Shown here piece after piece: positions 1-64,000 of a DNA stretch of 64,000 nucleotides. Positions within the stretch are counted from its first letter, which is position 1, and every line of letters starts with the position of its first letter. Both the position numbers and the translations under genes were made by a program. Under the pieces are notes generated by a model. It had not been told where the DNA came from and made no database searches. It saw only the letters and a list, made by a program, of their open reading frames with translations. Source of the stretch: Bacillus sp. es.036 (lineage in GTDB: Bacteria; Bacillota; Bacilli; Bacillales; Guptibacillaceae); assembly GCF_002563635.1 (NCBI RefSeq), contig NZ_PDIZ01000001.1, positions 2,604,001 through 2,668,000 of the forward strand, written 5' to 3'.

Positions 1-468
1 GGGATTTACATATGCAGTTTTACCTACTTGATTAAAAATGAGATTAGGGTCATTTTTAAACTCGACATTTTCTATATTTAAAATTTGATCTTTATATTTT
101 TCATAATTACCTGTACCACTTTGAACAACTTGTGATGATAAATTTCCATTACCATCATGCAGAATTGCACATCGTAAAGCGTATGCGTTTACTCCTGAAA
201 AAAAGACGTGTGTATGAAATTCAATATCTTCTGGTTTTAAAGGTGGTCTATTTATCCATTCTTCTAAGGTTTTAGCAATAAATCCCTTCCGACGACTGAG
301 CGTAGGTTGATACTCTTTAACATATTTGTTAAACCATGTTATATAATTTGTACTACCTCTTTTACCTTCTAAGGATGTACAAATATCAGGTAACGTACAA
401 GCACACATCACCGACAGAATCCAGTTTTTCTCTTCTATTCCAGATTCTAAAGCTTTAATTAAAGGCAT
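1..468 (-). CDS. Hypothetical protein, 3'-truncated by window edge
   Basis: An open frame runs from an ATG at 466-468 down to base 1 without a stop, giving 156 codons. The start follows a strong GAGGAG ribosome binding site (complement of 474-480). The product begins MPLIKALESGIEEKNW and contains HTHVFFSGVNAYALRC and a histidine/aspartate/glycine-rich HDGNGN stretch. I do not recognise a domain. No signal peptide or membrane segment is seen, so it is probably cytoplasmic. It is the first visible member of the minus-strand array, and its repeat, expected downstream, lies outside the window. Confidence 0.7.
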   Translation of the reverse strand, partial: MPLIKALESGIEEKNWILSVMCACTLPDICTSLEGKRGSTNYITWFNKYVKEYQPTLSRRKGFIAKTLEEWINRPPLKPEDIEFHTHVFFSGVNAYALRCAILHDGNGNLSSQVVQSGTGNYEKYKDQILNIENVEFKNDPNLIFNQVGKTAYVNP

Positions 469-649
469 GAAATGCTCCTCTAAGTTAATCTTCAATCACC
501 ACCCTGAAGTGTTGTATGTTATATTACATAACCTACTCTGGTTCAACATCGATTTTCAATTAGAACTAAGAAGCCAGTCATTTTGTTGTTTTAATAGCAT
601 ATCCTCCATAAGTTATCAAAACCCCAATGGACACTTAACTTTTACCCTA

Positions 650-689
650 TTAACTAACTGCTATTGAGCTAACCAGCCCCGTTAGTTAA
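650..689. repeat. Inverted repeat, 9-bp arms
   Basis: Arms TTAACTAAC and GTTAGTTAA are separated by 22 bases. It lies between two array units and is not followed by a T-run on either strand, so it is not a typical terminator. Confidence 0.4.
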
Positions 690-715
690 AAAGCGGTCGT
701 CTAGATAGAACAGGT

Positions 716-732
716 GTTTCGAGTTCACTGAA
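716..732 (-). repeat. Array repeat core, degenerate
   Basis: GTTTCGAGTTCACTGAA differs from the consensus GCTCCGAGTTTGTTGAA at five positions but sits where a core is expected, 17 nt past the stop of the peptidase gene. Confidence 0.4.
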
Positions 733-749
733 TAAATATTTAACTTATA

Positions 750-1574
750 TTAGTTGAATTCTTTTAAGATGGATTCAAAGTCATTAAGTATATAAGATTT
801 AATGATTAAACCAAGATTGTTTGGAATTCTTGATATTGCAATAGGTTTTTCCACAGTTGGAACATTAATAACCTTAACTTCCCCCGAAGCAGTATGTTGT
901 GGACCCGCATATAAAACTCCTAAAAGTTTTATTCTTGAACCAATGACCGTATTACCCTTTTTATCATTATAACTTGATGGATTATATAAAAAGACCGGAG
1001 AACCACTGGAGCCTGGGAAGCATGCTGCATCAATCATAAACTCTTGCTTTCCATTATAATTTAACCCTGGATGGGTAGCTGTAATTCCTCGTCTTATAAT
1101 TGGCATATTGTTTATTGCATCCCATATTCCATTTGGATAACCTACCATTACAATTTCTTCAATTGAGTTTAATTCTTTTAATTGATCATTATCCATTAGA
1201 AGTGATTTGTCGACTGGAATATAAAATGGCTTTATCCCTAGTTCTTCAAATTTATATAATATCTGAGCAATAGGAAAAATACATAAATCAATTTCTGAAT
1301 CAGGATGTTTTATCCAACTAGATTCAAAATTACTGATCACTACCTTATGATATCGTCCTTCAATAGGATCTCCGTTGTTATCTGCTAAATTAAAATGAAT
1401 AATACCATCTTTAGAATCTTCGATTACATGTTTATTGGTTACTATAACTGGAATATACCTTTCTCCTTCGTTCATTGCATAAAAGAAACCTGTCCCCGTA
1501 GATTTACCTTCATCTGAAGTACACTCAATCCTCACTGTACTGTAAGTTAATTTTTCCGATAATGATAACCCCAT
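750..1574 (-). CDS. Trypsin-like (S1/HtrA-fold) serine peptidase
   Basis: The 274-residue product has the triad of chymotrypsin-fold peptidases: His49 in TNKHVI, Asp96 in EIDLCIFP and Ser190 in FPGSSGSPVFLY (a GxSGxP nucleophile loop). There is no signal peptide, transmembrane segment or PDZ domain, so it should act in the cytoplasm as a single-domain protease, unlike the membrane-anchored HtrA/DegP proteins. The start ATG has a GGGGAG site upstream. It forms a one-gene array unit with a degenerate repeat core after its stop. Cytosolic trypsin-like proteases occur among accessory genes including defence effectors, but nothing here identifies its substrate. Confidence 0.85.
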   Translation of the reverse strand: MGLSLSEKLTYSTVRIECTSDEGKSTGTGFFYAMNEGERYIPVIVTNKHVIEDSKDGIIHFNLADNNGDPIEGRYHKVVISNFESSWIKHPDSEIDLCIFPIAQILYKFEELGIKPFYIPVDKSLLMDNDQLKELNSIEEIVMVGYPNGIWDAINNMPIIRRGITATHPGLNYNGKQEFMIDAACFPGSSGSPVFLYNPSSYNDKKGNTVIGSRIKLLGVLYAGPQHTASGEVKVINVPTVEKPIAISRIPNNLGLIIKSYILNDFESILKEFN

Positions 1575-1830
1575 AAACTCTCCCCTTCAAGTAAATATTT
1601 TTATGACTAATTGAACCGCGTATGCGTAACTTCTTGATTTAATCACCCTGCACGGATGTTTGAGCATCTGCCGAATTAATTTACTACATAACATGAATGC
1701 TGCATAAACCTCTAATACCAATTATTTCAAAACAATTCACATAACTCAATCTTTTATTTCAGATAAAAAGAGCCTATCTTATTAAAGATAAGCTCCGAGT
1801 TTGTGGAAGACTAGATTTCAAGACAAACTC
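1575..1830. other. Intergenic, array repeat and 5' leader
   Basis: Bases 1575-1713 form the AT-rich leader of the peptidase gene. The rest is the full-length array repeat 1714-1810. No further gene is seen. Confidence 0.5.
1714..1810 (-). repeat. Array repeat, full-length (about 97 nt)
   Basis: It runs from the AATACCAATTATTTCAAA end to core GCTCCGAGTTTGTGGAAGA at 1792-1810. The inner stem is AGCCTATCT / AGATAAGCT and the outer arm is CTCAATCTT. The core lies 20 nt from the stop codon of the next unit (1831). Confidence 0.85.
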
Positions 1831-2280
1831 CTACACTTTATGACTTTTAAAACTTTGGAATGCTTTCACAGCCTCGTTATTAGGATCTTTGCTTAAAATG
1901 AATGCACATACTTCTTTCAGTTCTTGATTTGAAATTAGTTTATTGGGAATTGAACCAAAGAATAATAACATCTCTCTATAAGCTAGATAATTAGGAGAAA
2001 GTTCTATTGCCCTTCTTGTATGGAATAATCCTGATTTGTATGCGCCTTTATAGTCTTTAAAAACATGACACATGAGGTTACAAGCTATACGATGTAACCT
2101 ACTATCTTCTTCACTGCTTAGAAGGTAATAAATGAATGTATAAACACTAATATCTTTTTCTTCAAATGCTATTACCATTATTTCATTTGCAAATTCATCC
2201 ATATCCATTTCGTGTTTAATAACCCTAGCTTCTTCAAAATCACCATTTGAAATAAGCTTGGCCAAGTTAGTTTTTTTCAA
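1831..2280 (-). CDS. Hypothetical protein (149 aa)
   Basis: The start is taken as the TTG at 2278-2280 because it follows an AAAGGGGGC site at the right distance; the longer frame reaching 2382 has no such site and its N-terminus reads through the upstream repeat region. The product begins MKKTNLAKLISNGDFEEARVI and is predicted helical, with a tetratricopeptide-like stretch near RRAIELSPNYLAYREM and SKDPNNEAVKAF. No membrane segment is seen. Function is unknown; it may be a helical-repeat adaptor. It is a single-gene array unit with its repeat core 20 nt downstream. Confidence 0.65.
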   Translation of the reverse strand: MKKTNLAKLISNGDFEEARVIKHEMDMDEFANEIMVIAFEEKDISVYTFIYYLLSSEEDSRLHRIACNLMCHVFKDYKGAYKSGLFHTRRAIELSPNYLAYREMLLFFGSIPNKLISNQELKEVCAFILSKDPNNEAVKAFQSFKSHKV

Positions 2281-2360
2281 AATAAGTAAGCCCCCTTTCC
2301 TAATAAACCTACGATATCCATCCAATTTAGTTTCATACAAGCTAATGTTTTGAAACTGAG

Positions 2361-2442
2361 TCTTCAACAATCTTTTCCCCATTCTTTATTAAAGAAAAGG
2401 CGACTATTCTTAATGAATAATCGCTCCGATTTAAAGGAAGAT
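2361..2442 (-). repeat. Array repeat with inverted partner
   Basis: The core GCTCCGATTTAAAGGAAGA begins at 2423. Its left side folds as GCGA-ctATT / AATaa-TCGC. A reversed core-like arm (TCTTCAACAATC) lies at 2361-2373, so the outer arms pair with each other as in a two-ended recombination hairpin. Confidence 0.7.
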
Positions 2443-2471
2443 CACGAATTTCCTTTGAAGGTATTGTCCGT

Positions 2472-2645
2472 CTAAGTTGAGTGCTTATTTCCTTTCTTAT
2501 TTCGTCCAAATAAAATAGCAATGAAGAGAAATCCGAACCCTACTATGTTCATAATGGTATTACCTAAATTGCCTATGTCATTAATTTTTAAACCGACTAG
2601 AAAACCACCAAACAAAATAAGTGGAATAACTATAAAAAAGCTCAA
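2472..2645 (-). CDS. Small two-helix membrane protein (57 aa)
   Basis: The gene starts with TTG at 2643-2645, preceded by GGAGG, and ends with TAG at 2472-2474. The protein starts MSFFIVIPLILFGGFLVGLK and has two hydrophobic helices (about residues 3-18 and 31-47) with a basic tail RNKKGNK. It is too short and TTG-initiated, so simple ORF calling on this strand would miss it; a longer open frame on the opposite strand here is its shadow. Array repeats flank it at 2423-2442 (downstream) and 2729-2748 (upstream). Function unknown. Confidence 0.7.
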   Translation of the reverse strand: MSFFIVIPLILFGGFLVGLKINDIGNLGNTIMNIVGFGFLFIAILFGRNKKGNKHST

Positions 2646-2728
2646 AATTATTCCTCCGAACCTATATAGTGCGTTTTACTTTCACTTACTTCTTAAAAGC
2701 CATAAGATACTATGATTATTACAGATTA

Positions 2729-2748
2729 GCTCCGAGTTTCTGTAAAAC
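2729..2748 (-). repeat. Array repeat core
   Basis: GCTCCGAGTTTCTGTAAAAC, preceded on the plus strand by ATTACAGATTA, a shortened remnant of the inner-stem right arm. Confidence 0.75.
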
Positions 2749-2833
2749 TTGATTTCAAGATATTCTTGTGTTGATATAAGTATTTCGAGCGCGAAAGCCA
2801 CTTTCCACTTTCCCTTAATTAAAGCTTTCGACT

Positions 2834-3472
2834 TTATAAGTAAGCCACGGCAGGGTCATCTCCAAGTTCTTCGATTTTAACGAAATTAAAACGAGCTTCT
2901 TGGCCTTTTCCTTGAGGACTACACGCATAAATGCCAGCTAAGATCTCTTCATCCACGGGATAGTCTAAATGTGCAATACGAATTTGATTCCAACTCTCTC
3001 CATCTCTTGAAAAATCAACATAACAGTTCTGACCGATTTTGGAGATCCTGTAATATAATTCGATGTCTTTGTCATCGACATATTGAGTGGACCAATCTGA
3101 ATATCCTCTATTGGTTACAACAGCCCCCAGCTTACTTGCCCCACCTGGTATGTATTCAATAGAAGTTTTGACCCACACGTCTTCCGAAAATCGTATCATT
3201 AAACCTGCCTGGTCATATTTATTATTCGGTAATGCATGGACCTTTGTTGTCATTCTAAAATTACTGTTTGTTTTTGCATATAAAAAATGCCCATTGTCAG
3301 CACGGAATCCATAATGTGTGTTCTGCCAATAATCGGTTTTCTCATCTGATATGAAAACTAGTTGAGAAGATTCCTTATCTAAGAACCACGTTTGCGGTTC
3401 ACAACGCCACTTAAGTAGATCACTGATGTTATCCCCAACAAAATTCTCTTTTACTATACACTTATTATCCAT
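2834..3472 (-). CDS. DUF1349 family protein
   Basis: The 212-residue product begins MDNKCIVKENFVGDNI. This start is chosen because GGAGG lies upstream at the right spacing; a frame extending to 3508 is probably untranslated leader. Features typical of the DUF1349 family (a concanavalin-like beta sandwich similar to carbohydrate-binding lectin/glucanase folds) are the AGLMIRFSEDVWVKTSIEY segment, DWSTQ and YVDFSRDGESW. It has no signal peptide and probably acts in the cytoplasm. Homologues are annotated as regulators of sugar-like metabolism, but the ligand here is unknown. Single-gene array unit. Confidence 0.85.
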   Translation of the reverse strand: MDNKCIVKENFVGDNISDLLKWRCEPQTWFLDKESSQLVFISDEKTDYWQNTHYGFRADNGHFLYAKTNSNFRMTTKVHALPNNKYDQAGLMIRFSEDVWVKTSIEYIPGGASKLGAVVTNRGYSDWSTQYVDDKDIELYYRISKIGQNCYVDFSRDGESWNQIRIAHLDYPVDEEILAGIYACSPQGKGQEARFNFVKIEELGDDPAVAYL

Positions 3473-3528
3473 GTTTTGACCTCCAATAATAATAGTAGAA
3501 CAAACCAATATTGAGTTATTAACTTTAA

Positions 3529-3548
3529 GCTCCGAGATAATAGAATAA
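3529..3548 (-). repeat. Array repeat core
   Basis: GCTCCGAGATAATAGAATAA lies only 8 nt beyond the stop codon of the GrpB-family gene. Confidence 0.75.
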
Positions 3549-3556
3549 CAAGAAAG

Positions 3557-4087
3557 TCATTCACCATTTGCTCTTTCTAAGATTTTTGTTATAAAGTCAG
3601 TTTTACCGTATGTATAATCAGCTCTGTCTTTCGCCCTATTAGCTAAGTTTCTTTTGATTCTGTCATACTCAGCTACTGCTTCTGGATCGCTCCGCAGATA
3701 GTCCCTAAAAGCTATGTGCCTTGCCAGCTCATTACTATCTTTGTTGCACACGTATAGATGATGGTCCATCCAATTTGTATTGTTTCCATCCCACGGAGTT
3801 AAAGTATCTTTTCTACCAAATGCTTCTCTTCCTTTAAAACTCCATTCTTCTTGGTGAAAGTAACCTATCTTTTCAAGACCTTTAATAACGGCAGGGACTA
3901 CTTCATAACTTTTCACCACTATATCGATGTCCAAAATTGGTTTCGCTCCAAGACCTTTTACAGCAGTGCTTCCAACATGCTCAACCTTTATTATCAAATC
4001 GGTCAGATTTATTTCGATCACTTGTTTCAATAACATAAATGTTTTTGACCATTGTTCGTCATGCTCATTAATCACAATTTCGGACAA
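3557..4087 (-). CDS. GrpB family protein (UPF0157)
   Basis: The 176-residue product contains VEHVGSTAVKGLGAKPILDI, the signature of the GrpB/UPF0157 family, which adopts a nucleotidyltransferase-like fold; the GSTAV and D-x-D (DIDIV) region matches its active-site loop. The start is the TTG at 4085-4087, preceded by GGAGG at 8-nt spacing; the frame extends to 4129 without a better site. Family members are common in mobile gene arrays and near acetyltransferases; the substrate is unknown. Cytoplasmic. Single-gene array unit, repeat core directly after the stop. Confidence 0.88.
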   Translation of the reverse strand: MSEIVINEHDEQWSKTFMLLKQVIEINLTDLIIKVEHVGSTAVKGLGAKPILDIDIVVKSYEVVPAVIKGLEKIGYFHQEEWSFKGREAFGRKDTLTPWDGNNTNWMDHHLYVCNKDSNELARHIAFRDYLRSDPEAVAEYDRIKRNLANRAKDRADYTYGKTDFITKILERANGE

Positions 4088-4168
4088 TATAACACCTCCA
4101 GATCTCTTGCTAGGTGAATAATTCAACATAGATTAATTGGAGTTCAATCCTCATGATCTTCCATTTTT

Positions 4169-4188
4169 GCTCCGAGATTGTGGAAGAT
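4169..4188 (-). repeat. Array repeat core
   Basis: GCTCCGAGATTGTGGAAGAT, a near-consensus short copy; the plus-strand left side lacks the long stem. Confidence 0.8.
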
Positions 4189-4234
4189 TGGTAATGAATA
4201 TTAAGCTACATCTAACTTGCATATATCCCATGAT

Positions 4235-5308
4235 TTAATTTATTTTTTTACCGTCTTTGCTTTTAACAACAATCTGATATTCATCTCCATTTACAACTTT
4301 CTTTATCTCTTTTGAGTTAATAAATGTGTTCATCTCATCTTCAATCTCATTTGCTAGCATTGAAGCATTAGGATTAGACTTATCGATTGAAGTGTCAACT
4401 GATAATGTATAAGGATCTGAATAGAATGTAAAACCAACTAATTCAACTTTAAGCTCTCTTTTTCCAATTAATCCTTCTGTTAAAGTGTCGATAACAGGAC
4501 TCCATCGTACTTGTGCTTCTTCTCTTATAGGATCAAATGTATAAACTTTTATTTTGAATTCACCTGATTCTTTTTCTTCTGCAACTTTCCTTACAAAATT
4601 CTTAATCTCTTCTATTCTTGTTTCAGAGACAGGGATTTCAAGTGATATAAACCTCTCTTTGTCATTAATTCGAACATCAGCTGATTGAACCTGATAGTTT
4701 TGCTCGTTTAGTTCACTCATGATTTTTTCGCTAAGACCCAGACTTCTCTTCTCATAATCATCGTACTTCTTTTGCATTTCTTCTGTAATGCCATCGTCGT
4801 ATGGCTCTTGTTCTACTTGAGGATTGGTCACTTCAACAGTGTATGCTCCAAGACCATGCGCATCTAAAATGCTATTACTTTTTTCAATAATATCTTTTTG
4901 GTTTTTTTGATAATATTCGTTAGTACCTTCTATTCCTACGTAAATGGTTTTTTCCCTAAAATTAATATTTGTTCCCTGACTAACTTTAAAGTTTTCTTCT
5001 TTTAGTTCATGGATCAGGAGATCTCCGATGGAATCGACACCGATGGAATCTTCCTTCTCCATCAATTCATTTAGAAACGGTATTTTAGAAACAACAGAAG
5101 CCATTGATGGTGAAACGAATGATAAACTGACAACTAAACCAAATAACAAGACTGCAGCACAGGATATATAGATAACTTTATAATTGATATAGGGTGTATT
5201 ATCACGTTCCCTAATCCTTTCTTTCACTCTTTCTCTAATTCTGTTTTCTCTTTCTAAAGAAAATTGCTCGTCAAATTCGATTTTCCCTTTTTGAACTTCA
5301 CGTTTCAT
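4235..5308 (-). CDS. Membrane-anchored anti-sigma-like protein (DUF4030-type), copy 1
   Basis: A 357-residue protein with a charged cytoplasmic N-terminus (about 1-42, rich in RER repeats), one transmembrane helix (about 44-66, VIYISCAAVLLFGLVV) and a large extracytoplasmic domain built of repeated units with N-terminal beta-strand/helix signatures. It overlaps the sigma gene by 11 bases (stop 5298, start 5308), indicating translational coupling. The topology is that of an anti-sigma factor, with the N-terminal part binding sigma and the outer part sensing. I recall the family as DUF4030. The start ATG has AGGAGG upstream. Two paralogues follow at 6991 and 8808. Confidence 0.75.
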   Translation of the reverse strand: MKREVQKGKIEFDEQFSLERENRIRERVKERIRERDNTPYINYKVIYISCAAVLLFGLVVSLSFVSPSMASVVSKIPFLNELMEKEDSIGVDSIGDLLIHELKEENFKVSQGTNINFREKTIYVGIEGTNEYYQKNQKDIIEKSNSILDAHGLGAYTVEVTNPQVEQEPYDDGITEEMQKKYDDYEKRSLGLSEKIMSELNEQNYQVQSADVRINDKERFISLEIPVSETRIEEIKNFVRKVAEEKESGEFKIKVYTFDPIREEAQVRWSPVIDTLTEGLIGKRELKVELVGFTFYSDPYTLSVDTSIDKSNPNASMLANEIEDEMNTFINSKEIKKVVNGDEYQIVVKSKDGKKIN

Positions 5309-5867
5309 AGTTGCCTCCTTCCAAACCACTAATTTTTTCTTTTAAAAGAAGTCTCCCCCGAGATAATCTCGTTTTAACTGTATTCCTATTCAGTTTTAAA
5401 GCTAGCGCTATTTCTTCTGTATTGAAATCTTGAAAATAAAAAAGGATAATAACTTCTCGATATTTTGGCTGAAGAGACAGAACGATGTCCATCACACTTT
5501 GTCTATTCTCTTTCTCAAGAAACTCATCTTCTGAACTTTTCCTTTTAACAAGCACCTCCATAAGATGAGAGGGGGAATGAAATAAATTATTTTTTCGTTT
5601 TCTCAAAAAATCTTTTGAAGTATTTACTGTGATACGAGAAATCCAAGTTTTTATTGATGATTCTTTTCTAAATTTATGTAGGTTTTTGTAACACTTATAA
5701 AAAACTTCTTGGGCTATATCCTCGGCTAAAGAATGATCTTTCACATATGAATAAGCTAGAAGAAACACTTGTCTTGAATGTTCTTTAATCAACAAATCAA
5801 TCTCCGTTTCACTAGCTGTTTCATCGTCAAATCCTTCCCTATCAAATAATGAATCTCTATTTTTCAC
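5298..5867 (-). CDS. ECF RNA polymerase sigma factor, module 1
   Basis: A 189-residue sigma-70 of the extracytoplasmic function group. Region 2 spans about residues 24-92 with the core motif LAEDIAQEVFYKCYKN and the DNA-melting segment TWISRITVNTSKDFLR. Region 4 spans about 128-180 with PKYREVIILFYFQDFNTEE and the helix-turn-helix ending RNTVKTRLSRGRLLLK. It should direct RNA polymerase to stress promoters when its partner at 4235 releases it. A likely autoregulatory promoter (GAAAC/GTCTA) lies at 5899-5932. A strong AAGGAGG site precedes the ATG. Confidence 0.93.
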   Translation of the reverse strand: MKNRDSLFDREGFDDETASETEIDLLIKEHSRQVFLLAYSYVKDHSLAEDIAQEVFYKCYKNLHKFRKESSIKTWISRITVNTSKDFLRKRKNNLFHSPSHLMEVLVKRKSSEDEFLEKENRQSVMDIVLSLQPKYREVIILFYFQDFNTEEIALALKLNRNTVKTRLSRGRLLLKEKISGLEGGNYET

Positions 5868-5898
5868 TTTTCAACCTCCTTTCAACCTTCATCCTGCA

Positions 5899-5932
5899 CC
5901 TTATAGACTATACATTTATCAAAGCAGTTTCA
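5899..5932 (-). promoter_or_regulatory. Candidate ECF promoter of sigma module 1
   Basis: On the minus strand TGAAAC (complement of 5927-5932) is followed 18 nt later by GTCTATAAG (5899-5907). The GTCTA -10-like element is shared by all five sigma modules in the window. Confidence 0.45.
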
Positions 5933-5997
5933 TTTTCTTAAATATTTTTAATAAAGTAATATGACTTTAATTCAAGGACTAATTTACAAACCTCACA

Positions 5998-6031
5998 CAA
6001 AAAAGCTCGGAGTTCAATAACTCTGAGCTTA
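5998..6031 (-). terminator. Intrinsic terminator
   Basis: Minus-strand hairpin AAGCTCAGAGTT-ATTG-AACTCCGAGCTT followed by a T-run (complement of 5998-6005). It lies after the 38-residue gene and its repeat and insulates the sigma operon. Confidence 0.8.
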
Positions 6032-6084
6032 TCTGAAAATTGCTTGAGCTTATTTAATTTAGTTGCCTACTTAATTACGCAATT

Positions 6085-6103
6085 GCTCCGATTTTGTGGA
6101 AGA
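6085..6103 (-). repeat. Array repeat core
   Basis: GCTCCGATTTTGTGGAAGA, of the GAT subtype lacking the G after CCGA. Confidence 0.75.
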
Positions 6104-6127
6104 AGTAAAACAAAACTTCTTCTTCCA

Positions 6128-6244
6128 CTACTCTGTTAGACCGAACCCCATAATATGATCAGTATAAAGAGCATAACTATCATACTCAATGACATTGTCA
6201 GGGTTAGCAGGGTTTAATTCATGACCTGTAAATTCAACTTTCAA
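6128..6244 (-). CDS. Small hypothetical protein (38 aa)
   Basis: It starts with TTG at 6242-6244, preceded by GGAGG at 8-nt spacing, and stops with TAG at 6128-6130. The product begins MKVEFTGHELNPANPDNV, is acidic and soluble, and has no recognised domain. It fills the space between two array repeats (6085 and 6349) and so is a complete single-gene unit. It is too short for normal ORF calling. Confidence 0.6.
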   Translation of the reverse strand: MKVEFTGHELNPANPDNVIEYDSYALYTDHIMGFGLTE

Positions 6245-6273
6245 AATACATTCCTCCATTTATTTATTCTTCC

Positions 6274-6368
6274 AATACCAATTATTTCAAAATAGTTCTG
6301 AAAAATCCATCTCTTATACAAAAAAAGAACATATCTATTTTGAGATATGCTCCGAGATACTGGAAGAT
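6274..6368 (-). repeat. Array repeat, full-length
   Basis: Begins with AATACCAATTATTTCAAA and ends with core GCTCCGAGATACTGGAAGAT (6349-6368). The inner stem is GAACATATCT / AGATATGCTC. Confidence 0.85.
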
Positions 6369-6497
6369 GGTAAATTTCGTACAAAAACTTATGATACACT
6401 TAGATTAAGTAAGTTCAATATCTAACATTTCTTTTATCCTTGAACGGAAGGATTAGGGGAGTTTGACTGGGAAATTCTTAAATAAAGGTGGACTTTT

Positions 6498-6614
6498 ATG
6501 CTTTGGCTTATGTTAATAGTTATATTTCTGCCTTTTATAGCAAGACGGATAGAAAGGCATTTTCAACGATTAAAAAAAGAAAAAAATGAAATGAAGGATA
6601 TCTTCAGTGATTGA
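6498..6614 (+). CDS. Small membrane protein (38 aa), reversed orientation
   Basis: A plus-strand frame runs from ATG 6498-6500 (AAAGGTGG upstream) to TGA at 6612-6614. The product begins MLWLMLIVIFLPFIARRIE, one N-terminal membrane helix followed by a basic, probably helical tail RLKKEKNEMKDIF. A strong terminator follows at 6677-6708. It is the only gene in the array pointing toward higher coordinates, occupying the interval between repeats 6349 and 6779. Function unknown. Confidence 0.6.
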   Translation: MLWLMLIVIFLPFIARRIERHFQRLKKEKNEMKDIFSD

Positions 6615-6676
6615 GAGAAAATGATATCCAACTTTATTAACCTATTGCTTTAGTTAACAAGCAAAATATACCACAG

Positions 6677-6710
6677 AGGAACTTCCACAAAACTGGAAGT
6701 TCCTATTTTT
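6677..6710 (+). terminator. Intrinsic terminator of the reversed unit
   Basis: AGGAACTTCC-loop-GGAAGTTCCT (6677-6686 / 6695-6704) followed by ATTTTTT on the plus strand. Confidence 0.85.
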
Positions 6711-6744
6711 TGTGAAGTATCACATTAAACTTTAACATAGCCAT

Positions 6745-6797
6745 TTAATTAAAAAGAAGCCTATGTTATTAAAGATAAGCTCCGAGATTGTTGAATA
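6745..6797 (-). repeat. Array repeat, inner stem plus core
   Basis: AGAAGCCTATGTTATT...AAAGATAAGCT followed by core GCTCCGAGATTGTTGAATA (6779-6797); the AATACC end is absent. Confidence 0.8.
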
Positions 6798-6850
6798 CTT
6801 ACTGAGCTGCAAGAGCGAGCTATTAACTTCAATAAACAGTCGCCCCCCTT

Positions 6851-6890
6851 AATACCAATTATTTCAAACCGAAACCATTTACTCAACCTT
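6851..6890 (-). repeat. Half array repeat (outer end only)
   Basis: AATACCAATTATTTCAAA followed by a CTCAACC segment, as in the left half of full-length copies, but there is no GCTCCGA core; a conventional terminator follows at 6908. Confidence 0.7.
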
Positions 6891-6907
6891 TAACCTTTTA
6901 AAAAATA

Positions 6908-6943
6908 GGAAAAGACGTAATTCCTTTCTAAGGATTTACGTCT
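6908..6943 (-). terminator. Intrinsic terminator of sigma module 2
   Basis: Minus-strand hairpin AGACGTAAATCC / GGAATTACGTCT followed by TTTT, 47 nt after the stop at 6991. Confidence 0.75.
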
Positions 6944-6990
6944 GATAAGTAAATAGTGTTTTTCAAGTTTGTGATCTTTCTTCTTAAAAA

Positions 6991-8061
6991 TTATTGACTA
7001 TTCTTTCGGAAACTCTCTAAAAGAACCACTCCATCCTTATCTTCTACAATTAATTTATAAGGATCTTCCTGAACGTAAGGAGCTGCTTGTACCGAATCTA
7101 TAAATTCTTCAATAGTGCTTACTATTTCATTTGCTTCATCTTTTTTACCAGGATCTGCGGAGTTAATCGACGTTTTAATATAGAGCGTTAAAGTGGATGA
7201 ATTGTTTGAATAGGCAACCTCTGTCACATTTAGGTCGCTTTTCTTTTCCAGCCCGTCAGAGATGATACTAATTACGTCTGTCCATCGATCTGCCTGATCA
7301 CGTTTCTCCATATCAATTATTGTTTCTTCAATTACAAGTTCCTCATGGTTGTGTTTCGTTAAAACATCTTTAATGTATGCTTTGATTTCTTTAATATCGT
7401 CCTTTGACTCACTGTTAGCAATATCGATTACAACTCTCTTTAACCCTATATCCACACCATAGGACAGTACTTCATATTTGTCTTCAAGTAAAAGTGACTC
7501 AAGTTCTTTTGAGATTTGATCCTCTTCTTTCTTAATGCGCTTCTCATTTTCACTTGGACTATAGCTATCATCGTATGGAATAAAGCGTTCGACGCGTATA
7601 TCAAATCCAGTATAGTTATGTTGAGTTAATACCTCTTTCATTTCATGAACAATATCAGGCTTTACATTTTGAATGTAGGTTTCATCACCTCTTATTGAAA
7701 CTGTAATTTGTTTGTTTTCGTAATCCGAATCCAGTCCTCCAATATTTGGTTCAATATCAAGTAGTGTTTCTTCTAGCTCTTTTGTTACTTCCATATCTGA
7801 TTTCTCTTCTTCAAAAAAACCACTCAAGTATGGAAATTCAGCTAGGACTCCTGCTAATGAAGGAGAGAAAAATGCTGATCCAATAAATAAGATAATCATA
7901 ATCATGGCAATGCTAATCGGATAGTAAACACGTTTAAACCACCGAAGTCGATGTTTATCTTCGTTGATTTTTGTGAGTACTCCTTCTTTGATTCTTAAAC
8001 TATTTTCATAAGAAAATTGGTCTTCATAATTCACTTTAGCTTTCTTTAAATCCTCATCCAT
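6991..8061 (-). CDS. Membrane-anchored anti-sigma-like protein (DUF4030-type), copy 2
   Basis: A 356-residue paralogue of the protein at 4235. It has a charged N-terminal segment (MDEDLKKAKVNYEDQFSYEN), one transmembrane helix about residues 46-70 (ISIAMIMIILFIGSAFF) with the shared SPSLAGVLAEFP motif just outside, and an extracytoplasmic domain of repeated strand-helix units (for example DVISIISDGLEKKSDLNV, parallel to the VIDTLTEGLIGK segment of copy 1). ATG at 8059-8061 follows AGGAGG. It overlaps the sigma gene by 8 bases. Inferred role: sensor and inhibitor of that sigma factor. Confidence 0.75.
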   Translation of the reverse strand: MDEDLKKAKVNYEDQFSYENSLRIKEGVLTKINEDKHRLRWFKRVYYPISIAMIMIILFIGSAFFSPSLAGVLAEFPYLSGFFEEEKSDMEVTKELEETLLDIEPNIGGLDSDYENKQITVSIRGDETYIQNVKPDIVHEMKEVLTQHNYTGFDIRVERFIPYDDSYSPSENEKRIKKEEDQISKELESLLLEDKYEVLSYGVDIGLKRVVIDIANSESKDDIKEIKAYIKDVLTKHNHEELVIEETIIDMEKRDQADRWTDVISIISDGLEKKSDLNVTEVAYSNNSSTLTLYIKTSINSADPGKKDEANEIVSTIEEFIDSVQAAPYVQEDPYKLIVEDKDGVVLLESFRKNSQ

Positions 8062-8617
8062 TGAAATTCTCCTCCTTCTGATCAAGCATGATTTTTTTCA
8101 ACAAATTACGGGCTCTAGATAACCTCGTCTTAACGGTATTCAGATTTAAGTCTAGAGCCTGACTAACCTCTGTAACGGTCTGCTCATGAAAGTAGTGCAG
8201 CACAATGACTTCGCGATACTTTCTGGGGAGGTCATAAACATAGTCAAGTACCTCTCGATTCTCTTCACGCTCTATGTATAGTTGCTCAGAACTTTGAGAT
8301 CTTAAGAAATTATCTAAAAAACTAGTCGGATTTTTCAAGAGTTGAAAACTTTTTTTGCGTAAATGATCCTTCGCTGTATTTACTGTGATTCTGTAAAGCC
8401 AGGTTTGTATGGACGCTTCTCCTCGAAACCTCTTGAGATTCTTATAGCATTTTAAGAAGACTTCTTGAGCTATATCTTCTGCTGATCCTTTATCTTGCAC
8501 GTAAGAGTATGCAAGTAAATAGATTTTTTTGGAGTGCTCATCAACCAACTCAACTATTTGAACTTCTAGTTTGTCTTCATCCACTTCACCCGTTAAAGAC
8601 GGGTCGTTCTTTTTCAT
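8054..8617 (-). CDS. ECF RNA polymerase sigma factor, module 2
   Basis: A 187-residue ECF sigma factor. Region 2 carries SAEDIAQEVFLKCYKNLKRF and TWLYRITVNTAKDHLR; region 4 carries PRKYREVIVLHYFHEQTVTE and LNTVKTRLSRARNLLK. The ATG at 8615-8617 is preferred because it follows GGAAGGGG and because the GTCTATTAG promoter-like element at 8687-8695 lies upstream of it but too close to an alternative start at 8680. It is coupled to the membrane partner at 6991. Confidence 0.92.
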   Translation of the reverse strand: MKKNDPSLTGEVDEDKLEVQIVELVDEHSKKIYLLAYSYVQDKGSAEDIAQEVFLKCYKNLKRFRGEASIQTWLYRITVNTAKDHLRKKSFQLLKNPTSFLDNFLRSQSSEQLYIEREENREVLDYVYDLPRKYREVIVLHYFHEQTVTEVSQALDLNLNTVKTRLSRARNLLKKIMLDQKEENFNG

Positions 8618-8686
8618 CTTCAAAACCCCTTCCGATCCTCTTGCCACCTTTAGACTCTTATAGAAGTTAAATGGTTTCATCTATAT

Positions 8687-8695
8687 CTAATAGAC
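8687..8695 (-). promoter_or_regulatory. Candidate ECF -10 element of sigma module 2
   Basis: GTCTATTAG on the minus strand, matching the -10-like element before the other sigma genes. No clear GAAC-type -35 is visible 16-18 nt upstream. Confidence 0.3.
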
Positions 8696-8723
8696 CTCAA
8701 CTATTTTTCCTTTAATACACACG

Positions 8724-8750
8724 AAAAGGACCTCCTTACAAGGAAGTCCT
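8724..8750 (-). terminator. Intrinsic terminator of sigma module 3
   Basis: Minus-strand AGGACTTCC-TTGTAA-GGAGGTCCT followed by TTTT; it separates modules 3 and 2, between which no array repeat is found. Confidence 0.75.
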
Positions 8751-8807
8751 GCTAACGTAAAATTCAAAGAATGATTGTTCAAAATGAATGATGTTAATAG
8801 CTTATAT

Positions 8808-9857
8808 TTAACTCGATATCTCAATAAAATCCTTTCCGTTTTTCAACAAAAGGTGAATCGTATACTTGTCATTTTTTATATACTCTCTTGTTTCAGGTAA
8901 AGACAAGTATTCTTTAATCGACAATTCAATTTCTTGGATTATTTCTTGAGAAGGAGGTTCATTAAAATTAGTTTTAATGGATACATAGGAATGCCCATCC
9001 TTCACCTTGTATGATAATCCTGTCAGTTCATAAGTTGATTTCCCTACCATGCCTTCATAGATATCAGCTGAAATAAATGCCCAACGATTATCTTGTTTCC
9101 TATGTTGAAGATTAAACTTATTCACTTCAATGTCTTTTACATCTAACTCTTGTGATTCTATTTCTTTCTCGATCTCATTAATGATTTTATTAGACTCTTG
9201 AATATGGTCTGGCATCTCAAGTGTAATAATATTTGAAAACCAGGATTTCTTAAGACCAACCAACTCATTATCTGCTTCTTCAGCGTATCCATATGATGCA
9301 AAAACTTCTTTCACGATAGTTCTTACTTCGTCATAAAGAATGTCTGTTTCATCCTCATGATCATGAGAATATGCTTTATTTGTTTCTGAAATCTTTAGAA
9401 CATATTTGTCGTATCCATTTTCACTTAAATAATTTTCAATCTTAGGTTCCAGATCTTCCGTTGCTTGTTTCAAGGTAGAATCCTTTAAATTGAGTGAGAT
9501 TTCAATTGTATAGGGAGATGGCGTTAGACCTAAAGAATTAATGGCATACCCCTCATTTTCAACTAGTTCATAGAGTCGGGATGATAGCTGTGTATCTTCC
9601 CCTCCTGAAAAGCTTGGAGTGATTGAAATCGGTAGTATTTTCTCCATAACACTTGCCATTGTTGTGGAGTAAAAAGGCGAAGATAGTAAAAAAAGAAAGC
9701 TAACAGCTATGACAATCCACCCCATTTGTCTTTTCGGTTTACTTTTATTATTTTTATGGACAGTTTGTAAAATGTTACTTCTAAGTTGATATTTAGAAGC
9801 GTCATTTATTTTTAATTGTTTCTCTAAATCCTTAAACTGATTATCTGAAAATTTCAT
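8808..9857 (-). CDS. Membrane-anchored anti-sigma-like protein (DUF4030-type), copy 3
   Basis: A 349-residue paralogue of the proteins at 4235 and 6991. A charged cytoplasmic segment (about 1-45) precedes a transmembrane helix (about 47-64, WIVIAVSFLFLLSSPFY) and STTMASVMEKILPIS, equivalent to SPSMASVVSKIP in copy 1. The extracytoplasmic part again ends with a segment like ISADIYEGMVGKSTYEL. Its stop is followed by the terminator at 8724. Start ATG 9855-9857 follows GGGGTG; a GTG nine bases upstream is also possible. It overlaps the sigma gene, indicating coupled translation. Confidence 0.72.
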   Translation of the reverse strand: MKFSDNQFKDLEKQLKINDASKYQLRSNILQTVHKNNKSKPKRQMGWIVIAVSFLFLLSSPFYSTTMASVMEKILPISITPSFSGGEDTQLSSRLYELVENEGYAINSLGLTPSPYTIEISLNLKDSTLKQATEDLEPKIENYLSENGYDKYVLKISETNKAYSHDHEDETDILYDEVRTIVKEVFASYGYAEEADNELVGLKKSWFSNIITLEMPDHIQESNKIINEIEKEIESQELDVKDIEVNKFNLQHRKQDNRWAFISADIYEGMVGKSTYELTGLSYKVKDGHSYVSIKTNFNEPPSQEIIQEIELSIKEYLSLPETREYIKNDKYTIHLLLKNGKDFIEISS

Positions 9858-10356
9858 TGGTAACACCCCATTTCATTAATTCATTTTTAAGTTCAGCTAA
9901 AGCTCTCTTTAAAGTCATTTTCACTTTACTTTCTGACCACTTTAAAACAATGGCTGTTTCTGCTGTTGAAAGCTCTTTTAACTTTCGTAAAATGATGACA
10001 TGCCTATAGGTAGGCTTTAATTGCTGAATCGCTTTATATAATTGCTCAGTCTGCCAATTTAAAGCTACAATTTGTTCAGGTATAGGATGGTAATCTTTCT
10101 CTTCCGACGTTAAATTCAAATAATGTTGTAATGGGTGTTTTTTTCGAAAATAATCTCTGGTCACATTGCGTGCAATGGAAAACAGCCATGTTTTTACAGA
10201 CGATTTATGTTCAAACTTATGTTGATTTCTATAAGCTTTGATAAAGGTTTCTTGTGTTAAATCCTCAGCTCGTTGATAATCTTTAACAATCAAAAGTATG
10301 TAGGTTAAAATCGATTCACCGTACATATCAAACCATTCAGCTACTTCATCCTCCAA
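9841..10356 (-). CDS. ECF RNA polymerase sigma factor, module 3
   Basis: A 171-residue ECF sigma factor, more divergent than the others: region 2 RAEDLTQETFIKAYRN and TWLFSIARNVTRDYFR, region 4 PTYRHVIILRKLKELSTAET and SKVKMTLKRALAELK. The start is the TTG at 10354-10356, which has AAAGGAGG upstream at good spacing. A candidate promoter with TGACC and CGTCTAAG lies at 10386-10414. Translationally coupled to the membrane protein at 8808. Confidence 0.9.
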   Translation of the reverse strand: MEDEVAEWFDMYGESILTYILLIVKDYQRAEDLTQETFIKAYRNQHKFEHKSSVKTWLFSIARNVTRDYFRKKHPLQHYLNLTSEEKDYHPIPEQIVALNWQTEQLYKAIQQLKPTYRHVIILRKLKELSTAETAIVLKWSESKVKMTLKRALAELKNELMKWGVTNEIFR

Positions 10357-10385
10357 AATTTTTCCTCCTTTGCGCAATCTACTTA

Positions 10386-10414
10386 CTTAGACGCAAATGA
10401 AATAAAATGGTCAC
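10386..10414 (-). promoter_or_regulatory. Candidate ECF promoter of sigma module 3
   Basis: Minus strand GTGACC (10409-10414) then GCGTCTAAG (10386-10394) 15-16 nt later. Confidence 0.4.
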
Positions 10415-10514
10415 AATTAAAAAATACACAAAAGAATAATACTAATTAAAAAAGCATTGATCCACAACAGAATCAACGCTTAAATCCCCATTAATTTTAT
10501 ACTTACTTGTAATC

Positions 10515-10531
10515 GCTCCGATTTTCTGTAA
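10515..10531 (-). repeat. Array repeat core
   Basis: GCTCCGATTTTCTGTAA; the GAA end is degraded. Confidence 0.65.
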
Positions 10532-10553
10532 TATGAAATAGTCAAACAAATGA

Positions 10554-10737
10554 TTATTTCTTACCTCTAGTATCTTTTGAAGTGCCTGTAAAAGGGTTTG
10601 TCTCATAAGTTAAATCTTTTTCAGCTTCCTTTTCTTCCTTTGAAATTCTCTTTCCTAACGAGGCGTAATACCAAATGAACGCCCCCTAAACTGAATATAC
10701 CACCTATACTAGATACCCAAAATACAGCATCATCCAT
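10554..10737 (-). pseudogene. Small membrane protein gene with frameshift
   Basis: Starting at ATG 10735-10737 (GGGAGGTG upstream), the frame encodes MDDAVFWVSSIGGIFSLG, then leaves its proper frame at a run of five G on the minus strand (complement of 10682-10686). One base fewer would continue as AFIWYYASLGKRISKEEKEA and end KDTRGKK at TAA 10554-10556, about 60 residues with one membrane helix and a charged tail. The intact downstream frame argues for a recent one-base insertion, or slippage/phase variation or a sequencing error. It is a single-gene unit between repeats 10515 and 10816. Confidence 0.55.
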
Positions 10738-10779
10738 ACGCTCACCTCCCATTTAAAACTAACAAATTGCAGCTGCCCT

Positions 10780-10834
10780 AAACCTACATAGAGCGCTCAC
10801 TTTTGTTCCGCAAATGCTCCGATATTGTTTAAAA
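10780..10834 (-). repeat. Array repeat, second structural subtype
   Basis: AAACCTACATAGAGCGCTCAC leads into core GCTCCGATATTGTTTAA (10816-10834); the stem is AGAGCG / tGCTC. The subtype recurs at 26108 and 28046. The core ends 5 nt before the ASCH gene's stop. Confidence 0.8.
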
Positions 10835-10839
10835 CTGAG

Positions 10840-11289
10840 TTATTCATCTTTTACATGGATCACTTCAAACCGTTCACAAACAAGGGGCATATCCTTTGAA
10901 AATTCACGTCCAATTGCGTTTAGTTCTTTTCTAAAGAATTTTTCATGTTCATCAAACCAATATCGATAGGTTCTGTTTCCTTCGCCTTCCGCAATAGCAA
11001 ACCCTTCACTAACCTCATTCATTGGAGTTATAGTAACTTCTATTGTTTTAGTTATTGCTACAGGCTCATGATCACTGTTTAAAATAATATTGTAATCTTC
11101 CGTTGTTGGAAGGGGTTCATTCTCTAGTTCATAAAATATATGCCCTGAACATGTTGCAGTTTTAATACCATCTATCACTAATTGCGCAAGATTGTCAGGC
11201 TCGACTCCGAATTGCCACGCAGTAACTGATTTAGGCTTATTTTGGTTCTTCCAATATTCATTCCAATATATTTCGGCTGCTTGATTCAT
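10840..11289 (-). CDS. ASCH domain protein
   Basis: A 149-residue protein of the ASCH (ASC-1 homology) family, a beta-barrel related to the PUA domain and thought to bind RNA or nucleotides. Typical elements are WQFGVEPDNLAQLVIDGIKT (substrate-pocket G-x-K), ATCSGHIFYE and the C-terminal YRYWFDEHEKFF and VCERFEVI. Cytoplasmic. The ATG follows TAAGGAG. Some family members cleave RNA or are linked to toxin-antitoxin action; the role here is unknown. Single-gene array unit. Confidence 0.88.
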   Translation of the reverse strand: MNQAAEIYWNEYWKNQNKPKSVTAWQFGVEPDNLAQLVIDGIKTATCSGHIFYELENEPLPTTEDYNIILNSDHEPVAITKTIEVTITPMNEVSEGFAIAEGEGNRTYRYWFDEHEKFFRKELNAIGREFSKDMPLVCERFEVIHVKDE

Positions 11290-11372
11290 AATATATATAT
11301 CTCCTTATTTTATTCAATTAAATGGCCTGTTACTAATTTAAACAAAAAGGGCATAATTCTTTTTAGATTAAC

Positions 11373-11391
11373 GCTCCGATTATATTGAATA
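11373..11391 (-). repeat. Array repeat core
   Basis: GCTCCGATTATATTGAATA, GAT subtype, preceded by TTAGATTAAC as in the copy at 29207. Confidence 0.75.
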
Positions 11392-11423
11392 GAGCCAATT
11401 AACATTAATTAATTTAGAGTCTA

Positions 11424-11690
11424 CTATGCAGACGACTCAATTATAAAAGTTATCCAACCTAAAAGAACTAGACCAGTAATAAATAAAAAGCGAATTACGA
11501 TCTTTGGACCAGAATTCCAACTAAAATATATTCTTATCAGAACAAAATAAATGGTTGTTAATAAGAATATGAATATTATTCCTTCCATAATTTCTTGATT
11601 AGAATATTGATTTGAATATGTAAGAAAATGAACTAACCAAGAAGCTATTGATACAAATCCAATAAAATATAAAAACTTCTTTTCTCTCAT
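11424..11690 (-). CDS. Small multi-helix membrane protein (88 aa)
   Basis: Begins MREKKFLYFIGFVSIASW and has three predicted transmembrane helices (about residues 5-24, 34-56 and 65-84). The ATG at 11690 follows GAGGTG; a GTG two codons upstream is less likely. No domain is recognised. Single-gene unit with a repeat core 32 nt after its stop. Confidence 0.65.
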   Translation of the reverse strand: MREKKFLYFIGFVSIASWLVHFLTYSNQYSNQEIMEGIIFIFLLTTIYFVLIRIYFSWNSGPKIVIRFLFITGLVLLGWITFIIESSA

Positions 11691-11811
11691 AAGCACCTCA
11701 CGAAAAACTGTTAAATTTTATCTCTCTCTTCTTTTTACGAACATAAAACAAAATTGTTTCACTATCACCATTAGAATTGTTATCTTTAAAGGAAATGATG
11801 CCCATAAAAAT

Positions 11812-11852
11812 GAGCCTATCTTATTACAGATAAGCTCCGAGATTGCAGTAAA
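11812..11852 (-). repeat. Array repeat, inner stem plus core
   Basis: GAGCCTATCT-TATTAC-AGATAAGCTC hairpin followed by CGAGATTGCAGTAA; the outer AATACC end is missing. Confidence 0.85.
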
Positions 11853-11895
11853 AGGTTGTATACGTTTACCATAAAACCCTACATTATTTGGACTT

Positions 11896-12228
11896 TTAAT
11901 TACTTATGGTGTCACCCCTAACTTTTATTTTTATAGCCTCGTAATCTTCTTTTTCGAAACTGATCACTACTCTAGCCACTCTTTTTGAATTTGGATAAAG
12001 ATATAATTGTTGATTGAATTTAACCCCTAGAGGTGAAATTATTTGATAGATAAAATTTAAAATATTAAAGCAATCTAAATCTACTCCATCTTCTAAATGG
12101 TTTTTTATACTGATAACCACCATATTATCAATGACTTCAAACCTCGGTTTCCGCGTAGAAATATTGTTAATTTTGCACATTAACTTTACAGTTTGTTTAA
12201 AAACATCTGTATCCTCATTACTTTTCAC
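11896..12228 (-). CDS. Hypothetical protein (110 aa)
   Basis: The start is taken as the GTG at 12226-12228, which has AAAGGGTG upstream; the frame extends to 12240. The product begins MKSNEDTDVFKQTVKLMC and alternates beta strands with short helices (ISIKNHLEDGVDLDC, VARVVISFEKEDY). No membrane segment and no recognised domain. Single-gene array unit. Confidence 0.6.
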   Translation of the reverse strand: MKSNEDTDVFKQTVKLMCKINNISTRKPRFEVIDNMVVISIKNHLEDGVDLDCFNILNFIYQIISPLGVKFNQQLYLYPNSKRVARVVISFEKEDYEAIKIKVRGDTISN

Positions 12229-12347
12229 CAGTAATATCACCCTTTTATTTATTCTTTATTGCATTTTCAGGAAGCATTAAAGTGCATAACCCACAATAAT
12301 TCTTTTGTAAGTGTCTATTCAGTTATCAAGCACTATATTGAAGAATA

Positions 12348-12367
12348 GCTCCGAGATACAGGAAGAT
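12348..12367 (-). repeat. Array repeat core
   Basis: GCTCCGAGATACAGGAAGAT, short subtype, closely like the core at 6349. Confidence 0.8.
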
Positions 12368-12433
12368 CACTTTTAAAATTCAACTGCACCTAATCGTTTA
12401 ACAACTATTACCTCTTAACCAAATGTCCAACTT

Positions 12434-12679
12434 TCAAGATGGTTTTACTCTTTTGTATTTCCTATACTGTATTATTGCAAATACACTAATAACTAAAATG
12501 AATGAAATGGTAATAGAATATCGTGAAATCATAAAAAAGAAATCCGGATATGAAATTTCCATAACTGAAGTCATTCCATTTACATCTGTGGTAGACTTCA
12601 CTCTATTTAACCCTGCAAACAATATTAGAAAGGAAATAACCAATGAATATAATCCAGTTTTAACTAATGTCTTTTCCAA
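12434..12679 (-). CDS. Small two-helix membrane protein (81 aa)
   Basis: The start is the TTG at 12677-12679, which has GGAGG at the right distance. The product begins MEKTLVKTGLYSLVISFL, with helices at about residues 8-25 and 55-73 and a basic C-terminus YRKYKRVKPS. A longer open frame on the opposite strand is a shadow: it has no ribosome binding site and contains the repeat. Function unknown. Confidence 0.65.
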   Translation of the reverse strand: MEKTLVKTGLYSLVISFLILFAGLNRVKSTTDVNGMTSVMEISYPDFFFMISRYSITISFILVISVFAIIQYRKYKRVKPS

Positions 12680-12725
12680 AATGAATTCCTCCAAAAATAA
12701 AAATAAGATTACAAAAGATGTTCAC

Positions 12726-12815
12726 TACCAATTATTTCAAAACTATTTCATTTACACAACCAAATAAAATATGGAGCTTATCTTATTACAGATAAGCTCC
12801 GAGATTGTTGAAGAC
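12726..12815 (-). repeat. Array repeat, full-length
   Basis: TACCAATTATTTCAAA, then inner stem GGAGCTTATCT-TATTAC-AGATAAGCTCC and core GCTCCGAGATTGTTGAAGAC (12796-12815). This is the copy with the most perfect inner stem. Confidence 0.9.
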
Positions 12816-12873
12816 TCAAAGTTGAGATAAGTTTGTTTTCCATATCTTAATTAACCAATTTGATAAATTTAAC

Positions 12874-13335
12874 TTAGTAAACGACCTCCCCATAAGGAGT
12901 GACAAGGAGACTTCTTTTTTGAATAACGACTTTAATAGTTTTATTGATATTTTCCTTATCACTTAGCTTTTGAGGTTTTGGTTTTATCCCCTCGTACCAC
13001 TCTTTGCCTTTTTCCTCTTCCACCCACCAGTCAAAATATACTTCAATATCATCTTGGTTGTAGTAATTGAATATTTCTTGCTCACTGAGAGAAGATGATA
13101 ATTTCATGAAAGCGACTACCGTTGGATATCCTCCATTACCCCTAGGCCCTCCTCCATAGTTGTAGGCAAAATCATAACCTTTCTCAATTAGTACTGTGTT
13201 TGGAGGAATTGAATACTCATATAGTTCATTCGCGAATTCTTTTGCGTATCTATATTCTTGTCCATATATATAGTATACAAAAACACTAAATACAAGAATT
13301 GATATTACAAGTAAATAAACTGATTTTTTTTGCAC
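12874..13335 (-). CDS. Hypothetical protein with N-terminal membrane anchor (153 aa)
   Basis: Begins MQKKSVYLLVISILVFSV (GTG start with GAGGAG upstream), an uncleaved signal/anchor helix, followed by an extracytoplasmic domain rich in aromatic residues (YDFAYNYGGGPRGNGGY, VYFDWWVEEEKGKEWYEG). It starts 39 bp after the stop of the penicillin-binding protein gene, so it is probably the last gene of the four-gene sigma-module-4 operon. No family is recognised; its export and linkage suggest an accessory wall or sensing role. Confidence 0.65.
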   Translation of the reverse strand: MQKKSVYLLVISILVFSVFVYYIYGQEYRYAKEFANELYEYSIPPNTVLIEKGYDFAYNYGGGPRGNGGYPTVVAFMKLSSSLSEQEIFNYYNQDDIEVYFDWWVEEEKGKEWYEGIKPKPQKLSDKENINKTIKVVIQKRSLLVTPYGEVVY

Positions 13336-13374
13336 TGATTTCTCCTCGATTCAAGATTTGAAAAGAGATATGTT

Positions 13375-15381
13375 TTAGTCATTTCCTTTATCTTTCACTT
13401 CCATCTGATGTCCTGATTTTTTCATTTCAAAATACTTGTCCATTATCCGTTCGCTAATATCATGATTAATTTCATTAGTGTTATCGATATCTGGCACTAC
13501 AACTGCAAAAGCAACTTCAGGCTCATCAGAAGGAGCATATCCAACAAGAGTTAAATTGTAGTTATCTTCTCCAAACTCTGCTGTTCCAGTTTTTGCGGAG
13601 GGGTTATAGGATTTATTACTAAAGAAATTTGCCGTACCTTGATTAGTATGTGTAACCATCCATAGTCCCTTTTTGACAACATCAAAGTACTTTTGATCAA
13701 CATTTACAGTATTCATAACGTTAGGCGTATTCTGATATAAAATATTGTTGGAAAGTTCATCTCCATTATTAGCTTCATGAACTTCTTTCAGTAAATGTGC
13801 TTCCATCCTTCGTCCATCGTTTGCTACGGTTGAAATGTATTGAACCATTTGAATAGGGGTATAAGTGTCAAACTGACCAATACTGAGATCAAGCAAATTA
13901 CCTAATATATTACTATTCCCTTCATAACCAGTTGCTTCAGAAGGGATATCCACTCCGGTGCTTACTCCTAAACCAAATCGAGAAAACACATTCCTCATTT
14001 TTGAATAAGCTTCTATATCGAAAGCCCCGCCTTGATTTTTTTCATACTTATGATTAGCTATTTCCATTGCAATATTAAACATATAGACATTGGATGAACG
14101 TTGAAGGGCAGTTAATTCATTAATACTCCCCATGTTCACATATGATTTCTTTGGTTCTGTTCCAGGAAAATATAGTGGAGTATCATAAAAATAAGTATTG
14201 GGTTGAATGGCCCTATAGTGAAAGCCCGTTAATACAGTAGCTGCTTTAACAGTAGATCCCATTGCATAAGCATCCATAAATGCTCCGTATGAACGATCTT
14301 CAAATCCCTTATTTGTTAGTTCTTGTCCTGAAGCTGCTAATACTTCTCCAGTTTTTGGCTCCATCATTACTGCATAAGCGCGTTCCAACGAATAATTTCC
14401 TTCTGAGCGTGCTTCTTGTATCTCTTCTTTTAAAATCTCATCTACAGATTGTTGAAGCTCCATATCTAAAGTTAACACTAGATCTCCGCCTCTGGAGCCC
14501 GGAATTTCTTCTGGATCTCCAATTGGATTTCCTTCTTTATCAGTTACAAATTTTGTTTTTGACGGTTGTCCCCTTAAATACTCTTCATATTGTCTTTCTA
14601 AGAAACTAATTCCCACACTATCATTTAATCCATAACCCTTTTGAAGATAAGCATCTACTTCCTCTTCGGCAATTTGTCCTGTATTTCCTAATAGAGTTTT
14701 TATTGTTTCATTATAAGGGTATTCACGAATCGCATCAGCTGCAACTTCTATCCCCGGGAGGTCACTCAGATGTTCGCTCACTTCAGCAATTTCATCTTTC
14801 GTCAAATCCTGTTTAATTGTTTGGGAAGATAATGCGTATCCACCATCCATTTCACGTTTAATGGCTGCAATTTCTAATTCTTTTTTTGAGATTTTATTTA
14901 GATCTGATTCTTTAATACGATCTAACTGTAACTGATACGCATCTTTGTCACTAAGATCTTTGGTTTCTTTATCGCTTAACTTCGATCTTGCCTCTTTTGG
15001 ACGAGTAATAATCCAATAATCTTTCAAGTCTCTTTCAGTTAATTTTTCAGTCCCTTTCTCAATGTACTTTGAAAGATGTTCTGCCACTTCCAGTTTTTCT
15101 TGTTGAGTAGTCCCCTGTGTCTTAGTATAAGTAATAATAAAGGTAGGTTTATTATCTACTACAACTCTTCCGTAACGATCAAACATCATACCTCTAGGGG
15201 AAGTTGTTTTAGCCTCCACATTATCTGTTTCTTCTACTTGATTTTCAAAATCATCACCTTGAGCTAATTGGAGATATCCTAAACGAAAAATTAAAACAGA
15301 AAACAGTAAGAATACGAACAAAAACAATATATTTAGCCGGTATGGTAAATGACTCCTTTTTTCTTTCTTTATGCTATTCAT
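13375..15381 (-). CDS. Class B penicillin-binding protein (PBP2/PbpA-type transpeptidase)
   Basis: A 668-residue membrane-bound D,D-transpeptidase that cross-links peptidoglycan. A cytoplasmic stub and one membrane helix (about 17-37) precede the dimerisation/pedestal domain (SPRGMMFDRYGR at about 61-72) and the penicillin-binding domain with all three active-site motifs: S376-T-V-K379 (GSTVK), S429-S-N431 and K597-T-G599. Length fits Bacillus PbpA/PbpH. It lies in an operon after an ECF sigma factor and its membrane partner, so its expression is probably inducible by envelope stress or beta-lactams (inference). It could be a low-affinity, resistance-type enzyme; sequence alone does not show that. 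Confidence 0.92.
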   Translation of the reverse strand: MNSIKKEKRSHLPYRLNILFLFVFLLFSVLIFRLGYLQLAQGDDFENQVEETDNVEAKTTSPRGMMFDRYGRVVVDNKPTFIITYTKTQGTTQQEKLEVAEHLSKYIEKGTEKLTERDLKDYWIITRPKEARSKLSDKETKDLSDKDAYQLQLDRIKESDLNKISKKELEIAAIKREMDGGYALSSQTIKQDLTKDEIAEVSEHLSDLPGIEVAADAIREYPYNETIKTLLGNTGQIAEEEVDAYLQKGYGLNDSVGISFLERQYEEYLRGQPSKTKFVTDKEGNPIGDPEEIPGSRGGDLVLTLDMELQQSVDEILKEEIQEARSEGNYSLERAYAVMMEPKTGEVLAASGQELTNKGFEDRSYGAFMDAYAMGSTVKAATVLTGFHYRAIQPNTYFYDTPLYFPGTEPKKSYVNMGSINELTALQRSSNVYMFNIAMEIANHKYEKNQGGAFDIEAYSKMRNVFSRFGLGVSTGVDIPSEATGYEGNSNILGNLLDLSIGQFDTYTPIQMVQYISTVANDGRRMEAHLLKEVHEANNGDELSNNILYQNTPNVMNTVNVDQKYFDVVKKGLWMVTHTNQGTANFFSNKSYNPSAKTGTAEFGEDNYNLTLVGYAPSDEPEVAFAVVVPDIDNTNEINHDISERIMDKYFEMKKSGHQMEVKDKGND

Positions 15382-15406
15382 GATGCCCCCTGTAAACTAT
15401 CCTACT

Positions 15407-16972
15407 TCAATCATTCTTTTTGAATGAGGCTAATAATCGTTTCGTTACTTCTGCAGAAATATCCTGGGTTACGATTTCGTATTTGTAATCATCAGATTTT
15501 CCAATAAAATGAGATTCCGGAATATTGTTAAGTTTGTAGCTAACCCAATGAATCCCATTTAAATCAAACTCTTCATGCTTATCTTTCGCTCCTGTATCGA
15601 AATCTCCTATCGAACGAACAACCGCATCTTTATGATACTGACGAACGTATAAAAGTTTGGATCCTGAGCCATCTTCATCTTCATCCTTTTTATAGCTATA
15701 AGTTAGATAGGCCTGTTTATAGTCTTTATATTTTTCATAACTAGCAGAATAAAGTTCCAACTCCTTATTCTTGAATTCATATAAAAATGGTAGTTCTTTC
15801 TCAAGTCTCGTCAAGACGACATCGACTTCCTCTGGATAATAATCCGCGTGATCCACTACCTCTATATCTGCTTCTTTCGAATCTTCATAAGAAGGCTGAT
15901 CTACTTCCATCTCACTATAATTTTCAAGATTGGGTATAAACTCTTTTGAGGAAATTGGTAGATTTATTTCTAAACGGTCTGGGTGTAGGTAGCTAGTCAC
16001 CTCTCCATTTTGATCGTATACTTCATACTGCACGAGAATACCTGTGTCTTTATCTACCCAAAAACGAAATTGGTTACCTTTCATTCGATCTGTATCACTT
16101 TTTGGTATCTCGCCATATAAAACAATTGTATTATGGCCGAGTAGTTCTTCGTTTTGTTTTTCAATATCCCAAAGATTTTCTTCTCTTAAATAATAAGCTA
16201 CTTTTTCATATGGAAACAAAGAGATATGGGCACTGCTATCCGGTGGACTTTGCCTGAATACGCCAGGAGAATCATAGAGCTTTCTTAACTCCACCTGGAA
16301 TACTTCGTTTGGATAAACGGTTTGCTGTTTGCCGTTAACTTCAGGTTCATTCACATAATATTCCTCTCTATTGTTGTCAATTCTCCATACCTTTTGTCCA
16401 TCATAAAATGTTTTATTTATATTGGACTTAACTCCCATTATCTCTTCATCATAAAAAGAGGTTGAGATCACAGATTCTCCAACATGTTCTTCCAAGCTAA
16501 CCGTATACTTGATCCTTTCATTGCTTTCTGAGTTATCATCGTATACATTTTGTAATTCAAATTCTCCTGATGCTGTACTAAAATAATCAACAGTATTCAG
16601 CATTTTTGTAGACACATCTTCTTTTGACAAATCATCGTATAGTTCATCCTGAGCCGGGGGAGTGAAAGAGTTATCCTCATTGCCCGCCTTTATATCGCTT
16701 TTTAATTCACTTGTTTCATTTGTTGGAGATGCTTCATCAAGAGCCATGAACCCCAACTTATCCAGAGTTAAATAACCAATTCCAAACATAACAATTACCG
16801 TAAATCCTATACTTAACAAAAACCCTAATCTTTGCTGGATGTTGATTCTGGTCTTCTTTTGATTGTAATAAATGGCATTCTTGACGTTTCGTTTATGTTT
16901 ATTGTCAAAATCAATATCTTTTAACACTGTTTCATTCATATCCTCTTTAAGATTCTTTAAGAAATCATCCAT
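15407..16972 (-). CDS. Membrane-anchored anti-sigma factor with LolA-like outer domain
   Basis: A 521-residue protein with a cytoplasmic N-terminus (MDDFLKNLKEDMNETVL; likely sigma-binding), a transmembrane helix (about 48-72, FLLSIGFTVIVMFGIGYL) and a roughly 440-residue outer domain. Part of that domain (DGQKVWRIDNNREEYYV, FRFWVDKDTGILVQYEVYD) resembles LolA/RseB-like beta-sheet folds that bind lipids or signals. It overlaps the sigma gene by 8 bases. It differs from the DUF4030-type partners in this window. Inferred to sequester the sigma factor encoded at 16965 until an envelope signal arrives. Confidence 0.75.
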   Translation of the reverse strand: MDDFLKNLKEDMNETVLKDIDFDNKHKRNVKNAIYYNQKKTRINIQQRLGFLLSIGFTVIVMFGIGYLTLDKLGFMALDEASPTNETSELKSDIKAGNEDNSFTPPAQDELYDDLSKEDVSTKMLNTVDYFSTASGEFELQNVYDDNSESNERIKYTVSLEEHVGESVISTSFYDEEIMGVKSNINKTFYDGQKVWRIDNNREEYYVNEPEVNGKQQTVYPNEVFQVELRKLYDSPGVFRQSPPDSSAHISLFPYEKVAYYLREENLWDIEKQNEELLGHNTIVLYGEIPKSDTDRMKGNQFRFWVDKDTGILVQYEVYDQNGEVTSYLHPDRLEINLPISSKEFIPNLENYSEMEVDQPSYEDSKEADIEVVDHADYYPEEVDVVLTRLEKELPFLYEFKNKELELYSASYEKYKDYKQAYLTYSYKKDEDEDGSGSKLLYVRQYHKDAVVRSIGDFDTGAKDKHEEFDLNGIHWVSYKLNNIPESHFIGKSDDYKYEIVTQDISAEVTKRLLASFKKND

Positions 16973-17519
16973 CTGTTTTACCTCCTTCGAGTCGTTTTTT
17001 TAACAAAATACGTCCTCTGTGTAAACGAGACTTCACTGTTTGCATTCGTATTTGCAACAACTCAACGATTTGGTTATAAGATAGTTCTTCATAATAATAG
17101 AGAATAATCACTTCTCGATACTTGACTGGTAACGACATAACCTGTTCAGAAAGCATTCTTTTACTTTCTAAATTTATCAATTCAGTTTCCGGAGTATCAT
17201 ATGTATGACGAGACTTTGAAAAGAAATCATTTAAAACGATATTTTTAAAGGACCAACTTCTCAGCTTATCCTTGCATAAATTTACAGTTATTCTGTAAAT
17301 CCAAGTTTTATAAGTTGAATCATTTCGAAAACTATCTAGATTTTTATAGCATTTAATAAAAACTTCTTGTGCGATATCTTCAGCAAGCTGTTGTTGTTTT
17401 GTATAGGTAAATGCTAAGCGAGTGATATTTCTTCCGTACTCGTTCATTAACCATTCAACTCGCTCTTCTTTGCTGAGATCATCTTCATATTCATCATCCC
17501 GTTTTTTACTAGTAATCAT
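16965..17519 (-). CDS. ECF RNA polymerase sigma factor, module 4
   Basis: A 184-residue ECF sigma factor: region 2 with LAEDIAQEVFIKCYKNLDSF and TWIYRITVNLCKDKLR, region 4 with PVKYREVIILYYYEELSYNQ and MQTVKSRLHRGRILLKKR. The ATG follows AAAGGGTG. First gene of a probable operon with the anti-sigma-like protein, the penicillin-binding protein and the anchored protein at 12874. A candidate autoregulatory promoter lies at 17536-17566. Confidence 0.93.
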   Translation of the reverse strand: MITSKKRDDEYEDDLSKEERVEWLMNEYGRNITRLAFTYTKQQQLAEDIAQEVFIKCYKNLDSFRNDSTYKTWIYRITVNLCKDKLRSWSFKNIVLNDFFSKSRHTYDTPETELINLESKRMLSEQVMSLPVKYREVIILYYYEELSYNQIVELLQIRMQTVKSRLHRGRILLKKRLEGGKTDG

Positions 17520-17535
17520 CTTTCACACCCTTTCA

Positions 17536-17566
17536 CCTATTAGACGGAACATAGCTCATTTGGTTG
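17536..17566 (-). promoter_or_regulatory. Candidate ECF promoter of sigma module 4
   Basis: Minus strand CAACC (17562-17566), then CCGTCTAATAGG (17536-17547) about 15 nt later; a typical AACC/CGTC spacing. Confidence 0.5.
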
Positions 17567-18121
17567 TATTTTTTTCTGAAGGTTATGATGAATTTTCTTT
17601 GCTGGACTTTGAAAGGATACTTAAAGTGAGGACCACACACGAAATCAATAGAAGTTAGATATGTATTGACCCTTAGATAAATGGATCGCTCTTATTCGGT
17701 AATGAGAAGAACAGAATTAAAAGTATAACACTATGCATAACCAATTCAATAATCATAGAAAGCAAGGAAAATTTCCATAGAAAAAGGAGCTTATCTTATT
17801 GAAGATAAGCTCCGAGTTTGTTGAACACTGAATTTATTAAACTTCAATGGTGATCTCACAATATGTGAAAACCTTATAACAACTGAAGGGATTGCTTATG
17901 TTAAATTTTCCGCTGACGTAGGAAAATAGCTGGATCTCTTTAAAGACAGAGAGGATGAATCAGAACGAGTGCTTTTCCTTAAAAGCCAACATAGAAGATA
18001 AAAAATTTGAGGATCATGCATTAAATCTTGATCTTCTCTTTTTATCTTAACCTTAGTCTGTTACCACTTTAGCAGCGTGTCGTCAGGCATCTGCACTCAG
18101 ATAAATAACAATGACTGTTCT
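17567..18121. other. Intergenic, array repeat and spacer
   Basis: Holds the repeat at 17786-17826. Bases 17830-18121 contain no convincing reading frame; a weak stem around 18000-18045 may end transcription of the VanZ operon. No other signal is seen. Confidence 0.4.
17786..17826 (-). repeat. Array repeat, inner stem plus core
   Basis: GGAGCTTATCT-TATTGA-AGATAAGCTCC followed by GAGTTTGTTGAA. The core begins at 17809. Confidence 0.9.
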
Positions 18122-19261
18122 TTAGTATTTAATCTGTTTTATATTTGCAATCTTATCCGCATATAATCTTTCTTTCCGTATTCCTATCATGCAAAGGTGT
18201 ACGAAAATAGCACTCCACATAATAAAAACAATCACGAAGATTCCAACGCTAATCCACACCTGCAAGGTGTAGAAAGGTCCTGAGAAATCAAGAGGCAAGG
18301 AATTAATTCTTTGAGCTATATACGTAAAGAACCAGGGGATATATAAAGAAGCCCCCCTTTTTATCAATGATTTCAAACCTGGATATTGTCCATTTTCCGC
18401 ATATAAACGATACTTCAGTAGTCTTGTGCCTAACGTCATTCCGCTCCATATATAGGGAATAATGATATAAACTACAACAAATCCCATGGTTGTATAAAGA
18501 AATTCTATGAACGCCGATGAGACGTAAATAATTGTAATAACTATCCAACCAAGCTTTATGATTGTGTAATCAACTATGATTGCCAAAATTTGTTGAAGCA
18601 ACCTTACTCGAGGTTCCCCTTCTACCACTTTTCTTTTATGCTCTATGGAACTTTTCGATGGCAGCAGTGACAAGAAAATAGGAGCAATAGTAAAACCACA
18701 AAGGGTTCCGAGGGTGTTCAACATAAGATCATCGACATCAAAGATGCGATAAGGACAGTTGTAAATCCCATAAATTCCCGTAAACTGTGTGACTTCAAAA
18801 AAAAGCGACACTGCAAATCCTGCAGCTAGTACTTTTTTCCAAGATTGATGAGTATTTCGAAAATAACGAAGGAATACCCCAAAAGGGAGTAACAAGATAA
18901 AGTTAAAAGCCGCTTGGTAGAAGGCTGGTTGTAAAAAGATTTGTGAATATGTGTGTAGTTGTGTCCATACCACATTCATATTCTTATATATATCAGATAC
19001 AAATGTAAACGGTATGATGGAGTAATATACGGTGTCATTACTCTGTCCGGCACAAGTATCTTGTGTCACGGGTAATGGTAATAGAACTAAAAATAAAGCA
19101 GAAAGCATATAGAAACTAAAGGTGTAAATGATTAGTGAGTTCCAAATACTCACAAATCCGTACTTCCTATAATTATAGATCAGCCAAGGAATAGTAAAAA
19201 TGAAACTTAGTAAAAAAAACGACAAAATGGCGATTTTAATCGGAATCATATAAACAGACAA
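18122..19261 (-). CDS. VanZ-like protein with RDD domain
   Basis: A 379-residue polytopic membrane protein. The N-terminal half (about 35-200) is VanZ-like, with SLFFEVTQFTGIYGIY and the DVDDLMLNTLGTLCGF motif; the C-terminal half (about 215-370) is an RDD-type four-helix domain. VanZ proteins confer low-level glycopeptide tolerance by an unclear route. The TTG start follows GAGGTG. It lies 125 bp after the histidine kinase and before the array repeat at 17809, so it closes the ABC/two-component unit, which supports a role in cell-wall antibiotic response. Confidence 0.85.
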   Translation of the reverse strand: MSVYMIPIKIAILSFFLLSFIFTIPWLIYNYRKYGFVSIWNSLIIYTFSFYMLSALFLVLLPLPVTQDTCAGQSNDTVYYSIIPFTFVSDIYKNMNVVWTQLHTYSQIFLQPAFYQAAFNFILLLPFGVFLRYFRNTHQSWKKVLAAGFAVSLFFEVTQFTGIYGIYNCPYRIFDVDDLMLNTLGTLCGFTIAPIFLSLLPSKSSIEHKRKVVEGEPRVRLLQQILAIIVDYTIIKLGWIVITIIYVSSAFIEFLYTTMGFVVVYIIIPYIWSGMTLGTRLLKYRLYAENGQYPGLKSLIKRGASLYIPWFFTYIAQRINSLPLDFSGPFYTLQVWISVGIFVIVFIMWSAIFVHLCMIGIRKERLYADKIANIKQIKY

Positions 19262-19386
19262 AGCGACACCTCATTCTTATGACGATTATCATTAAGAGTA
19301 TGACTCTTGAGTTGGATTCTTATGTAATCCAGTTACTTCATCCGTAATAATAAAAGTACGAATCATGTGATAGAGTCATTTCCTGT

Positions 19387-20796
19387 TTACAAGACAATGT
19401 TAATGTTTGTTCCAGAATCAATTCCAGTTTTACTATCAATGGTAATTTCTCCTTCATGGGTTTCGATCACTTCCTTTGCGATCGCCATACCTAGTCCCGA
19501 TCCTTTATGAGATTGAGTTGTATTCGTTCCCCTAAAATGCCGATCAAATACACGATCGATCTCACTTTTACTTACCCCCTTCCCATTATCCTTAATTGTA
19601 ATATGCGTACGTTCTCCTCTTTTCACTTCTATCTTAATGTTGACATTTTCATTGTTATGGACGATCGCATTATCGATTAAATTATTTATTGCTCGTCGCA
19701 TTAACACTTGATCAACCTCTACTTCAATTTTTTCTTCGCTGGGATAGAATTCAATATCCCTGCATTCACCATCGTTAATCACATCTATTACAATAACCCG
19801 TATCAAAGAAACGATATTAACTTTTTCTATCTTTAGTAAGAGTTCCTTATTTTTTAAACGCGTAGATAAATGAAGGTCTTCAATAAGTTCTTTCATATAA
19901 ATTGATTTTCGTTCAATAATTTCAGCATATTTTTGAATATCTTCTGGGGTAAAGTTATACTCTTTTTCCTTCAAAATTTCAGCAAATCCTAAAATAGAAG
20001 ACAGCGGTGTTTTCATATCATGAGAAATATTGCTAATCCACTCTTCCTTCATTTGCGCTAACTTCTTTTGTTCTATCTCCGTCTTCCGAAGTTGGTTAGA
20101 CAACTGATTCATGTTATGAAATACATCTTTATAAATACCTTTTCGTTCATAATTAATATTAAAATCTCTATCCGCAAGCCGTTTAATCCCTTCAATCAAT
20201 TTATGAAGGGGACTAGTAAGTCGTTTACTAAATAAATAGCCTATAAATAAAGCCACAATCACGTCAATTAATAATAAAATGAAGCTTCCTTTCTGAATTA
20301 AATCAATTACTTCTCTTGAGTCATACGAATATACGAGCCGGTTTATATGGGGAGATTTAAAACCTATGATATAACTGTACCTATAATTAGACCGCTTCAC
20401 TTCACTGACAAAGTTTGTAGAAAATACGTCCTTTTCTTTGTATTTATACATATTGACTAGATCAATAGGGGTATATTTTTCCTTTATGGCTTCAGGTGTG
20501 CCATACCCATAAATCTGAGTGCCATTTTCATCTAAAATTTGAATCCAAGCCTGTTTCTTATCTAGTTCTCGTTTCCCTTTACGGGTAATCATATCGTTCT
20601 CTGCTGAAAACCTGATTTCTTCTTGGAAATTTCTTGTGAATGATTCCAGAGAAGACCCCTCATTTTTTAAATTTTGATCAAAAGAATAATTTTGCGCAAT
20701 AAACAAAGCAATAACTATAACGATATTAAAAATGATGACCAGGACAACAATAAATATAACAGAGACAAGAAACCTTCCAGTTATCCTCCATTTCAT
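19387..20796 (-). CDS. Sensor histidine kinase
   Basis: A 469-residue kinase with helices at about 11-34 and 172-192 framing an approximately 135-residue extracellular sensor, then HAMP, HisKA with His260 (numbered from a start one codon upstream) in WISNISHDMKTPLSS, and an ATPase domain with AINNLIDNAIVH, DNGKGVSKSE and GSGLGMAIAK. The large outer domain differs from BceS-type intramembrane kinases, which have almost none. It starts immediately after the response regulator. It probably phosphorylates that regulator in response to an extracellular peptide or wall-damage signal (inference). Confidence 0.93.
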   Translation of the reverse strand: MKWRITGRFLVSVIFIVVLVIIFNIVIVIALFIAQNYSFDQNLKNEGSSLESFTRNFQEEIRFSAENDMITRKGKRELDKKQAWIQILDENGTQIYGYGTPEAIKEKYTPIDLVNMYKYKEKDVFSTNFVSEVKRSNYRYSYIIGFKSPHINRLVYSYDSREVIDLIQKGSFILLLIDVIVALFIGYLFSKRLTSPLHKLIEGIKRLADRDFNINYERKGIYKDVFHNMNQLSNQLRKTEIEQKKLAQMKEEWISNISHDMKTPLSSILGFAEILKEKEYNFTPEDIQKYAEIIERKSIYMKELIEDLHLSTRLKNKELLLKIEKVNIVSLIRVIVIDVINDGECRDIEFYPSEEKIEVEVDQVLMRRAINNLIDNAIVHNNENVNIKIEVKRGERTHITIKDNGKGVSKSEIDRVFDRHFRGTNTTQSHKGSGLGMAIAKEVIETHEGEITIDSKTGIDSGTNINIVL

Positions 20797-20799
20797 CAA

Positions 20800-21501
20800 T
20801 TATTCATCCTTTATCACAAGTTTATAACCCAACCCTTTTACAGTTCGAAGGTAGTCTGGTTTAGACGGTTGAGATTCAATTTTTTCGCGTAACCTTCTGA
20901 TATGTACCATGATGGTGTTATCAAATCCTATATAATCTTCTCCCCATACTTTTTTGCAAAGACTTTCTTTACTTATAATTTGGTTTTTGTGATTTAAAAA
21001 GTGAATCATCATTCGCATTTCTTTTGGCTTTAGTTCAATAACCTTTCCGTTCTTTTTTAATTCCATTGTTTGCTCATCCCACTCGAAAGGACCGGTCGTT
21101 ACTGCTTCTTTGGTCTTCTCTGATTGAGAACTAGACCTTCTTAATTGTGCTTTTACACGGTAAGCCAATTCTTTTGGACTAAATGGTTTTGTAATATAGT
21201 CGTCTCCTCCCAAAGCGAATCCTAAAATGCGATCGATTTCTTCTGACTTCGCAGATAAAAACAAGATAGGAACATTTGAGGTGTGACGGATTTGTTTACA
21301 TACATCATACCCCTCCCCATCAGGGAGCATAATATCTAATATCACAAGGTCAGGTTGCTCTTCTTGAAACTTTTTAACCCCCTCCAGTGCGTTAGATGCA
21401 GTAATAATAACTCCTACCCCTTCTTTTTTTAGGACGGTTTTTAGCAGAATTAAAATTTCTTCTTCATCATCAACAATTAATACTTTATTATTGACTGTCA
21501 T
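20800..21501 (-). CDS. OmpR-family response regulator
   Basis: 233 residues: receiver domain (about 6-118) with acidic pocket DD and phospho-acceptor Asp56 in LVILDIMLP, Lys in YITKPFSP; winged-helix DNA-binding domain (about 140-230) ending DYLRTVKGLGYKLVI. GGAGG precedes the ATG. Cognate to the kinase that follows it at 3-base distance. Expected to control the exporter operon upstream in the same unit. Confidence 0.94.
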   Translation of the reverse strand: MTVNNKVLIVDDEEEILILLKTVLKKEGVGVIITASNALEGVKKFQEEQPDLVILDIMLPDGEGYDVCKQIRHTSNVPILFLSAKSEEIDRILGFALGGDDYITKPFSPKELAYRVKAQLRRSSSQSEKTKEAVTTGPFEWDEQTMELKKNGKVIELKPKEMRMMIHFLNHKNQIISKESLCKKVWGEDYIGFDNTIMVHIRRLREKIESQPSKPDYLRTVKGLGYKLVIKDE

Positions 21502-21614
21502 TGTTTTCTGGCCTCCATATATAATTTAGGAACAAAAACGGACAAACCTTGGTGAAAGTTCTAGAAAAGATAAATAAGAACCCTTCTTTTCAGAAGGATT
21601 CTTTATTACTGAAA

Positions 21615-21965
21615 TTACAATAATTGTTCTTTTGCCTTTTGAGGGATTTCTCTCTCATCTACCTCTTCATAGGAGGTAACACCTTTATCTCCTTTAATAT
21701 ACAAAAGGAGATAAGCATTTTCACGAAGCTCTCCTGGTGAAGTAAAAGTGAAAGATTGACTCTCACCAGCTTCGTTGTAGGCAGGTAATTCATATCTATA
21801 ACGAATGTATATTTCTCCATTAGATGATGTTTCTTCCAATTCTCCATTGACATTAATTTTTGTGAAGTATGTGTCTGCACCTAAACGATTGAGGTTGGTA
21901 TTTTGAAGAAATAATAGTCCTCCAATAAAAAAAGACGCTATAATAGGGATCCATATTCTTTTCAT
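21615..21965 (-). CDS. YxeA family exported protein
   Basis: A 116-residue protein with an N-terminal signal/anchor helix (MKRIWIPIIASFFIGGLLFL) followed by a small beta-rich extracytoplasmic domain (ADTYFTKINVNGE, GEIYIRYRYELPAY). It resembles B. subtilis YxeA (DUF1093), encoded beside the YxdJKLM antimicrobial-peptide system. It sits 15 bp after the permease gene, an arrangement shared with that locus. AAGGAGG precedes the ATG. Exact role unknown. Confidence 0.85.
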   Translation of the reverse strand: MKRIWIPIIASFFIGGLLFLQNTNLNRLGADTYFTKINVNGELEETSSNGEIYIRYRYELPAYNEAGESQSFTFTSPGELRENAYLLLYIKGDKGVTSYEEVDEREIPQKAKEQLL

Positions 21966-21980
21966 GTTTATTTCCTCCTT

Positions 21981-23918
21981 TTATTGAATAAATGATTTTG
22001 TAACGATCTTGTTATAGGCTTTAACGGTTATGACATAATAAATGAAATATATGACTGTATAACTACCAATACAAATGATAACTGGTAAGAATAAGTTTGC
22101 TTGTATTAGGTTTGACAAAGAGGCTAAAGCTACGACACAGTGCAGAATGCCCATGATCAATGGAAGAACAAAAATGAAACCTACTTGTTCGGCAATTGTT
22201 TTTTTCATTTCTTTCCTGGTCACACCAATTTTGTTCAAGATAACGTAGTTACCTTTGTCTGCATGTGCTTCTGTCATTTGCTTAAAGTAAATGATACTGC
22301 CTGTGGCTGCAAGAAATACCAGACCAAGAAATCCTGCCATAAAAATAATCAAGCCCGAGGATTCCATTGTGCTTGCATAGTCCTGAAAAAAACTCGAAAA
22401 TTTTGCTTCATCAGGCAACGCAGCTTGTACGTCTTTGGTTAACTGTTCAGCTGTTTTTTCATCTGTTATCGTGTAGAGCTCTAATTTAATTGGTTTCATA
22501 TCTTTCTGCAAATGTTCAAATAATTCTTTACTTACGACTAATGTTTTGTTGGCAGTTGCCGCATTTAGAACGCTGTATGTTCTTACCTCTTTAAAGGTAA
22601 CTTGTTCCTCTCCTTTATTTACATTTATCGGGATAGTCTTCTCTGTATAATCAGGAGACAAATTTGCCATGTAACCTGGATCAAGCAAGACTACTTCCAT
22701 CCCTTTCAACGAAAGAGAAGTATTTCTATCCTGTGAACTTGCTAGTCTAATAAAGGTATCATTTGAAATCAGAGTATACATTTGGTGTTCCGCAGAAAAC
22801 ATATCGTTAAGCTTTGAAACATCTGCTTTCACTTCCAAAGCTTCTATGCTTTTATGTTCTAAGACGTTATGCTTTTTGTTGTTGACAATTATATCGTTAG
22901 TCTTTTCTGTTATGGTATCATCGACGTTAATAAACATCATGCTGTTGGGATTGATGTTTTTCACATTAGTAACATTACTATAGTATAAGCTGAAAGCGGT
23001 ACTGACTGCGGTTAAGGTTGTTGCACTTAAAACGGCGATGGCCGTTAGGGTGCGCGCGTTCCCTTTTATCCGATATAAAAGTTGTGATCGTCCGATCATA
23101 TTTGTACCTTTCCAGTCGTACTTTTTATTGGTACCAAGAACCTTTAAAACATAGACAATAGATGTATTAAATAAGAAATACGTACCTAATACAACCGTTA
23201 ACAAAATCAACACAGGTGTCCACAAAATCCCTATCGTACTCCATACCTTTGATGTCAAAATATTTTGAAGGGCAAGCCAGTAACTAAGTGAGATAGAGAA
23301 AACAGAGAATAAAGCAATGGATATAGAAGCTTTAGGGTTCTTTTCTCCTTCGTTTTCAGCTCGAAATAAATCAATCAATTCTGACTGATAAATTAGGCGA
23401 TAGCCATGGAACGATGTAATCAACGTGATCACCATAAAGACGATCACTGTATTGACGACAGCATCCGTCGATATAGAAAAGTTCGTTATTGGTTGATATC
23501 CCATCAAGCTCATTAATAGAGAAACAAATAAATCAGAGAGCAACGCGCCAAATAGTATACCAATAACAAGAGCTAAAACACCCATTATGAAATTCTCATA
23601 AAACAGTAACAAGCCAATCATTCTTTTACGGACTCCAAGCAATGAATACAATGCAATTTCTTTTTTTCTTTGTCTTGTAAAAAAAGAATTTGAATACCAG
23701 ATAAAGATGGCGACAAAGATCATTAACACAAATGATGCCCCACTAAAAACAGAGTTGATTTTCTGTGAAGTTTGAGAAGTGGCTTGTATCGTTTGATCAT
23801 ACTTTAATGAAGAAAACGAAAAGTAAATAACGATGCTGAAAATCATAGACGCGAAGTAGAGAAAATAATTTCTGAACTTCCTTTTCATATTTTTTATTCC
23901 GATGCTAAATAATGTCAC
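21981..23918 (-). CDS. BceB/YxdM-type FtsX-family ABC permease
   Basis: A 645-residue permease starting MTLFSIGIKNMKRKFRNYFL with about ten transmembrane helices and a roughly 200-residue extracellular domain between helices VII and VIII (about 315-515), the hallmark of peptide-detoxifying BceB permeases, which remove bacitracin-like or cationic antimicrobial peptides from their wall targets. The GTG at 23918 is preferred; its site GGGGGTGAGG lies in the end of the ATPase gene, so the two are translationally coupled. Confidence 0.92.
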   Translation of the reverse strand: MTLFSIGIKNMKRKFRNYFLYFASMIFSIVIYFSFSSLKYDQTIQATSQTSQKINSVFSGASFVLMIFVAIFIWYSNSFFTRQRKKEIALYSLLGVRKRMIGLLLFYENFIMGVLALVIGILFGALLSDLFVSLLMSLMGYQPITNFSISTDAVVNTVIVFMVITLITSFHGYRLIYQSELIDLFRAENEGEKNPKASISIALFSVFSISLSYWLALQNILTSKVWSTIGILWTPVLILLTVVLGTYFLFNTSIVYVLKVLGTNKKYDWKGTNMIGRSQLLYRIKGNARTLTAIAVLSATTLTAVSTAFSLYYSNVTNVKNINPNSMMFINVDDTITEKTNDIIVNNKKHNVLEHKSIEALEVKADVSKLNDMFSAEHQMYTLISNDTFIRLASSQDRNTSLSLKGMEVVLLDPGYMANLSPDYTEKTIPINVNKGEEQVTFKEVRTYSVLNAATANKTLVVSKELFEHLQKDMKPIKLELYTITDEKTAEQLTKDVQAALPDEAKFSSFFQDYASTMESSGLIIFMAGFLGLVFLAATGSIIYFKQMTEAHADKGNYVILNKIGVTRKEMKKTIAEQVGFIFVLPLIMGILHCVVALASLSNLIQANLFLPVIICIGSYTVIYFIYYVITVKAYNKIVTKSFIQ

Positions 23919-24672
23919 GATCCTCACCCCCGAGATCAGCGATTACTTCTAAGATCTCCTCGAAAAATTCTTTCCGATTACGCGTACCTTTAAAAATTTC
24001 CTTAAATAGGCGACCGTCGTTAATGAATAATACTCGCGTACAAAAACTCGCAGCATAAGCATCGTGTGTTACCATCATTATGGTTGCCGTGTGTTCCTTA
24101 TTCAACGAGCTTAAAACTTCAAGCAAGCTTGTAGCAGATTTTGAATCAAGTGCGCCTGTTGGTTCATCTGCAAAAATCAAGCTGGGATTGGAAGCAATTG
24201 CACGAGCTGCAGCTGTCCGTTGTTTTTGTCCTCCAGAAATATGATAGGGGTATTTGTTTAATATATCAGTAATCCCAAATAATTCCCCCAAATCATTTAC
24301 ACGCTGTTCAATGTCTGAAATAGACACCTTTGATAGTGCAAGCGGAAGAACAATATTTTCTTTCACAGTAAGAGGATCCAACAAATTATAATCCTGAAAA
24401 ATAAAGCCAAGTTTATTTCTTCGAAAGTCAGAAAGCTGTTCATCTTTCATTGATAAAATATTTTGGTCATCAATGATAATTTCTCCTGAAGATGGCTTAT
24501 CAATGGTGGAAAATATATTGAGCAAAGTAGACTTACCGGCACCTGATGGGCCCATTACGCCAATAAATTCTCCTTCTGTAATGTCAATATGAATGTCTTG
24601 TAAGGCTTTATAAATGTGGCCCTTCTCGCCAAAGTTTTTATCTATATGTCTTGCTTGTAATACTGTTCTCAT
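23905..24672 (-). CDS. BceA/YxdL-type ABC transporter ATPase
   Basis: 255 residues with Walker A GPSGAGKSTLL, Q-loop FIFQDYNLL, signature ISGGQKQRTAAARAIAS, Walker B LIFADEPTGALD and the switch histidine in MVTHD. It belongs to the MacB/BceA group that powers FtsX-type permeases. The ATG at 24672 follows GGGGAAG. First gene of a six-gene run (ATPase, permease, YxeA, regulator, kinase, VanZ) framed by array repeats at 25110 and 17809. Confidence 0.94.
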   Translation of the reverse strand: MRTVLQARHIDKNFGEKGHIYKALQDIHIDITEGEFIGVMGPSGAGKSTLLNIFSTIDKPSSGEIIIDDQNILSMKDEQLSDFRRNKLGFIFQDYNLLDPLTVKENIVLPLALSKVSISDIEQRVNDLGELFGITDILNKYPYHISGGQKQRTAAARAIASNPSLIFADEPTGALDSKSATSLLEVLSSLNKEHTATIMMVTHDAYAASFCTRVLFINDGRLFKEIFKGTRNRKEFFEEILEVIADLGGEDRDII

Positions 24673-25090
24673 GGTTTTCTTCCCCATTTCCTTTTTTAGC
24701 TACTTGTTCTATTGAGAGATAATATTTCCGATAAAGATCTTTTTATCCTAAAAGGTTACTTATTCACAAGGAGAGTATACAATGCCGAACTTACAGCAAG
24801 TTTGTTTAAACCTTACAGCAACCTTAAAAATACCTTTTTACTAAATAAAAAAAGGAACTTACCCATTAGGATAAGTTCTTTCTACTTTCATATTTATTAA
24901 TTTTTTTCTGGAGCCATTTATCCAGGACAACAACAATGATATCTTGCTGATCTTTTACTGGCATCTCCACTTAGTTATCTCATTAACCTTCATTCCACCT
25001 TTTTATATTTTCAATTCACTCATATTCTTAAAACTTATTGCCGTTTTTTCAAAATGCCGCAAATAAACCAATCATTTATTTCACAAAAAA
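24673..25090. other. Intergenic, leader, terminator and possible gene remnant
   Basis: Contains the terminator at 24845-24880. A minus-strand frame of 32 codons (24866-24964, MPVKDQQDIIVVLDKWLQ...) ends within the terminator hairpin, which is how a real gene end would look, but it has no proper ribosome binding site; it may be the tail of a decayed gene. Nothing else is seen. Confidence 0.35.
24845..24880 (-). terminator. Intrinsic terminator
   Basis: Minus-strand AGAACTTA / TAAGTTCC stem followed by seven T. It stops transcripts arriving from the array before the ABC operon. Confidence 0.75.
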
Positions 25091-25128
25091 ATTATCTTAT
25101 TTTAGATAAGCTCCGAGATAATGGAATA
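25091..25128 (-). repeat. Array repeat, inner stem plus core
   Basis: ATTATCTTATTTTAGATAAGCT with core GCTCCGAGATAATGGAATA at 25110-25128; the left arm has lost its GAGC base. Confidence 0.8.
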
Positions 25129-25144
25129 TGGTTATCTTAAGGTT

Positions 25145-25378
25145 TTAAATGAATAGGAAGAGTAATCCTATAACTATTAATACCAGTCCTCCCCCCATAC
25201 GAAGACCTCCAGTTGCTACAGGATCACCTGATATTAGATCAAAAAAACTTAATAAATAAGCACTTACTTTATTAGCATTTTCACTTTCTTCCCAACGGGC
25301 TCTTAACCCCCAAATAAATAAGAATAGACCTACTAAAATGACTATGGCAGGTACTATATACCACATTACACTCATCAT
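25145..25378 (-). CDS. Small two-helix membrane protein (77 aa)
   Basis: Begins MMSVMWYIVPAIVILVGLFL; helices at about 6-24 and 56-76 flank a polar loop WEESENANKVSAYL. A glycine-rich stretch (TGGLRMGGGLV) precedes the second helix. The ribosome binding site is poor and the second or later Met could be the start. No family recognised. Single-gene array unit. Confidence 0.6.
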   Translation of the reverse strand: MMSVMWYIVPAIVILVGLFLFIWGLRARWEESENANKVSAYLLSFFDLISGDPVATGGLRMGGGLVLIVIGLLFLFI

Positions 25379-25452
25379 CTACTAATTCGTTTTCCTTTCT
25401 TTTTCAAATTTAAAGAAAGAGAGAACCACTACCTTTGCAATCTTCTATTCTC

Positions 25453-25471
25453 GCTCCGAGATAGTTAAGCA
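25453..25471 (-). repeat. Array repeat core
   Basis: GCTCCGAGATAGTTAAGCA preceded by TTCTC, the same variant as at 28440 (TTCTCGCTCCGAGATA). Confidence 0.75.
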
Positions 25472-25492
25472 AGGCTAACTAAAGCAGCATAC

Positions 25493-25681
25493 CTAAAAGC
25501 CTCCGTTAGTATTCCGATGTTTATTATCATTCTGTCGGAGTTCCTCTATTGACTTAGTTCTTTCAAGTGGATTTTTGCCTTCCCATTGCTTTTTCGTTTT
25601 TATTGATTTTTTGTACTTGTAAATAGTCACTATTGCAAACAAAACTAAAATTAATGAAATCCACATAATCGTTTGAAACAT
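25493..25681 (-). CDS. Small single-helix membrane protein (62 aa)
   Basis: Begins MFQTIMWISLILVLFAIV, one helix (about 4-22) then a basic, polar tail ending NDNKHRNTNGGF. A very strong GAAGGAGG site precedes the ATG, which supports expression. No family recognised. Single-gene array unit. Confidence 0.65.
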   Translation of the reverse strand: MFQTIMWISLILVLFAIVTIYKYKKSIKTKKQWEGKNPLERTKSIEELRQNDNKHRNTNGGF

Positions 25682-25760
25682 AAAAAACCTCCTTCAAGTC
25701 CTCCCCAACATATTTGATAATATTGTTTAAAATTACTCCAATCTCCTTTTACAAGTCTCT

Positions 25761-25856
25761 AATACCAATTATTTCAAATCTGCACACAGAACTCAATCTT
25801 TACTTCACATATAAAAGAGCTTATCTTATTACAGATAAGCTCCGAGATTGTTGAAC
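25761..25856 (-). repeat. Array repeat, full-length
   Basis: AATACCAATTATTTCAAA end, ACTCAATCTTTA outer arm, AGAGCTTATCT-TATTAC-AGATAAGCTC inner stem, core GCTCCGAGATTGTTGAAC (25839-25856). A good reference copy. Confidence 0.92.
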
Positions 25857-25880
25857 AATCGCTTCTCTATGAATTAATAA

Positions 25881-26075
25881 CTAATTTCGATTTACTTTTC
25901 TTAAAGTTATAATTATTGTTAATTGATACACTGTAAATGAAACCCCAAGCAAGGCTATAAATATTAGTGATAACAGTGAACTCGCGATACTATTACTTTT
26001 AAGCAATAATAGAGATACTCCGATCCAAAAAACTATTAACCTTATTATTCTATTTGTAACGTGTGACTTGAACAT
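25881..26075 (-). CDS. Small two-helix membrane protein (64 aa)
   Basis: Begins MFKSHVTNRIIRLIVFW; two helices (about 9-27 and 31-55) and a short basic tail TLRKVNRN. AAAGGAAG precedes the ATG. Single-gene array unit, function unknown. Confidence 0.6.
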   Translation of the reverse strand: MFKSHVTNRIIRLIVFWIGVSLLLLKSNSIASSLLSLIFIALLGVSFTVYQLTIIITLRKVNRN

Positions 26076-26107
26076 TTTACACTTCCTTTGTTTAATACTC
26101 CAACCCT

Positions 26108-26163
26108 AAACCTACATAGAGCGCTTACTTATTGTTAAGCAAAAGCTCCGATTAATTTAATAA
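26108..26163 (-). repeat. Array repeat, second structural subtype
   Basis: AAACCTACATAGAGCGCTTAC, then TTAAGCAAAA and core GCTCCGATTAATTTAATAA (26145-26163). The stem is GAGC-gCTTA / TAAG-caaaaGCTC. Confidence 0.85.
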
Positions 26164-26169
26164 AGTAAT

Positions 26170-26718
26170 TCAATTCATTTTGGATATAATCCCCTCTTTA
26201 ATTCCATAGCGTATGAGACCATAATATGGATCTTTAGTAATTCCGAGGATCTCACAAAATGCTGGTTCAGTTTTGTAACCTTGTTTTCTGAGTCCTAACA
26301 CTTTGGATTTAAGTTCAGGAAATCTTTGCATCAACTTATATTCAATTATCATATGAAGATATGCGTTCTGATTATGTACAGGCTCATTTTGCCCGAATAA
26401 CTCAAATTCAAAATTATTGAAAACAAAATTCGCTTTTACAACCTCTTTAAATCTAATGGTTGTTCGCTTTACCTTGAATTTTTCTTTATTCCCATAAAGA
26501 GTTATTAGCTGACTTTCGAATTCATCTAGTTTATTTACTTCCATAATAACGTCCAGATCGGAGTCCTCTACATCGATTCCAATTGGGATGGTTCCGCACA
26601 AGACTGGATGGTAGGTTCTTAATTCATTCATAATACGCAGTTCTTCAATTGCTATATAAGCTTTTTTCTGTTTATCACTACCAATTTTCATTGCTTCAAA
26701 TAATTGAATGAATACCAC
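26170..26718 (-). CDS. DUF4269 nucleotidyltransferase-fold protein
   Basis: About 180 residues. The segment VLCGTIPIGIDVEDSDLDVI resembles the G-[ST]-x(n)-D-x-D signature of nucleotidyltransferase-fold proteins and matches what I recall of DUF4269. Later motifs include FELFGQNEPVHNQNAYLHM. Cytoplasmic. The start is uncertain: a GTG at 26718 lacks spacing from the GGAAGG site, whereas an ATT at 26707-26709 is correctly spaced and an ATG (MKIGSDKQ) lies further in. Repeat core follows the stop by 6 nt. Single-gene unit. Confidence 0.78.
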   Translation of the reverse strand: MVFIQLFEAMKIGSDKQKKAYIAIEELRIMNELRTYHPVLCGTIPIGIDVEDSDLDVIMEVNKLDEFESQLITLYGNKEKFKVKRTTIRFKEVVKANFVFNNFEFELFGQNEPVHNQNAYLHMIIEYKLMQRFPELKSKVLGLRKQGYKTEPAFCEILGITKDPYYGLIRYGIKEGIISKMN

Positions 26719-26770
26719 CTTCCAACGTAAGATTATTTAATTTTAGAATGAAATGATGTATTCCAGATTT

Positions 26771-26788
26771 GCTCCGAGATTGCTTAAT
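26771..26788 (-). repeat. Array repeat core
   Basis: GCTCCGAGATTGCTTAAT, short subtype with a degraded GAA end. Confidence 0.75.
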
Positions 26789-26810
26789 AACTTTTCATTT
26801 TCTTTTAGAA

Positions 26811-27005
26811 TTACTTTATCGTCTCTTTTTTCTCTTTCCAATGACTTACAATAAGACTTGAAGAGAAAATTAACAATAGCAACATAAAAATTGAGGAGAT
26901 TAGTGATATAATTCCTGCTTGATTACTAATGTCATTAAAGAATTCGAACAAAAAATAAGGCATTAACAGTATGCTTATTACAAATATAAGAACTTCAACT
27001 TTCAC
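26811..27005 (-). CDS. Small two-helix membrane protein (64 aa)
   Basis: GTG start after a GGGGGG-rich site; begins MKVEVLIFVISILLMPYF, helices about 4-23 and 32-54, basic end HWKEKKETIK. No family recognised. Single-gene array unit. Confidence 0.58.
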   Translation of the reverse strand: MKVEVLIFVISILLMPYFLFEFFNDISNQAGIISLISSIFMLLLLIFSSSLIVSHWKEKKETIK

Positions 27006-27097
27006 CTTTTATACCCCCCACTACAAATTTTTCCTTTTGATTATATCCATTCTACGGATGGGCAAGTAAATCGTTTCACTAAATGACCAAAATTTAC

Positions 27098-27194
27098 AAT
27101 GCCGATTTTTTCAAAAAAATCCGCATAACTCAATCTTTAATTCCAGCTAAAAGGAGCTTATCTTATTACAGATAAGCTCCGAGATTGTGGAAGA
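27098..27194 (-). repeat. Array repeat, full-length, diverged outer end
   Basis: AATGCCGATTTTTTCAAA replaces the usual outer end; outer arm ACTCAATCTTTAA, inner stem GGAGCTTATCT / AGATAAGCTCC and core GCTCCGAGATTGTGGAAGA (27176-27194) are intact. Confidence 0.9.
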
Positions 27195-27215
27195 TTAGTT
27201 CTAAGAGGATTGATA

Positions 27216-27647
27216 CTATACAAGGGAGTCTTCATCAGAAAATAGTCTTTCTTTAACAAAATTGACCTGCTCTATCATATGACCAATATTTCCTTCTCCA
27301 GCATATAAGGACATATTAAAAAAGTTATTATCTAAATTAGACCAATAAAGAATATTTTCATCACCTGAAACTGATACATCCATTTTTAATCTACCAACAT
27401 ATACTTCAACGTAACAATCTTGAAGATAGTATTTAAAATCCATTAAATGATGAAGAGTTATGTCCATTTTAGAAATATTGGTTTCTTCAAGAAGCTCTCT
27501 ATAAGCAGCATCTATACCTTTTTCTCCATCTTCAATTTTTCCGCCTACCAAATTACTTAGTCCTTTATAAGGATTCTTCAATCTTTCGCACATTAATAAC
27601 TTGTCCATACTTTTGTTATAAATCATCAAAACATTATAACCCTGCAC
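27216..27647 (-). CDS. NUDIX hydrolase
   Basis: A 143-residue protein with a NUDIX box from Gly36: G-KIEDG-E42 ... R50E51 L L E54E55 T N I, matching GX5EX7REUXEEXGU except Asn57 for the usual Gly. These enzymes hydrolyse nucleoside diphosphates linked to another moiety, using the glutamates to bind Mg2+. The N-terminal strand MQGYNVLMIYNKSMDKLLMC is typical. GTG start with AAGGATGGG upstream. Cytoplasmic; substrate not predictable. Single-gene array unit. Confidence 0.9.
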   Translation of the reverse strand: MQGYNVLMIYNKSMDKLLMCERLKNPYKGLSNLVGGKIEDGEKGIDAAYRELLEETNISKMDITLHHLMDFKYYLQDCYVEVYVGRLKMDVSVSGDENILYWSNLDNNFFNMSLYAGEGNIGHMIEQVNFVKERLFSDEDSLV

Positions 27648-27672
27648 GCTATCCCATCCTTATTAAATAAAC

Positions 27673-27691
27673 GCTCCGATTATCTTGAATA
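27673..27691 (-). repeat. Array repeat core
   Basis: GCTCCGATTATCTTGAATA, GAT subtype. Confidence 0.75.
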
Positions 27692-27698
27692 AGAGATA

Positions 27699-27995
27699 CT
27701 ACCACATCGGCTCCTCTTGATTCCTCAATTTATAGAAATAAGGAGCCACACCCAAGGAGATGACACAAAAAATGAGTTCTATAATTAAAACGTAATTATA
27801 CGGTACACTGAACATAACTAACGGAAACCATATAAATGGGATAACTGTGAAGAAGGTTAATTGATTCTTGGATTGTTTAGATAAATATTGAAACCCCTCA
27901 CAGTTAGGACATTTTAATTTTTGTCTTAATGTAAACATCCTTACGAAAGTTTCTCTCCAACTCCATTTATAACCACAGTTTTGACAAATCGGCAT
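27699..27995 (-). CDS. CxxC zinc-ribbon membrane protein (TIGR04104-like)
   Basis: 98 residues. The N-terminal zinc ribbon has Cys4/Cys7 (MPICQNCGYKWSW) and Cys29/Cys32 (KLKCPNCEG), followed by two transmembrane helices (about 48-66 and 69-86) and a short tail. The start MPICQNCGYKWSW and knuckle spacing match what I recall of the CXXC_20_CXXC family. Zinc probably stabilises a cytoplasmic ribbon. Single-gene array unit, repeat core 7 nt after the stop. Confidence 0.8.
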   Translation of the reverse strand: MPICQNCGYKWSWRETFVRMFTLRQKLKCPNCEGFQYLSKQSKNQLTFFTVIPFIWFPLVMFSVPYNYVLIIELIFCVISLGVAPYFYKLRNQEEPMW

Positions 27996-28045
27996 ATTCT
28001 CCCCCCCTATTTTTCAATGCCTTAATTTACTCTATAAAACTCCAT

Positions 28046-28099
28046 AAACCTACATAGAGCGCTTACTTTTATTAAGCAAACGCTCCGATTTAATGGAAC
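28046..28099 (-). repeat. Array repeat, second structural subtype
   Basis: AAACCTACATAGAGCGCTTAC, TTAAGCAAA and core GCTCCGATTTAATGGAAC (28082-28099). The stem is GAGCG-CTTA / TAAG-caaa-CGCTC. Confidence 0.87.
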
Positions 28100-28129
28100 A
28101 ATAAACAAATTGTTATTACGAGCTACTGC

Positions 28130-28339
28130 TTAATAAATAATCCCAATAACTAGCGCTATTGCCATACAAATGATTGCTGCAAATTTCGATTGCTTAATTA
28201 TACGTTCATCACCTTTTCGCAAGGATTCAAAAAATGTGAGTGTAAAGTAATAACATAAAACTATTAGTAAAATAAGAATGATGCTCATCCCAATTCCTTC
28301 TCTAGATACTTCCATACGTGACATCAAACCGCCAATCAT
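28130..28339 (-). CDS. Small two-helix membrane protein (about 60-69 aa)
   Basis: Helices at about 19-37 and 52-68 with a charged loop ESLRKGDERIIKQ. The start is uncertain: MIGGLMSRMEV has three candidate Met codons and no strong ribosome binding site. No family recognised. Single-gene array unit. Confidence 0.55.
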   Translation of the reverse strand: MIGGLMSRMEVSREGIGMSIILILLIVLCYYFTLTFFESLRKGDERIIKQSKFAAIICMAIALVIGIIY

Positions 28340-28439
28340 TTATTATTTTGCAACTTACCCTTTTGAAAGAGTTTATATAATTCACCTATCCTAACAATAG
28401 TTGGAAGGTTTAATATTACTCCTACGAACTTCAATTCTC

Positions 28440-28458
28440 GCTCCGAGATAATTGAGTA
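28440..28458 (-). repeat. Array repeat core
   Basis: GCTCCGAGATAATTGAGTA preceded by TTCTC, paired in type with the copy at 25453. Confidence 0.75.
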
Positions 28459-28484
28459 TGAGATAAAACTTATTTCTGTCGAAT

Positions 28485-28715
28485 TCACCACTCAATATCT
28501 TCATAAATATCAGAGATAAATCTTCCATCAACTTTACCCTCTTGGAACAATTGTGTCGCTGTACTAAACTCTTGAGTAACTGAGCCTTTTACTTTTGTTA
28601 AGTAAAATCTCTCTTCATCTTGGCTAATCCAATATTCATTATTTCCATATTTGAAATTGTACTCTTCTCCAATTTGAATTCCATTTTGAAACTCTTTGAA
28701 CTGATCTTTAGTCAT
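28485..28715 (-). CDS. Hypothetical protein (76 aa)
   Basis: Begins MTKDQFKEFQNGIQIGEEY; soluble, acidic, with beta-rich center YGNNEYWISQDEERFYLT and a helical end. The ATG follows TGGAGTG. No family recognised. Single-gene array unit. Confidence 0.6.
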   Translation of the reverse strand: MTKDQFKEFQNGIQIGEEYNFKYGNNEYWISQDEERFYLTKVKGSVTQEFSTATQLFQEGKVDGRFISDIYEDIEW

Positions 28716-28811
28716 TTCATCACTCCATTCAAGGGTTTCAACTAGAGCTTGTAAAAAGCTAAACGAAAAGGTTGAGAAATAGAGTTGATATTTCTGTTTT
28801 ATCCAACATTA

Positions 28812-28830
28812 GCTCAGATTTACTTGAAGA
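28812..28830 (-). repeat. Array repeat core, degenerate
   Basis: GCTCAGATTTACTTGAAGA: one mismatch in the CCGA box, but correct position between two units. Confidence 0.55.
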
Positions 28831-28880
28831 CTCGTATTCGAAGCAATCAGATATATTTTGCTGGAAATTCTTACTCAGGT

Positions 28881-29117
28881 TTACGCTAGATTACTTAAAA
28901 AAGTATAAATCCCAACGAAAATACTAAATCCAGCAACAAGGAATGATGTGAAAGCGACTGGTTTTCGTTTTTGAAATTCAGTAACCCCCATAACAAGAAA
29001 CATTCCACCCATTAATAGCATTAAATAAGGCAATATAATTTCAGCTGTTCCAGTTATCAAACCATAAATAGATAGAGAAACTACAATAGTTGCCAAAATC
29101 ATTCTAATTATTTTCAC
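28881..29117 (-). CDS. DUF3953-like small membrane protein (78 aa)
   Basis: Begins MKIIRMILATIVVSLSIY with three hydrophobic helices (about 5-23, 28-46 and 54-74) and the EFQKRKPVAF loop that I recall from DUF3953/YczI-type proteins. The GTG at 29117 has GGGGGAAG upstream. Function unknown. Single-gene array unit. Confidence 0.7.
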   Translation of the reverse strand: MKIIRMILATIVVSLSIYGLITGTAEIILPYLMLLMGGMFLVMGVTEFQKRKPVAFTSFLVAGFSIFVGIYTFLSNLA

Positions 29118-29206
29118 CAGCACTTCCCCCGCAATAATGAAATTAGGTCCTTTACTAAAATCCCCTGTAATTCAGTTAAAATGAGCACAAACCTCTCTAG
29201 ATTAAC

Positions 29207-29225
29207 GCTCCGAGATTACAGAACA
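29207..29225 (-). repeat. Array repeat core
   Basis: GCTCCGAGATTACAGAACA preceded by AGATTAAC, as in the copy at 11373. Confidence 0.75.
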
Positions 29226-29235
29226 TTGATATTTG

Positions 29236-29433
29236 TTATGATTGTTTCCAACCACTGGTTTGTATCCTTAAAACAGAAGCCATTACTCCTATGAGGCAAA
29301 AGATAATTCCTACTGGCAAAATGAAGAATAGTATAAGGTCTGGAATTATTCCAAGGTACGGTAGAATTGTACATACCGGAACTGCAACGGTCAGGGTTAA
29401 TAAGATAATCAAATTTAATTTTTTGGTATTCAA
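29236..29433 (-). CDS. Small two-helix membrane protein (65 aa)
   Basis: TTG start after TAGGAGGA; begins MNTKKLNLIILLTLTVAV, helices about 6-26 and 33-54, end RIQTSGWKQS. No family recognised. Single-gene array unit with its core 10 nt after the stop. Confidence 0.6.
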   Translation of the reverse strand: MNTKKLNLIILLTLTVAVPVCTILPYLGIIPDLILFFILPVGIIFCLIGVMASVLRIQTSGWKQS

Positions 29434-29495
29434 ATAATAGTCCTCCTAAAACAATACAATAGTTTTATTAGCATCTTACCTTAGTCAAAATGCTT

Positions 29496-29590
29496 AATAC
29501 CAATTATTTCAAAACGCTGCTAATAAATCCATCTTTTTCCCAAGAAAAAGAGCCTATCTTATTAAAGATAAGCTCCGATTATCTTGAAGA
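29496..29590 (-). repeat. Array repeat, full-length
   Basis: AATACCAATTATTTCAAA end; inner stem GAGCCTATCT-TATTAA-AGATAAGCTC; core GCTCCGATTATCTTGAAGA (29572-29590), combining the long stem with the GAT core subtype. Confidence 0.9.
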
Positions 29591-29677
29591 CTCGAAGTTG
29601 AGATACTTCTAAGACCAATCTTTAATCCCCGGGTTACATTAAGTACAATTATTTTTTGTATAAACACTAATCCCTTG

Positions 29678-30697
29678 TTATTTTGATAAGTTGATGACAA
29701 TTGGGTCTAGCTCAATTTCAACATGACCTTTTCCAGAATTAAGACTAGCAATTTGAACAGGCTGAATGATAAGCTTACTAGCTCCCTCTTGAATCGTACC
29801 GAAATCACTTGATCCTTTAAATGTTTTGCCATTATCAGGTGAAGTGCCACCACCACTGGTTCCATTCATATACACATTACCAAGGTCATCTGTTACATGG
29901 AAAACAGGTGTCACGCTTTCCCACTCTTGTAGAAGGTCAACCTTTATCACTTGTTCATAGCTAATGACAGTGGAAACATCCGTAAACTCAATCGATTGAA
30001 GTGTGAAACTCACATTTTCTTTCTGTACAGTTTCATTCACTAACTGTAAATCACCTTCTAAACGGTTGAGTGAAAAAGCGAAGGACCAATCCCCCTCCAC
30101 TTCTAAGTCACTTGACAAACTATAAAAGGCTTCAGGCTTCCAAGTAACTTCTATTGTGTCTGGATATTCTTCATCTTTAAAATGTGGAGTGAAGGATGCT
30201 AATCCTACATAACGATCGTCGCTAACTTTTGTAATTTGATCACTTCCTCCCATACCGTTGGAACCAACAATGTTAAACCAACTTAATGCATTGATTTCCA
30301 TCTCTTCTTTAATTTCACGTTCTGTTTCCAGTGCATATGAAATTGTAACATTCTTGCCATCATATACCGCATTGTCTATCATAACGGTCATACCATTGCT
30401 GGTCTGTGCAAGACCAATATCAGTTGAGAAGGTTTCAAAATTTTCGTAGCGATGTTCTTCGTCATTAAAATAACTAATGACATTATTCATAAAAGGAATT
30501 TGGGCAGCAACAGATGGGAAGGCAAAAGCAACCGAAGTAGTAAATAACCCTAAAATAAACACAGCCGCTAAAATTGGATTTTTAAATTTTCTTGTTTGTT
30601 GCTCTGTTTTCGCTTTTTTCACACCCATTATAGACCGATCATGTAATTCTTTTGGAATCTCTATTTTATGTATCTCTTGATTTATTTTATTGCCCAC
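29678..30697 (-). CDS. DUF4179-type anti-sigma-like membrane protein
   Basis: A 339-residue protein with a cytoplasmic N-terminus (MGNKINQEIHKIEIPKEL), one transmembrane helix (about 45-65, ILAAVFILGLFTTSVAFAF) and a large beta-rich extracytoplasmic part: DUF4179-like (to about 180; SNGMTVMIDNAVYDG) then a DUF5643-like domain. The GTG at 30697 follows GGAGGG within the end of the sigma gene and overlaps it by 11 bases. It probably restrains the sigma factor and senses an envelope signal, but this pair is unrelated in sequence to the DUF4030-type partners. Confidence 0.82.
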   Translation of the reverse strand: MGNKINQEIHKIEIPKELHDRSIMGVKKAKTEQQTRKFKNPILAAVFILGLFTTSVAFAFPSVAAQIPFMNNVISYFNDEEHRYENFETFSTDIGLAQTSNGMTVMIDNAVYDGKNVTISYALETEREIKEEMEINALSWFNIVGSNGMGGSDQITKVSDDRYVGLASFTPHFKDEEYPDTIEVTWKPEAFYSLSSDLEVEGDWSFAFSLNRLEGDLQLVNETVQKENVSFTLQSIEFTDVSTVISYEQVIKVDLLQEWESVTPVFHVTDDLGNVYMNGTSGGGTSPDNGKTFKGSSDFGTIQEGASKLIIQPVQIASLNSGKGHVEIELDPIVINLSK

Positions 30698-31211
30698 AAA
30701 TATCACCCTCCTTAAATCCTTTCCGAAGCTTATTTAACGAACGGTACAATACTGTTTTAGTCGTTCCCAGCGGCATTTCCAATAACTCCGATATTTCCTT
30801 AAATGTATGATGATGATAAAACCTCAAAAGAACAATGCTCTTTTCATCCTCTTCCAACGTGTTTATCAACTCTTGTAACGTTATGGAAAGAGGTATATCT
30901 TCATCCTCTGTCCCTATAAATTCCTCATACTCTTGTTTTAACAGAACCACTTTGTTATTTACTCGAACTAGATTAGTTGCACAGTTTATTGTAATTTTTA
31001 TTAACCATGTTTTGAAATACTCCGGCTTTTTTAATGTACCTATATTTTCAAATGATTGATAAGCTACTTCTTGAACAACATCTAAAGCATCATCTTTATT
31101 TTTTACATACACATAAGCCATTCGATAAATATCTTCTTCATATTGTTGGAATAGTTTTAAGAAGGCTTTATCATTTCCCTTTTGAGCTTTTTTTACTAAA
31201 CGTGTACTAAT
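30687..31211 (-). CDS. ECF RNA polymerase sigma factor, module 5, apparent ATT start
   Basis: Region 2 includes DDALDVVQEVAYQSFENI and TWLIKITINCATNLVR; region 4 includes EDEKSIVLLRFYHHHTFKEI and LGTTKTVLYRSLNKLR. The first in-frame ATG (31121) would remove region 2.1. The frame continues upstream as STRLVKKAQKGNDKAFLKLF to an ATT at 31209-31211, 9 nt after AAAGGG, the expected place for initiation; no ATG, GTG or TTG is available before an in-frame TGA. So either ATT is used, as in infC, or the start is mutated. GTCTAATAG lies upstream (31244-31252). 174 residues as given. Confidence 0.85.
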   Translation of the reverse strand: MSTRLVKKAQKGNDKAFLKLFQQYEEDIYRMAYVYVKNKDDALDVVQEVAYQSFENIGTLKKPEYFKTWLIKITINCATNLVRVNNKVVLLKQEYEEFIGTEDEDIPLSITLQELINTLEEDEKSIVLLRFYHHHTFKEISELLEMPLGTTKTVLYRSLNKLRKGFKEGDICGQ

Positions 31212-31243
31212 GTAAATTCACCCTTTCTTTTTTTGTCCTACAT

Positions 31244-31254
31244 CTATTAGACAA
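31244..31254 (-). promoter_or_regulatory. Candidate ECF -10 element of sigma module 5
   Basis: TTGTCTAATAG on the minus strand, matching the element before sigma modules 1-4; an AAGCC lies 17 nt upstream as a possible -35. Confidence 0.35.
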
Positions 31255-31404
31255 ATAAAATGGCATTTTGGCTTTATTTATCTTAAATGTTTTCAAATAA
31301 AATAATCGTCCAAACTAAGGACGATTATTTTATGGATTTGAGATCCGTTATTTAACTCTACTTCTCAATGCTACACTGAAAAAGGAATATAGTTTTGAAC
31401 AATC

Positions 31405-31423
31405 GCTCCGAGTTTGCTTAATA
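31405..31423 (-). repeat. Array repeat core
   Basis: GCTCCGAGTTTGCTTAATA preceded by GAACAATC, 10 nt after the stop of the ABC permease gene. Confidence 0.75.
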
Positions 31424-31433
31424 TCATCTAAAA

Positions 31434-33437
31434 TTAATTATTCATAAAAACAAACGACTCTTTGTTTAGTTCACTAATCCCAGAAGAAGATCTCTCGCCT
31501 TCAATATCCACTTGCTTTGTTTTCTTCTTACTTGAATAAATCCCAATCTTCTGCTGTTGAATGTCTATGATACTTTTTACAACTGCTTGTATCGAAAAAA
31601 TGAGAAGAACATATAAAACAAGAACTGGTACAATCAGCCAGTATCGCTCAGTCATGATACCCATACGCATGGTTTCAAACATTCCAGTCCATTCGTAAGT
31701 TAATGACTGTGAAGCCCCACCTCCACTCCTTATCCCTCCTCCTAAAAGTATTCTAAACACACTTAAATGCATTAAAACTTGGAGAGCTTGAATCATTTGT
31801 TGTCCAAAAAGGTGGACTAACTTCGGAAAGAGATGAACTGTAATATGTCGAAATAAGAGTCTACTTTTACTTCCACCTAATAATATGGCTGCTTGTGCAA
31901 AGTCTCTTCTCAGAATTTCCTCAGCTTCACGACCAATTGTATTTAATACAACAGGAACAGCAAACAAAATGAGAATGCTAACTTCCAACATGATATTAGA
32001 CGTCATAGAAGATTCAGCTAAAACCCTTTGGTCTTCATCAAAAATCAAAACATTCACTAACAAAATATACGCAATGAGAGAAAGAGGGAGAAATTGCATC
32101 CCATCAGCAATGTTATTAATGATTCTTTTAGATCGATTTCCTAACCAATATAGATAAGGTATTGCGAGCGCATATCCAATAACAATCCTTAAAAACGCAA
32201 TCAATGCTGTAAGAAGAATAGTGTACTTCGCACCAACCATTAATTTACTTAAAATAGGATGACCATGCGTATCTGATCCTAACAGTAGCACTCCGTCTTC
32301 TGGCGGATGAGGTGGAGCGTGATAAGCGCCTTGTTCATCTTGAATTATTTTAATGGTAGTTACTGGAACTTCTGCAATATAGCTATACATAAAGCTTATG
32401 ATTAAGATCCCCAGTAGATAGATCAACGCCATTACAAACTTTGGCTTTTTACACAGAGATACAAAAAAACGACCCATTTTGTTTATTAATGAAAAAATAT
32501 GTATACCACGATTGGTTAGGCTTTTAGAACCCGTGGAGAATAGTTTCATACCATTCATGGAAACTCTTGAATCATTAAACTCCTCAGCTTGTTTCACATT
32601 AAAAATCCATTCTAGAATACTATAAATGATATAAAATGGTGTAAAAATTAGAATGAGAGTAATCGCTATGATAAACGGTCGAGTATCAAAAAAGATTAAT
32701 CGAACGATACCATAAAAGTTATGTAAATACTCTATTACCAACAAGCTGGATAGTGTGATCCACACGATTGGCTTCGATTGAATCACCAGACTTATTTTAA
32801 TATTCCTTAAGCAGTGCCATATCAAAACATGCATTCGACTAAACCCTTTACTTCTTACTAACTGAACATAATCTTTCTTCCATTCTTCCTCTAACAAAAG
32901 CAAAAATGCCCGATAAAATAAGACTGTTGGTAAGATACATAAAGATAAAATGGGAGACAAATAGATCTTCTCACCTAGATAAGCAAATTCAAACAGTAAA
33001 ATATCAAAAGTCTTATAAATCCAGACTACAAGCATTTGCAGTAAAAAAATAAAAAGAATGTCAGGTAACGCTTCCAAACCATTTAACACAGTATGAATGG
33101 TATGTTTCATCTTATGAGGGAAACCAAAAGTTGATAGGGCAAACATTATTCCAAGAACAATGGCAATCACTAATGCAGCAAAAAGAATCGTCATGGAATA
33201 AAGGTAGTTGTCGAATATGTAGGAAAACAACGGCTTCTCTACTAATTGGTGACCGACATATTGTTGAAAGTACCAATCAGATGGAGTAATGATTGAACGG
33301 CAGACGTCCCATAGATTATGAACGTAGATACTCATATTCAGTTCAAATCCATCTGTAAAAAAAACAGGTATACAACTAATAAATATGATCCCTACAATGC
33401 CTAATATGTATTTATAGAATAGCTCAACAAACTTCAT
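31434..33437 (-). CDS. Fused peptide-type ABC permease (DppB-DppC-like)
   Basis: 667 residues containing two binding-protein-dependent permease units in one chain. The first (about 1-290) has an EAA-like loop EEWKKDYVQLVRSKGF; the second (about 320-640) has EAEEILRRDFAQAAILLGGS and the DppC-type entry LLGSDTHGHPILSKLM. Peptide/nickel importers normally use two separate permeases, so this is a fusion of both half-sites. No ATPase or substrate-binding protein lies nearby, so it must borrow partners or act differently. AAGGTGG precedes the ATG. Single-gene array unit. Confidence 0.82.
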   Translation of the reverse strand: MKFVELFYKYILGIVGIIFISCIPVFFTDGFELNMSIYVHNLWDVCRSIITPSDWYFQQYVGHQLVEKPLFSYIFDNYLYSMTILFAALVIAIVLGIMFALSTFGFPHKMKHTIHTVLNGLEALPDILFIFLLQMLVVWIYKTFDILLFEFAYLGEKIYLSPILSLCILPTVLFYRAFLLLLEEEWKKDYVQLVRSKGFSRMHVLIWHCLRNIKISLVIQSKPIVWITLSSLLVIEYLHNFYGIVRLIFFDTRPFIIAITLILIFTPFYIIYSILEWIFNVKQAEEFNDSRVSMNGMKLFSTGSKSLTNRGIHIFSLINKMGRFFVSLCKKPKFVMALIYLLGILIISFMYSYIAEVPVTTIKIIQDEQGAYHAPPHPPEDGVLLLGSDTHGHPILSKLMVGAKYTILLTALIAFLRIVIGYALAIPYLYWLGNRSKRIINNIADGMQFLPLSLIAYILLVNVLIFDEDQRVLAESSMTSNIMLEVSILILFAVPVVLNTIGREAEEILRRDFAQAAILLGGSKSRLLFRHITVHLFPKLVHLFGQQMIQALQVLMHLSVFRILLGGGIRSGGGASQSLTYEWTGMFETMRMGIMTERYWLIVPVLVLYVLLIFSIQAVVKSIIDIQQQKIGIYSSKKKTKQVDIEGERSSSGISELNKESFVFMNN

Positions 33438-33635
33438 TTCCCACCACCTTAAAAAACACTCAACTTTGAATTTAACAGTTAAATATTCCTATATATGGTA
33501 TACGTCTGATGATTAAGAAAAGTTTCATCTTATAATAAAGTCTTTTATTTAGATGTATAAAATGTGGATTTCTACTTAATAGTTACGAGAGACTATTCAC
33601 ACGTAAGTATATCGATTATCTCGAAACTGAGTCTT
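33438..33635. other. Intergenic between ABC permease and intron
   Basis: AT-rich leader of the permease gene and the 3' exon flank of the group II intron. No gene and no array core is seen. Confidence 0.4.
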
Positions 33636-33685
33636 CATACAGATAGATAAGGGTTTGAAGTTATCGCCCCCTTTTCCCCCTGTTT

Positions 33686-33719
33686 GCACCGTATGGGCAA
33701 CTTTCATCGCGTACGGCGC
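33686..33719 (-). ncRNA. Group II intron domain V
   Basis: A 34-nt hairpin: GCGCCGTA / TACGGTGC lower stem, GCGAT / GTTGC upper stem and a GAAA tetraloop. The catalytic triad position reads CGC. This is the most conserved part of group II introns. Confidence 0.9.
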
Positions 33720-33777
33720 GCCAACTAATCCAATTCATTCTTTCGATGTAATGAATAAAGCCGATTTATATTAAATC

Positions 33778-35592
33778 TTAGATTGCTTGAAGATTGCACT
33801 GCCTTCGAAGATCATTTACCTTTTCTTTTTGAGTGTTTTCCAGCTTTAATTCTTTAAGGATCGCTTTAATTTTAAGTGGATCCTTTAAATGTACAAGCCG
33901 GTGAACGGGTTCATATAACACGATCAGGTTAGAGAATCGATCATCTTTTGAAAGATGATAAGGTCTCTTATGATGACAGTGCCAGTCTGATAATCCAAGC
34001 TCTGTTCCCGTTACAGCACACTTACCGTACTGAGCGATGAACTTACTAATGCGATTATCATTGTATTCAATCGTTCGATTTGGTATATAGTTTGACATGA
34101 CATAGTTAAGTACATTTTTCTGAATCGCTTTTAGGTTCTGGTGAATTTTCGCCCTACCTTTCGCAGTATAGTTACAGGTTTCTTGCGAAAAACATAAGTT
34201 GGTTTTATGCCGTTGCGCATAAATCGGGACGAATACCATGTCTTGAATCTTATAATATTGGGGTTCATACCCTTTAAAGCGTTTTTGTAGCGTACTTGTC
34301 ATGTCTTTAAACTCAGCTTCTTTTCTCACGTCTTTTAATCGGTTGTATAATGTCCTGCGAAGATAGAAGTTCAACTCATGTAAATTATTTGTGATATGAG
34401 TGGCGGCAGCGTAATAATTCTGGATCCCCATGACAACTGTATTGAAATGCCAGACGGTCTCAGCACAAGGCTTTTTATGGATTGCCTTGATGGATTCTTT
34501 CATTTTCCTTTTGGCATTTGCTTTGGCTTTTTTCGACATATTTGAATGAGCCACAAATCCTTTTCTCGTCTTTCCTTTCTTGACAGCTCGAAACGTAAAT
34601 CCTAGAAACTCTGAAGAGTTTTTCTTTAGGTTTACTACTTTCGATTTTTCTTCACTTGCCTCAAGATGAAGTCTTGTATGGAGAAAATCCTTTATGGCAT
34701 AATTCATTTTCATTGCTTGTGAGCGTGTACGACATAAGACTTTGAAATCGTCCGCATAACGGACGATGTAACATTCTTTTAAATTTGACCTCTTCAGCGC
34801 TTGTATTTTACTTCCATTATGTTTGTACTGATGGCTAGTCTCCAGAGTTTCCCATTGGTTACTAATCCACCAATCTAGTTCATTTAACACAATGTTGGAT
34901 AGAAGTGGAGAAATGATACCGCCCTGTTGCGTTCCTCTGGTTGGTATGCCTTCTCCTTCAACCTCTGCCTTCAGAAGCTTTGAGATAATAGAAAGCAATG
35001 CTTTATCCTTTATACCAATAGACCAGATCTGTTTCAGTAATTTGCTGTGATTGACGTTATCGAAGAAGCCTTTAATATCAACGTCAATACAATGATAAAG
35101 TCCACTCAAATTGATAAGAGACTCGAATCTCGCTTTTGCGTGATGCGTACTTCGATTGGGTCTAAAACCATAGCTGTGTTTGTGGAATTTCGCCTCACAA
35201 ATCGGTTCTAGGACTTGTAAAATACATTGTTGAAGAATTCGGTCCCAGATGGTGGGTATCCCCAACGGTCTCGTTTTGCCGTTGGCTTTTGGTATTAGAA
35301 CACGTCTAACGACTTCAGGCTGGTAGGATTGAAGCGTGTTTTGAACTTTCTCAATGACTTCTTCTACAGACAGAGATCGAATGTCATCGATGGTTAATTT
35401 ATTAACACCTGCCGTTTTACTTCCCGTATTTCGTTTGATATTTCGATAGGCAAGACGTATATTTTCGTTCGAACAGATAATATTCATTAAGTCATAGAAA
35501 TTCTGACCATTAACACTTTGAGCGTACAGATTATCAAAGCAGTGCTCCATATTGTAATACTCAGAGTGTCTCAGTTTCTTCCGTTTCAACAA
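33778..35592 (-). CDS. ltrA: Group II intron reverse transcriptase/maturase with HNH endonuclease
   Basis: 604 residues. Reverse transcriptase domains (about 50-350) include RRVLIPKANGKTRPLGIPT, GTQQGGIISPLLSN and catalytic YADD (279-282). The maturase X domain (about 370-480) includes NYYAAATHITNNLHELNFYL. The C-terminal HNH domain (about 525-580) has CAVTG, WHCHHKRP, NLIVLYEPVHRLVHL. It splices its own intron and performs target-primed reverse transcription at the DNA site. The TTG start follows GGGAG. Domain structure (RT-X-HNH) excludes the shorter IIC-type proteins that lack HNH. All motifs are intact. Confidence 0.95.
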   Translation of the reverse strand: MLKRKKLRHSEYYNMEHCFDNLYAQSVNGQNFYDLMNIICSNENIRLAYRNIKRNTGSKTAGVNKLTIDDIRSLSVEEVIEKVQNTLQSYQPEVVRRVLIPKANGKTRPLGIPTIWDRILQQCILQVLEPICEAKFHKHSYGFRPNRSTHHAKARFESLINLSGLYHCIDVDIKGFFDNVNHSKLLKQIWSIGIKDKALLSIISKLLKAEVEGEGIPTRGTQQGGIISPLLSNIVLNELDWWISNQWETLETSHQYKHNGSKIQALKRSNLKECYIVRYADDFKVLCRTRSQAMKMNYAIKDFLHTRLHLEASEEKSKVVNLKKNSSEFLGFTFRAVKKGKTRKGFVAHSNMSKKAKANAKRKMKESIKAIHKKPCAETVWHFNTVVMGIQNYYAAATHITNNLHELNFYLRRTLYNRLKDVRKEAEFKDMTSTLQKRFKGYEPQYYKIQDMVFVPIYAQRHKTNLCFSQETCNYTAKGRAKIHQNLKAIQKNVLNYVMSNYIPNRTIEYNDNRISKFIAQYGKCAVTGTELGLSDWHCHHKRPYHLSKDDRFSNLIVLYEPVHRLVHLKDPLKIKAILKELKLENTQKEKVNDLRRQCNLQAI

Positions 35593-36345
35593 GTCGGTGA
35601 CTCCCTTAGGAGTTGAACCTCTTTTAGTCTCACGAGAACCTTATTAATCGATAAAGAACTGTCTTACATGGTTGAATGATCTTCATTAGTCTAGTGGCGA
35701 TCCCTCCATGTGAATTAGACATTTCATTGGTACTGTGCCACCACTTTCACTGATATTAAGGTAAGTTATACAGTTGTTATTCTCACAATTGTTTTCCTTA
35801 TCACCATTTCATCGGAAGCAAGTCCTCCACGTTATCAGCTTACAACGTTGAATTATATCTATTATAGAAAGAAGTTAGGTGCTTCCTGTAAGCCTGTTAG
35901 TCGTTCATGCGCCTTTAACACACCGTGGACTTTCATATTTACGAGTTTTACTCATCCACTACTAACCTCACTCTTGGTGATATACACATTTCTATGTATT
36001 GCAGTTATAGACCTGTACCTTCAGAAGTTCGTCAGCTTAACCTCTATTCTTATAGGTTATACGCATTCTCACCATGTTCTTTCAACCCAAGCATTATGAT
36101 TCACACCACCCCCGCAGGTAGGTTTTCGTCAGCCGATCCTGTTACGGTGAATTCTCACGCCTTTTCATCGAGCTTATAACACTCTTATCCTTGCTAATTC
36201 AAGTGCTATTCGACTAAGAGAGAGCCCTTCAAGACGTTACGCTATCATTTGACTCTTCGATATAATCCTTCAGTTCTGTAAAGAACTGTCTAACTTTTAC
36301 CTGAGTAATGTGACCATTCTCAGTTTAATTAGAAACGTTTCGCAC
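35593..36345 (-). ncRNA. Group II intron RNA, domains I to IV 5' part
   Basis: Non-coding structured portion between the intron 5' end and the maturase start. Short open frames on the plus strand here (35848-36179) are artefacts of RNA structure. Confidence 0.7.
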
Positions 36346-36354
36346 CACAAAACT

Positions 36355-36371
36355 GCCCGATTGCTGAAGAT
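36355..36371 (-). repeat. Array repeat core, degenerate, at intron insertion site
   Basis: Plus strand GCCCGATTGCTGAAGA against consensus GCTCCGAGATTGTTGAAGA. In gene direction it reads TCTTCAGCAATCGGGC and is followed within 10 nt by the intron 5' end. Confidence 0.55.
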
Positions 36372-36434
36372 GCTTCTGTATCTATAATACCTTAAAAAGT
36401 TAATTTATCCTTGTCCATTTAAAAGCAACAATCT

Positions 36435-36690
36435 TTACGAAGAGAGCCTTATAAATACACCATTTTCAGTAGGGTATTGGTTCATTCTTTCCTCCAGGTT
36501 TTCTGTAGTTTTGTTCGTAAAGGAGATAACCAACACCTCGCTAGGATTGTAATTCAGTTCTTTAACTAAGTACTTCACTTTTTCGATAATTGTCTGGCTC
36601 AAATCGGAACCGGCGGGTTCCAGCTACAACAAGATTATTCCATACCTTTAGTCTTTTAATATGGCTTCGACTTGCTGTTCATCCAATTGA
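36435..36690 (-). pseudogene. UvrD/Rep-type helicase N-terminal fragment
   Basis: Translating the minus strand in two frames gives LDEQQVEAILKD, NNLVVAGT and TIIEKVKYLVKELNYNPSEV followed by LVISFTNKTTENLEERM. These match in order the start of superfamily 1 helicases (LDxxQ, AGxGSGKT, LVISFTNKA). Stops and frameshifts break the frame and the Walker A motif is destroyed. No further helicase motifs remain, so this is a short remnant truncated toward the intron side, lying between the toxin-antitoxin locus and the repeat/intron. Confidence 0.65.
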
Positions 36691-36727
36691 TTTTACTATG
36701 TGTTCTGTGTATGTGTTTGTTGGTGGC

Positions 36728-36766
36728 AATAAAACACCCGCTCTTTGCTTAGCAGCAGAAGCGGGT
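36728..36766 (-). terminator. Intrinsic terminator of the spoIIS locus
   Basis: Minus strand ACCCGCT...AGCGGGT stem with GTTTTATT tail, 63 nt after the SpoIISC-like stop. Confidence 0.65.
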
Positions 36767-36828
36767 TAACTATTTATTACATATCGATAACTTCCTTTAA
36801 GAATCGTTTTATACGCCTATGTACTAGA

Positions 36829-36960
36829 TCATCTAAGTTTTTTAGATAGCTTACGAATCCAATCCTCATTTTCCTTTTGAACCGAAAAGGTGATATTTGT
36901 TGCCACACACGGTCGTTTGTTTGGATTCTGAGGCACTGATTTTTTCGTGTTTTTCTTCAT
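36829..36960 (-). CDS. SpoIISC-like second antitoxin (43 aa)
   Basis: ATG 36958-36960 with AAAAAGGTG upstream; TGA at 36829-36831. The product begins MKKNTKKSVPQNPNKRPCVA and ends ENEDWIRKLSKKLR. It shares the P-x-NPNK-x-P motif with the SpoIISB-like protein encoded just upstream (PPRNPNKKP) and is of the size of SpoIISC, the second antitoxin described in B. subtilis SpoIISABC. It is basic and probably unfolded until it binds the toxin's cytoplasmic domain. It is too short for standard ORF calling. Confidence 0.6.
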   Translation of the reverse strand: MKKNTKKSVPQNPNKRPCVATNITFSVQKENEDWIRKLSKKLR

Positions 36961-37020
36961 ATTAAAAACACACCTTTTTCGATAGTTTGTATAGTTTATG
37001 CAAATTACCGAAAAATATCA

Positions 37021-37056
37021 TTAAAAAGAGGAAGCACATATAACATGCTTCCTCTT
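37021..37056 (-). terminator. Hairpin terminator between antitoxin genes
   Basis: AAGAGGAAGC (37026-37035) and GCTTCCTCTT (37047-37056) with T-rich flank on the minus strand; it may reduce transcription into the SpoIISC-like gene. Confidence 0.65.
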
Positions 37057-37067
37057 CTTCATTTATT

Positions 37068-37244
37068 TTATTTAGCGTGTCTAATTGCGTCCATGTCCTT
37101 GGCTCTCATACGTCCTATTGAACGCTTCATATTAATAGTTGTTGGCTTTTTGTTCGGGTTTCTAGGAGGCACATTACCGTGACGGGAAGTTTTGGTTGAT
37201 TCTCTTTTTATTTGATTTCTTAATGGCGTCTCTTTTACTTTCAT
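37068..37244 (-). CDS. spoIISB: SpoIISB-like antitoxin (58 aa)
   Basis: Begins MKVKETPLRNQIKRESTKT and contains PPRNPNKKPTTINMKRSIGR and a C-terminal DMDAIRHAK; length and the basic, extended character fit SpoIISB (56 residues in B. subtilis), which neutralises the SpoIISA toxin by binding its cytosolic GAF-like domain. The ATG at 37244 follows GGAGAG at 8-nt spacing. It lies 61 bp after the toxin gene, the same order as in B. subtilis. Confidence 0.7.
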   Translation of the reverse strand: MKVKETPLRNQIKRESTKTSRHGNVPPRNPNKKPTTINMKRSIGRMRAKDMDAIRHAK

Positions 37245-37305
37245 ATCTTCCACTCTCCTTTCGTTCTTGATTCTATATTATCATAAGTACCTATCAATTT
37301 CCATC

Positions 37306-38187
37306 TCATTCTCTTGTCTCTGGTTCATCATCCGCTTCATCGTCATAGGACAATATTTCCTCCTCATTTGCTTGTAACCACAAATCGAACGTATATAACA
37401 GGTTTAGCATTAGAGAAGCGTCTGCCCCTGTCACTTCACTTTTCTTCCTCGAACTAACCAGAAATAGTAAATTGTAATACTCGCCAAAATAAGGGAATAA
37501 CACAGATGAAGATTCGCTTTCGAGTATTTCGATATTCTCTCCTTCTAGGATTGTCTTAATGGCTTGTTTTTCTCTCATACCAACTTTCCTTAAGGTGAGA
37601 TCATGGTCTTTCATAATTTCTTTATAAGCAGTTGTGACATTCATTTTGAATTCTTCTTCAACAGGAGAGGCTTCTACCATATAGGAATAAAGATCAAGTT
37701 GGAACGTTACTGTAAAATCACTTAGATAGGAGAGAGCGGCTTCTTCGTAATTTTCAGGACTAAATTCAAATTCATCCATGTGCCAGTCTAACATGTTCTT
37801 TGGCATCGTCTGATTTACTTTAATGAGTTTTTCGCTCAACTCAATAAACGTTCCTCGGTTTTTATTGATACTTTCAACTAAACCCTCTTGTTTTAATTCA
37901 TTCGACATGAACTTTGTAATATCAGGTGTTTGAAAAACGAAAAGATCAATGACCACTACACTAATTACAAGGGCGATCAAGTGCTGCAGGTTCTCCCCAA
38001 CATCCGGAAACTTATTGAATACCCAGAGAAAGAAAGATGAGAGGACTATCATGCCATAATATATCTTTCTAATAGCTACGCGATATTTCAGGTAAAACTC
38101 TCGACTCCATATGTATAGACCTATGCTAAATGCAATCCCAAGCAATAATATGCTCAATATTAAGATTGTGTACCAGGTTACTTCCAT
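37306..38187 (-). CDS. spoIISA: SpoIISA-family membrane toxin
   Basis: 293 residues: three N-terminal transmembrane helices (about 5-25, 42-60, 68-86) then a cytosolic domain. Resemblances to SpoIISA include LIALVISVVVIDLFVF after the second helix, SVLFPYFGEYYNLLFLVSS and the final LLYTFDLWLQANEEE, equivalent to the YDLVLPIEEE end of the B. subtilis protein. SpoIISA damages the cell membrane unless bound by SpoIISB. It is about 45 residues longer than the B. subtilis protein. AAAGGAGG precedes the ATG. Its position next to the integrase suggests it stabilises the island. Confidence 0.8.
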   Translation of the reverse strand: MEVTWYTILILSILLLGIAFSIGLYIWSREFYLKYRVAIRKIYYGMIVLSSFFLWVFNKFPDVGENLQHLIALVISVVVIDLFVFQTPDITKFMSNELKQEGLVESINKNRGTFIELSEKLIKVNQTMPKNMLDWHMDEFEFSPENYEEAALSYLSDFTVTFQLDLYSYMVEASPVEEEFKMNVTTAYKEIMKDHDLTLRKVGMREKQAIKTILEGENIEILESESSSVLFPYFGEYYNLLFLVSSRKKSEVTGADASLMLNLLYTFDLWLQANEEEILSYDDEADDEPETRE

Positions 38188-38664
38188 CGTATTCCTCCTT
38201 TCTTTCGCTATTATACTTCATGTTTTTTAATTCTTCATTATTGTAGAAAGTAACAAAAAAGCATTAACGAGGTATCCCGATCCTTGTTCCGAAACAGATT
38301 GACACATTTTCCACAATATAATATCTGATCAAACTAACCCTTGTATATATAAAGTTATTCATGCTTAATTAACTCAACTTTAGGATCCGCAGATTTATAC
38401 CTACCAAATATATCTCCCCCATCCCATCCGGACGTTTGAAAAATTATTATACAACATTAAAGTATCTAGGAACTGAGTCTATCAGATAAGTGCTGCCCTA
38501 TTCTGGAATAACATAGAAATTCAATATCCACCGTTTAAAACCCTTCCTTCATCACAATATCGTCCGTGATAATAGAATTTCTAATATGCCTTTAACTTAA
38601 CATCTTTGATTTTTCCTTTTGCATTTTGATTACTACTTAGAATTACATTGAAGTGGATTATTCA

Positions 38665-38693
38665 TTGATACCAAGAACTTTTGTTCGTATAAT
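38665..38693 (+). promoter_or_regulatory. Sigma-A promoter with LexA/DinR-type box in the spacer
   Basis: TTGATA (38665-38670), exactly 17 nt, then TATAAT (38688-38693). The spacer holds AGAACTTTTGTTCG (38674-38687), matching the Bacillus SOS box CGAAC-N4-GTTCG except the first base. It points toward the integrase, about 265 bp away. Confidence 0.65.
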
Positions 38694-38762
38694 GATATAA
38701 AGAAGGAAAAATCCATAAACTTGTCATCTACAAAAAATGTTTTAGAAAATTAAAATTTCAGA

Positions 38763-38780
38763 TTGTAGCTTAAGCTACAA
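38763..38780. promoter_or_regulatory. 18-bp perfect palindrome
   Basis: TTGTAGCTTAAGCTACAA between the SOS-type promoter and the integrase gene; a plausible operator for a dimeric regulator or the recombinase itself. Confidence 0.4.
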
Positions 38781-38958
38781 AGTTAATAATGAATTAAAAT
38801 GATAAATACTAAGGTAGCCATGCAACTTTAGTAAATGTGCTTCAATTCTATTACAAACTAAGTAACAATCGTTCTCAAATAGGGAAGGGAATTATTCGAA
38901 GCCAAAGCACCTATTATATTACTCTGTTCTATTAAAGTTTTAGTAGGAGGTATTTAAT

Positions 38959-40185
38959 ATGGGAAGTTACCAAAGACGGGGAGAGAATTCTTTTCTGTTG
39001 GTGGTAGAAGCAGGATATGATGCTAAAGGTAAACGTAAAAAACGTACCAAGACAATACGGATCACTGATCCACCTTTATTAAAAACGAAACGCAAACTAG
39101 AAAACTTCTTACAACAGGAGTTAGCAAAATTCCAGATTGAAATCGAAGCTGGTGAATACATTGCTCCTAACAAAAACTTGTTTAGTGACTTCGTTCAGGA
39201 ATGGTACAAGCGTTACGCAATTAAAGAACTATCCCCCACTGTAGTTAAGAACTATATGAGCTCTTTACGAAGTCATATCCTCCCTATTTTTGGATCTAAA
39301 CGAATTGGAGATATTAAAACAATTCAAATCATACGGTTTTTAGATGATAAAGCAACCGGTGAGAATGAAAGAAAAGACGGACGTCCAGGTAAACTCTCCT
39401 CTGATTCTATACGGAAACTTTATGATGCGCTTTGTAATGTATTTAATAGAGCATATGATTGGCGTATTATTAAAGACAATCCGATGACTGGTGTTAAAAA
39501 ACCGGCAGTCAAACAAAGAGAAATGAGGTATTACACTAGTGATGATCTTGGAGAAGTATTTGAAGCATTGAACCAGGAACCACTGATGTGGCGTGTATAT
39601 TTTTTAGGAGCTCTATTTGGTGGATTTAGAAGAGGAGAATTAACAGCTCTTGAGTGGTCAAACGTCTTATTTGATACTAATGAAATAGAGATTATAAATA
39701 ACATTGTAGGTAGCGAAAACGGTCAACCTATTATTAAGGATCCCAAAACAAAATCATCTAAAGCCTCAGTCGTCATGCCTGAGTGGTACATGGAGTTATT
39801 AAAAGAGTACAAAGCTGAGTGGTTAAAGGAAAAAGAAAGCGCAGCTGAATACTGGGAAGGGAGCGATCACCAGTATCTTTTTCATAAAGGATTAGGAAGT
39901 CCACTCTATTTTACAACGCCTACAACAAAATGGAGTCGAATAGTTGAGAAATACAAATTGAAAAAAATTCGTCTTCATGACTTACGCCATAGCATGGTCG
40001 CACTTTTAATGGAAGAAGATAACGTGAATTTACCAGCCATTCAGAAACGAGCTCGTCATTCAAGTTCGAAAATCACTTCAGATATCTATGGACATATTTC
40101 TAAGAAAAGAGCTACGCAAACTGCAAGTCAATTTGATAAATATGCGCCAAATAATAATTTGGTCAACAAATCGTCAACAAACTGA
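38959..40185 (+). CDS. int: Tyrosine recombinase (phage-type integrase)
   Basis: 408 residues. An N-terminal arm-binding domain (AP2-like; FLLVVEAGYDAKGKRKKRT), a core-binding SAM-like domain (about 70-170) and a catalytic domain with Arg224 (FGGFRRGELTALEW), His340/Arg343 (RLHDLRHSMVALL), His367 (KRARHSSSK) and nucleophile Tyr377 (DIYGH). It catalyses site-specific integration and excision. It belongs to the Tn916/phage type, not the integron IntI group: the integron-specific insert is not seen. GTAGGAGG precedes the ATG. It ends 66 bp from the 3' end of a tRNA-Ala gene, the likely attachment site. Confidence 0.95.
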   Translation: MGSYQRRGENSFLLVVEAGYDAKGKRKKRTKTIRITDPPLLKTKRKLENFLQQELAKFQIEIEAGEYIAPNKNLFSDFVQEWYKRYAIKELSPTVVKNYMSSLRSHILPIFGSKRIGDIKTIQIIRFLDDKATGENERKDGRPGKLSSDSIRKLYDALCNVFNRAYDWRIIKDNPMTGVKKPAVKQREMRYYTSDDLGEVFEALNQEPLMWRVYFLGALFGGFRRGELTALEWSNVLFDTNEIEIINNIVGSENGQPIIKDPKTKSSKASVVMPEWYMELLKEYKAEWLKEKESAAEYWEGSDHQYLFHKGLGSPLYFTTPTTKWSRIVEKYKLKKIRLHDLRHSMVALLMEEDNVNLPAIQKRARHSSSKITSDIYGHISKKRATQTASQFDKYAPNNNLVNKSSTN

Positions 40186-40220
40186 TAATTGCGATGTGTG
40201 TACAAACTTGCATTCACAAG

Positions 40221-40248
40221 AAAAACCCTTGATACACAAGGGTTTTTT
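40221..40248 (+). terminator. Bidirectional intrinsic terminator
   Basis: AAAACCCTTG-atacaa-CAAGGGTTTT with T-runs on both sides; ends both integrase and tRNA transcripts. Confidence 0.8.
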
Positions 40249-40251
40249 AGA

Positions 40252-40324
40252 TGGAGCATAGCGGGATCGAACCGCTGACCTCTACACTGCCAGTGTAGCG
40301 CTCTCCCAGCTGAGCTAATGCCCC
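40252..40324 (-). tRNA. tRNA-Ala (anticodon GGC)
   Basis: A 73-nt cloverleaf on the minus strand: acceptor GGGGCAT / ATGCTCC with discriminator A, D-arm TTAGCTCAGCTGGGAGAGC, anticodon arm CTACA-CTGGCAG-TGTAG, variable AGGTC, T-arm AGCGG-TTCGATC-CCGCT. CCA is not encoded. Its 3' end faces the integrase, as expected for a tRNA-targeting island. Confidence 0.97.
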
Positions 40325-40444
40325 GTATAATGACAGCGATTTCCTGTCGACAAGATTTATTTTATCATAGCTTTTATTGTGAGGGCAACTTATTTTTTGA
40401 AATATGCGAAAGTGCGCTACTTTGAAATCGCCTCCCCTTTATCA

Positions 40445-40490
40445 AAAACCCCTCAACACAATACCAATGTACAGAAGGTATATTGAGGGT
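40445..40490 (-). terminator. Intrinsic terminator
   Basis: Minus strand ACCCTCAA...TTGAGGGGT followed by TTTTTG, just after the stop of the 59-residue gene. Confidence 0.6.
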
Positions 40491-40510
40491 CTTTTATCTA
40501 TTGAAATCTT

Positions 40511-40690
40511 TTAAAACTTTCCTTCCCCTACTTCCTCTGCTTCTTCTTTTAATTCCAACCTCCTCTTTTCCAACTCCAGCTTCTTTTCCTCTACCTCTAA
40601 CTTTTTCTTTTTCAAGTCAAAATTCATTACAAAATATAAAAAAATAAACGTCATTCCAACGATTACGGATATAAATAAAAATAGGTCCAT
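40511..40690 (-). CDS. Small membrane/coiled-coil protein (59 aa)
   Basis: ATG 40688-40690 with GGAGGAG upstream; TAA at 40511-40513. The product begins MDLFLFISVIVGMTFIFLYF, one helix (about 3-22), then an almost uninterrupted charged heptad region (KKKKLEVEEKKLELEKRRLE) predicted to form a coiled coil. Outside the island, in the core genome. Function unknown; not called by simple ORF finding because of length. Confidence 0.7.
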   Translation of the reverse strand: MDLFLFISVIVGMTFIFLYFVMNFDLKKKKLEVEEKKLELEKRRLELKEEAEEVGEGKF

Positions 40691-40849
40691 GATCTCCTCC
40701 TAAGTGTTACTTGTTTTTAAATTATACGGGTGGGTAGTCACAACATATTCATTTTACTTTAGCGAGTAACTGGTTTTAAACGCCACTTCTCTCTTTTTTA
40801 ATCATGCTATACTAAAGAATAATGAGAATTGGTAAGGGAGATGAATACG

Positions 40850-41443
40850 ATGAAAGATGTCCTTATCCAGTATATGAAACGCTTCTCGGATCTCAGTGAA
40901 TCCGAATTAAGAAAGCTAACAATCGATATTCCTGTTGCTACGTTTAAGAAAGGAACGGTCCTTTTGCATCAAGGTGAAGTCCCCAATAAATGCTATTTTG
41001 TTCTAAAAGGGTGTGTACGGCTTTACGGTGTCGATGAACATGGGAATGAGAATACGTACAATTTCTTTACGGAAGAACAGAGTGTGACGATCTTTAATCA
41101 GCATACTCCTGACAAAGTTTCTCCCTACTCTCTTAGCTGCTTGGAAGACTGTACGCTTATTGTTGGTGATTTATCGACTGAGCAGGAAGCTTACGACCTG
41201 CATCCGGTGTTAGAAGAACTGACTCGAAAAATGATGGAAGAAGATCTTGGTGCGATGAGGGATGAATTCTCCTCCTTCATTTCATCTACCCCAGAAGAGC
41301 GCTATCAGAACTTGGTGAAGAAAAGACCAGATTTAATTGATCGAGTTCCTCAGTATCAACTAGCAAGCTATCTGGGAATCAAGCCAGAATCTCTCAGCCG
41401 GATTAAGAAACGATCCATAGCTAACCTAAGGATTGTTGATTAG
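40850..41443 (+). CDS. Crp/Fnr-family transcriptional regulator
   Basis: 197 residues from MKDVLIQYMKRFSDLSE; the ATG at 40850 is correctly spaced from AAGGGAG. The N-terminal cyclic-nucleotide-binding fold (about 10-120; KGTVLLHQGEVPNKCYFVL, GCVRLYGVDEHG) is followed by a C-terminal helix-turn-helix (about 165-190; QYQLASYLGIKPESLSRIKK). No cysteine cluster for Fe-S is seen, so it is not a classic Fnr. It converges with, and overlaps by 4 bp, a membrane-protein gene whose leader carries an Fnr/Crp-like palindrome (42208-42221), a likely target. Confidence 0.92.
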   Translation: MKDVLIQYMKRFSDLSESELRKLTIDIPVATFKKGTVLLHQGEVPNKCYFVLKGCVRLYGVDEHGNENTYNFFTEEQSVTIFNQHTPDKVSPYSLSCLEDCTLIVGDLSTEQEAYDLHPVLEELTRKMMEEDLGAMRDEFSSFISSTPEERYQNLVKKRPDLIDRVPQYQLASYLGIKPESLSRIKKRSIANLRIVD

Positions 41444-42147
41444 TCCATCGTTACTTTTCTTCCTTTTACTAATAACCAGATCCCAAATCCTAATTCACCG
41501 ATCACCATGGGAACCATAAGGATTAATTCTAGTAGCTCAGTAACGTTTTCAAGTTGGGGGATAAAATGGTACATGAAATGAATAAGCGCGTAGCTGAAGC
41601 CTGCTAGAACGACAAGAAAGCTAACCACTTTTGGTATTTTGATTGTATTCCATGCTACCAGTCCGACTGCGATCAAATGAAGTCCAAAAATGATTAATCC
41701 AAATGACCACATGGCTTCAAAAGTTGTGATGGCATCCATTACTTGCTGTGCCACAGTATCCGACGTACCTCCCACTGAATTTTGAACAATCGTGTTCGTT
41801 ACCACCAGATGTGAAACCGCAGTGGCTAGCATGGCTGTATAAAGGAAACGAAGCCAGCCCGCTAATAATGCGTAACCTGCATGAAACGGCTTTAGGAATA
41901 AGTAAAATCCCCATGATACAACTAAATCCATGATGATAATAATGAGCCATCCAAGTACCTCAAGGCGAAATCCTTGAGATGCCTGGATGTTTTTTAATGT
42001 CGTTGTCGCATCTCCGTCAACGACTAGTGAACTGTGGACATACCCATGAGCAAAAGCTGCTACAACCGCCATAATAAGTAGGGAAATGCCAGACAAGACT
42101 GCTGCTTTCTGCTGCATGTTTTGATTCGTTGTTCTCCCTAACCCCAT
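41440..42147 (-). CDS. DUF4386-like membrane protein
   Basis: 235 residues with six to seven transmembrane helices (for example AAVLSGISLLIMAVVAAFAH, VLGWLIIIIMDLVVSWGFYL). It resembles the DUF4386 family of integral membrane proteins often paired with Crp/Fnr-type regulators. GGAGG precedes the ATG. The Fnr-like palindrome at 42208-42221 lies 61 bp upstream of the start. Function unknown. Confidence 0.7.
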   Translation of the reverse strand: MGLGRTTNQNMQQKAAVLSGISLLIMAVVAAFAHGYVHSSLVVDGDATTTLKNIQASQGFRLEVLGWLIIIIMDLVVSWGFYLFLKPFHAGYALLAGWLRFLYTAMLATAVSHLVVTNTIVQNSVGGTSDTVAQQVMDAITTFEAMWSFGLIIFGLHLIAVGLVAWNTIKIPKVVSFLVVLAGFSYALIHFMYHFIPQLENVTELLELILMVPMVIGELGFGIWLLVKGRKVTMD

Positions 42148-42493
42148 ATAAGAGCCTCCTAGACTTTGATGTTAAATCTATTGTATTTTGTCTGAGGAAG
42201 ACTTTCATTGACTTAAATCAAGGATTTTGCGCTTTTAGAAATTTAAGCAAGTCCCATTCTTATCCACAATGAGATTACCTAAGTAAACCACACTAATTTC
42301 AATAAAGATCACGAATCACTTTTTTTATCCCATAGCTCTATCCTCCCAAGCCAATGGTGCTATTAAAAGGGTTAGCAAAGGAATTTGTGAAGATCTGTTT
42401 AGGTCGAAATCCTTTTGAACCATGTTAGGTGCTTTGAAATAATTGGAGTACGCGTTTGTTAATGAACTAAAATGAGGTTGGTGATGACGGTAA
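42148..42493. other. Divergent regulatory region
   Basis: Lies between two divergently transcribed genes; contains the Fnr-like palindrome (42208-42221). No gene. Confidence 0.5.
42208..42221. promoter_or_regulatory. Fnr/Crp-like operator
   Basis: TTGACTTAAATCAA, one base from the consensus TTGAT-N4-ATCAA. It is next to genes for a Crp/Fnr regulator and its neighbour. Confidence 0.55.
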
Positions 42494-43276
42494 ATGTTAA
42501 AAAAGATTAATCCCGCCGGAGTTTTATCAATAGCCATGCTAATGGGATGCTCCGCTGAAACGGAGAAAAAAATCGATGAGGATCAAGCAGAAGATGTGAC
42601 ATGGTCATATGAAGGAGAAACTGGGCCATCCAATTGGCATACGTTGCACCCTGAGTATGCAGCATGCGGTGAAGGAGAAAAGCAGTCTCCAATCAACATT
42701 GACGTTTCTACTGTTGAACTGAACGATGATTTAGAAGCACTTGATATCTCGTACCAATCCACTCCGTTTTCATTAGAAAACAACGGACACACGGTTCAAC
42801 TGACAGATCCAACTGGGGAAAACAGCATTTCATTACAAGGAGAAAAATATACCTTACAACAACTCCACTTCCATACCCCAAGTGAAAATTCTTTGAACGG
42901 TGATCATTTTGAAATGGAAGGTCACCTTGTTCATAAGAATGAAGCGGGTGAGCTGGCCGTTCTCGCCTTCCTTATTGAAGAAGGTGAAGATAATCCAGTC
43001 TTAGCTGAAGCCTTTTCAAATATCCCTTCCGAACACAGTAAAGAAGAGCTCTCAAGTAAACTAAAGTTGGAATCATTACTGCCAGAAGACATGTCAACAT
43101 TTCGGTACAGCGGTTCGTTAACGACTCCTCCTTGTTCTGAAGGTGTTAGCTGGGTTGTTCTAGAAGAACCCATCGAACTATCAGAACAGCAGATTGGGGC
43201 ATTTTCGGAAAATTTTCCGCATGGGAATGCAAGAGAACCCCAACCGTTAAATAAGAGAGAAGTCTACGTCGAATAG
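42494..43276 (+). CDS. Alpha-type carbonic anhydrase, lipoprotein
   Basis: 260 residues. A lipobox AMLMGC makes Cys19 the lipidated residue, so it is exported and anchored outside the membrane. The mature enzyme has the alpha-carbonic-anhydrase signature: CGEGEKQSPINID, zinc ligands His125 and His127 (LQQLHFHTPSEN) and His144 (EGHLVH), and SGSLTTPPCSEGVSW. It interconverts CO2 and bicarbonate. Followed by a strong terminator, so monocistronic. Confidence 0.95.
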   Translation: MLKKINPAGVLSIAMLMGCSAETEKKIDEDQAEDVTWSYEGETGPSNWHTLHPEYAACGEGEKQSPINIDVSTVELNDDLEALDISYQSTPFSLENNGHTVQLTDPTGENSISLQGEKYTLQQLHFHTPSENSLNGDHFEMEGHLVHKNEAGELAVLAFLIEEGEDNPVLAEAFSNIPSEHSKEELSSKLKLESLLPEDMSTFRYSGSLTTPPCSEGVSWVVLEEPIELSEQQIGAFSENFPHGNAREPQPLNKREVYVE

Positions 43277-43287
43277 TCTACTCCATC

Positions 43288-43322
43288 AAAAAAACCTCTT
43301 GCGGATGCAAGAGGTTTTTTTC
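43288..43322 (+). terminator. Intrinsic terminator
   Basis: AAACCTCTTGC-ggat-GCAAGAGGTTTTTTTT. Confidence 0.9.
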
Positions 43323-43380
43323 GTGTTCCATAAAAGTCCAAACAACAAAAGAAACGCCGTCCGTCAGCGTTTCTCCTCTC

Positions 43381-43689
43381 TTACCTTCTCTCCCGACTCG
43401 TTAATCCCATCGCCACAAACCGTACGATCAATGACGCCACAATACTATACACAATCAGTGCGAACACCGCAGAGAATTCAACGACATACTGTCCAGCGAA
43501 TTCTGTGGTTGGAAAGATGTTTCGGAATGGATATAACAGCGGCGCTGAAAAGTCATAGATCCACTGTACAAACGGAGCTGTTGGATTTGCGCTGAATAGT
43601 TTCAGCAATATGCGAATTCCGAGAATCGCTTCGATAATGCCAAAGATCAGGCGTACGAGCGATACGAGGAATGATGATAATGCTCTCAT
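43381..43689 (-). CDS. YggT family membrane protein
   Basis: 102 residues with two transmembrane helices separated by the conserved amphipathic segment NPTAPFVQWIYDFSAPLLYP characteristic of the YggT family (linked to cell-division or osmotic functions in other bacteria). AAAGGGTG precedes the ATG. A monocistronic core gene. Confidence 0.85.
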   Translation of the reverse strand: MRALSSFLVSLVRLIFGIIEAILGIRILLKLFSANPTAPFVQWIYDFSAPLLYPFRNIFPTTEFAGQYVVEFSAVFALIVYSIVASLIVRFVAMGLTSRERR

Positions 43690-43811
43690 ATTTCTTCACC
43701 CTTTTTGTCCTGTCATATCCTTTCTTTACCCTGTCGCGATGGATCACACACGTGTCGTTTTTTTCCAGTGATTGATGGGCATAATGGAAGTGGAGAAAGG
43801 AGCGTTTTGTT

Positions 43812-44804
43812 TTGAGATTACGTGACTTAGTTTATTATATATCGCGGTATCCCCCTGTATTACAACTCGGTGCGCTGATTGTTGTGATTCTAATCACGAT
43901 GGGCTTTATTATGCACCTGGTAGAGCCAGAGATGTTTCCGACCGTTTTCGATGGGGTTTGGTTTGCGATTGTCACAGCTTCTACGATTGGGTACGGCGAT
44001 ACATCACCTGAGACTGTAAGAGGAAAAGCATTTGCGATGGTATTTATTATGTTTGGTGCTGGATTTATGACCTTTTATATGGCGAAGCTTGCCTCTTCTT
44101 TCGTGATAACGCAGGGAGCGCTTGGACGCGGAGAGCGCAGCTACGAACGGGCCAATCACGTCGTTGTTGTCGGGTGGAATTCGCGGAGCAGGCATACGAT
44201 CAAAGCTCTTTTATCCAATCAGCCGGAGCGATCCATTGTACTCATTGATCATTCGCTTGCGGAAAATCCGCTTCAAAAAGAAGGCGTTCATTTTATTCGA
44301 GGTAATCCTGGTGAGGATCGTACATTACGAAAGGCAAAGGTAAGCGATGCGCATACTGTCTTGATTACAGCGGATCAGTATAAAAGTGAAATGGAAGTGG
44401 ATATGCAGACGATCCTCACCCTTTTAACGGTAAAAGGGATCAATCCTTCTGTGTATACCATTGTAGAGATTTTATCGCCTGAGCAAATTGTGAATGCCGA
44501 GCGTGCGGGGGCGGATGAAATTATTGAAAGTGCGCATCTTCTAAGTACGGTGATGACGAATAGCGTCTTTTCACATGGGATTTCTACGACACTCCTCGAA
44601 ATGCTTACTCATTTAAAGCCAAACCAACTCGATTTTATGAAGGCAGAGGCTTTTAGTGAAAATTCGTTTTGTGATGTCGCTCAGCAATTAAATGAAAAGG
44701 ATATTCTGATGATTGGCGTAAAAAGAGGAAGCGATCTTGTCATGAATCCCTCCCCTTCGTTTGTTATCGAGTCAGATGATCTTTTACTTGTGATTCACAC
44801 ATAA
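43812..44804 (+). CDS. yugO: Potassium channel protein (YugO-like)
   Basis: 330 residues: two transmembrane helices (about 18-36 and 70-92) flank a pore loop with the K+ selectivity filter TIGYGD (58-63); a cytosolic RCK/TrkA-N domain (VVVVGWNSRSRHTI) and TrkA-C-like part follow. In B. subtilis the YugO channel mediates potassium-based electrical signalling in biofilms. TTG start with AAAGGAG upstream. Its end overlaps the convergent yugN-like gene by 10 bp, preserving the B. subtilis order. Confidence 0.92.
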   Translation: MRLRDLVYYISRYPPVLQLGALIVVILITMGFIMHLVEPEMFPTVFDGVWFAIVTASTIGYGDTSPETVRGKAFAMVFIMFGAGFMTFYMAKLASSFVITQGALGRGERSYERANHVVVVGWNSRSRHTIKALLSNQPERSIVLIDHSLAENPLQKEGVHFIRGNPGEDRTLRKAKVSDAHTVLITADQYKSEMEVDMQTILTLLTVKGINPSVYTIVEILSPEQIVNAERAGADEIIESAHLLSTVMTNSVFSHGISTTLLEMLTHLKPNQLDFMKAEAFSENSFCDVAQQLNEKDILMIGVKRGSDLVMNPSPSFVIESDDLLLVIHT

Positions 44805-45205
44805 GACGAGAGTGCTGCGTCAAACTCTTTCACGTAACGCTCTCCGTATTTCAACCACTTTTCATCAATTTCAGCATCTTTATCGGTTGGTTCCTGAAAC
44901 TGGTTAAAGGACGCTGAGATATTCCCGATGTTTCCTTCAGGATCGACTCCTGCCTGGTACATATGAGAGAGCATGAACGGCTGCCCAATTTCTACAATCG
45001 CGCCATCCGCATCAAGCTCTTTTTTCACGGCTTTAATCGGCACTCGTAGAAAAAGATAACCGTCTTCGTCATCGATTTTATAGTCAAAATAGCCGTGATC
45101 ATATTCCCAGCCGCCTCCGTAGCTATAGCCTAGTTGACGAAGCTTGTCCTCCATAATGCTAAGTTCAATCGTTTTCCCTTCGAGCTCCGAATTCATTGGA
45201 ATCAT
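44795..45205 (-). CDS. yugN: YugN-like family protein
   Basis: 136 residues from MIPMNSELEGKTIELS; the ATG at 45205 follows GGAGGAAG, so the longer frame to 45265 is unlikely. GGGWEYDHGYFDYKIDDEDG is typical of the YugN-like family. Cytoplasmic; function unknown. Between yugO and pgi as in B. subtilis. Confidence 0.88.
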   Translation of the reverse strand: MIPMNSELEGKTIELSIMEDKLRQLGYSYGGGWEYDHGYFDYKIDDEDGYLFLRVPIKAVKKELDADGAIVEIGQPFMLSHMYQAGVDPEGNIGNISASFNQFQEPTDKDAEIDEKWLKYGERYVKEFDAALSSYV

Positions 45206-45270
45206 GTGTACTTCCTCCCTGTTTACATAGTCTACGCTTATCGTGTCCAATGAGGGAGATTTCATGAATA

Positions 45271-45299
45271 AAAAAAGAGAGCGCCGCTGCGCTCTCTCT
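45271..45299 (-). terminator. Intrinsic terminator of pgi
   Basis: Minus strand AGAGAGCGC-agcg-GCGCTCTC followed by TTTTTTT, immediately after the pgi stop. Confidence 0.85.
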
Positions 45300-45307
45300 A
45301 GTTCGAT

Positions 45308-46669
45308 CTATTCGTTTGTGTTAAGGCGATCTTCAAGCTCAGCTTTTTCTTTTTCGAATCCTGGTTTACCAAGAAGTGCGAACATGTTCGTTTTGTACGC
45401 CTCTACTCCTGGCTGATCGAACGGATTCACGCCAAGTAGGTAACCGGAAACGGCACATGCTTTTTCAAAGAAGTAAGCAAGATAACCAAAGTGGTAAGGC
45501 GTCATTTCAGGGATGTTCACGATTAAGTTCGGAACGTCACCATCTGTATGAGCAAGCATTGTACCTTCAAATGCTTTCTGGTTAACAAAGTCCATTGTTT
45601 CTCCAGCAAGGTAGTTCAGCTTATCAAGGTTTTTGTCGTCTTCTTCGATTGTGATCTCATGACGCGCTTTGCCAACGTTCAATACGGTTTCAAACAAGCT
45701 ACGACGGCCGTCTTGAACGTATTGTCCCATTGAGTGAAGATCAGTTGAGAAGTCGACTGATGCTGGATAAAGACCTTTGTTGTCTTTTCCTTCACTTTCG
45801 CCAAAGAGCTGCTTCCACCACTCAGAGAAATAGTGTAGAGATGGCTCATAGTTCACAAGAAGCTCAATATTTTTGCCTTTGTTGTAAAGAGCATTTCGAA
45901 CCGCTGCATACTGATAAGCCTGGTTAGATTCGATGTCAGATGTATTCAGGTCATCTTGCGCGTCCTGAGCACCTTTCATCATTTCTTCGATTGAGATTCC
46001 GCTTGCTGCGATTGGAAGAAGTCCAACAGCCGTAAGAACAGAATAACGTCCACCTACATCATCAGGAATGACGAAGCTTTCGTATCCTTCTTCGTCAGCA
46101 AGTGTTTTAAGTGCACCTTTTGACTTGTCTGTTGTTGCATAGATGCGACGACGAGCTTCTTCTACGCCGTATTTCTCTTCAAGGAACTTACGGAAAATAC
46201 GGAACGCGATCGCAGGTTCTGTTGTTGTACCAGATTTTGAAATAACGTTAACGGAAACGTCTTTTCCTTCAAGTACGCTGAAGAGATCCTTCACGTAAGT
46301 TGAGCTAATGTTGTTTCCTACGAAGAAAACTTGTGGTGTTTTGCGCTCTTCTTTTGTTAGCACGTTATAGAAAGAATGGTTCAGCATTTCAATCGCTGCA
46401 CGAGCGCCTAAATAAGAACCACCGATCCCAACAACAAGAAGTACGTCAGAATCTGATTTGATTTTCTCAGCTGATTTCTGAATGCGTGAGAATTCTTCTT
46501 TATCATAATCATGCGGAAGCGTTAGCCAGCCAAGAAAATCGCTGCCAGCCCCTGTTCCATTATGTAGCGCTTCGTGTGCAGCCTTCACTGCATCCGCCAT
46601 GTATGTTACTTCATGTTCGCCAACAAACGACAATGCTTTTGAATAATCAAAACTTACTTTCGAAGTCAT
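45308..46669 (-). CDS. pgi: Glucose-6-phosphate isomerase
   Basis: 453 residues, typical length for Firmicute Pgi. It interconverts glucose-6-phosphate and fructose-6-phosphate in glycolysis. Sugar-isomerase motifs include [52 protein letters not shown] and [18 protein letters not shown] precedes the ATG. Monocistronic, with its own terminator; a cluster of perfect hairpins lies upstream (46855-46961). Confidence 0.97.
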
Positions 46670-47000
46670 AGTTAGCCTCCAATTATCATTTTTTGTTCAG
46701 TACCCACATTTTACTTTAGCCCAAGACCTAATCGAAATCAAGAACGCCGATCCATGTAAGCGATTACCTGAGAAGATTTCTTTCTAATCTCTTTTGACCT
46801 TGTTCACTTATTCACTTCAGTATACAAATTTCTCCGCTCGATTTTTGACATATTCGATTGAAACCAGAGTTTCAATCGCCTTTAAGCGGAGCTTAAAGGT
46901 CGTTGTGTTCGGCAGCCCAGGTGAGCAAATTGATTTGCTCTAACCTGGGCTGCCGAACACAGCGTAAATGGGTCAAAAATCACACAAAATTAAACACCAT
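46670..47000. other. Intergenic region with hairpin cluster
   Basis: pgi leader and the three-hairpin cluster 46855-46961. No gene. Confidence 0.6.
46855..46961. repeat. Cluster of three perfect hairpins
   Basis: Hairpin 1: CGATTGAAAC / GTTTCAATCG (46855-46878, 4-nt loop). Hairpin 2: CCTTTAAGC / GCTTAAAGG (46879-46899, 3-nt loop). Hairpin 3: arms of 19 bp (46904-46922 / 46943-46961) plus inner arms GAGCAAAT / ATTTGCTC, 2-nt loop. Hairpins 1 and 2 abut; hairpin 3 follows after 4 nt. No T-run follows. Confidence 0.85.
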
Positions 47001-47033
47001 AAAAAAAGAACCGCTCCAATCGGAACGGTTCTT
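47001..47033 (-). terminator. Intrinsic terminator of the alcohol dehydrogenase gene
   Basis: Minus strand AGAACCGTTCCG-attg-GAGCGGTTCT followed by TTTTTT. Confidence 0.88.
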
Positions 47034-47038
47034 ATCGT

Positions 47039-48202
47039 TTATAGAGAAGCTTTCAAAATCGCCATCACGTCGTCGCGCTCAAGAGACTTGAAATTACCGA
47101 ACGCGCCATTAGCCATCGCACGGTCAGCAATCAAATCAAGCTGGCTATCGTCGATGTCGTAATCAGCAAGACGGTTTGGTGCACCAAGGCTGCTCCAGAA
47201 CGCGCTTAGCTTATCGATCCCTTCAAGCGCGATATCGCGGTCAGATTTGCCTTCTTCGCTTACGCCAAGAACTTTGACAGCAAGACGCTTGAATTTATCA
47301 ACGTTCACGTCAAGGTTGTGTTTCATCAAGTTAGGGAAGAGAATCGCCAAACCACCAGCGTGTGGAATATCATACACAGCTGATACCGCGTGCTCGATGT
47401 TGTGAGAAGCCCAGTCACCGCGAACACCCATCTGTAGTGATTGGTTTAGCGCTACTGTACCACTCAACATAATTGTTGCACGGTGATTATAGTTCTGCAT
47501 ATCTTCAATCAATTTTGGAGCTGTGTTCATCACTGTTTCAAGTACAGAGAACTGCATGTTTTCTTGAAGCTCTGTATTTGATTCAGGGTGAAGGTATTGC
47601 TCAAGTACGTGAGACATCATGTCCACCATGCCGTAAACTGTATGGTTTTTTGGCACTGTGTACGTGTTCTCAGGATCTAGAATAGAGAATTTCGGGTGTA
47701 CAAGTGGATGTCCCCAACCGTATTTCTCTTGCGTTTCCCAGTTAGTGATAACAGAACCTGGATTCATTTCTGAACCAGTTGCTGCTAGCGTTAGAACTGT
47801 ACCGAATGGAAGAGCTGCTTCAGGGAATGCTTTCTTCGTTACGAAGTCCCAAACGTCTCCATCATATTTAGCTCCAGCAGAAATCGCTTTTGTGCAGTCA
47901 ATCACACTACCGCCACCTACTGCTAGGATGAAATCAATATTATTTTCTTTACAAATGTCGACACCTTTATGAACAGTTGTTAAGCGTGGGTTTGGTTCAA
48001 CGCCGCTAAGTTCAAATACTTCAGCACCGATTTCGTTTAATGTGTTCATTACGCTATCGTAAACACCATTTTTCTTGATGCTTCCTCCGCCATAAACAAC
48101 GAGGACTTTTTTTCCGTATTGTGGAACTTCCGTTTTGAGCGCTTCAAGCTGCCCTTTACCGAAGATCAACTTTGTTGGATTTTGGAATGTGAAATTATTC
48201 AT
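47039..48202 (-). CDS. Iron-containing alcohol dehydrogenase (YugJ/YugK, butanol dehydrogenase type)
   Basis: 387 residues. The N-terminal NAD(P)-binding domain has [14 protein letters not shown] and [14 protein letters not shown]; the metal-binding domain has [14 protein letters not shown] and [20 protein letters not shown], whose histidines and aspartate bind Fe2+. It oxidises alcohols or reduces aldehydes. AGGAGGAC precedes the ATG. Position matches yugJ/yugK of B. subtilis; I cannot tell which of the two it corresponds to. Confidence 0.93.
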
Positions 48203-48241
48203 TGTTATGTCCTCCTTTATTTCAAATCAAGTTTATCCCAG

Positions 48242-48319
48242 CCTTAAGGCGCAGTAAACACTCACCTATAGCCTTTAGTAAAACCAGAGGTTAAGGTGAG
48301 AATAAACTGCCCCTAAAGG
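48242..48319. repeat. Large imperfect inverted repeat
   Basis: Left arm 48242-48267 (CCTTAAGGCGCAGT then CTCACCT) and right arm 48294-48319 (AGGTGAG then ACTGCCCCTAAAGG), about 26 bp each with a 26-nt loop. It lies between the divergent dehydrogenase and DUF378 genes. A similar TTAAGGCGGAGTAAAC motif occurs at about 52354. Confidence 0.6.
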
Positions 48320-48498
48320 TCCGATTCGTTCAACTAACCGTCAGACGACGGAAGTTTCACTTTATTATGCCTCATCCCATTTTAAAAATAAAGCAATCTG
48401 CTTAAAGGAAGTAAGGGGAGATGAAATGTATAATATTGCGGAGTTTTTCTCATCTTATAAATGAATCATTATGTTTTCTAATAAAAGGAGGGTGTCTT

Positions 48499-48729
48499 TT
48501 GAGCACACTACAACGAGTCGCACTTGGGTTGGTTATCATTGGAGCGATCAATTGGGGACTCATTGGATTTTTCCAATTTGACCTTGTAGCAGCGATTTTC
48601 GGTGGACAAAATGCTGCACTAGCACGCATTGTCTATGGTCTTGTTGGGCTGAGTGGACTTTATTGCCTAACGCTACTATTCAAACCTACTGAAGAGCTTT
48701 CACATGACCCAGATCGTGCGACAACATAA
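48499..48729 (+). CDS. DUF378 family membrane protein (YuzA-like)
   Basis: 76 residues from the TTG at 48499-48501, which follows AGGAGGG; an open frame from 48421 has no such site. Two helices: RVALGLVIIGAINWGLIGFF and IVYGLVGLSGLYCLTLLF, with the AINWGL motif of DUF378. Its end shares a terminator with yugI. Function unknown. Confidence 0.88.
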   Translation: MSTLQRVALGLVIIGAINWGLIGFFQFDLVAAIFGGQNAALARIVYGLVGLSGLYCLTLLFKPTEELSHDPDRATT

Positions 48730-48732
48730 ATC

Positions 48733-48767
48733 AAAAAAAGAAGGCAGCCGATTGGCTGCCTTCTTTC
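48733..48767. terminator. Bidirectional terminator
   Basis: AAAAGAAGGCAGCC-gatt-GGCTGCCTTCTTT, serving the convergent DUF378 and yugI genes. Confidence 0.9.
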
Positions 48768-48775
48768 GTCATTAC

Positions 48776-49192
48776 TTACTTCTTAAGGCGCTTGTTCAAT
48801 TGAGCTTGACGGTCGTTAGATTCTTTCAACCAGTCTTTAAGCTTATCTTCAAGCGTGTTGAAGCCTTGTGGAGAAGAAGTTTGTTGTGGTTTCTTGTTTC
48901 CACCGCTCGGTGCTGCCGGGCGAGGCTTTCTTTCCGGACGCTCAGGTTTAGGCTGAGTAGCACGGATTGAAAGAGAGATTTTACCGGAACCTTCTTCAAT
49001 GTTAAGGATTTTAACCTTAACTTCGTCTCCTACAGTAAGTTGATCTTCGATATTTTTTACGTAGCCGTGAGAAATTTCAGAAATGTGAACTAGACCTTGC
49101 TTTTGGTCGTCAATTGCAACGAAAGCACCAAAAGGCTTAATACCAGTTACCTTCCCTTCTACGATATCACCGACGTTATATTGCTCTGCCAT
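48776..49192 (-). CDS. yugI: S1 RNA-binding domain protein (YugI, general stress protein 13)
   Basis: 138 residues from MAEQYNVGDIVEGKVTGI (ATG 49190-49192, AGGAGTG upstream). The S1 domain (about 5-75) has GIKPFGAFVAIDDQKQGLVH and SEISHGYV; a proline/lysine-rich linker and a helical end (EDKLKDWLKESNDR) follow. It probably binds the ribosome or mRNA. Conserved place next to yugJ. Confidence 0.93.
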   Translation of the reverse strand: MAEQYNVGDIVEGKVTGIKPFGAFVAIDDQKQGLVHISEISHGYVKNIEDQLTVGDEVKVKILNIEEGSGKISLSIRATQPKPERPERKPRPAAPSGGNKKPQQTSSPQGFNTLEDKLKDWLKESNDRQAQLNKRLKK

Positions 49193-49505
49193 GAAAACAC
49201 TCCTAACAAATTTTTTCAACTTAACTAGTATAACATAGATGTCGAATCTAGACAAAACATCATACTGGCCTTTTTTAAGAATCATACCCTTCCAGTGAAG
49301 GAATAGCAAGACATGTGAATATTATAAAGCATTTGTTTTCAAATTAAAATAATCAGATACCTAAGTGATCATGTCAATGATCGCAACGCTTCTAGCAGGT
49401 GGTAAATAAATACATGAATATTTGATATTGACTGAATTCTTTCCGCTCGCTATAGTGTTAAAATGCCAATCAATTGGACTTACTATATTGTATGAGGTGA
49501 CAAGA

Positions 49506-50846
49506 ATGAAATCAAATGATCAATGGTCGTCAAGATTCGGATTTATTCTGGCTTCAGCTGGATCAGCAATCGGGCTTGGTGCACTGTGGAAATTTCCATA
49601 TATGGCAGGTACAAACGGTGGAGCAGCGTTTTTCCTTGTGTTTCTTCTTTTCACTGTTTTAGTCGGAGCACCGATGCTACTTGCTGAATTTGTCGTTGGT
49701 CGACATTCCCAACAAAACGCCGTTGCTTCTTATGAGTCGATTTCTGGTAGTACAAAATGGAAATGGCTCGGATATCTCGGCGTAACGGCATCCTTCATTA
49801 TCTTATCCTTCTATAGTGTTATTGGTGGATGGGTGATAACGTACTTAACGAGAAGCTTCTCAGGATCTCTTACCGGACTTCCAAATAGCCGCTATGAAGA
49901 ACTGTTCGGAGAAATTATCGGCAGTCCTTCAACAGCACTCCTGACGCAAGCATTATTCCTAGCGATAACCGTAGCGATCGTGCAATTTGGGGTTCAAAAA
50001 GGAATCGAAACAGCAAGCCGTTATATGATGCCAGCCCTTTTTATTCTTTTTCTAGTGCTTGTTGTTCGTTCTCTCTCTCTTGACGGTGCAATGGAGGGCG
50101 TTTCTTTCTTCCTGAAACCTGATTTCTCGATGCTATCAGCTGAAGGCGTTCTAGACGCGCTTGGTCAATCGTTCTTCGCCCTCAGTGTCGGTATATCCTT
50201 AATGGTGACGTACAGCTCTTACCTTGATAAAAAAGCTGACCTCACCGGTTCCGTTGTTTCAGTCGTTAGTCTAAACGTATTAATCTCATTTCTTGCTGGA
50301 CTTGCAATCTTCCCTGCTGTCTTCGCATTTGGCTTTGAACCAACAGAAGGACCTGGACTTATTTTCACCGTTCTTCCTGCAGTGTTTAACCAAATGGCGT
50401 TTGGCGGATTGTTTTTTACCGTCTTTCTAGCGCTTTTGCTCTTTGCAACGTTAACTTCTGCTTTTTCTTTGATGGAGATTATCGTTTCTACGGTAACACG
50501 CGGTGAAGGAAAGCGTAAAAAAGCATCCTGGATCGCAGGATTATGCGTTTTCTTACTTGGAATTCCATCCGCTTTGTCATTCGGTGTTCTTGGAGACATT
50601 TCCGTATTTGGCAGAAGCATTTTTGATACGATGGACTTTCTAGCAAGTAACTTATTAATGCCGATCGGGGCTCTCTTGATTTCTGTCTTTGTTTCTCGAA
50701 AAATGAAGCGAGAGATCCTGGCGGATGAAGTGATGATGTCTTCCAAATTAGGACGCGTGATCTTCCCCATCTGGTACGGACTCATACGTTATTTTGTCCC
50801 AGCAGCCATTACGATCGTACTTATTACATCGTTACTTTCATATTAA
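49506..50846 (+). CDS. Sodium-dependent transporter (NSS/SNF family)
   Basis: 446 residues from MKSNDQWSSRFGFILASAG (GAGGTG upstream; the frame extends to 49422 without a site). The first unwound helix carries GSAIGLGALWKFPYMAGTNG, the Na+/substrate site of neurotransmitter:sodium symporters. About 11 transmembrane helices, shorter than the 12 of classical members, as in many bacterial homologues. Probably takes up amino acids; substrate unknown. Own terminator. Confidence 0.92.
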   Translation: MKSNDQWSSRFGFILASAGSAIGLGALWKFPYMAGTNGGAAFFLVFLLFTVLVGAPMLLAEFVVGRHSQQNAVASYESISGSTKWKWLGYLGVTASFIILSFYSVIGGWVITYLTRSFSGSLTGLPNSRYEELFGEIIGSPSTALLTQALFLAITVAIVQFGVQKGIETASRYMMPALFILFLVLVVRSLSLDGAMEGVSFFLKPDFSMLSAEGVLDALGQSFFALSVGISLMVTYSSYLDKKADLTGSVVSVVSLNVLISFLAGLAIFPAVFAFGFEPTEGPGLIFTVLPAVFNQMAFGGLFFTVFLALLLFATLTSAFSLMEIIVSTVTRGEGKRKKASWIAGLCVFLLGIPSALSFGVLGDISVFGRSIFDTMDFLASNLLMPIGALLISVFVSRKMKREILADEVMMSSKLGRVIFPIWYGLIRYFVPAAITIVLITSLLSY

Positions 50847-50923
50847 TTTTAAAAAAGAGGTATATTCTTCATATGATCTGGGAATAACAGAAGTAGTAAG
50901 CTATCTATATTCCCCCTTTTGAA

Positions 50924-50953
50924 AGACGAGGCCAACGCCTCGTCTCTTTTTTT
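50924..50953 (+). terminator. Intrinsic terminator
   Basis: AGACGAGG-ccaacg-CCTCGTCT followed by CTTTTTTT. Confidence 0.88.
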
Positions 50954-51040
50954 GTCTTCGAACGATCTTCTCTCATACGTCAACTAGGATAAACTTCACC
51001 TAAGTAAGCCAAACTTTAAATAGCAAATGTAGGAGAGGAG

Positions 51041-51880
51041 ATGAAGAGTGTGTTCGAAACCAGGAAAGAAAAAATACAGCTCGACAAAGTGACATTGTCT
51101 TATGAGTATTACAAACACCCGAACAAAAAAGCTCAAACACTGGTCTTCATCCATGGGTTCCTTTCCTCTTCTTATAGTTTCCGCAAACTTTTTCCTCTTC
51201 TTCATGATCATTACAGTTTATTGAGCTTTGATTTACCGGGATTTGGTGAGAGTGAAAAGAACTGTGACATCCATTACTCCCTACATGAGTATGCCGCTCT
51301 CACCAACCGCCTTTTAGAAAAAATGCAAATTTCTAAAGTGGTTTTGATTGGTCATTCGATGGGCGGTCAGATCGCGCTTCGTACTTGTATCCAACACCCG
51401 GAGCGCGTTGAGAAACTGATTCTTTTATGTAGCTCAAGCTATATTAAATCATCATCGCTAGGACTGAGAGTTTGTTCTTATCTTCCTTTTTTTCCGTACT
51501 GCCTCAGCTTATCAATGAACGCCATCAATTTAAGAAAAAACTTCGAACATCTTGTCTATGATCGGAAGCTTCTTACTCAACAAGTGATTGACGGCTATAC
51601 GACAAGTTTTAATGAAAAAGGCTTTTTCTTGGCACTAAGTCGACTGATCAGGGATCGGGAAGAAGATTTAGCTTCAACAACGCTAAACAAAATCAACTTT
51701 CCAATATTACTAATTTGGGGAAGTGATGACCGTCTTGTTCCACTTCGGGTCGGAGAGCGGATGAAAAAAGACCTGCCGGACGCAGATCTCCTTGTTTTCT
51801 CTCATACTGGCCATTTAATACCGGAAGAAAGACCTCTCGAAACATCGAAGGCAATTCAACATTTCCTTCATGAAAAATAA
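51041..51880 (+). CDS. Alpha/beta-hydrolase
   Basis: 279 residues. Oxyanion loop VFIHGFLSSSYSF, nucleophile elbow GHSMGGQ with Ser106, acid Asp230 in IWGSDDRLVP and His258 in SHTGHLIPEE complete a catalytic triad. A cap domain lies at about 135-210. No signal peptide. Probably an esterase or lipase-like enzyme; substrate unknown. GGAGAGGAG precedes the ATG; it ends in a perfect palindrome. Confidence 0.9.
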   Translation: MKSVFETRKEKIQLDKVTLSYEYYKHPNKKAQTLVFIHGFLSSSYSFRKLFPLLHDHYSLLSFDLPGFGESEKNCDIHYSLHEYAALTNRLLEKMQISKVVLIGHSMGGQIALRTCIQHPERVEKLILLCSSSYIKSSSLGLRVCSYLPFFPYCLSLSMNAINLRKNFEHLVYDRKLLTQQVIDGYTTSFNEKGFFLALSRLIRDREEDLASTTLNKINFPILLIWGSDDRLVPLRVGERMKKDLPDADLLVFSHTGHLIPEERPLETSKAIQHFLHEK

Positions 51881-51904
51881 CGGCGCCTCGAGGCGCCGTT
51901 ATTT
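51875..51904. terminator. Bidirectional terminator, 30-bp perfect palindrome
   Basis: Centred on CTCGAG with arms of 15 bp including AACGGCGCC/GGCGCCGTT. It contains the stop codon of the hydrolase gene. Confidence 0.8.
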
Positions 51905-52228
51905 ATTTGGAACCAATTGTGGTTCTTCTTTTAATAAGATGCTTAAGAACCCAGAAGTTACGAGAAAGGCAGCTGGTATAATATAAAAGATCGACAAAAA
52001 TATGATTCCGCCTGCTGCTGAAACAAGCAGACTGAAGCCTCCTATAATCGGTCTTGTTTTCACAAAATAACAGCCCAATACGGCAAATGCGGGAAAAATA
52101 AATGCAGTTAGAAATGAAATATCTTTGACTTGAATTAGAGGTATCACATTAAACCTTGAGAGCACTGCTGCGATAATGCCAAGAACACATCCTGCAACGG
52201 CCAGTTTAAACATGCGTTTTTGTTTCAT
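51899..52228 (-). CDS. Small four-helix membrane protein (109 aa)
   Basis: Begins MKQKRMFKLAVAGCVLGIIA; four predicted helices (about 8-25, 36-56, 61-75, 77-97). It resembles DUF4064-type membrane proteins, but I am unsure of the family. AGAGAGGGA precedes the ATG. Convergent to the hydrolase gene. Confidence 0.7.
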   Translation of the reverse strand: MKQKRMFKLAVAGCVLGIIAAVLSRFNVIPLIQVKDISFLTAFIFPAFAVLGCYFVKTRPIIGGFSLLVSAAGGIIFLSIFYIIPAAFLVTSGFLSILLKEEPQLVPNK

Positions 52229-52622
52229 TTTATTCCCTCTCTCATTTTAAACCTTACTCTTCTTAACAATCTATTCGAGTTAAAAGCGCTTCATCCTTCT
52301 ATTATTCTATACTTTCCACTAATCGTTTCGATTTTAACATGAAATTTCAGTCTTAAGGCGGAGTAAACTTCAATCGGAAGCAACTCCCACTGTCCTTCAT
52401 CTTGATATACACTAGAGTTAACAGGCTGCCATTATCGTATCAGTGTTTCATGCTAGAAACTAGTATCAAATGAGACCAGTCTATCTCAACATTCCCTAAA
52501 AAGGAAAGTATTTCTTTAAGATTATCGTAGTATAAAGACTTATTCAGAAATATGGCAGGAAATAAACATACTGCTGTCAAATATGTTCACTCATAGGAGA
52601 CAGAAGGAATTGGGGAGATTAC
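52229..52622. other. Intergenic upstream of liaFSR
   Basis: About 390 bp without a convincing gene. It holds the leader of liaF and one copy of TTAAGGCGGAGTAAAC, also present in the large inverted repeat near 48248. liaI, liaH and liaG are not present here. Confidence 0.4.
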
Positions 52623-53342
52623 ATGAAACGAATTCAAACAGGACGATTCCTTGTAGCAACTTTCTTTGTTAGTCTGGGAATTTTTCTTCTTCTTATAAAT
52701 CTCGGCATTATTTCCATGGAAATGACGGAAGCAATTGTCTTTTTTTATCCGTTTTTGTTGCTTCTGCTCGGAGGAAAATATCTTTTGGAAGCATTGATGC
52801 CTTCCATGAAACGAAAGAAATGGACAACTGGCACTCTCTTATTCATCATTGGCCTACTTCTCGTTCTTGATCGTTTTGAAGTGATTCATTTTACCCTTTC
52901 GAGCATTTGGAAATTGTGGCCGCTCATTTTTGTGTTGATCGGTTTTAAGATCCTTGGACAATTCCGTAAAGTGCAAGGATTTAGTCTAGTTAGAGACCAT
53001 TCCTACAACAAACCGAATTGGGAAGTTCGCTCGATGTATGACTGGAGCTTTGTATGCGACTACGACTTTGATTTTTCAACAACTTTCATCCCCGAAAAAG
53101 AAACGGTCATTCATCTCTCCGGTTTTGTTGGTGACATTAATGTGATTCTTCCAGAAGATCTTCCATTTCGGATCGATGGAAGTGCCAAGGTTTTATCCGC
53201 AACAATCGATAAACACAATCAGGATAATGTTGGAAGAGGACAGGCCATCACTTATGAAACGGATGATTTTAACGATGCTCTTCAGCGCATCGTATTTTAC
53301 CTTGATTTTTCCGTGCTTGATTTACGAGTTGATCGGATTTAA
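52623..53342 (+). CDS. liaF: LiaF, negative regulator of the envelope-stress system
   Basis: 239 residues: four N-terminal helices in two hairpins (to about 120), then a soluble beta-rich domain (HLSGFVGDINVILPEDLPFR) of the LiaF C-terminal type. LiaF inhibits LiaS-LiaR signalling in resting cells. GGGGAG precedes the ATG; liaS follows 17 bp later. Confidence 0.9.
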   Translation: MKRIQTGRFLVATFFVSLGIFLLLINLGIISMEMTEAIVFFYPFLLLLLGGKYLLEALMPSMKRKKWTTGTLLFIIGLLLVLDRFEVIHFTLSSIWKLWPLIFVLIGFKILGQFRKVQGFSLVRDHSYNKPNWEVRSMYDWSFVCDYDFDFSTTFIPEKETVIHLSGFVGDINVILPEDLPFRIDGSAKVLSATIDKHNQDNVGRGQAITYETDDFNDALQRIVFYLDFSVLDLRVDRI

Positions 53343-53359
53343 AGGAAGGTGCAATCAAT

Positions 53360-54388
53360 GTGAACAAATCCACTTTACGATGGAAGTTACTTAAGTCGAT
53401 TCTTTTTACAGCTCTTTTTACAGGAATTCTTTATTTCCTCTTTGTCCAAATAGGGTTATTTCTTCATCCCGGGTTTGTATCGCTCTGGTTTAGCTTACTT
53501 TCTCCCCTCTTCGTCATGTTGCTAGTGATCGTATTGGGAAGTTACTTTAGCTACAAAGATACGCTCTCTATCCGAAACCGTCTTGAAGATATTTCCACGC
53601 AAATCATCACGTTATCGAGAGGAAGATTTACTGAAAAGATAAAACTTACGGAAGAGGATGAAATTGGACGGATTAGCTTCGAGTTAAATGAACTCACTGA
53701 CAAACTACAGAAGCAGGTAACCTCGCTCCAAAATTTAGCTAATCAGAAAGCTGACTTAGCCGAAAAAGCGAGGGGGGCTGCCATTATTGAAGAACGTCAG
53801 CGCCTTGCTCGAGACCTTCACGATGCTGTTAGTCAACAGCTGTTTGCCTTAAATATGATGTCTTCTGCTTCTATTAAAATGATGGACCGCGACATCGAAA
53901 CAGCCAAATCCCAAATGGTCGATGTGGCAGACCTCGCTAGTAAAGCACAAGTCGAAATGAGAGCGCTTCTCCTTCACCTTCGTCCGATTCATCTATCAGA
54001 AGATACTCTCTGTGTCGGCATCAGAAAGCTTGTGGATGAACTCGAAAAAAAATCTGGCGTCACTTTCCACCTTACACTTGATGAACTACCGGAACTTCCT
54101 GGTGGAATTGAAGAAAACTTATTCCGTATTGTTCAAGAAAGTCTCGGAAATGCTTTGCGCCACGCTGAAGCTTCTGTGATTCGAATTACTGTAAAACTTA
54201 AGAAAAAGCAATTTTCATTACATATCAAGGATAATGGAAAAGGGTTTGAAATGAATGAAAATAAAAAAGGCGCATACGGTCTCGATTCAATGCAAGAACG
54301 TAGTGATGAAATCGGTGGACAGTTTCGTGTCTCATCTCGTCCAGATGAAGGCACATTAGTCGAAGTGCGTGTGCCATTGGAGGGATAA
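53360..54388 (+). CDS. liaS: LiaS, sensor histidine kinase (NarL-type pairing)
   Basis: 342 residues: two helices (about 12-34, 42-64) with a very short external loop, HAMP (about 65-125), HisKA_3 with His154 (RQRLARDLHDAVSQQLFA) and an ATPase domain with DNGKGFEMNE. Detects lipid II-targeting antibiotics through LiaF. GTG start with GGAAGGTG upstream. Confidence 0.93.
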   Translation: MNKSTLRWKLLKSILFTALFTGILYFLFVQIGLFLHPGFVSLWFSLLSPLFVMLLVIVLGSYFSYKDTLSIRNRLEDISTQIITLSRGRFTEKIKLTEEDEIGRISFELNELTDKLQKQVTSLQNLANQKADLAEKARGAAIIEERQRLARDLHDAVSQQLFALNMMSSASIKMMDRDIETAKSQMVDVADLASKAQVEMRALLLHLRPIHLSEDTLCVGIRKLVDELEKKSGVTFHLTLDELPELPGGIEENLFRIVQESLGNALRHAEASVIRITVKLKKKQFSLHIKDNGKGFEMNENKKGAYGLDSMQERSDEIGGQFRVSSRPDEGTLVEVRVPLEG

Positions 54389-54390
54389 CC

Positions 54391-55032
54391 ATGACAGATG
54401 AAATTAAAATGATGATCGTCGATGATCATGATATGGTACGTAAAGGGTTAAAAGCGTATCTTCTAACGGAGCCTGATTTCCAAATTATTGGCGAAGGTGC
54501 AAATGGCAAAGAAGCAGTATCGCTCGCAAATGAGCTTCATCCTGACGTGATTTTAATGGATCTCATTATGCCGGAAATGACGGGCATTGAAGCGACAAAA
54601 GAAATAATGGCCACTCTTCCAAATACAAAAATTATTATTATTACGAGCTTCTATGATGATGAACAAGTTTTTCCTGCCATTGAAGCAGGCGCTTTTAGCT
54701 ACTTGCTTAAAACAGCCTCAGCGGATGAAATCATCGCTACGATTCGAAAAGCGATTCAAGATGAAAGCGTCATCGAGCAGAAAGTGGCGCAAAAAATGAT
54801 GAATCAACTACGTTCGAAACCTAAAAAACCCCTACATGAAGAATTAACTAAAAGAGAAAAAGAAGTTCTTCTTTTAATTGGTGAAGGAAAAACGAATAGC
54901 CAAATTGCAGAAGAATTGTATATTGGATTAAAAACGGTTAAAACCCACGTTAGTAATATCCTTGGAAAACTCGGTGTAAATGATCGCACCCAGGCCGCTG
55001 TATACGCCATTCGAAACGGTATGGTTCGGTAA
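54391..55032 (+). CDS. liaR: LiaR, NarL/LuxR-type response regulator
   Basis: 213 residues: receiver with phospho-acceptor Asp57 (DVILMDLIMPEMTG) and LuxR-type helix-turn-helix (LTKREKEVLLLIGEGKTNSQ, LKTVKTHVSNIL). Starts 2 bp after the liaS stop, so translationally linked. Expected to activate envelope-stress genes elsewhere. Confidence 0.95.
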   Translation: MTDEIKMMIVDDHDMVRKGLKAYLLTEPDFQIIGEGANGKEAVSLANELHPDVILMDLIMPEMTGIEATKEIMATLPNTKIIIITSFYDDEQVFPAIEAGAFSYLLKTASADEIIATIRKAIQDESVIEQKVAQKMMNQLRSKPKKPLHEELTKREKEVLLLIGEGKTNSQIAEELYIGLKTVKTHVSNILGKLGVNDRTQAAVYAIRNGMVR

Positions 55033-55051
55033 GCAAACCTGCTTGTTTTTG
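55031..55051 (+). terminator. Weak intrinsic terminator after liaR
   Basis: AAGCA-aacc-TGCTT followed by GTTTTT; short stem. Confidence 0.45.
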
Positions 55052-55113
55052 ACACCTCTCTCAATCCCTAAGCATTTACTATAATGAGTAGCGATTTAAG
55101 GAGGAAACAAGCA

Positions 55114-55995
55114 ATGGCAGACGATTATAAAAAATGGTCAGAACTTCCGTATGCTGGTGAACAAAAGCCCCCTCATAACCCAGAAGAACCATATGCGGGA
55201 TCGTGGCCGGATTACTACCTTCGTAACCAACCACCAGGGCGTTTTGCTACCCTCAACGGAAGACCAATACGACTGGACATCCAACACCCTTCATCGATTG
55301 ATTGGGATAAAGAACTAAAAAAGGTCAAGCGTGCCGAGAAGCACCTAACACCAAAAGAGGCGACGCTAGCGGAGTATTGGGGGACCGGGGTTGCAAGCAA
55401 GCAATGGACCCCTATTATCGACAAATTAATTGACACATATGGTGTGACAGCTCCACGCGCAGCAAGAATTCTAGCCGCTACTTCAGCAGGGATGAATGAT
55501 GCATTTACAACAGCCTGGTATTTAAAGTACCGCTGGAATGTTGCAAGACCAAACCAGCTAGACCATGAGTTGAAGACGCTCCTATGTACACCGAGACATC
55601 CGACATACCCATCCGGCCACGCGACGATTAGCGGAGCAACAGCTGAGATTTTATCTTACTTCTTTCCTACCGAAAAGGAGCGATTAGTCGAGCTCGCCAA
55701 AGAGTGTGCTGACTCAAGATTGTACGCCGGTGTTCATTTCCCTGTTGATAATGAAGAGGGTCTTCGCCTTGGGAAGCAAATTGGTTCTATCGTAGCTTCA
55801 GAGCTAAAGAAAGAGGAGAATAGCCGTGGTCAATCGATTGACGTCCCATACCGAGAAAATCGCGACGCGAAATTAACCCCTCCACCATATAAACAGGTGA
55901 TTGATTACGAATTTGATTCAACCTGTGATTCAAGTACAGAAAACCCATTTGCACATCAGCATGACACACAACCAAAACCTAAACTCTTTTTCTAA
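55114..55995 (+). CDS. Vanadium-dependent haloperoxidase/PAP2-type protein
   Basis: 293 residues from MADDYKKWSELPYAGEQ (TAAGGAGGA upstream; the frame starts earlier at 55084). PAP2 active-site motifs are in order: KYRWNVARP, PSGHATISGA and SRLYAGVHFPVD, whose Lys, Arg and His bind phosphate or vanadate. No membrane segment, so it groups with soluble haloperoxidase-like proteins rather than membrane lipid phosphatases. Whether it is a phosphatase or a haloperoxidase is not decidable here. Own terminator. Confidence 0.85.
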   Translation: MADDYKKWSELPYAGEQKPPHNPEEPYAGSWPDYYLRNQPPGRFATLNGRPIRLDIQHPSSIDWDKELKKVKRAEKHLTPKEATLAEYWGTGVASKQWTPIIDKLIDTYGVTAPRAARILAATSAGMNDAFTTAWYLKYRWNVARPNQLDHELKTLLCTPRHPTYPSGHATISGATAEILSYFFPTEKERLVELAKECADSRLYAGVHFPVDNEEGLRLGKQIGSIVASELKKEENSRGQSIDVPYRENRDAKLTPPPYKQVIDYEFDSTCDSSTENPFAHQHDTQPKPKLFF

Positions 55996-56013
55996 TTGTT
56001 CAATTGACCATTT

Positions 56014-56057
56014 AAATCGAGTAAAGCTCGCAAAAAGAGCTTTACTCGATTTCTCTT
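56014..56057 (+). terminator. Intrinsic terminator
   Basis: AAATCGAGTAAAGCTC / GAGCTTTACTCGATTT with 7-nt loop and TCTCTTTG tail; 16-bp perfect stem. Confidence 0.85.
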
Positions 56058-56129
56058 TGTTCTTTCCGTACAAAATGAGATGGATTCGTTATAATAGATG
56101 GAAGATTAGCAGATGAAAGGACTTTACAT

Positions 56130-56888
56130 ATGAAACGCATATTTCTCTTGATCGCGTTGATCATTTCAGGATGTCAATCGCCTCAATCAGAGCCAGCTAG
56201 TATAACCGTTGCCGCAGCTGCAAGTTTAAGTGATGCGATGAACGAGCTTAATTCCCTTTATGAAAAAGAACATCCCAATACAAACATCACATTAAATCTT
56301 GCTTCTTCAGGAGTACTGGCCAACCAAATTAAACAGGGTGCTCCAATTGATGTATTTGTTTCTGCATCCGAATCTCATTTTAAGTCTGTGAAAAAGGAAG
56401 ATTTACTAAACCCTGACTATCAGACTCCATTACTAAAGAATAAACTCGTACTTATTAAAAGCCGTTCATCTAACCTCGCAAATTTTGAACAATTAGCTTC
56501 CGGAAACGTGAAGCGAGTAGCGATTGGAATACCTGAAACTGTCCCTGCAGGAGCTTATGCGAAACAAGCACTAGAATTTGCGAACGTATGGGAGACTTTA
56601 AAAGAAGAGCTGATTTTTGGTAAGGATGTGCGTCAGGTATTAACATACGTTGAAACAGGCAATGCAGACGCAGGGATTGTGTATGAAACCGACTATCGTT
56701 CTTCTAAAAACGTAGACCTTGTAGAAGAAGTTCCTGAACAAGCGTATGCACCGATCATTTATCCAGCTGGCGTCGTCCGTGGTGCTAGTGAAGAAGCAAC
56801 GAACTATTATACTTTCTTTCAAAGTAAAGAAGCAAAAGCGATTTTTGAATCATACGGTTTCCAAAGTGATGTGAGTGCCGATGACTGA
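56130..56888 (+). CDS. modA: Molybdate ABC transporter substrate-binding protein
   Basis: 252 residues. Lipobox ALIISGC makes it a lipoprotein. ModA motifs ITVAAAASLSDAMNEL, NLASSGVLANQIKQGAPIDV and YVETGNADAGIVYETD identify a type 2 binding protein for molybdate or tungstate. It overlaps modB by 8 bp. A molybdoenzyme-like gene (yuiH) lies at 61564. Confidence 0.93.
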   Translation: MKRIFLLIALIISGCQSPQSEPASITVAAAASLSDAMNELNSLYEKEHPNTNITLNLASSGVLANQIKQGAPIDVFVSASESHFKSVKKEDLLNPDYQTPLLKNKLVLIKSRSSNLANFEQLASGNVKRVAIGIPETVPAGAYAKQALEFANVWETLKEELIFGKDVRQVLTYVETGNADAGIVYETDYRSSKNVDLVEEVPEQAYAPIIYPAGVVRGASEEATNYYTFFQSKEAKAIFESYGFQSDVSADD

Positions 56889-57540
56889 TTTCCTTGATCC
56901 TATTCTCATATCCTTGAAAATTTCGCTGGTGGCAAGCATCATCGTAACAGTGTTGGGTATTTCGGTAAGTCGTCTTATGGCTGGAAGAACGTTTCGTGGA
57001 AAAAGCATCATCGATACGATCATTATGCTACCACTCGTTCTTCCACCATCGGTCGTTGGGTTTATCTTACTCGTCCTTTTTGGCGCTTCAAGTCCGGTCG
57101 GTCAGTGGATTGAAACCATCTTTCAGCACCCGCTTATATTCACTTGGCAAGCCGGCGTAATCGCCGCAAGCGTCGTCGCGTTTCCTTTGATGTATCAATC
57201 TGCTAAAGTCGGTTTTGAAGCGGTGGATCTCGATATTGAAGACGCTGCTCGTGTAGATGGCGCAGGGAATTGGACCGTATTACGAATGATTTCTATTCCG
57301 CTCGCTTCTAATGCTCTTATTTCTGGCATCATCTTAAGTTTTGCCCGCGCTTTAGGAGAATTTGGGGCAACGTTAATGTTCGCGGGCAACCTTCCTGGAA
57401 AAACACAAACAATGCCAACAGCGATTTATGTGGCCATTGATTCAGGTCAAATGAACCTTGCCTGGTCATGGGTTTTGGTCACCATCTTTCTTTCAACCGT
57501 TATGCTTTTACTTTCTTATCGTGTAACCGTTAAAATGTAA
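56881..57540 (+). CDS. modB: Molybdate ABC transporter permease
   Basis: 219 residues with five to six helices and the EAA loop DAARVDGAGNWTVLRMISIP; RALGEFGATLMFAGN is typical of ModB/CysT permeases. The ATG at 56881 overlaps modA. No modC ATPase gene follows; a terminator does, so the ATPase must be encoded elsewhere. Confidence 0.93.
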   Translation: MTDFLDPILISLKISLVASIIVTVLGISVSRLMAGRTFRGKSIIDTIIMLPLVLPPSVVGFILLVLFGASSPVGQWIETIFQHPLIFTWQAGVIAASVVAFPLMYQSAKVGFEAVDLDIEDAARVDGAGNWTVLRMISIPLASNALISGIILSFARALGEFGATLMFAGNLPGKTQTMPTAIYVAIDSGQMNLAWSWVLVTIFLSTVMLLLSYRVTVKM

Positions 57541-57569
57541 AAACTCGCTCAGCTGAGCGAGTTTTTTAT
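57539..57569 (+). terminator. Intrinsic terminator of modAB
   Basis: AAAACTCGCTCAGCTGAGCGAGTTTTTT, perfect palindrome with T-run. Confidence 0.9.
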
Positions 57570-57609
57570 ACCATATGAGAGGCTTCGTTTATACTACTAG
57601 CGCCAATCA

Positions 57610-58320
57610 TTACTCTTCCGCTTCGGCATCCGTATCTCCTTGCGTCGAGTAGAATTCCTTCCTCAAGTAGATTTTTTCAATCAAGGCTTTCTCTCCACCA
57701 TCTTCTGTACCATAGATTGTGACGTCTGAGAAACCTTCGATAAGGTAGAGCGTAACAGGCGTTTCAAATGGATTTGAACCTTTACGTAGCTCTTCTACCT
57801 CAAACCCCAAACTAGCAAGCAACAATCGATTATCTTCTAAGTATTGTAACCCTTCAGGAAAGTATGTCATTGAAATAGCGATATTATCCTTAAATAGTAC
57901 TTCTCCGTTTTCAAACGTCATTTTCAGTGGGTCCTTTTCATCTACCTCAATGTTCTTAGGAAATTGAGAAACAAATTCTTCTCTGGATAAACCGAGCAAG
58001 GATTTTGCATCGACAATGAACTCAATCGAAGCAGGATCAAAGTCAATCTCTTCTTCAATCTGTGCTTCCTCTTCTTTTACCGCCTCAGGCGCTTCATCTT
58101 CATCTTTCTCCGCCTGTTCTGTCGTTTTATTGTCGGCAGTGCTCGATTCACCTGATGAAGAATCGACGAAAGCCGGAATGCCCCATACAACAATGTATAA
58201 AAGAAGCCAGAAACCAGCAAAAACTGCCGCTCTTTTCCTCGAAGATGTTACGAAGGGTTTGACTATGTTAGCGGCCATCAGCAAAAATGCGATAATTACC
58301 ACTGCTTTCAAAAAATCCAT
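57610..58320 (-). CDS. Membrane-anchored hypothetical protein with acidic linker
   Basis: 236 residues: two N-terminal helices (about 5-22, 32-50), a Glu-rich linker (QAEKDEDEAPEAVKEEEAQI) and a C-terminal domain (about 105-225; KSLLGLSREEFVSQFP) on the outer or inner face. No family recognised. GAGGTGAAGG precedes the ATG. Confidence 0.7.
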   Translation of the reverse strand: MDFLKAVVIIAFLLMAANIVKPFVTSSRKRAAVFAGFWLLLYIVVWGIPAFVDSSSGESSTADNKTTEQAEKDEDEAPEAVKEEEAQIEEEIDFDPASIEFIVDAKSLLGLSREEFVSQFPKNIEVDEKDPLKMTFENGEVLFKDNIAISMTYFPEGLQYLEDNRLLLASLGFEVEELRKGSNPFETPVTLYLIEGFSDVTIYGTEDGGEKALIEKIYLRKEFYSTQGDTDAEAEE

Positions 58321-58489
58321 GTTCCTTCACCTCACTATTAACTATAGAACCAATCGTTTCCCAAATACAATAGATTCTTCTTTAACTACAAAAACTTTTT
58401 CATGAGAATGAATTATTGGTAAAAAGAAGGAAAACCGTTCATTCTATCTAACTACAAAAGAGTAGTTATCATGAATAAGGAGGTTAATC

Positions 58490-59074
58490 ATGAAAGCCGA
58501 TCGCTACGTTAACTTAACCGTTAAAAACTATCAGTCTGTTCGCAACGCTATTCAAACGGGTGATCTACTCCTTTGTAGCGGATCTTATCCTGTTAGTAAA
58601 ATCATTCAAAATGTATCCAATTCGAAATTCAGTCACGTCGCCCTCTTATTTCATTGGATGGACCGCTTAATGTTGCTTGAAAGTGTTGAAAGCTTTGGGG
58701 TCCGAATGGTTCCTCTCTCTCATTATTTTAATGATTATCGTAATTCTGGTCAGCCTTATAAAGGAAAACTGTATCTCATTCGCCATAACCAGGTAAAAGG
58801 CTTAGACGACATCAAACGAAATGCGATGTTAAGAAGAGGCGCCGATTTAACAGGGAAATTCTATGATATTGAAGAAATTCTTAAAATACTTGCTAGCGTC
58901 GTTATTGACGACCTGGAATCTATTCCAAATGATAAATACATTTGTTCCGAGTTTATCCAAGAATGCTACCAAAAAGCAGGGATCTCGTTCCCAGACGATG
59001 GTCGTGGATTCATTTATCCAGAGCATATTGCAAGTAATCCGGATGTGCGACCACTCTTCGAACTTGTCCCTTAA
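58490..59074 (+). CDS. YiiX/YebB-type permuted NlpC/P60-like cysteine hydrolase
   Basis: 194 residues with the circularly permuted papain-like order: IQTGDLLLCSGSYPVSKI, His in NSKFSHVALLF, then C-terminal Cys in KYICSEFIQECYQKAG. The family hydrolyses peptide or amide bonds, in some cases in wall or lipid substrates. No signal peptide. GGAGG precedes the ATG. Confidence 0.82.
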   Translation: MKADRYVNLTVKNYQSVRNAIQTGDLLLCSGSYPVSKIIQNVSNSKFSHVALLFHWMDRLMLLESVESFGVRMVPLSHYFNDYRNSGQPYKGKLYLIRHNQVKGLDDIKRNAMLRRGADLTGKFYDIEEILKILASVVIDDLESIPNDKYICSEFIQECYQKAGISFPDDGRGFIYPEHIASNPDVRPLFELVP

Positions 59075-59175
59075 AACCCATTTTCATAAATCCCCTCGCA
59101 TTTCTATGGTTTGTCCAGACAAAACCATTCGGGATAAATATACTATTATTATCCAACTGTAATGGAGGGAGCATC

Positions 59176-60555
59176 ATGACATTAATTGTCATTGATCCAG
59201 GGCACGGCGGTTCAGATCCGGGTGCTACGTATAAAAACTTTCAAGAAAAAAATTTTAACCTAGCAATTTCTCGTATGGTGAGAGATCGTCTTGTTTCGAA
59301 GTACGAAGTTGATGTGGTATTAACGCGCGATAGGGATAAAACACTTTCACTAAAACAAAGAACTGATCTTTCAAATGCAATAAAGGCAGATTTCTTCCTA
59401 AGTATTCACAATAACGCATCTGGTGGAAGTGGATTTGAAACATTTATTTTTAATGGGACTGTCCCAAATGAGACGGTGCAACTTCAAACGAGCATTCACA
59501 ATCGAATCGCTAAAGATATTTTAAAGAAATACAACATACTGGACCGTGGTAAGAAACGAGCAAATTTTCACGTGTTGCGTGAAACGAAGATGAACGCTTT
59601 ACTTATTGAAGTTCTCTTTATTGATAATGAAAAAGACCTTAACCTTCTAACAAATCCTGCGTTTATCATGGATGTATCGACAGTTCTTGGGGACGCTACG
59701 GCTGAAACCTTGAAACTTCCATTAAAGGCCAAGCCGATTGAGGGTACATTGTATAAAGTGATTGCCGGATCCTTTAGTGATCGAGAAAATGCTGAAATCC
59801 ATCTTGCTAAACTAATTCAAAACGGGTTTGGTGCATTTATTTCAACAACAGTCATTGACAAGAAAACATTTTATCGCGTTCAGACAGGCGCCTTCAGTGA
59901 AAAAGAAAATGCTGAAGCCTTAGTTGAAAAACTAACTAAAGCAGGATTTGACTCCTTTATTCTCATTGAAGGAGATGCGCCTCCATCTCCACCTCCTCCT
60001 GTGCCAGACAAAGGCTACAAAATCCAGGGAGATGGTGTATTAACAGCCAAACAAATGGATGCTTACGCAAGAAGCATTAATCCAGGTGCACCTGATTTAG
60101 CTGAACTGTATTTGTCACATAGTAAAAAGTACAACATTCGAGGCGATATCGCTTATGCGCAGGCGCTTCATGAAACAAACTTTTTCCGTTTTACAGGCGA
60201 CGTGAAGCCTGAGCAAAATAACTTTGCTGGAATCGGTGCAACTGGGGGAGGAGCTCGTGGCGCAACTTTTCCTAATGCATCAACTGGCGTTCTCGCTCAC
60301 ATTCAACACCTTTTTGCTTATGCGTCGAAGTCACCACTTCCTGCTTTTGACCAAAAAGTGGATCCGCGCTTTGACCTCGTAACACGAGGCTCCGCAACAA
60401 CGTGGCAAGCATTGAATGGAAAATGGGCTGTTCCGGGAACAACCTACGGTCAACTCATTCTCTCATTGTACAAAAAAATGGTGGAATCTGCTCTAAAAGC
60501 AGTTGAAAAAGAGCGTAACATTCTGAAGACTACAATCAAAAACCTGGAAATTTAA
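59176..60555 (+). CDS. CwlC-like N-acetylmuramoyl-L-alanine amidase fused to a glucosaminidase-like domain
   Basis: 459 residues. The amidase_3 domain (about 1-175) has Zn motifs VIDPGHGGSDPGA and LSIHNNASGGSGFETF, and FHVLRETKMNALLIEVLF; two SPOR-type repeats (about 190-265: KVIAGSFSDRENAEIHLAKL and RVQTGAFSEKENAEALVEKL); a proline linker (APPSPPPPVPDK); then a glucosaminidase-type lysozyme domain (about 285-445; YNIRGDIAYAQALHETNFFR). No signal peptide, as in CwlC, which lyses the mother-cell wall after sporulation. GGAGGGAG precedes the ATG. Confidence 0.9.
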   Translation: MTLIVIDPGHGGSDPGATYKNFQEKNFNLAISRMVRDRLVSKYEVDVVLTRDRDKTLSLKQRTDLSNAIKADFFLSIHNNASGGSGFETFIFNGTVPNETVQLQTSIHNRIAKDILKKYNILDRGKKRANFHVLRETKMNALLIEVLFIDNEKDLNLLTNPAFIMDVSTVLGDATAETLKLPLKAKPIEGTLYKVIAGSFSDRENAEIHLAKLIQNGFGAFISTTVIDKKTFYRVQTGAFSEKENAEALVEKLTKAGFDSFILIEGDAPPSPPPPVPDKGYKIQGDGVLTAKQMDAYARSINPGAPDLAELYLSHSKKYNIRGDIAYAQALHETNFFRFTGDVKPEQNNFAGIGATGGGARGATFPNASTGVLAHIQHLFAYASKSPLPAFDQKVDPRFDLVTRGSATTWQALNGKWAVPGTTYGQLILSLYKKMVESALKAVEKERNILKTTIKNLEI

Positions 60556-60560
60556 TAACC

Positions 60561-60598
60561 AAAAGAAAGAGCGCTTCCTTTTCGGAACGCTCTTTTTA
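60561..60598. terminator. Bidirectional intrinsic terminator
   Basis: AAGAAAGAGCGCTTCC-ttttc-GGAACGCTCTTTTT, shared by the amidase and the convergent PAS-STAS gene. Confidence 0.85.
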
Positions 60599-61330
60599 TC
60601 TACTATTTTTATATGTCGAAAGAGCTGCCTGTACGTGAGGATGATAGGTTGTTTTTATGTAATCCGTACCTGATGACACCCACCTTAGTGCAGTCTCAGG
60701 CCTAACGCCAGTAATCATAATGTCCACCCCAAGCAGATTTAACGCACCGCAAAGCTTTGCAATCATCTCTGTAAAGTCGTCATTTAAATATGTAATAGAT
60801 GATAAGTCCATAATAAGCGTATTGACCTTCATGTCCGCTACTTTTTGAAGTCCGATATCAAGTAGATAATGAAAGCCCACTTCTTCCACGACAGGTTGAA
60901 TCGGTAACAGTCCAAGTTGATCCATGAGCGGAATAACGTTCACGGCCATATCTTCCATTCTTTCAATCAACTCTTCTTGCTTTTGATAAACGTGTGTCAT
61001 ATCTCGAAATTCCACCATTGCGCCATACATTTTGTTCGAATCCATTAACGCCTTCGTCTGGACGGTTAAATACATATTGAACTTCCCCCATTGGTAGGGC
61101 ATAGCTTCAATAAAATATTCTTGTCCTGTTTGAACCGTTCGCTCCACATGACGCACTTCTTCTGGAGCCATGGGAAAGATATCGTACACACTTTCACCTA
61201 ATATCTCGTTCCGATTCACTTTTAAAATCTTCTCCCCCACTTCATTCACCTGAATTACACGATAATCCAGATCAATCGCCAGAACGCCACATGATAAATG
61301 ATTCATTATATGATCCTGCAATTTACTCAA
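60596..61330 (-). CDS. PAS-STAS domain protein (RsbR-like)
   Basis: 244 residues: PAS domain (about 8-115; CGVLAIDLDYRVIQVNEVGE) and STAS domain (about 135-240; LIMDLSSITYLNDDFTEMI), the arrangement of RsbR-type co-antagonists of the sigma-B stressosome and of blue-light or redox regulators. It has Ser/Thr near the STAS phosphorylation position. TTG start with AGGAGTG upstream. Its signal is unknown. Confidence 0.85.
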   Translation of the reverse strand: MSKLQDHIMNHLSCGVLAIDLDYRVIQVNEVGEKILKVNRNEILGESVYDIFPMAPEEVRHVERTVQTGQEYFIEAMPYQWGKFNMYLTVQTKALMDSNKMYGAMVEFRDMTHVYQKQEELIERMEDMAVNVIPLMDQLGLLPIQPVVEEVGFHYLLDIGLQKVADMKVNTLIMDLSSITYLNDDFTEMIAKLCGALNLLGVDIMITGVRPETALRWVSSGTDYIKTTYHPHVQAALSTYKNSR

Positions 61331-61536
61331 TTCATCACTCCTATTAATTTCTTCTCATGATTGATAAGGAGAGTGCATCAACCTATATCCTCTTTTGGCT
61401 CTTGTTCAGCTATGTGCCTACTCTTGCATCATTCATTCTAAATTATACTTTCTACATTTAAACGCATATCCCTGTTTCTTCAAATGAAACATTTTTTCAT
61501 TTAAAGATAATGCTTGACGAGGAATTTCTTCAGAAC

Positions 61537-61567
61537 TAAAAAACTGCCGAAATCGGCAGTTTTTTAG
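61537..61567 (-). terminator. Intrinsic terminator
   Basis: Minus strand AAAACTGCCGATTTCGGCAGTTTTTT, overlapping the yuiH stop region. Confidence 0.85.
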
Positions 61568-62160
61568 TCCCATGCAAAGCGCTGTTCTTTCCACGGATCT
61601 CCATACATATGATAACCATTTCGCTCCCAAAATCCCTGCTGGTTTTCCGAACGAAATTTAATGGCACGGATCCACTTTGCGCTTTTCCAAAAATACAGAT
61701 GTGGAATAACTAGCCTAAATGGATATCCGTGTTCTGGGGTTAACACTTCTCCGTTATGTTTGTAGGCAAGTAAACTTGTTTCGGCAAGAAAGTCCTCAAT
61801 CGGAAGGTTCGTTGTCCATCCTTCTTCTGCTTCGACCATAACAAATTTTGCTTCCTTTCGAATCCCTACATGCTCCGCAATAGTCCTTGTAGCAATCCCT
61901 TCCCACACATTATCAAATTTAGACCATCCTGTTACACAATGGATGTCATTTTTTTTTGATGCTTCGGGTAACGTAAGTAACTCCTGAAACGAAAACACAG
62001 TAGGACGATCCACTAGTCCTCCTATTCTTAAGTCCCAATTAGACAAATCTTTCTCATAATACGGAACGTTACCAACGTGAAGAACAGGCCATCCCGTCGT
62101 GACGCGCTGATTAGGCGGTGTGCGATCACTGTTCTGTTCCTTTTCTTTTCCAAAGTACAT
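61564..62160 (-). CDS. yuiH: Sulfite-oxidase-like molybdopterin oxidoreductase (YuiH)
   Basis: 198 residues from MYFGKEKEQNSDRTPPNQ (ATG 62158-62160 with AAGAGGTG upstream). Molybdopterin-binding domain motifs: WDLRIGGLVDRPTVFSF, DIHCVTGWSKFDNVWEG (Cys ligand of Mo) and LTPEHGYPFRLVIPHLYFW. Probably reduces or oxidises small substrates. Nearby modAB suggests shared molybdenum use. Confidence 0.9.
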   Translation of the reverse strand: MYFGKEKEQNSDRTPPNQRVTTGWPVLHVGNVPYYEKDLSNWDLRIGGLVDRPTVFSFQELLTLPEASKKNDIHCVTGWSKFDNVWEGIATRTIAEHVGIRKEAKFVMVEAEEGWTTNLPIEDFLAETSLLAYKHNGEVLTPEHGYPFRLVIPHLYFWKSAKWIRAIKFRSENQQGFWERNGYHMYGDPWKEQRFAWD

Positions 62161-62250
62161 GCTGCACCTCTTTTCAACTTCTTTTCTATTAGTGTAACAG
62201 AATGTCTCCATTCACTTTTATAGAATGCACCATAATAGGGAGTATGATCG

Positions 62251-62282
62251 AAAAAAACACGAAGATCGCTCTCCGTGTTTTC
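62251..62282 (-). terminator. Intrinsic terminator
   Basis: Minus strand AAAACACG...CGTGTTTTTTT after the antiporter gene. Confidence 0.7.
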
Positions 62283-62286
62283 TTAC

Positions 62287-63609
62287 TTAAAATATCATCG
62301 CGGCTATCCAGCCAAATAGGATGAGTGGAATGTTGTAGTGTAAAAACGTTGGCACTACTGTGTCCCATATGTGATTATGTTGGCCGTCGGCGTTTAATCC
62401 TGACGTTGGTCCAAGTGTACTATCAGATGCAGGAGAACCAGCGTCACCGAGTGCGGCAGCTGTTCCTACAAGCGCAATCGTTGCCATCGGGCTAAACCCA
62501 AGTTCCATTGCGAGTGGAACGTAAATCGCTGCGATGATTGGAATCGTGGAGAACGATGACCCGATCCCCATTGTAATAAACAGTCCAACGATTAACATCA
62601 GAAGTGCAGCTAAGGCTTTATTGTCTCCAATTAATCCTGACGCCTGTGTCACAAGAGATTCAACTTCTCCCGTTTGTCTTAACACTTCAGCAAAACCATT
62701 CGCAGCAAGCATGACAAATCCGATAAACGCCATCATTTTCATTCCGTCAGTTAAAATGGCCTCTGACTCGGATAAGCGGATACTTCCTGTTACGTAAAGG
62801 ACGATAATTCCTGATAGCGCGCCAAGGATCATGGACTCAGTTGGTATTTGAACGGCTAGTGTCACAAGAACAGCGATAGCCGCAAAGATGATCGACCTTT
62901 TTGAATAGGTATATGTTTCAGGTGAATCCTCCTGAGCAATGGAAAGCTGTTTATACGTTCTAGGCTTGCGGTACGAAACGAATACAGCAATTACGAGACC
63001 TACAACAAGGCCAGATATTGGCAAAAGCATCGCCGTTGGAATCGAAGAGAGTTCAATATCCATCCCGCTATCCGCCATATTTGACTGAAGGATTTCATGA
63101 AATATTTTCCCAAATCCAGCAGGCAAAAGAATATATGGTGCAGTTAAACCAAATGTTAGTACGGCTGCAACGGCCCGACGATCCAGTCCAAGTTCATTTA
63201 AGACTTGAAGAATGGGTGGAATCAGAATCGGGATGAAGGCAATGTGAACAGGAACAAGGTTTTGTGAGAAACAAGAAATCAAGAGAATGATAAAAAGAAT
63301 AAGTACTTTTGCGAGCCCTTTCTTCCGATCGCCGCCCTGACGATTAACGAGTTTTAACGCACGTTCTACGATTAATTCAGGTAGTCCGGTGCGAGTAAGA
63401 CCAACGGCAAAGCTTCCAAGTAATGCATAGCTCAATGCAACGGTAGCTCCGCCTCCAAGCCCAGAACTAAACGCTGTAATGGTATCATCAAGAGATAAAC
63501 CTCCAAGTAGACCACCAGCGATTGCGCCGACAACAAGAGCGACGACAACATGTATACGAAATAGGCTAAGGCCTAGCATAATTAAAACAGCAAGAATAAC
63601 GGCATTCAT
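62287..63609 (-). CDS. Na+/H+ antiporter family protein (YuiF/NhaC-like)
   Basis: 440 residues from [17 protein letters not shown] (ATG 63607-63609, AAAGGTTG upstream). About eleven transmembrane helices; conserved segments [17 protein letters not shown] and [18 protein letters not shown]. Likely exchanges Na+ (or amino acids) for protons. Position matches yuiF of B. subtilis. Confidence 0.9.
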
Positions 63610-63905
63610 CGTGCAACAACCTTTCAACAAATCCTTTAGTTTGGTAAATCACTAATAAGTTAACACGAAAGAGTTTTTGTGTCAATGGAAGACGTTGCCG
63701 TTTGTAGCTGAACGCCAACTACAAATACAGTGTCATATGGTATAATAAACTGATCATTTACATATCAAAAGGCTTGTTTATCTCGCATTAAACAGTCCAA
63801 TTCACACCTTAGTCAGCCTCTTTTTCACCATTCGTTCGATTTAACTTCTAATTCTTCGGGTACACCATTCATAGGAATCATGTAGAAAGGAAGATGTTGT
63901 CACTC
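63610..63905. other. Divergent promoter region
   Basis: Lies between the antiporter and yuiD-like genes. No other feature is seen. Confidence 0.5.
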
Positions 63906-64000
63906 ATGGATATTTTGTTAAACTTTCCGCTCTGGGCAGCGCTATTCGGTGTTGTGTTTGCGCAGTTCTTAAAAGTACCGATCTACTTTATTGCTACAAA
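63906..64000 (+). CDS. yuiD: YuiD-like divergent PAP2 family protein, 3'-truncated by window edge
   Basis: ATG 63906-63908 with AAAGGAAG upstream; the visible start MDILLNFPLWAALFGVVFAQ followed by FLKVPIYFIAT matches DUF212/divergent PAP2 proteins such as B. subtilis YuiD. Integral membrane protein. The rest lies outside the window. Confidence 0.8.
   Translation, partial: MDILLNFPLWAALFGVVFAQFLKVPIYFIAT

Follow-up and report, generated by a model that had tools for sequence, protein, structure and literature searches.

An integron-like cassette platform of Bacillaceae, in which a dedicated 280-aa recombinase acts on 31-bp sites and units are moved singly, very probably underlies the gene array in the DNA analyzed here, a stretch of 64,000 nt referred to as the window (Bacillus sp. 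es.036, GCF_002563635.1, contig NZ_PDIZ01000001.1, positions 2,604,001-2,668,000, forward strand). A preliminary description had counted 27 copies of GCTCCGA(G/T), each just past the stop of a gene or operon. In agreement with this count, all 27 exact matches in the window were on the + strand, spanning 1792-31412, against a mean of 1.8 and a maximum of 5 GCTCCGAK matches in 100 shuffles of the window, and the distance from stop to core had a median of 48 bp in cassettes across the genus. Of the degenerate copies that it claimed, those at 716-734 and 28800-28830 are plausible (Table 1). About a fifth of cassettes (79/359) share a predicted promoter-like module; TTGAGT-N15..19-AATAAT occurred in 48/359, with a spacer of 17 in 46. 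Many cassettes also carry a terminator-like hairpin, and in this genus cassette genes point toward the recombinase.

GCTCCGA lies in the middle of a site of 31 bp, TNTT-N8-GCTCCGA-N8-AANA, whose inverted arms are nearly identical: the left-arm profile is that of the reverse-complemented right arms, and the three T anchors are present in 85-92% of distinct arms. In its layout, the sequence matches the core sites on which tyrosine recombinases act. The full site, allowing up to two mismatches, was matched 29 times in the window compared with 2.85 expected; 28 of these matches lie inside the array and the remaining one (45172) is outside and chance-like. Across 24 segments, 384 sites were oriented along their array and one was on the opposite strand. 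Nearly all genes of the window array are on the - strand. The genome contains three arrays in total, that of the window (array 1) and arrays 2 and 3, together holding 53 of the 56 strict sites genome-wide, while a control pattern gave none; the condition under which the preliminary description would have been refuted, an even spread of cores among core genes, thus does not hold. Among relatives, the full site was present in 12/14 genus genomes and the control in 0/14. The two-gene cassette at site 5 has an equal-length gene pair in array 2. An Rfam scan of the window returned three matches, two to the group II intron and one to the tRNA, and none at cassette sites. Searching plasmids with window positions 1700-26600 returned two matches in all: an entry labelled Klebsiella grimontii was 78% identical over 1.5 kb, and Pseudalkalibacillus hwajinpoensis matched over 41 bp.

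Table 1. Sites, cassettes and flanking elements of the window array (window coordinates; strand of genes in brackets).
Feature	Position	Strand	Content or remark
Site-like palindrome, other core	662..692	+	TATTGAGCTAAC-CAGCCCC-GTTAGTTAAAAA; left edge of region; arm anchors 6/6
Degenerate site GTTTCGA	716..734	+	Right arm GTTCACTGAATA; by eye; past stop of trypsin-like gene
Trypsin-like gene	750-1574	-	Pfam Trypsin_2
Site 1	1780..1810	+	Cassette on right: ORF 1831-2382(-)
Site 2	2411..2441	+	Small ORF 2472-2645(-)
Site 3	2717..2747	+	DUF1349 gene 2834-3508(-)
Site 4	3517..3547	+	GrpB-family gene 3557-4129(-)
Site 5	4157..4187	+	Two genes: sigma factor 5298-5867(-), DUF4030 protein 4235-5329(-)
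Site 6	6073..6103	+	1 mismatch; short cassette
Site 7	6337..6367	+	Cassette without clear ORF
Site 8	6767..6797	+	Two sigma factor-like/partner pairs 6991-10377(-), named by resemblance only
Site 9	10503..10533	+	2 mismatches; short cassette
Site 10	10804..10834	+	ASCH-domain gene 10840-11289(-)
Site 11	11361..11391	+	ORF 11424-11696(-)
Site 12	11822..11852	+	ORF 11896-12240(-)
Site 13	12336..12366	+	ORF 12434-12694(-)
Site 14	12784..12814	+	5-kb cassette, four genes, all (-): ORF 12874-13335, penicillin-binding protein 13375-15381, ORF 15407-16972, sigma factor 16965-17519
Site 15	17797..17827	+	7.3-kb cassette, genes 18122-24687(-): VanZ, histidine kinase, response regulator, DUF1093, FtsX permease, ABC ATPase
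Site 16	25098..25128	+	ORF 25145-25378(-)
Site 17	25441..25471	+	ORF 25493-25681(-)
Site 18	25827..25857	+	ORF 25881-26075(-)
Site 19	26133..26163	+	DUF4269 gene 26170-26718(-)
Site 20	26759..26789	+	ORF 26811-27005(-)
Site 21	27164..27194	+	NUDIX gene 27216-27647(-)
Site 22	27661..27691	+	ORF 27699-27995(-)
Site 23	28070..28100	+	ORF 28130-28339(-)
Site 24	28428..28458	+	ORF 28485-28715(-)
Degenerate site, core GCTCAGA	28800..28830	+	Then DUF3953 gene 28881-29123(-)
Site 25	29195..29225	+	ORF 29236-29433(-)
Site 26	29560..29590	+	Two genes (-): sigma factor 30687-31121, DUF4179/DUF5643 protein 29678-30706
Site 27, last GCTCCGA site	31393..31423	+	Then transporter gene 31434-33437(-)
Group II intron	33637..36345	-	RT ORF 33778-35592 within
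Distal site, core CTGCCC	36353..36370	+	Arm GATTGCTGAAGA; intron splits its other arm

The split arm of the distal site consists of CACAAAA (36346-36352) and GTCTTC (33631-33636), separated by the group II intron. The genome has three nearly identical copies of this intron; the 3' end given here is consistent with Rfam, and the putative 5' end was placed by a GTGCG start. The right limit of the preliminary description, 36371, is the last base of the block common to the intron copies and the adjoining half-site of this CTGCCC-core site.

Cassettes were exchanged as single units at the core, in support of the preliminary description, which had proposed a cassette-like mobile system, or a relic of one, moving promoter-containing units. 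Among 261 ordered cassette matches (at least 90% identity), the commonest start point was exactly the G of GCTCCGA (101/261) and the commonest end point exactly after the next GCTCCGA (60/261). With one pair per cluster, left ends were exact in 31/68 and right ends in 34/68, and alignments overran the core by more than 60 bp in 11/204 and 2/204 cases. Array direction was kept in 280/280 cassette copies, 44/281 cassette clusters were common to different genomes, and the same right neighbour was retained in just 2/106 homologous cassette pairs. At one orthologous locus, four species had 19, 2, 7 and 24 sites, respectively. The alignments place the ends of homologous units from different locations most often at the core, and by this sequence evidence units move singly.

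The preliminary description had seen no IntI and proposed looking for a shared recombinase that co-occurs with the cores; such an enzyme does co-occur with them. A 280-aa Xer/XerA-like tyrosine recombinase adjoins array 3 and also sites in relatives; the genomes with sites beside it are G000, G002, G004, G009, G010 and G011, and in G012 a diverged form lies beside an array with the core GCTCCC (x13). The enzyme scored 132.6 bits on PF00589 (cut-off 27.1) and 219.1 bits on the XerA_Arch model, marginally below the cut-off of 220; its best Foldseek match was XerA (5hxy), and catalytic residues R138, K162, H229, R232, H255 and Y264 were invariant (14/14). It therefore combines a tyrosine-recombinase fold and the R-K-H-R-H-Y residues with closest likeness to Xer. 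On the integron integrase model TIGR02249, three orthologs scored 94.8-98.6 bits against a cut-off of 265 and were matched in two stretches, the coordinates of which suggest that the IntI-specific insert is missing. Of the nine other tyrosine recombinases of the genome, part of one was compared with TIGR02249 and also scored below the cut-off. A tyrosine integrase within the window (38959-40185, near tRNA-Ala) was considered as the cassette enzyme and set aside, since it is a 408-aa protein of another architecture and the 280-aa enzyme is the one that adjoins sites in several genomes.

The spacing between a site and the recombinase gene (int) is often similar as well: a site was found 50-265 bp upstream of int in 33/79 loci compared with 60/729 control windows, and in the genus a conserved int leader terminates in a left half-site. 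Such sites are attI-like by position and may be the insertion point. Across Bacillales, arms were constant and the core broadly followed the recombinase branch, with GCGCCC recurring in several branches. De novo searches found at least four copies of one core in the flanks of 17/40 loci and, in a second set drawn partly from the same genomes, of 29/80 int loci; the other 51/80 named loci had fewer than four in the flanking DNA examined. The threshold was set at four, given that the 46/80 loci with at least three copies include some whose repeats seem to be of another kind (L173, L185, L190). At least 12 GCNCCC sites occurred in 16/42 genomes with full int and 19/229 without (p = 3.6e-6, relatedness uncorrected), and the control pattern in 0/299 genomes of the order. 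These 299 comprised 11 of the own genus, which were excluded, 42 with int at E 1e-100 or better, 17 with fragments, interrupted or weaker matches, kept apart, and the 229 remaining, some of which have distant homologs (31-41% identity); int groups were assigned by hand from the int search table.

Recombinase genes are not adjacent to arrays 1 and 2. The window array could be thought an inert relic, its cassettes gathered in the past and movement since ceased, a reading favored by the lack of a 280-aa family recombinase in the array, by some degenerate cores and by the group II intron past the last GCTCCGA site. We consider this unlikely, since an open recombinase gene with a GCTCCGA core nearby lies 134 kb away and arrays 2 and 3 hold copies of window cassettes at 98% identity. 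Rather, the window array is CALIN-like, and the recombinase next to array 3 could act on it in trans.

It is improbable that sites act as folded single strands, as attC does, with the left-half hairpin as substrate. In the 150/319 distinct sites that were folded, left halves were more stable than shuffles by a mean of 3.7 kcal/mol and right halves by 0.3, which would suit such a substrate; however, only 61% of left halves fell below -5 kcal/mol, compared with 29% of random array positions, so that many sites have no good hairpin. In 88/319 distinct sites, GAGC, which is complementary to the first core bases, was found upstream, with a T-rich run behind it in 44/88, as in intrinsic terminators. 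Variants of the core are rare among sites, as duplex-duplex exchange would require. A general requirement for an attC-like hairpin was dropped: in the folded sites, attC-type pairing was not seen and the hairpin was confined to the left half and not general.

Slightly less probable still is that host XerC/XerD act on the sites, as they do on dif modules in Acinetobacter plasmids, with the 280-aa enzyme a bystander. A centre of 6-7 bp between inverted arms does resemble dif, and two XerC/XerD-like proteins are encoded in 14/14 genus genomes. Furthermore, five genus genomes keep arrays without the 280-aa enzyme: G003, G005, G007 and G008 had no ortholog at E 1e-40, and G006, which lay outside the sample of that search, had no PF00589 match in the score range of the orthologs. 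Together with the 19/229 int-less genomes of the order, these indicate that arrays can last, or be mobilized, in its absence. Yet G001 encodes both Xer-like proteins and has no sites, while G012 also has both and its core differs beside a diverged 280-aa enzyme. The set distances of sites from the 280-aa gene and its co-occurrence with arrays likewise favor the dedicated recombinase, and the symmetric arms suggest a single enzyme, not two. As for dispersed terminators or repeats without mobility, there is next to no chance of this: many cores do belong to terminator-like hairpins, but clustering in three arrays, exchange at the core and unconserved neighbours contradict it unless the cassette homologies stem from misassembly.

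For the dedicated recombinase, we infer both that recombination occurs and that the 280-aa enzyme recombines GCTCCGA sites. It would bind the two near-identical 12-bp arms of the 31-bp site and exchange strands inside the 7-bp core, probably on duplex rather than folded single-stranded DNA. A circular single-site cassette would integrate either within an array, at one of its sites, or next to the recombinase gene, at the attI-like site; alternatively, a cassette would be excised between two direct repeats. Genes would in this way be gained, lost and shuffled unit by unit. Many cassettes supply a terminator-like hairpin beside the core at the 5' end of the gene, and some a predicted sigmaA-type promoter; with these, array position should matter little for expression.

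Integrons, including chromosomal superintegrons and CALINs, likewise have mostly one-gene units in a single orientation with one directional site each, a tyrosine recombinase gene with a nearby site, unit-by-unit shuffling, arrays lacking an integrase, and group II introns in or at sites. In contrast, the recombinase here reaches just 95-99 bits where the integron-integrase model demands 265 and seems to lack the IntI insert, short sites built of inverted arms and a core of 6-7 bp take the place of foldable attC, about a fifth of cassettes have the promoter-like module, and genes face the recombinase in this genus. A plain integron was rejected on model score and site structure; because the enzyme fails the IntI model and attC-type pairing was not seen, the term integron does not strictly apply to this system. 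In its parts, it stands closer to Xer/dif than to IntI/attC recombination. On Acinetobacter plasmids, dif modules (XerCD, pdif sites) similarly place gene units between short two-arm Xer-type sites with a short centre, but here a dedicated enzyme family has its own cores and symmetric arms, and chromosomal direct-repeat arrays reach 51 sites in one orientation. In XerA, XerH and XerS systems, one enzyme acts on a near-palindromic site and resolves chromosome dimers at a single site. XerA is nearest to the 280-aa enzyme in sequence model and fold, although here there are many sites and, presumably, a role in gene capture.

Integrons are nearly absent from Bacillota, where the IntegronFinder 2.0 survey reports one complete integron (Limnochorda pilosa) and a few CALINs (PMC9024848). 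Our search of open-access literature and few subscription papers, preprints excluded, found no title or abstract opening that describes a system such as this one, which is weak evidence of novelty. On balance, we favor the broader view that the integron principle arose a second time, in Bacillales, as order-wide chromosomal platforms delimited by sites of another core (CTGCCC or TGGCCC). On these platforms, a recombinase derived from Xer would shift self-contained transcription units from one duplex site to another, and the co-evolution of recombinase branch and 6-7 bp core would have produced many cassette pools that are incompatible with each other. If Bacillaceae and relatives have a comparable cassette reservoir, cassette capture had more than one origin, and a good part of the accessory genes in these genera could be accounted for; the platforms would also yield recombinase/site pairs that differ in their cores. 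The lack of integrons in Gram-positive bacteria may be due in part to the use of another system by many of them: long strings of interchangeable cassettes, with a shared short site and an apparently dedicated recombinase, seem to be present in relatives of Bacillus from soil and sea.

Across the window, GCTCCGAG/T words occurred 27 times, all on the + strand, versus 1.8 expected, and the cores lie past stop codons because the genes between them are almost all on the - strand. The preliminary description had likewise counted 27 clear copies, each just past a gene's stop. In an alignment of 80 cores, taken from arrays 1 and 2 with two outliers added, T-N-T-T occupied positions -12 to -9 and A-A-N-A positions +15 to +18, so that the two anchor blocks are symmetric around the midpoint of the 7-bp core, GCTCCGA. 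A strict 31-bp pattern matched 56 times in the 4.34-Mb genome, while a reversed control pattern found nothing. Rather than being spread genome-wide, which the preliminary description would have taken as the mark of terminators or dispersed repeats, 53 of these matches fell within three arrays, all with the core on the same strand (Table), and three were single sites elsewhere. Strict matches were present in 12 of 14 genus genomes (6 to 56 each) and control matches in 0 of 14. The relatives include Alkalihalobacillus macyae (G002), Pseudalkalibacillus spartinae (G013), Bacillus sp. NTK071 (G010), and Bacillus sp. RAR_GA_16 (G011), and we infer that the genome studied here also belongs to Pseudalkalibacillus.

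Table. Arrays and associated features (C1, contig NZ_PDIZ01000001.1; window, C1:2604001-2668000)
Feature	Location	Strand	Content
Array 1	window 1792-31405	+	27 cores
Array 2	C1:1623513-1667937	+	51 sites
Array 3	C1:2772210 to about 2790321	+	19 sites
280-aa recombinase gene	C1:2769468-2770307		PF00589
Group II intron	window 33637-36345		604-aa RT protein; three near-identical copies in the genome
Sigma factor genes (Pfam) with partner proteins	window 4235-5867, 16965-17519, 29678-31121		three cassettes
Sigma factor look-alikes with partners	window 6991-10377		two
Sigma factor and DUF4030 pair	window 8841-10347		78% identical copy of the pair in CP079755
Tyrosine integrase gene	window 38959-40324		408 aa; beside tRNA-Ala

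Arm profiles were drawn from 384 sites in 24 segments of ten genus genomes (234 distinct left and 225 distinct right arms). The site consists of a pair of inverted 12-bp arms flanking an asymmetric 7-bp centre, since left arms and reverse-complemented right arms gave one base profile, with T at 0.85/0.91, 0.85/0.87, and 0.87/0.92 at three anchors and similar preferences at inner positions. Tyrosine-recombinase core sites have this form of inverted arms around a short centre. Near-variants of the core were rare (34 one-mismatch versus 342 exact copies at sites retaining at least five anchors; 4 for a reversed-core control), and 384 sites pointed along their array with 1 against.

Neighbouring sites less than 12 kb apart delimited 359 cassettes (median 707 bp). 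A simple ORF caller found an ORF in 343, a single one in 225 of these, and in 323 of the 343 the main ORF was on the other strand from the core. The 593 cassette proteins formed 394 families, of which 290 had a single member. Each cassette, with 300-bp flanks, was searched against all arrays at 90% identity and 80% coverage or above. Among 261 ordered matches, 101 had the G of GCTCCGA as their exact first base, and 60 stopped precisely after the next GCTCCGA; smaller end-point peaks lay a few bases further, where right arms chance to agree. Counted as 204 unordered pairs, left ends fell at -2 to +1 in 90 and right ends at 7 to 10 in 84, with overruns above 60 bp in 11 and 2, respectively; with one pair per cluster, ends were exact in 31 (left) and 34 (right) of 68. 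Array direction was kept in all 280 matches, both strands having been searched. Of 281 cassette clusters, 44 were common to several genomes and 20 were repeated inside one genome, and the right neighbour was kept in just 2 of the 106 homologous pairs for which it was known. The locus of array 3, with syntenic flanks in several species, carried 19 sites here and 2, 7, and 24 in three relatives (G009, G008, and G004). With alignments most often ending at the core, these results bear out the proposed unit-level exchange and show that whole units are gained, lost, and reordered at the core; we infer that ordinary homologous recombination would need a longer shared stretch. Sigma factors with partner proteins recur as cassettes in the window (Table), and a sigma factor family is the second most repeated among cassette proteins of the genus (nine members). 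A 78% identical copy of one sigma factor and DUF4030 pair is present in CP079755, a plasmid record bearing the name Klebsiella grimontii, for which contamination or mislabelling seems likelier than transfer.

A shared recombinase, which the preliminary description had suggested seeking, adjoins the sites in several genus genomes. Ten proteins of the genome matched PF00589, one of them a 280-aa tyrosine recombinase whose gene is separated by 1.9 kb from where the full sites of array 3 begin. In G002, G004, G009 (two sites), and G010, its orthologs flank arrays or are located within them; the G011 ortholog has a single site next to it, 91 bp away from its start codon at a contig end, and the G012 ortholog adjoins an array with core GCTCCC. 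The G013 gene is near a contig end, with no sites in the available flanking stretch. No homolog at E 1e-40 was found in G003, G005, G007, or G008, all of which have sites; in G006, outside that sample, no PF00589 match fell within the 131-139-bit range of eight orthologs. At the syntenic locus of G008 the recombinase gene was missing and the array still present, while G001 had neither gene nor sites. Genus genomes with sites and no recombinase gene, like array 1, resemble integrase-less cassette arrays (CALINs). Residues R138, K162, H229, R232, H255, and Y264, invariant in 14 of 14 aligned proteins, are taken for the putative catalytic residues. NCBIfam scores were 219.1 bits for archaeal XerA (cut-off 220), 205 for XerC (335), and 197.5 for XerD (329.6); the integron integrase model gave 94.8 bits against a cut-off of 265. 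The predicted structure (mean pLDDT 80.8, weak C-terminus) had XerA as its top PDB match, and because the TM-score was 0.57, its domains appear to match XerA better than does their arrangement.

In a sample of 299 genomes of the order, 81, spread over 43 of 116 genera, encoded a homolog at E 1e-40. Among named genomes, 535 stretches encode a relative, and the best 80 of these, which were analysed further, came from Pseudalkalibacillus, Sutcliffiella, Neobacillus, Lysinibacillus, Pontibacillus, Fictibacillus, Peribacillus, Rossellomorea, Sporosarcina, Virgibacillus, Halobacillus, and others. Searched de novo for a recurrent GC-rich 6-7-bp centre between the same arms, with one arm mismatch allowed, 29 of these 80 loci held at least four copies of one core (shuffled loci, 1 to 3). 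The cores were GCTCCGA, GCTCCC, GCGCCC, GCACCC, GCCCCC, TGGCCC, and CTGCCC, with GGGTGC, GGGGCAG, GGTCAG, and similar cores in one fully supported tree branch. Cores broadly follow the recombinase tree: GCTCCGA was confined to the Pseudalkalibacillus branch, GCACCC was found mainly in Fictibacillus, and the GGG type in one branch, while GCGCCC and GCCCCC recurred in several. Across the 29 loci, main cassette genes ran with the recombinase gene in the first core group (GCTCCGA, GCTCCC, etc.; 105 with, 9 against) and mostly against it in the GGG-type group (43 against, 13 with); relative to gene direction, the core is GGGNGC-like in both. Of 79 loci, 33 had a site in the interval 50-265 bp upstream of the recombinase gene, with frequent positions at +156 to +170 (GCGCCC or GCACCC) or +77 to +86 (GGG-type group), and 26 of 78 had one 5-220 bp past its stop, each versus 60 of 729 control windows drawn from the same loci, array sites included. 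The GCNCCC version of the site matched 2359 times in the 299 genomes (control, 572), and 42 genomes, but none in the control, had at least 12. Counted outside the own genus, at least 12 sites were present in 16 of 42 genomes with a full recombinase versus 19 of 229 without one (Fisher p = 3.6e-6, uncorrected for relatedness). Three genomes had 145, 116, and 106 GCNCCC matches (controls 4, 0, and 1): L092 (G181), L085 (Pontibacillus marinus, G220), and L084 (G263). Numbers of 106-145 are like those of large superintegrons. Repeats unlike the sites were also seen, as ATGGTTAC and GTTACACT words (14 copies each) right of the homolog at locus L112, and as a 14-copy GGAAATATG word family near that of Lentibacillus persicus (L090).

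In 14 of 24 genus segments, the last GCTCCGA site was followed, at a distance of 0.3 to 5.2 kb, by a well-formed CTGCCC site on the same strand; G002.a1, G004.a1, and G005.a2 had a further + strand match elsewhere and G002.a2 one on the opposite strand. Segment G008.a1 had an internal match only, and the other nine, which include the three arrays of this genome and segments truncated at a contig end or at the edge of the stretch analysed, had none. In this genome, CTGCCC sites are split by a group II intron, whose three copies follow the GCTCCGA sites of arrays 1, 2, and 3 at distances of about 2.2, 18, and 0.3 kb from the last one. A 223-base intron probe found 3 copies here and none in the 13 genus relatives. 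At array 1 the - strand reads TCTTCAGCAATC-GGGCAG-TTTTGTG, intron, GAAGAC; therefore, the intron lies inside one arm of a CTGCCC-core site. Group II introns, including group IIB, are described in integrons and CALINs (PMC7923331). The CTGCCC sites may be platform borders or may serve a related recombinase. With fork movement taken to run from dnaA to the point facing it on the circular chromosome, strict sites ran against it in 25 of 25 cases in G009, so that genes run with the fork, and in 20 of 21 in G008, the exception being 0.2 Mb from the assumed terminus; this match may only reflect gene orientation bias. The integrase gene beside tRNA-Ala is near a shift from the low-GC array to DNA of about 41% GC.

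Folding of 150 of 319 distinct sites, scored against shuffles, gave a mean gain of 3.7 kcal/mol on the left side of the core, where the cassette gene has its 5' end, versus 0.3 to its right and 0.15 at random array positions; 61%, 29%, and 29%, respectively, fell below -5 kcal/mol. GAGC preceded the core in 88 of 319 distinct sites (control word, 11), and in 44 of these the + strand behind it was A-rich, which gives an incoming transcript a T-run like that of intrinsic terminators. In 79 of 359 cassettes a common module lay some 76 bp from the core, and TTGAGT-N15..19-AATAAT occurred in 48, with a 17-bp spacer in 46. Hairpin and module are read as a predicted terminator plus sigmaA-type promoter, and such cassettes would therefore be insulated and self-expressed. 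Most integron cassettes differ in not being self-expressed and insulated in this way.

The proposal of a cassette-like system is supported; the platform works as integrons do but departs from them in IntI and attC, the two defining parts tested. A classification of tyrosine recombinases places Xer and integron enzymes in separate subgroups and, in the part available, mentions no cassette role of Xer-like enzymes (PMC8138268); IntegronFinder 2.0 reports one complete integron in Firmicutes (PMC9024848). While the cassette-platform principle is known, there is a good case for the platform of Bacillaceae being an independent invention.
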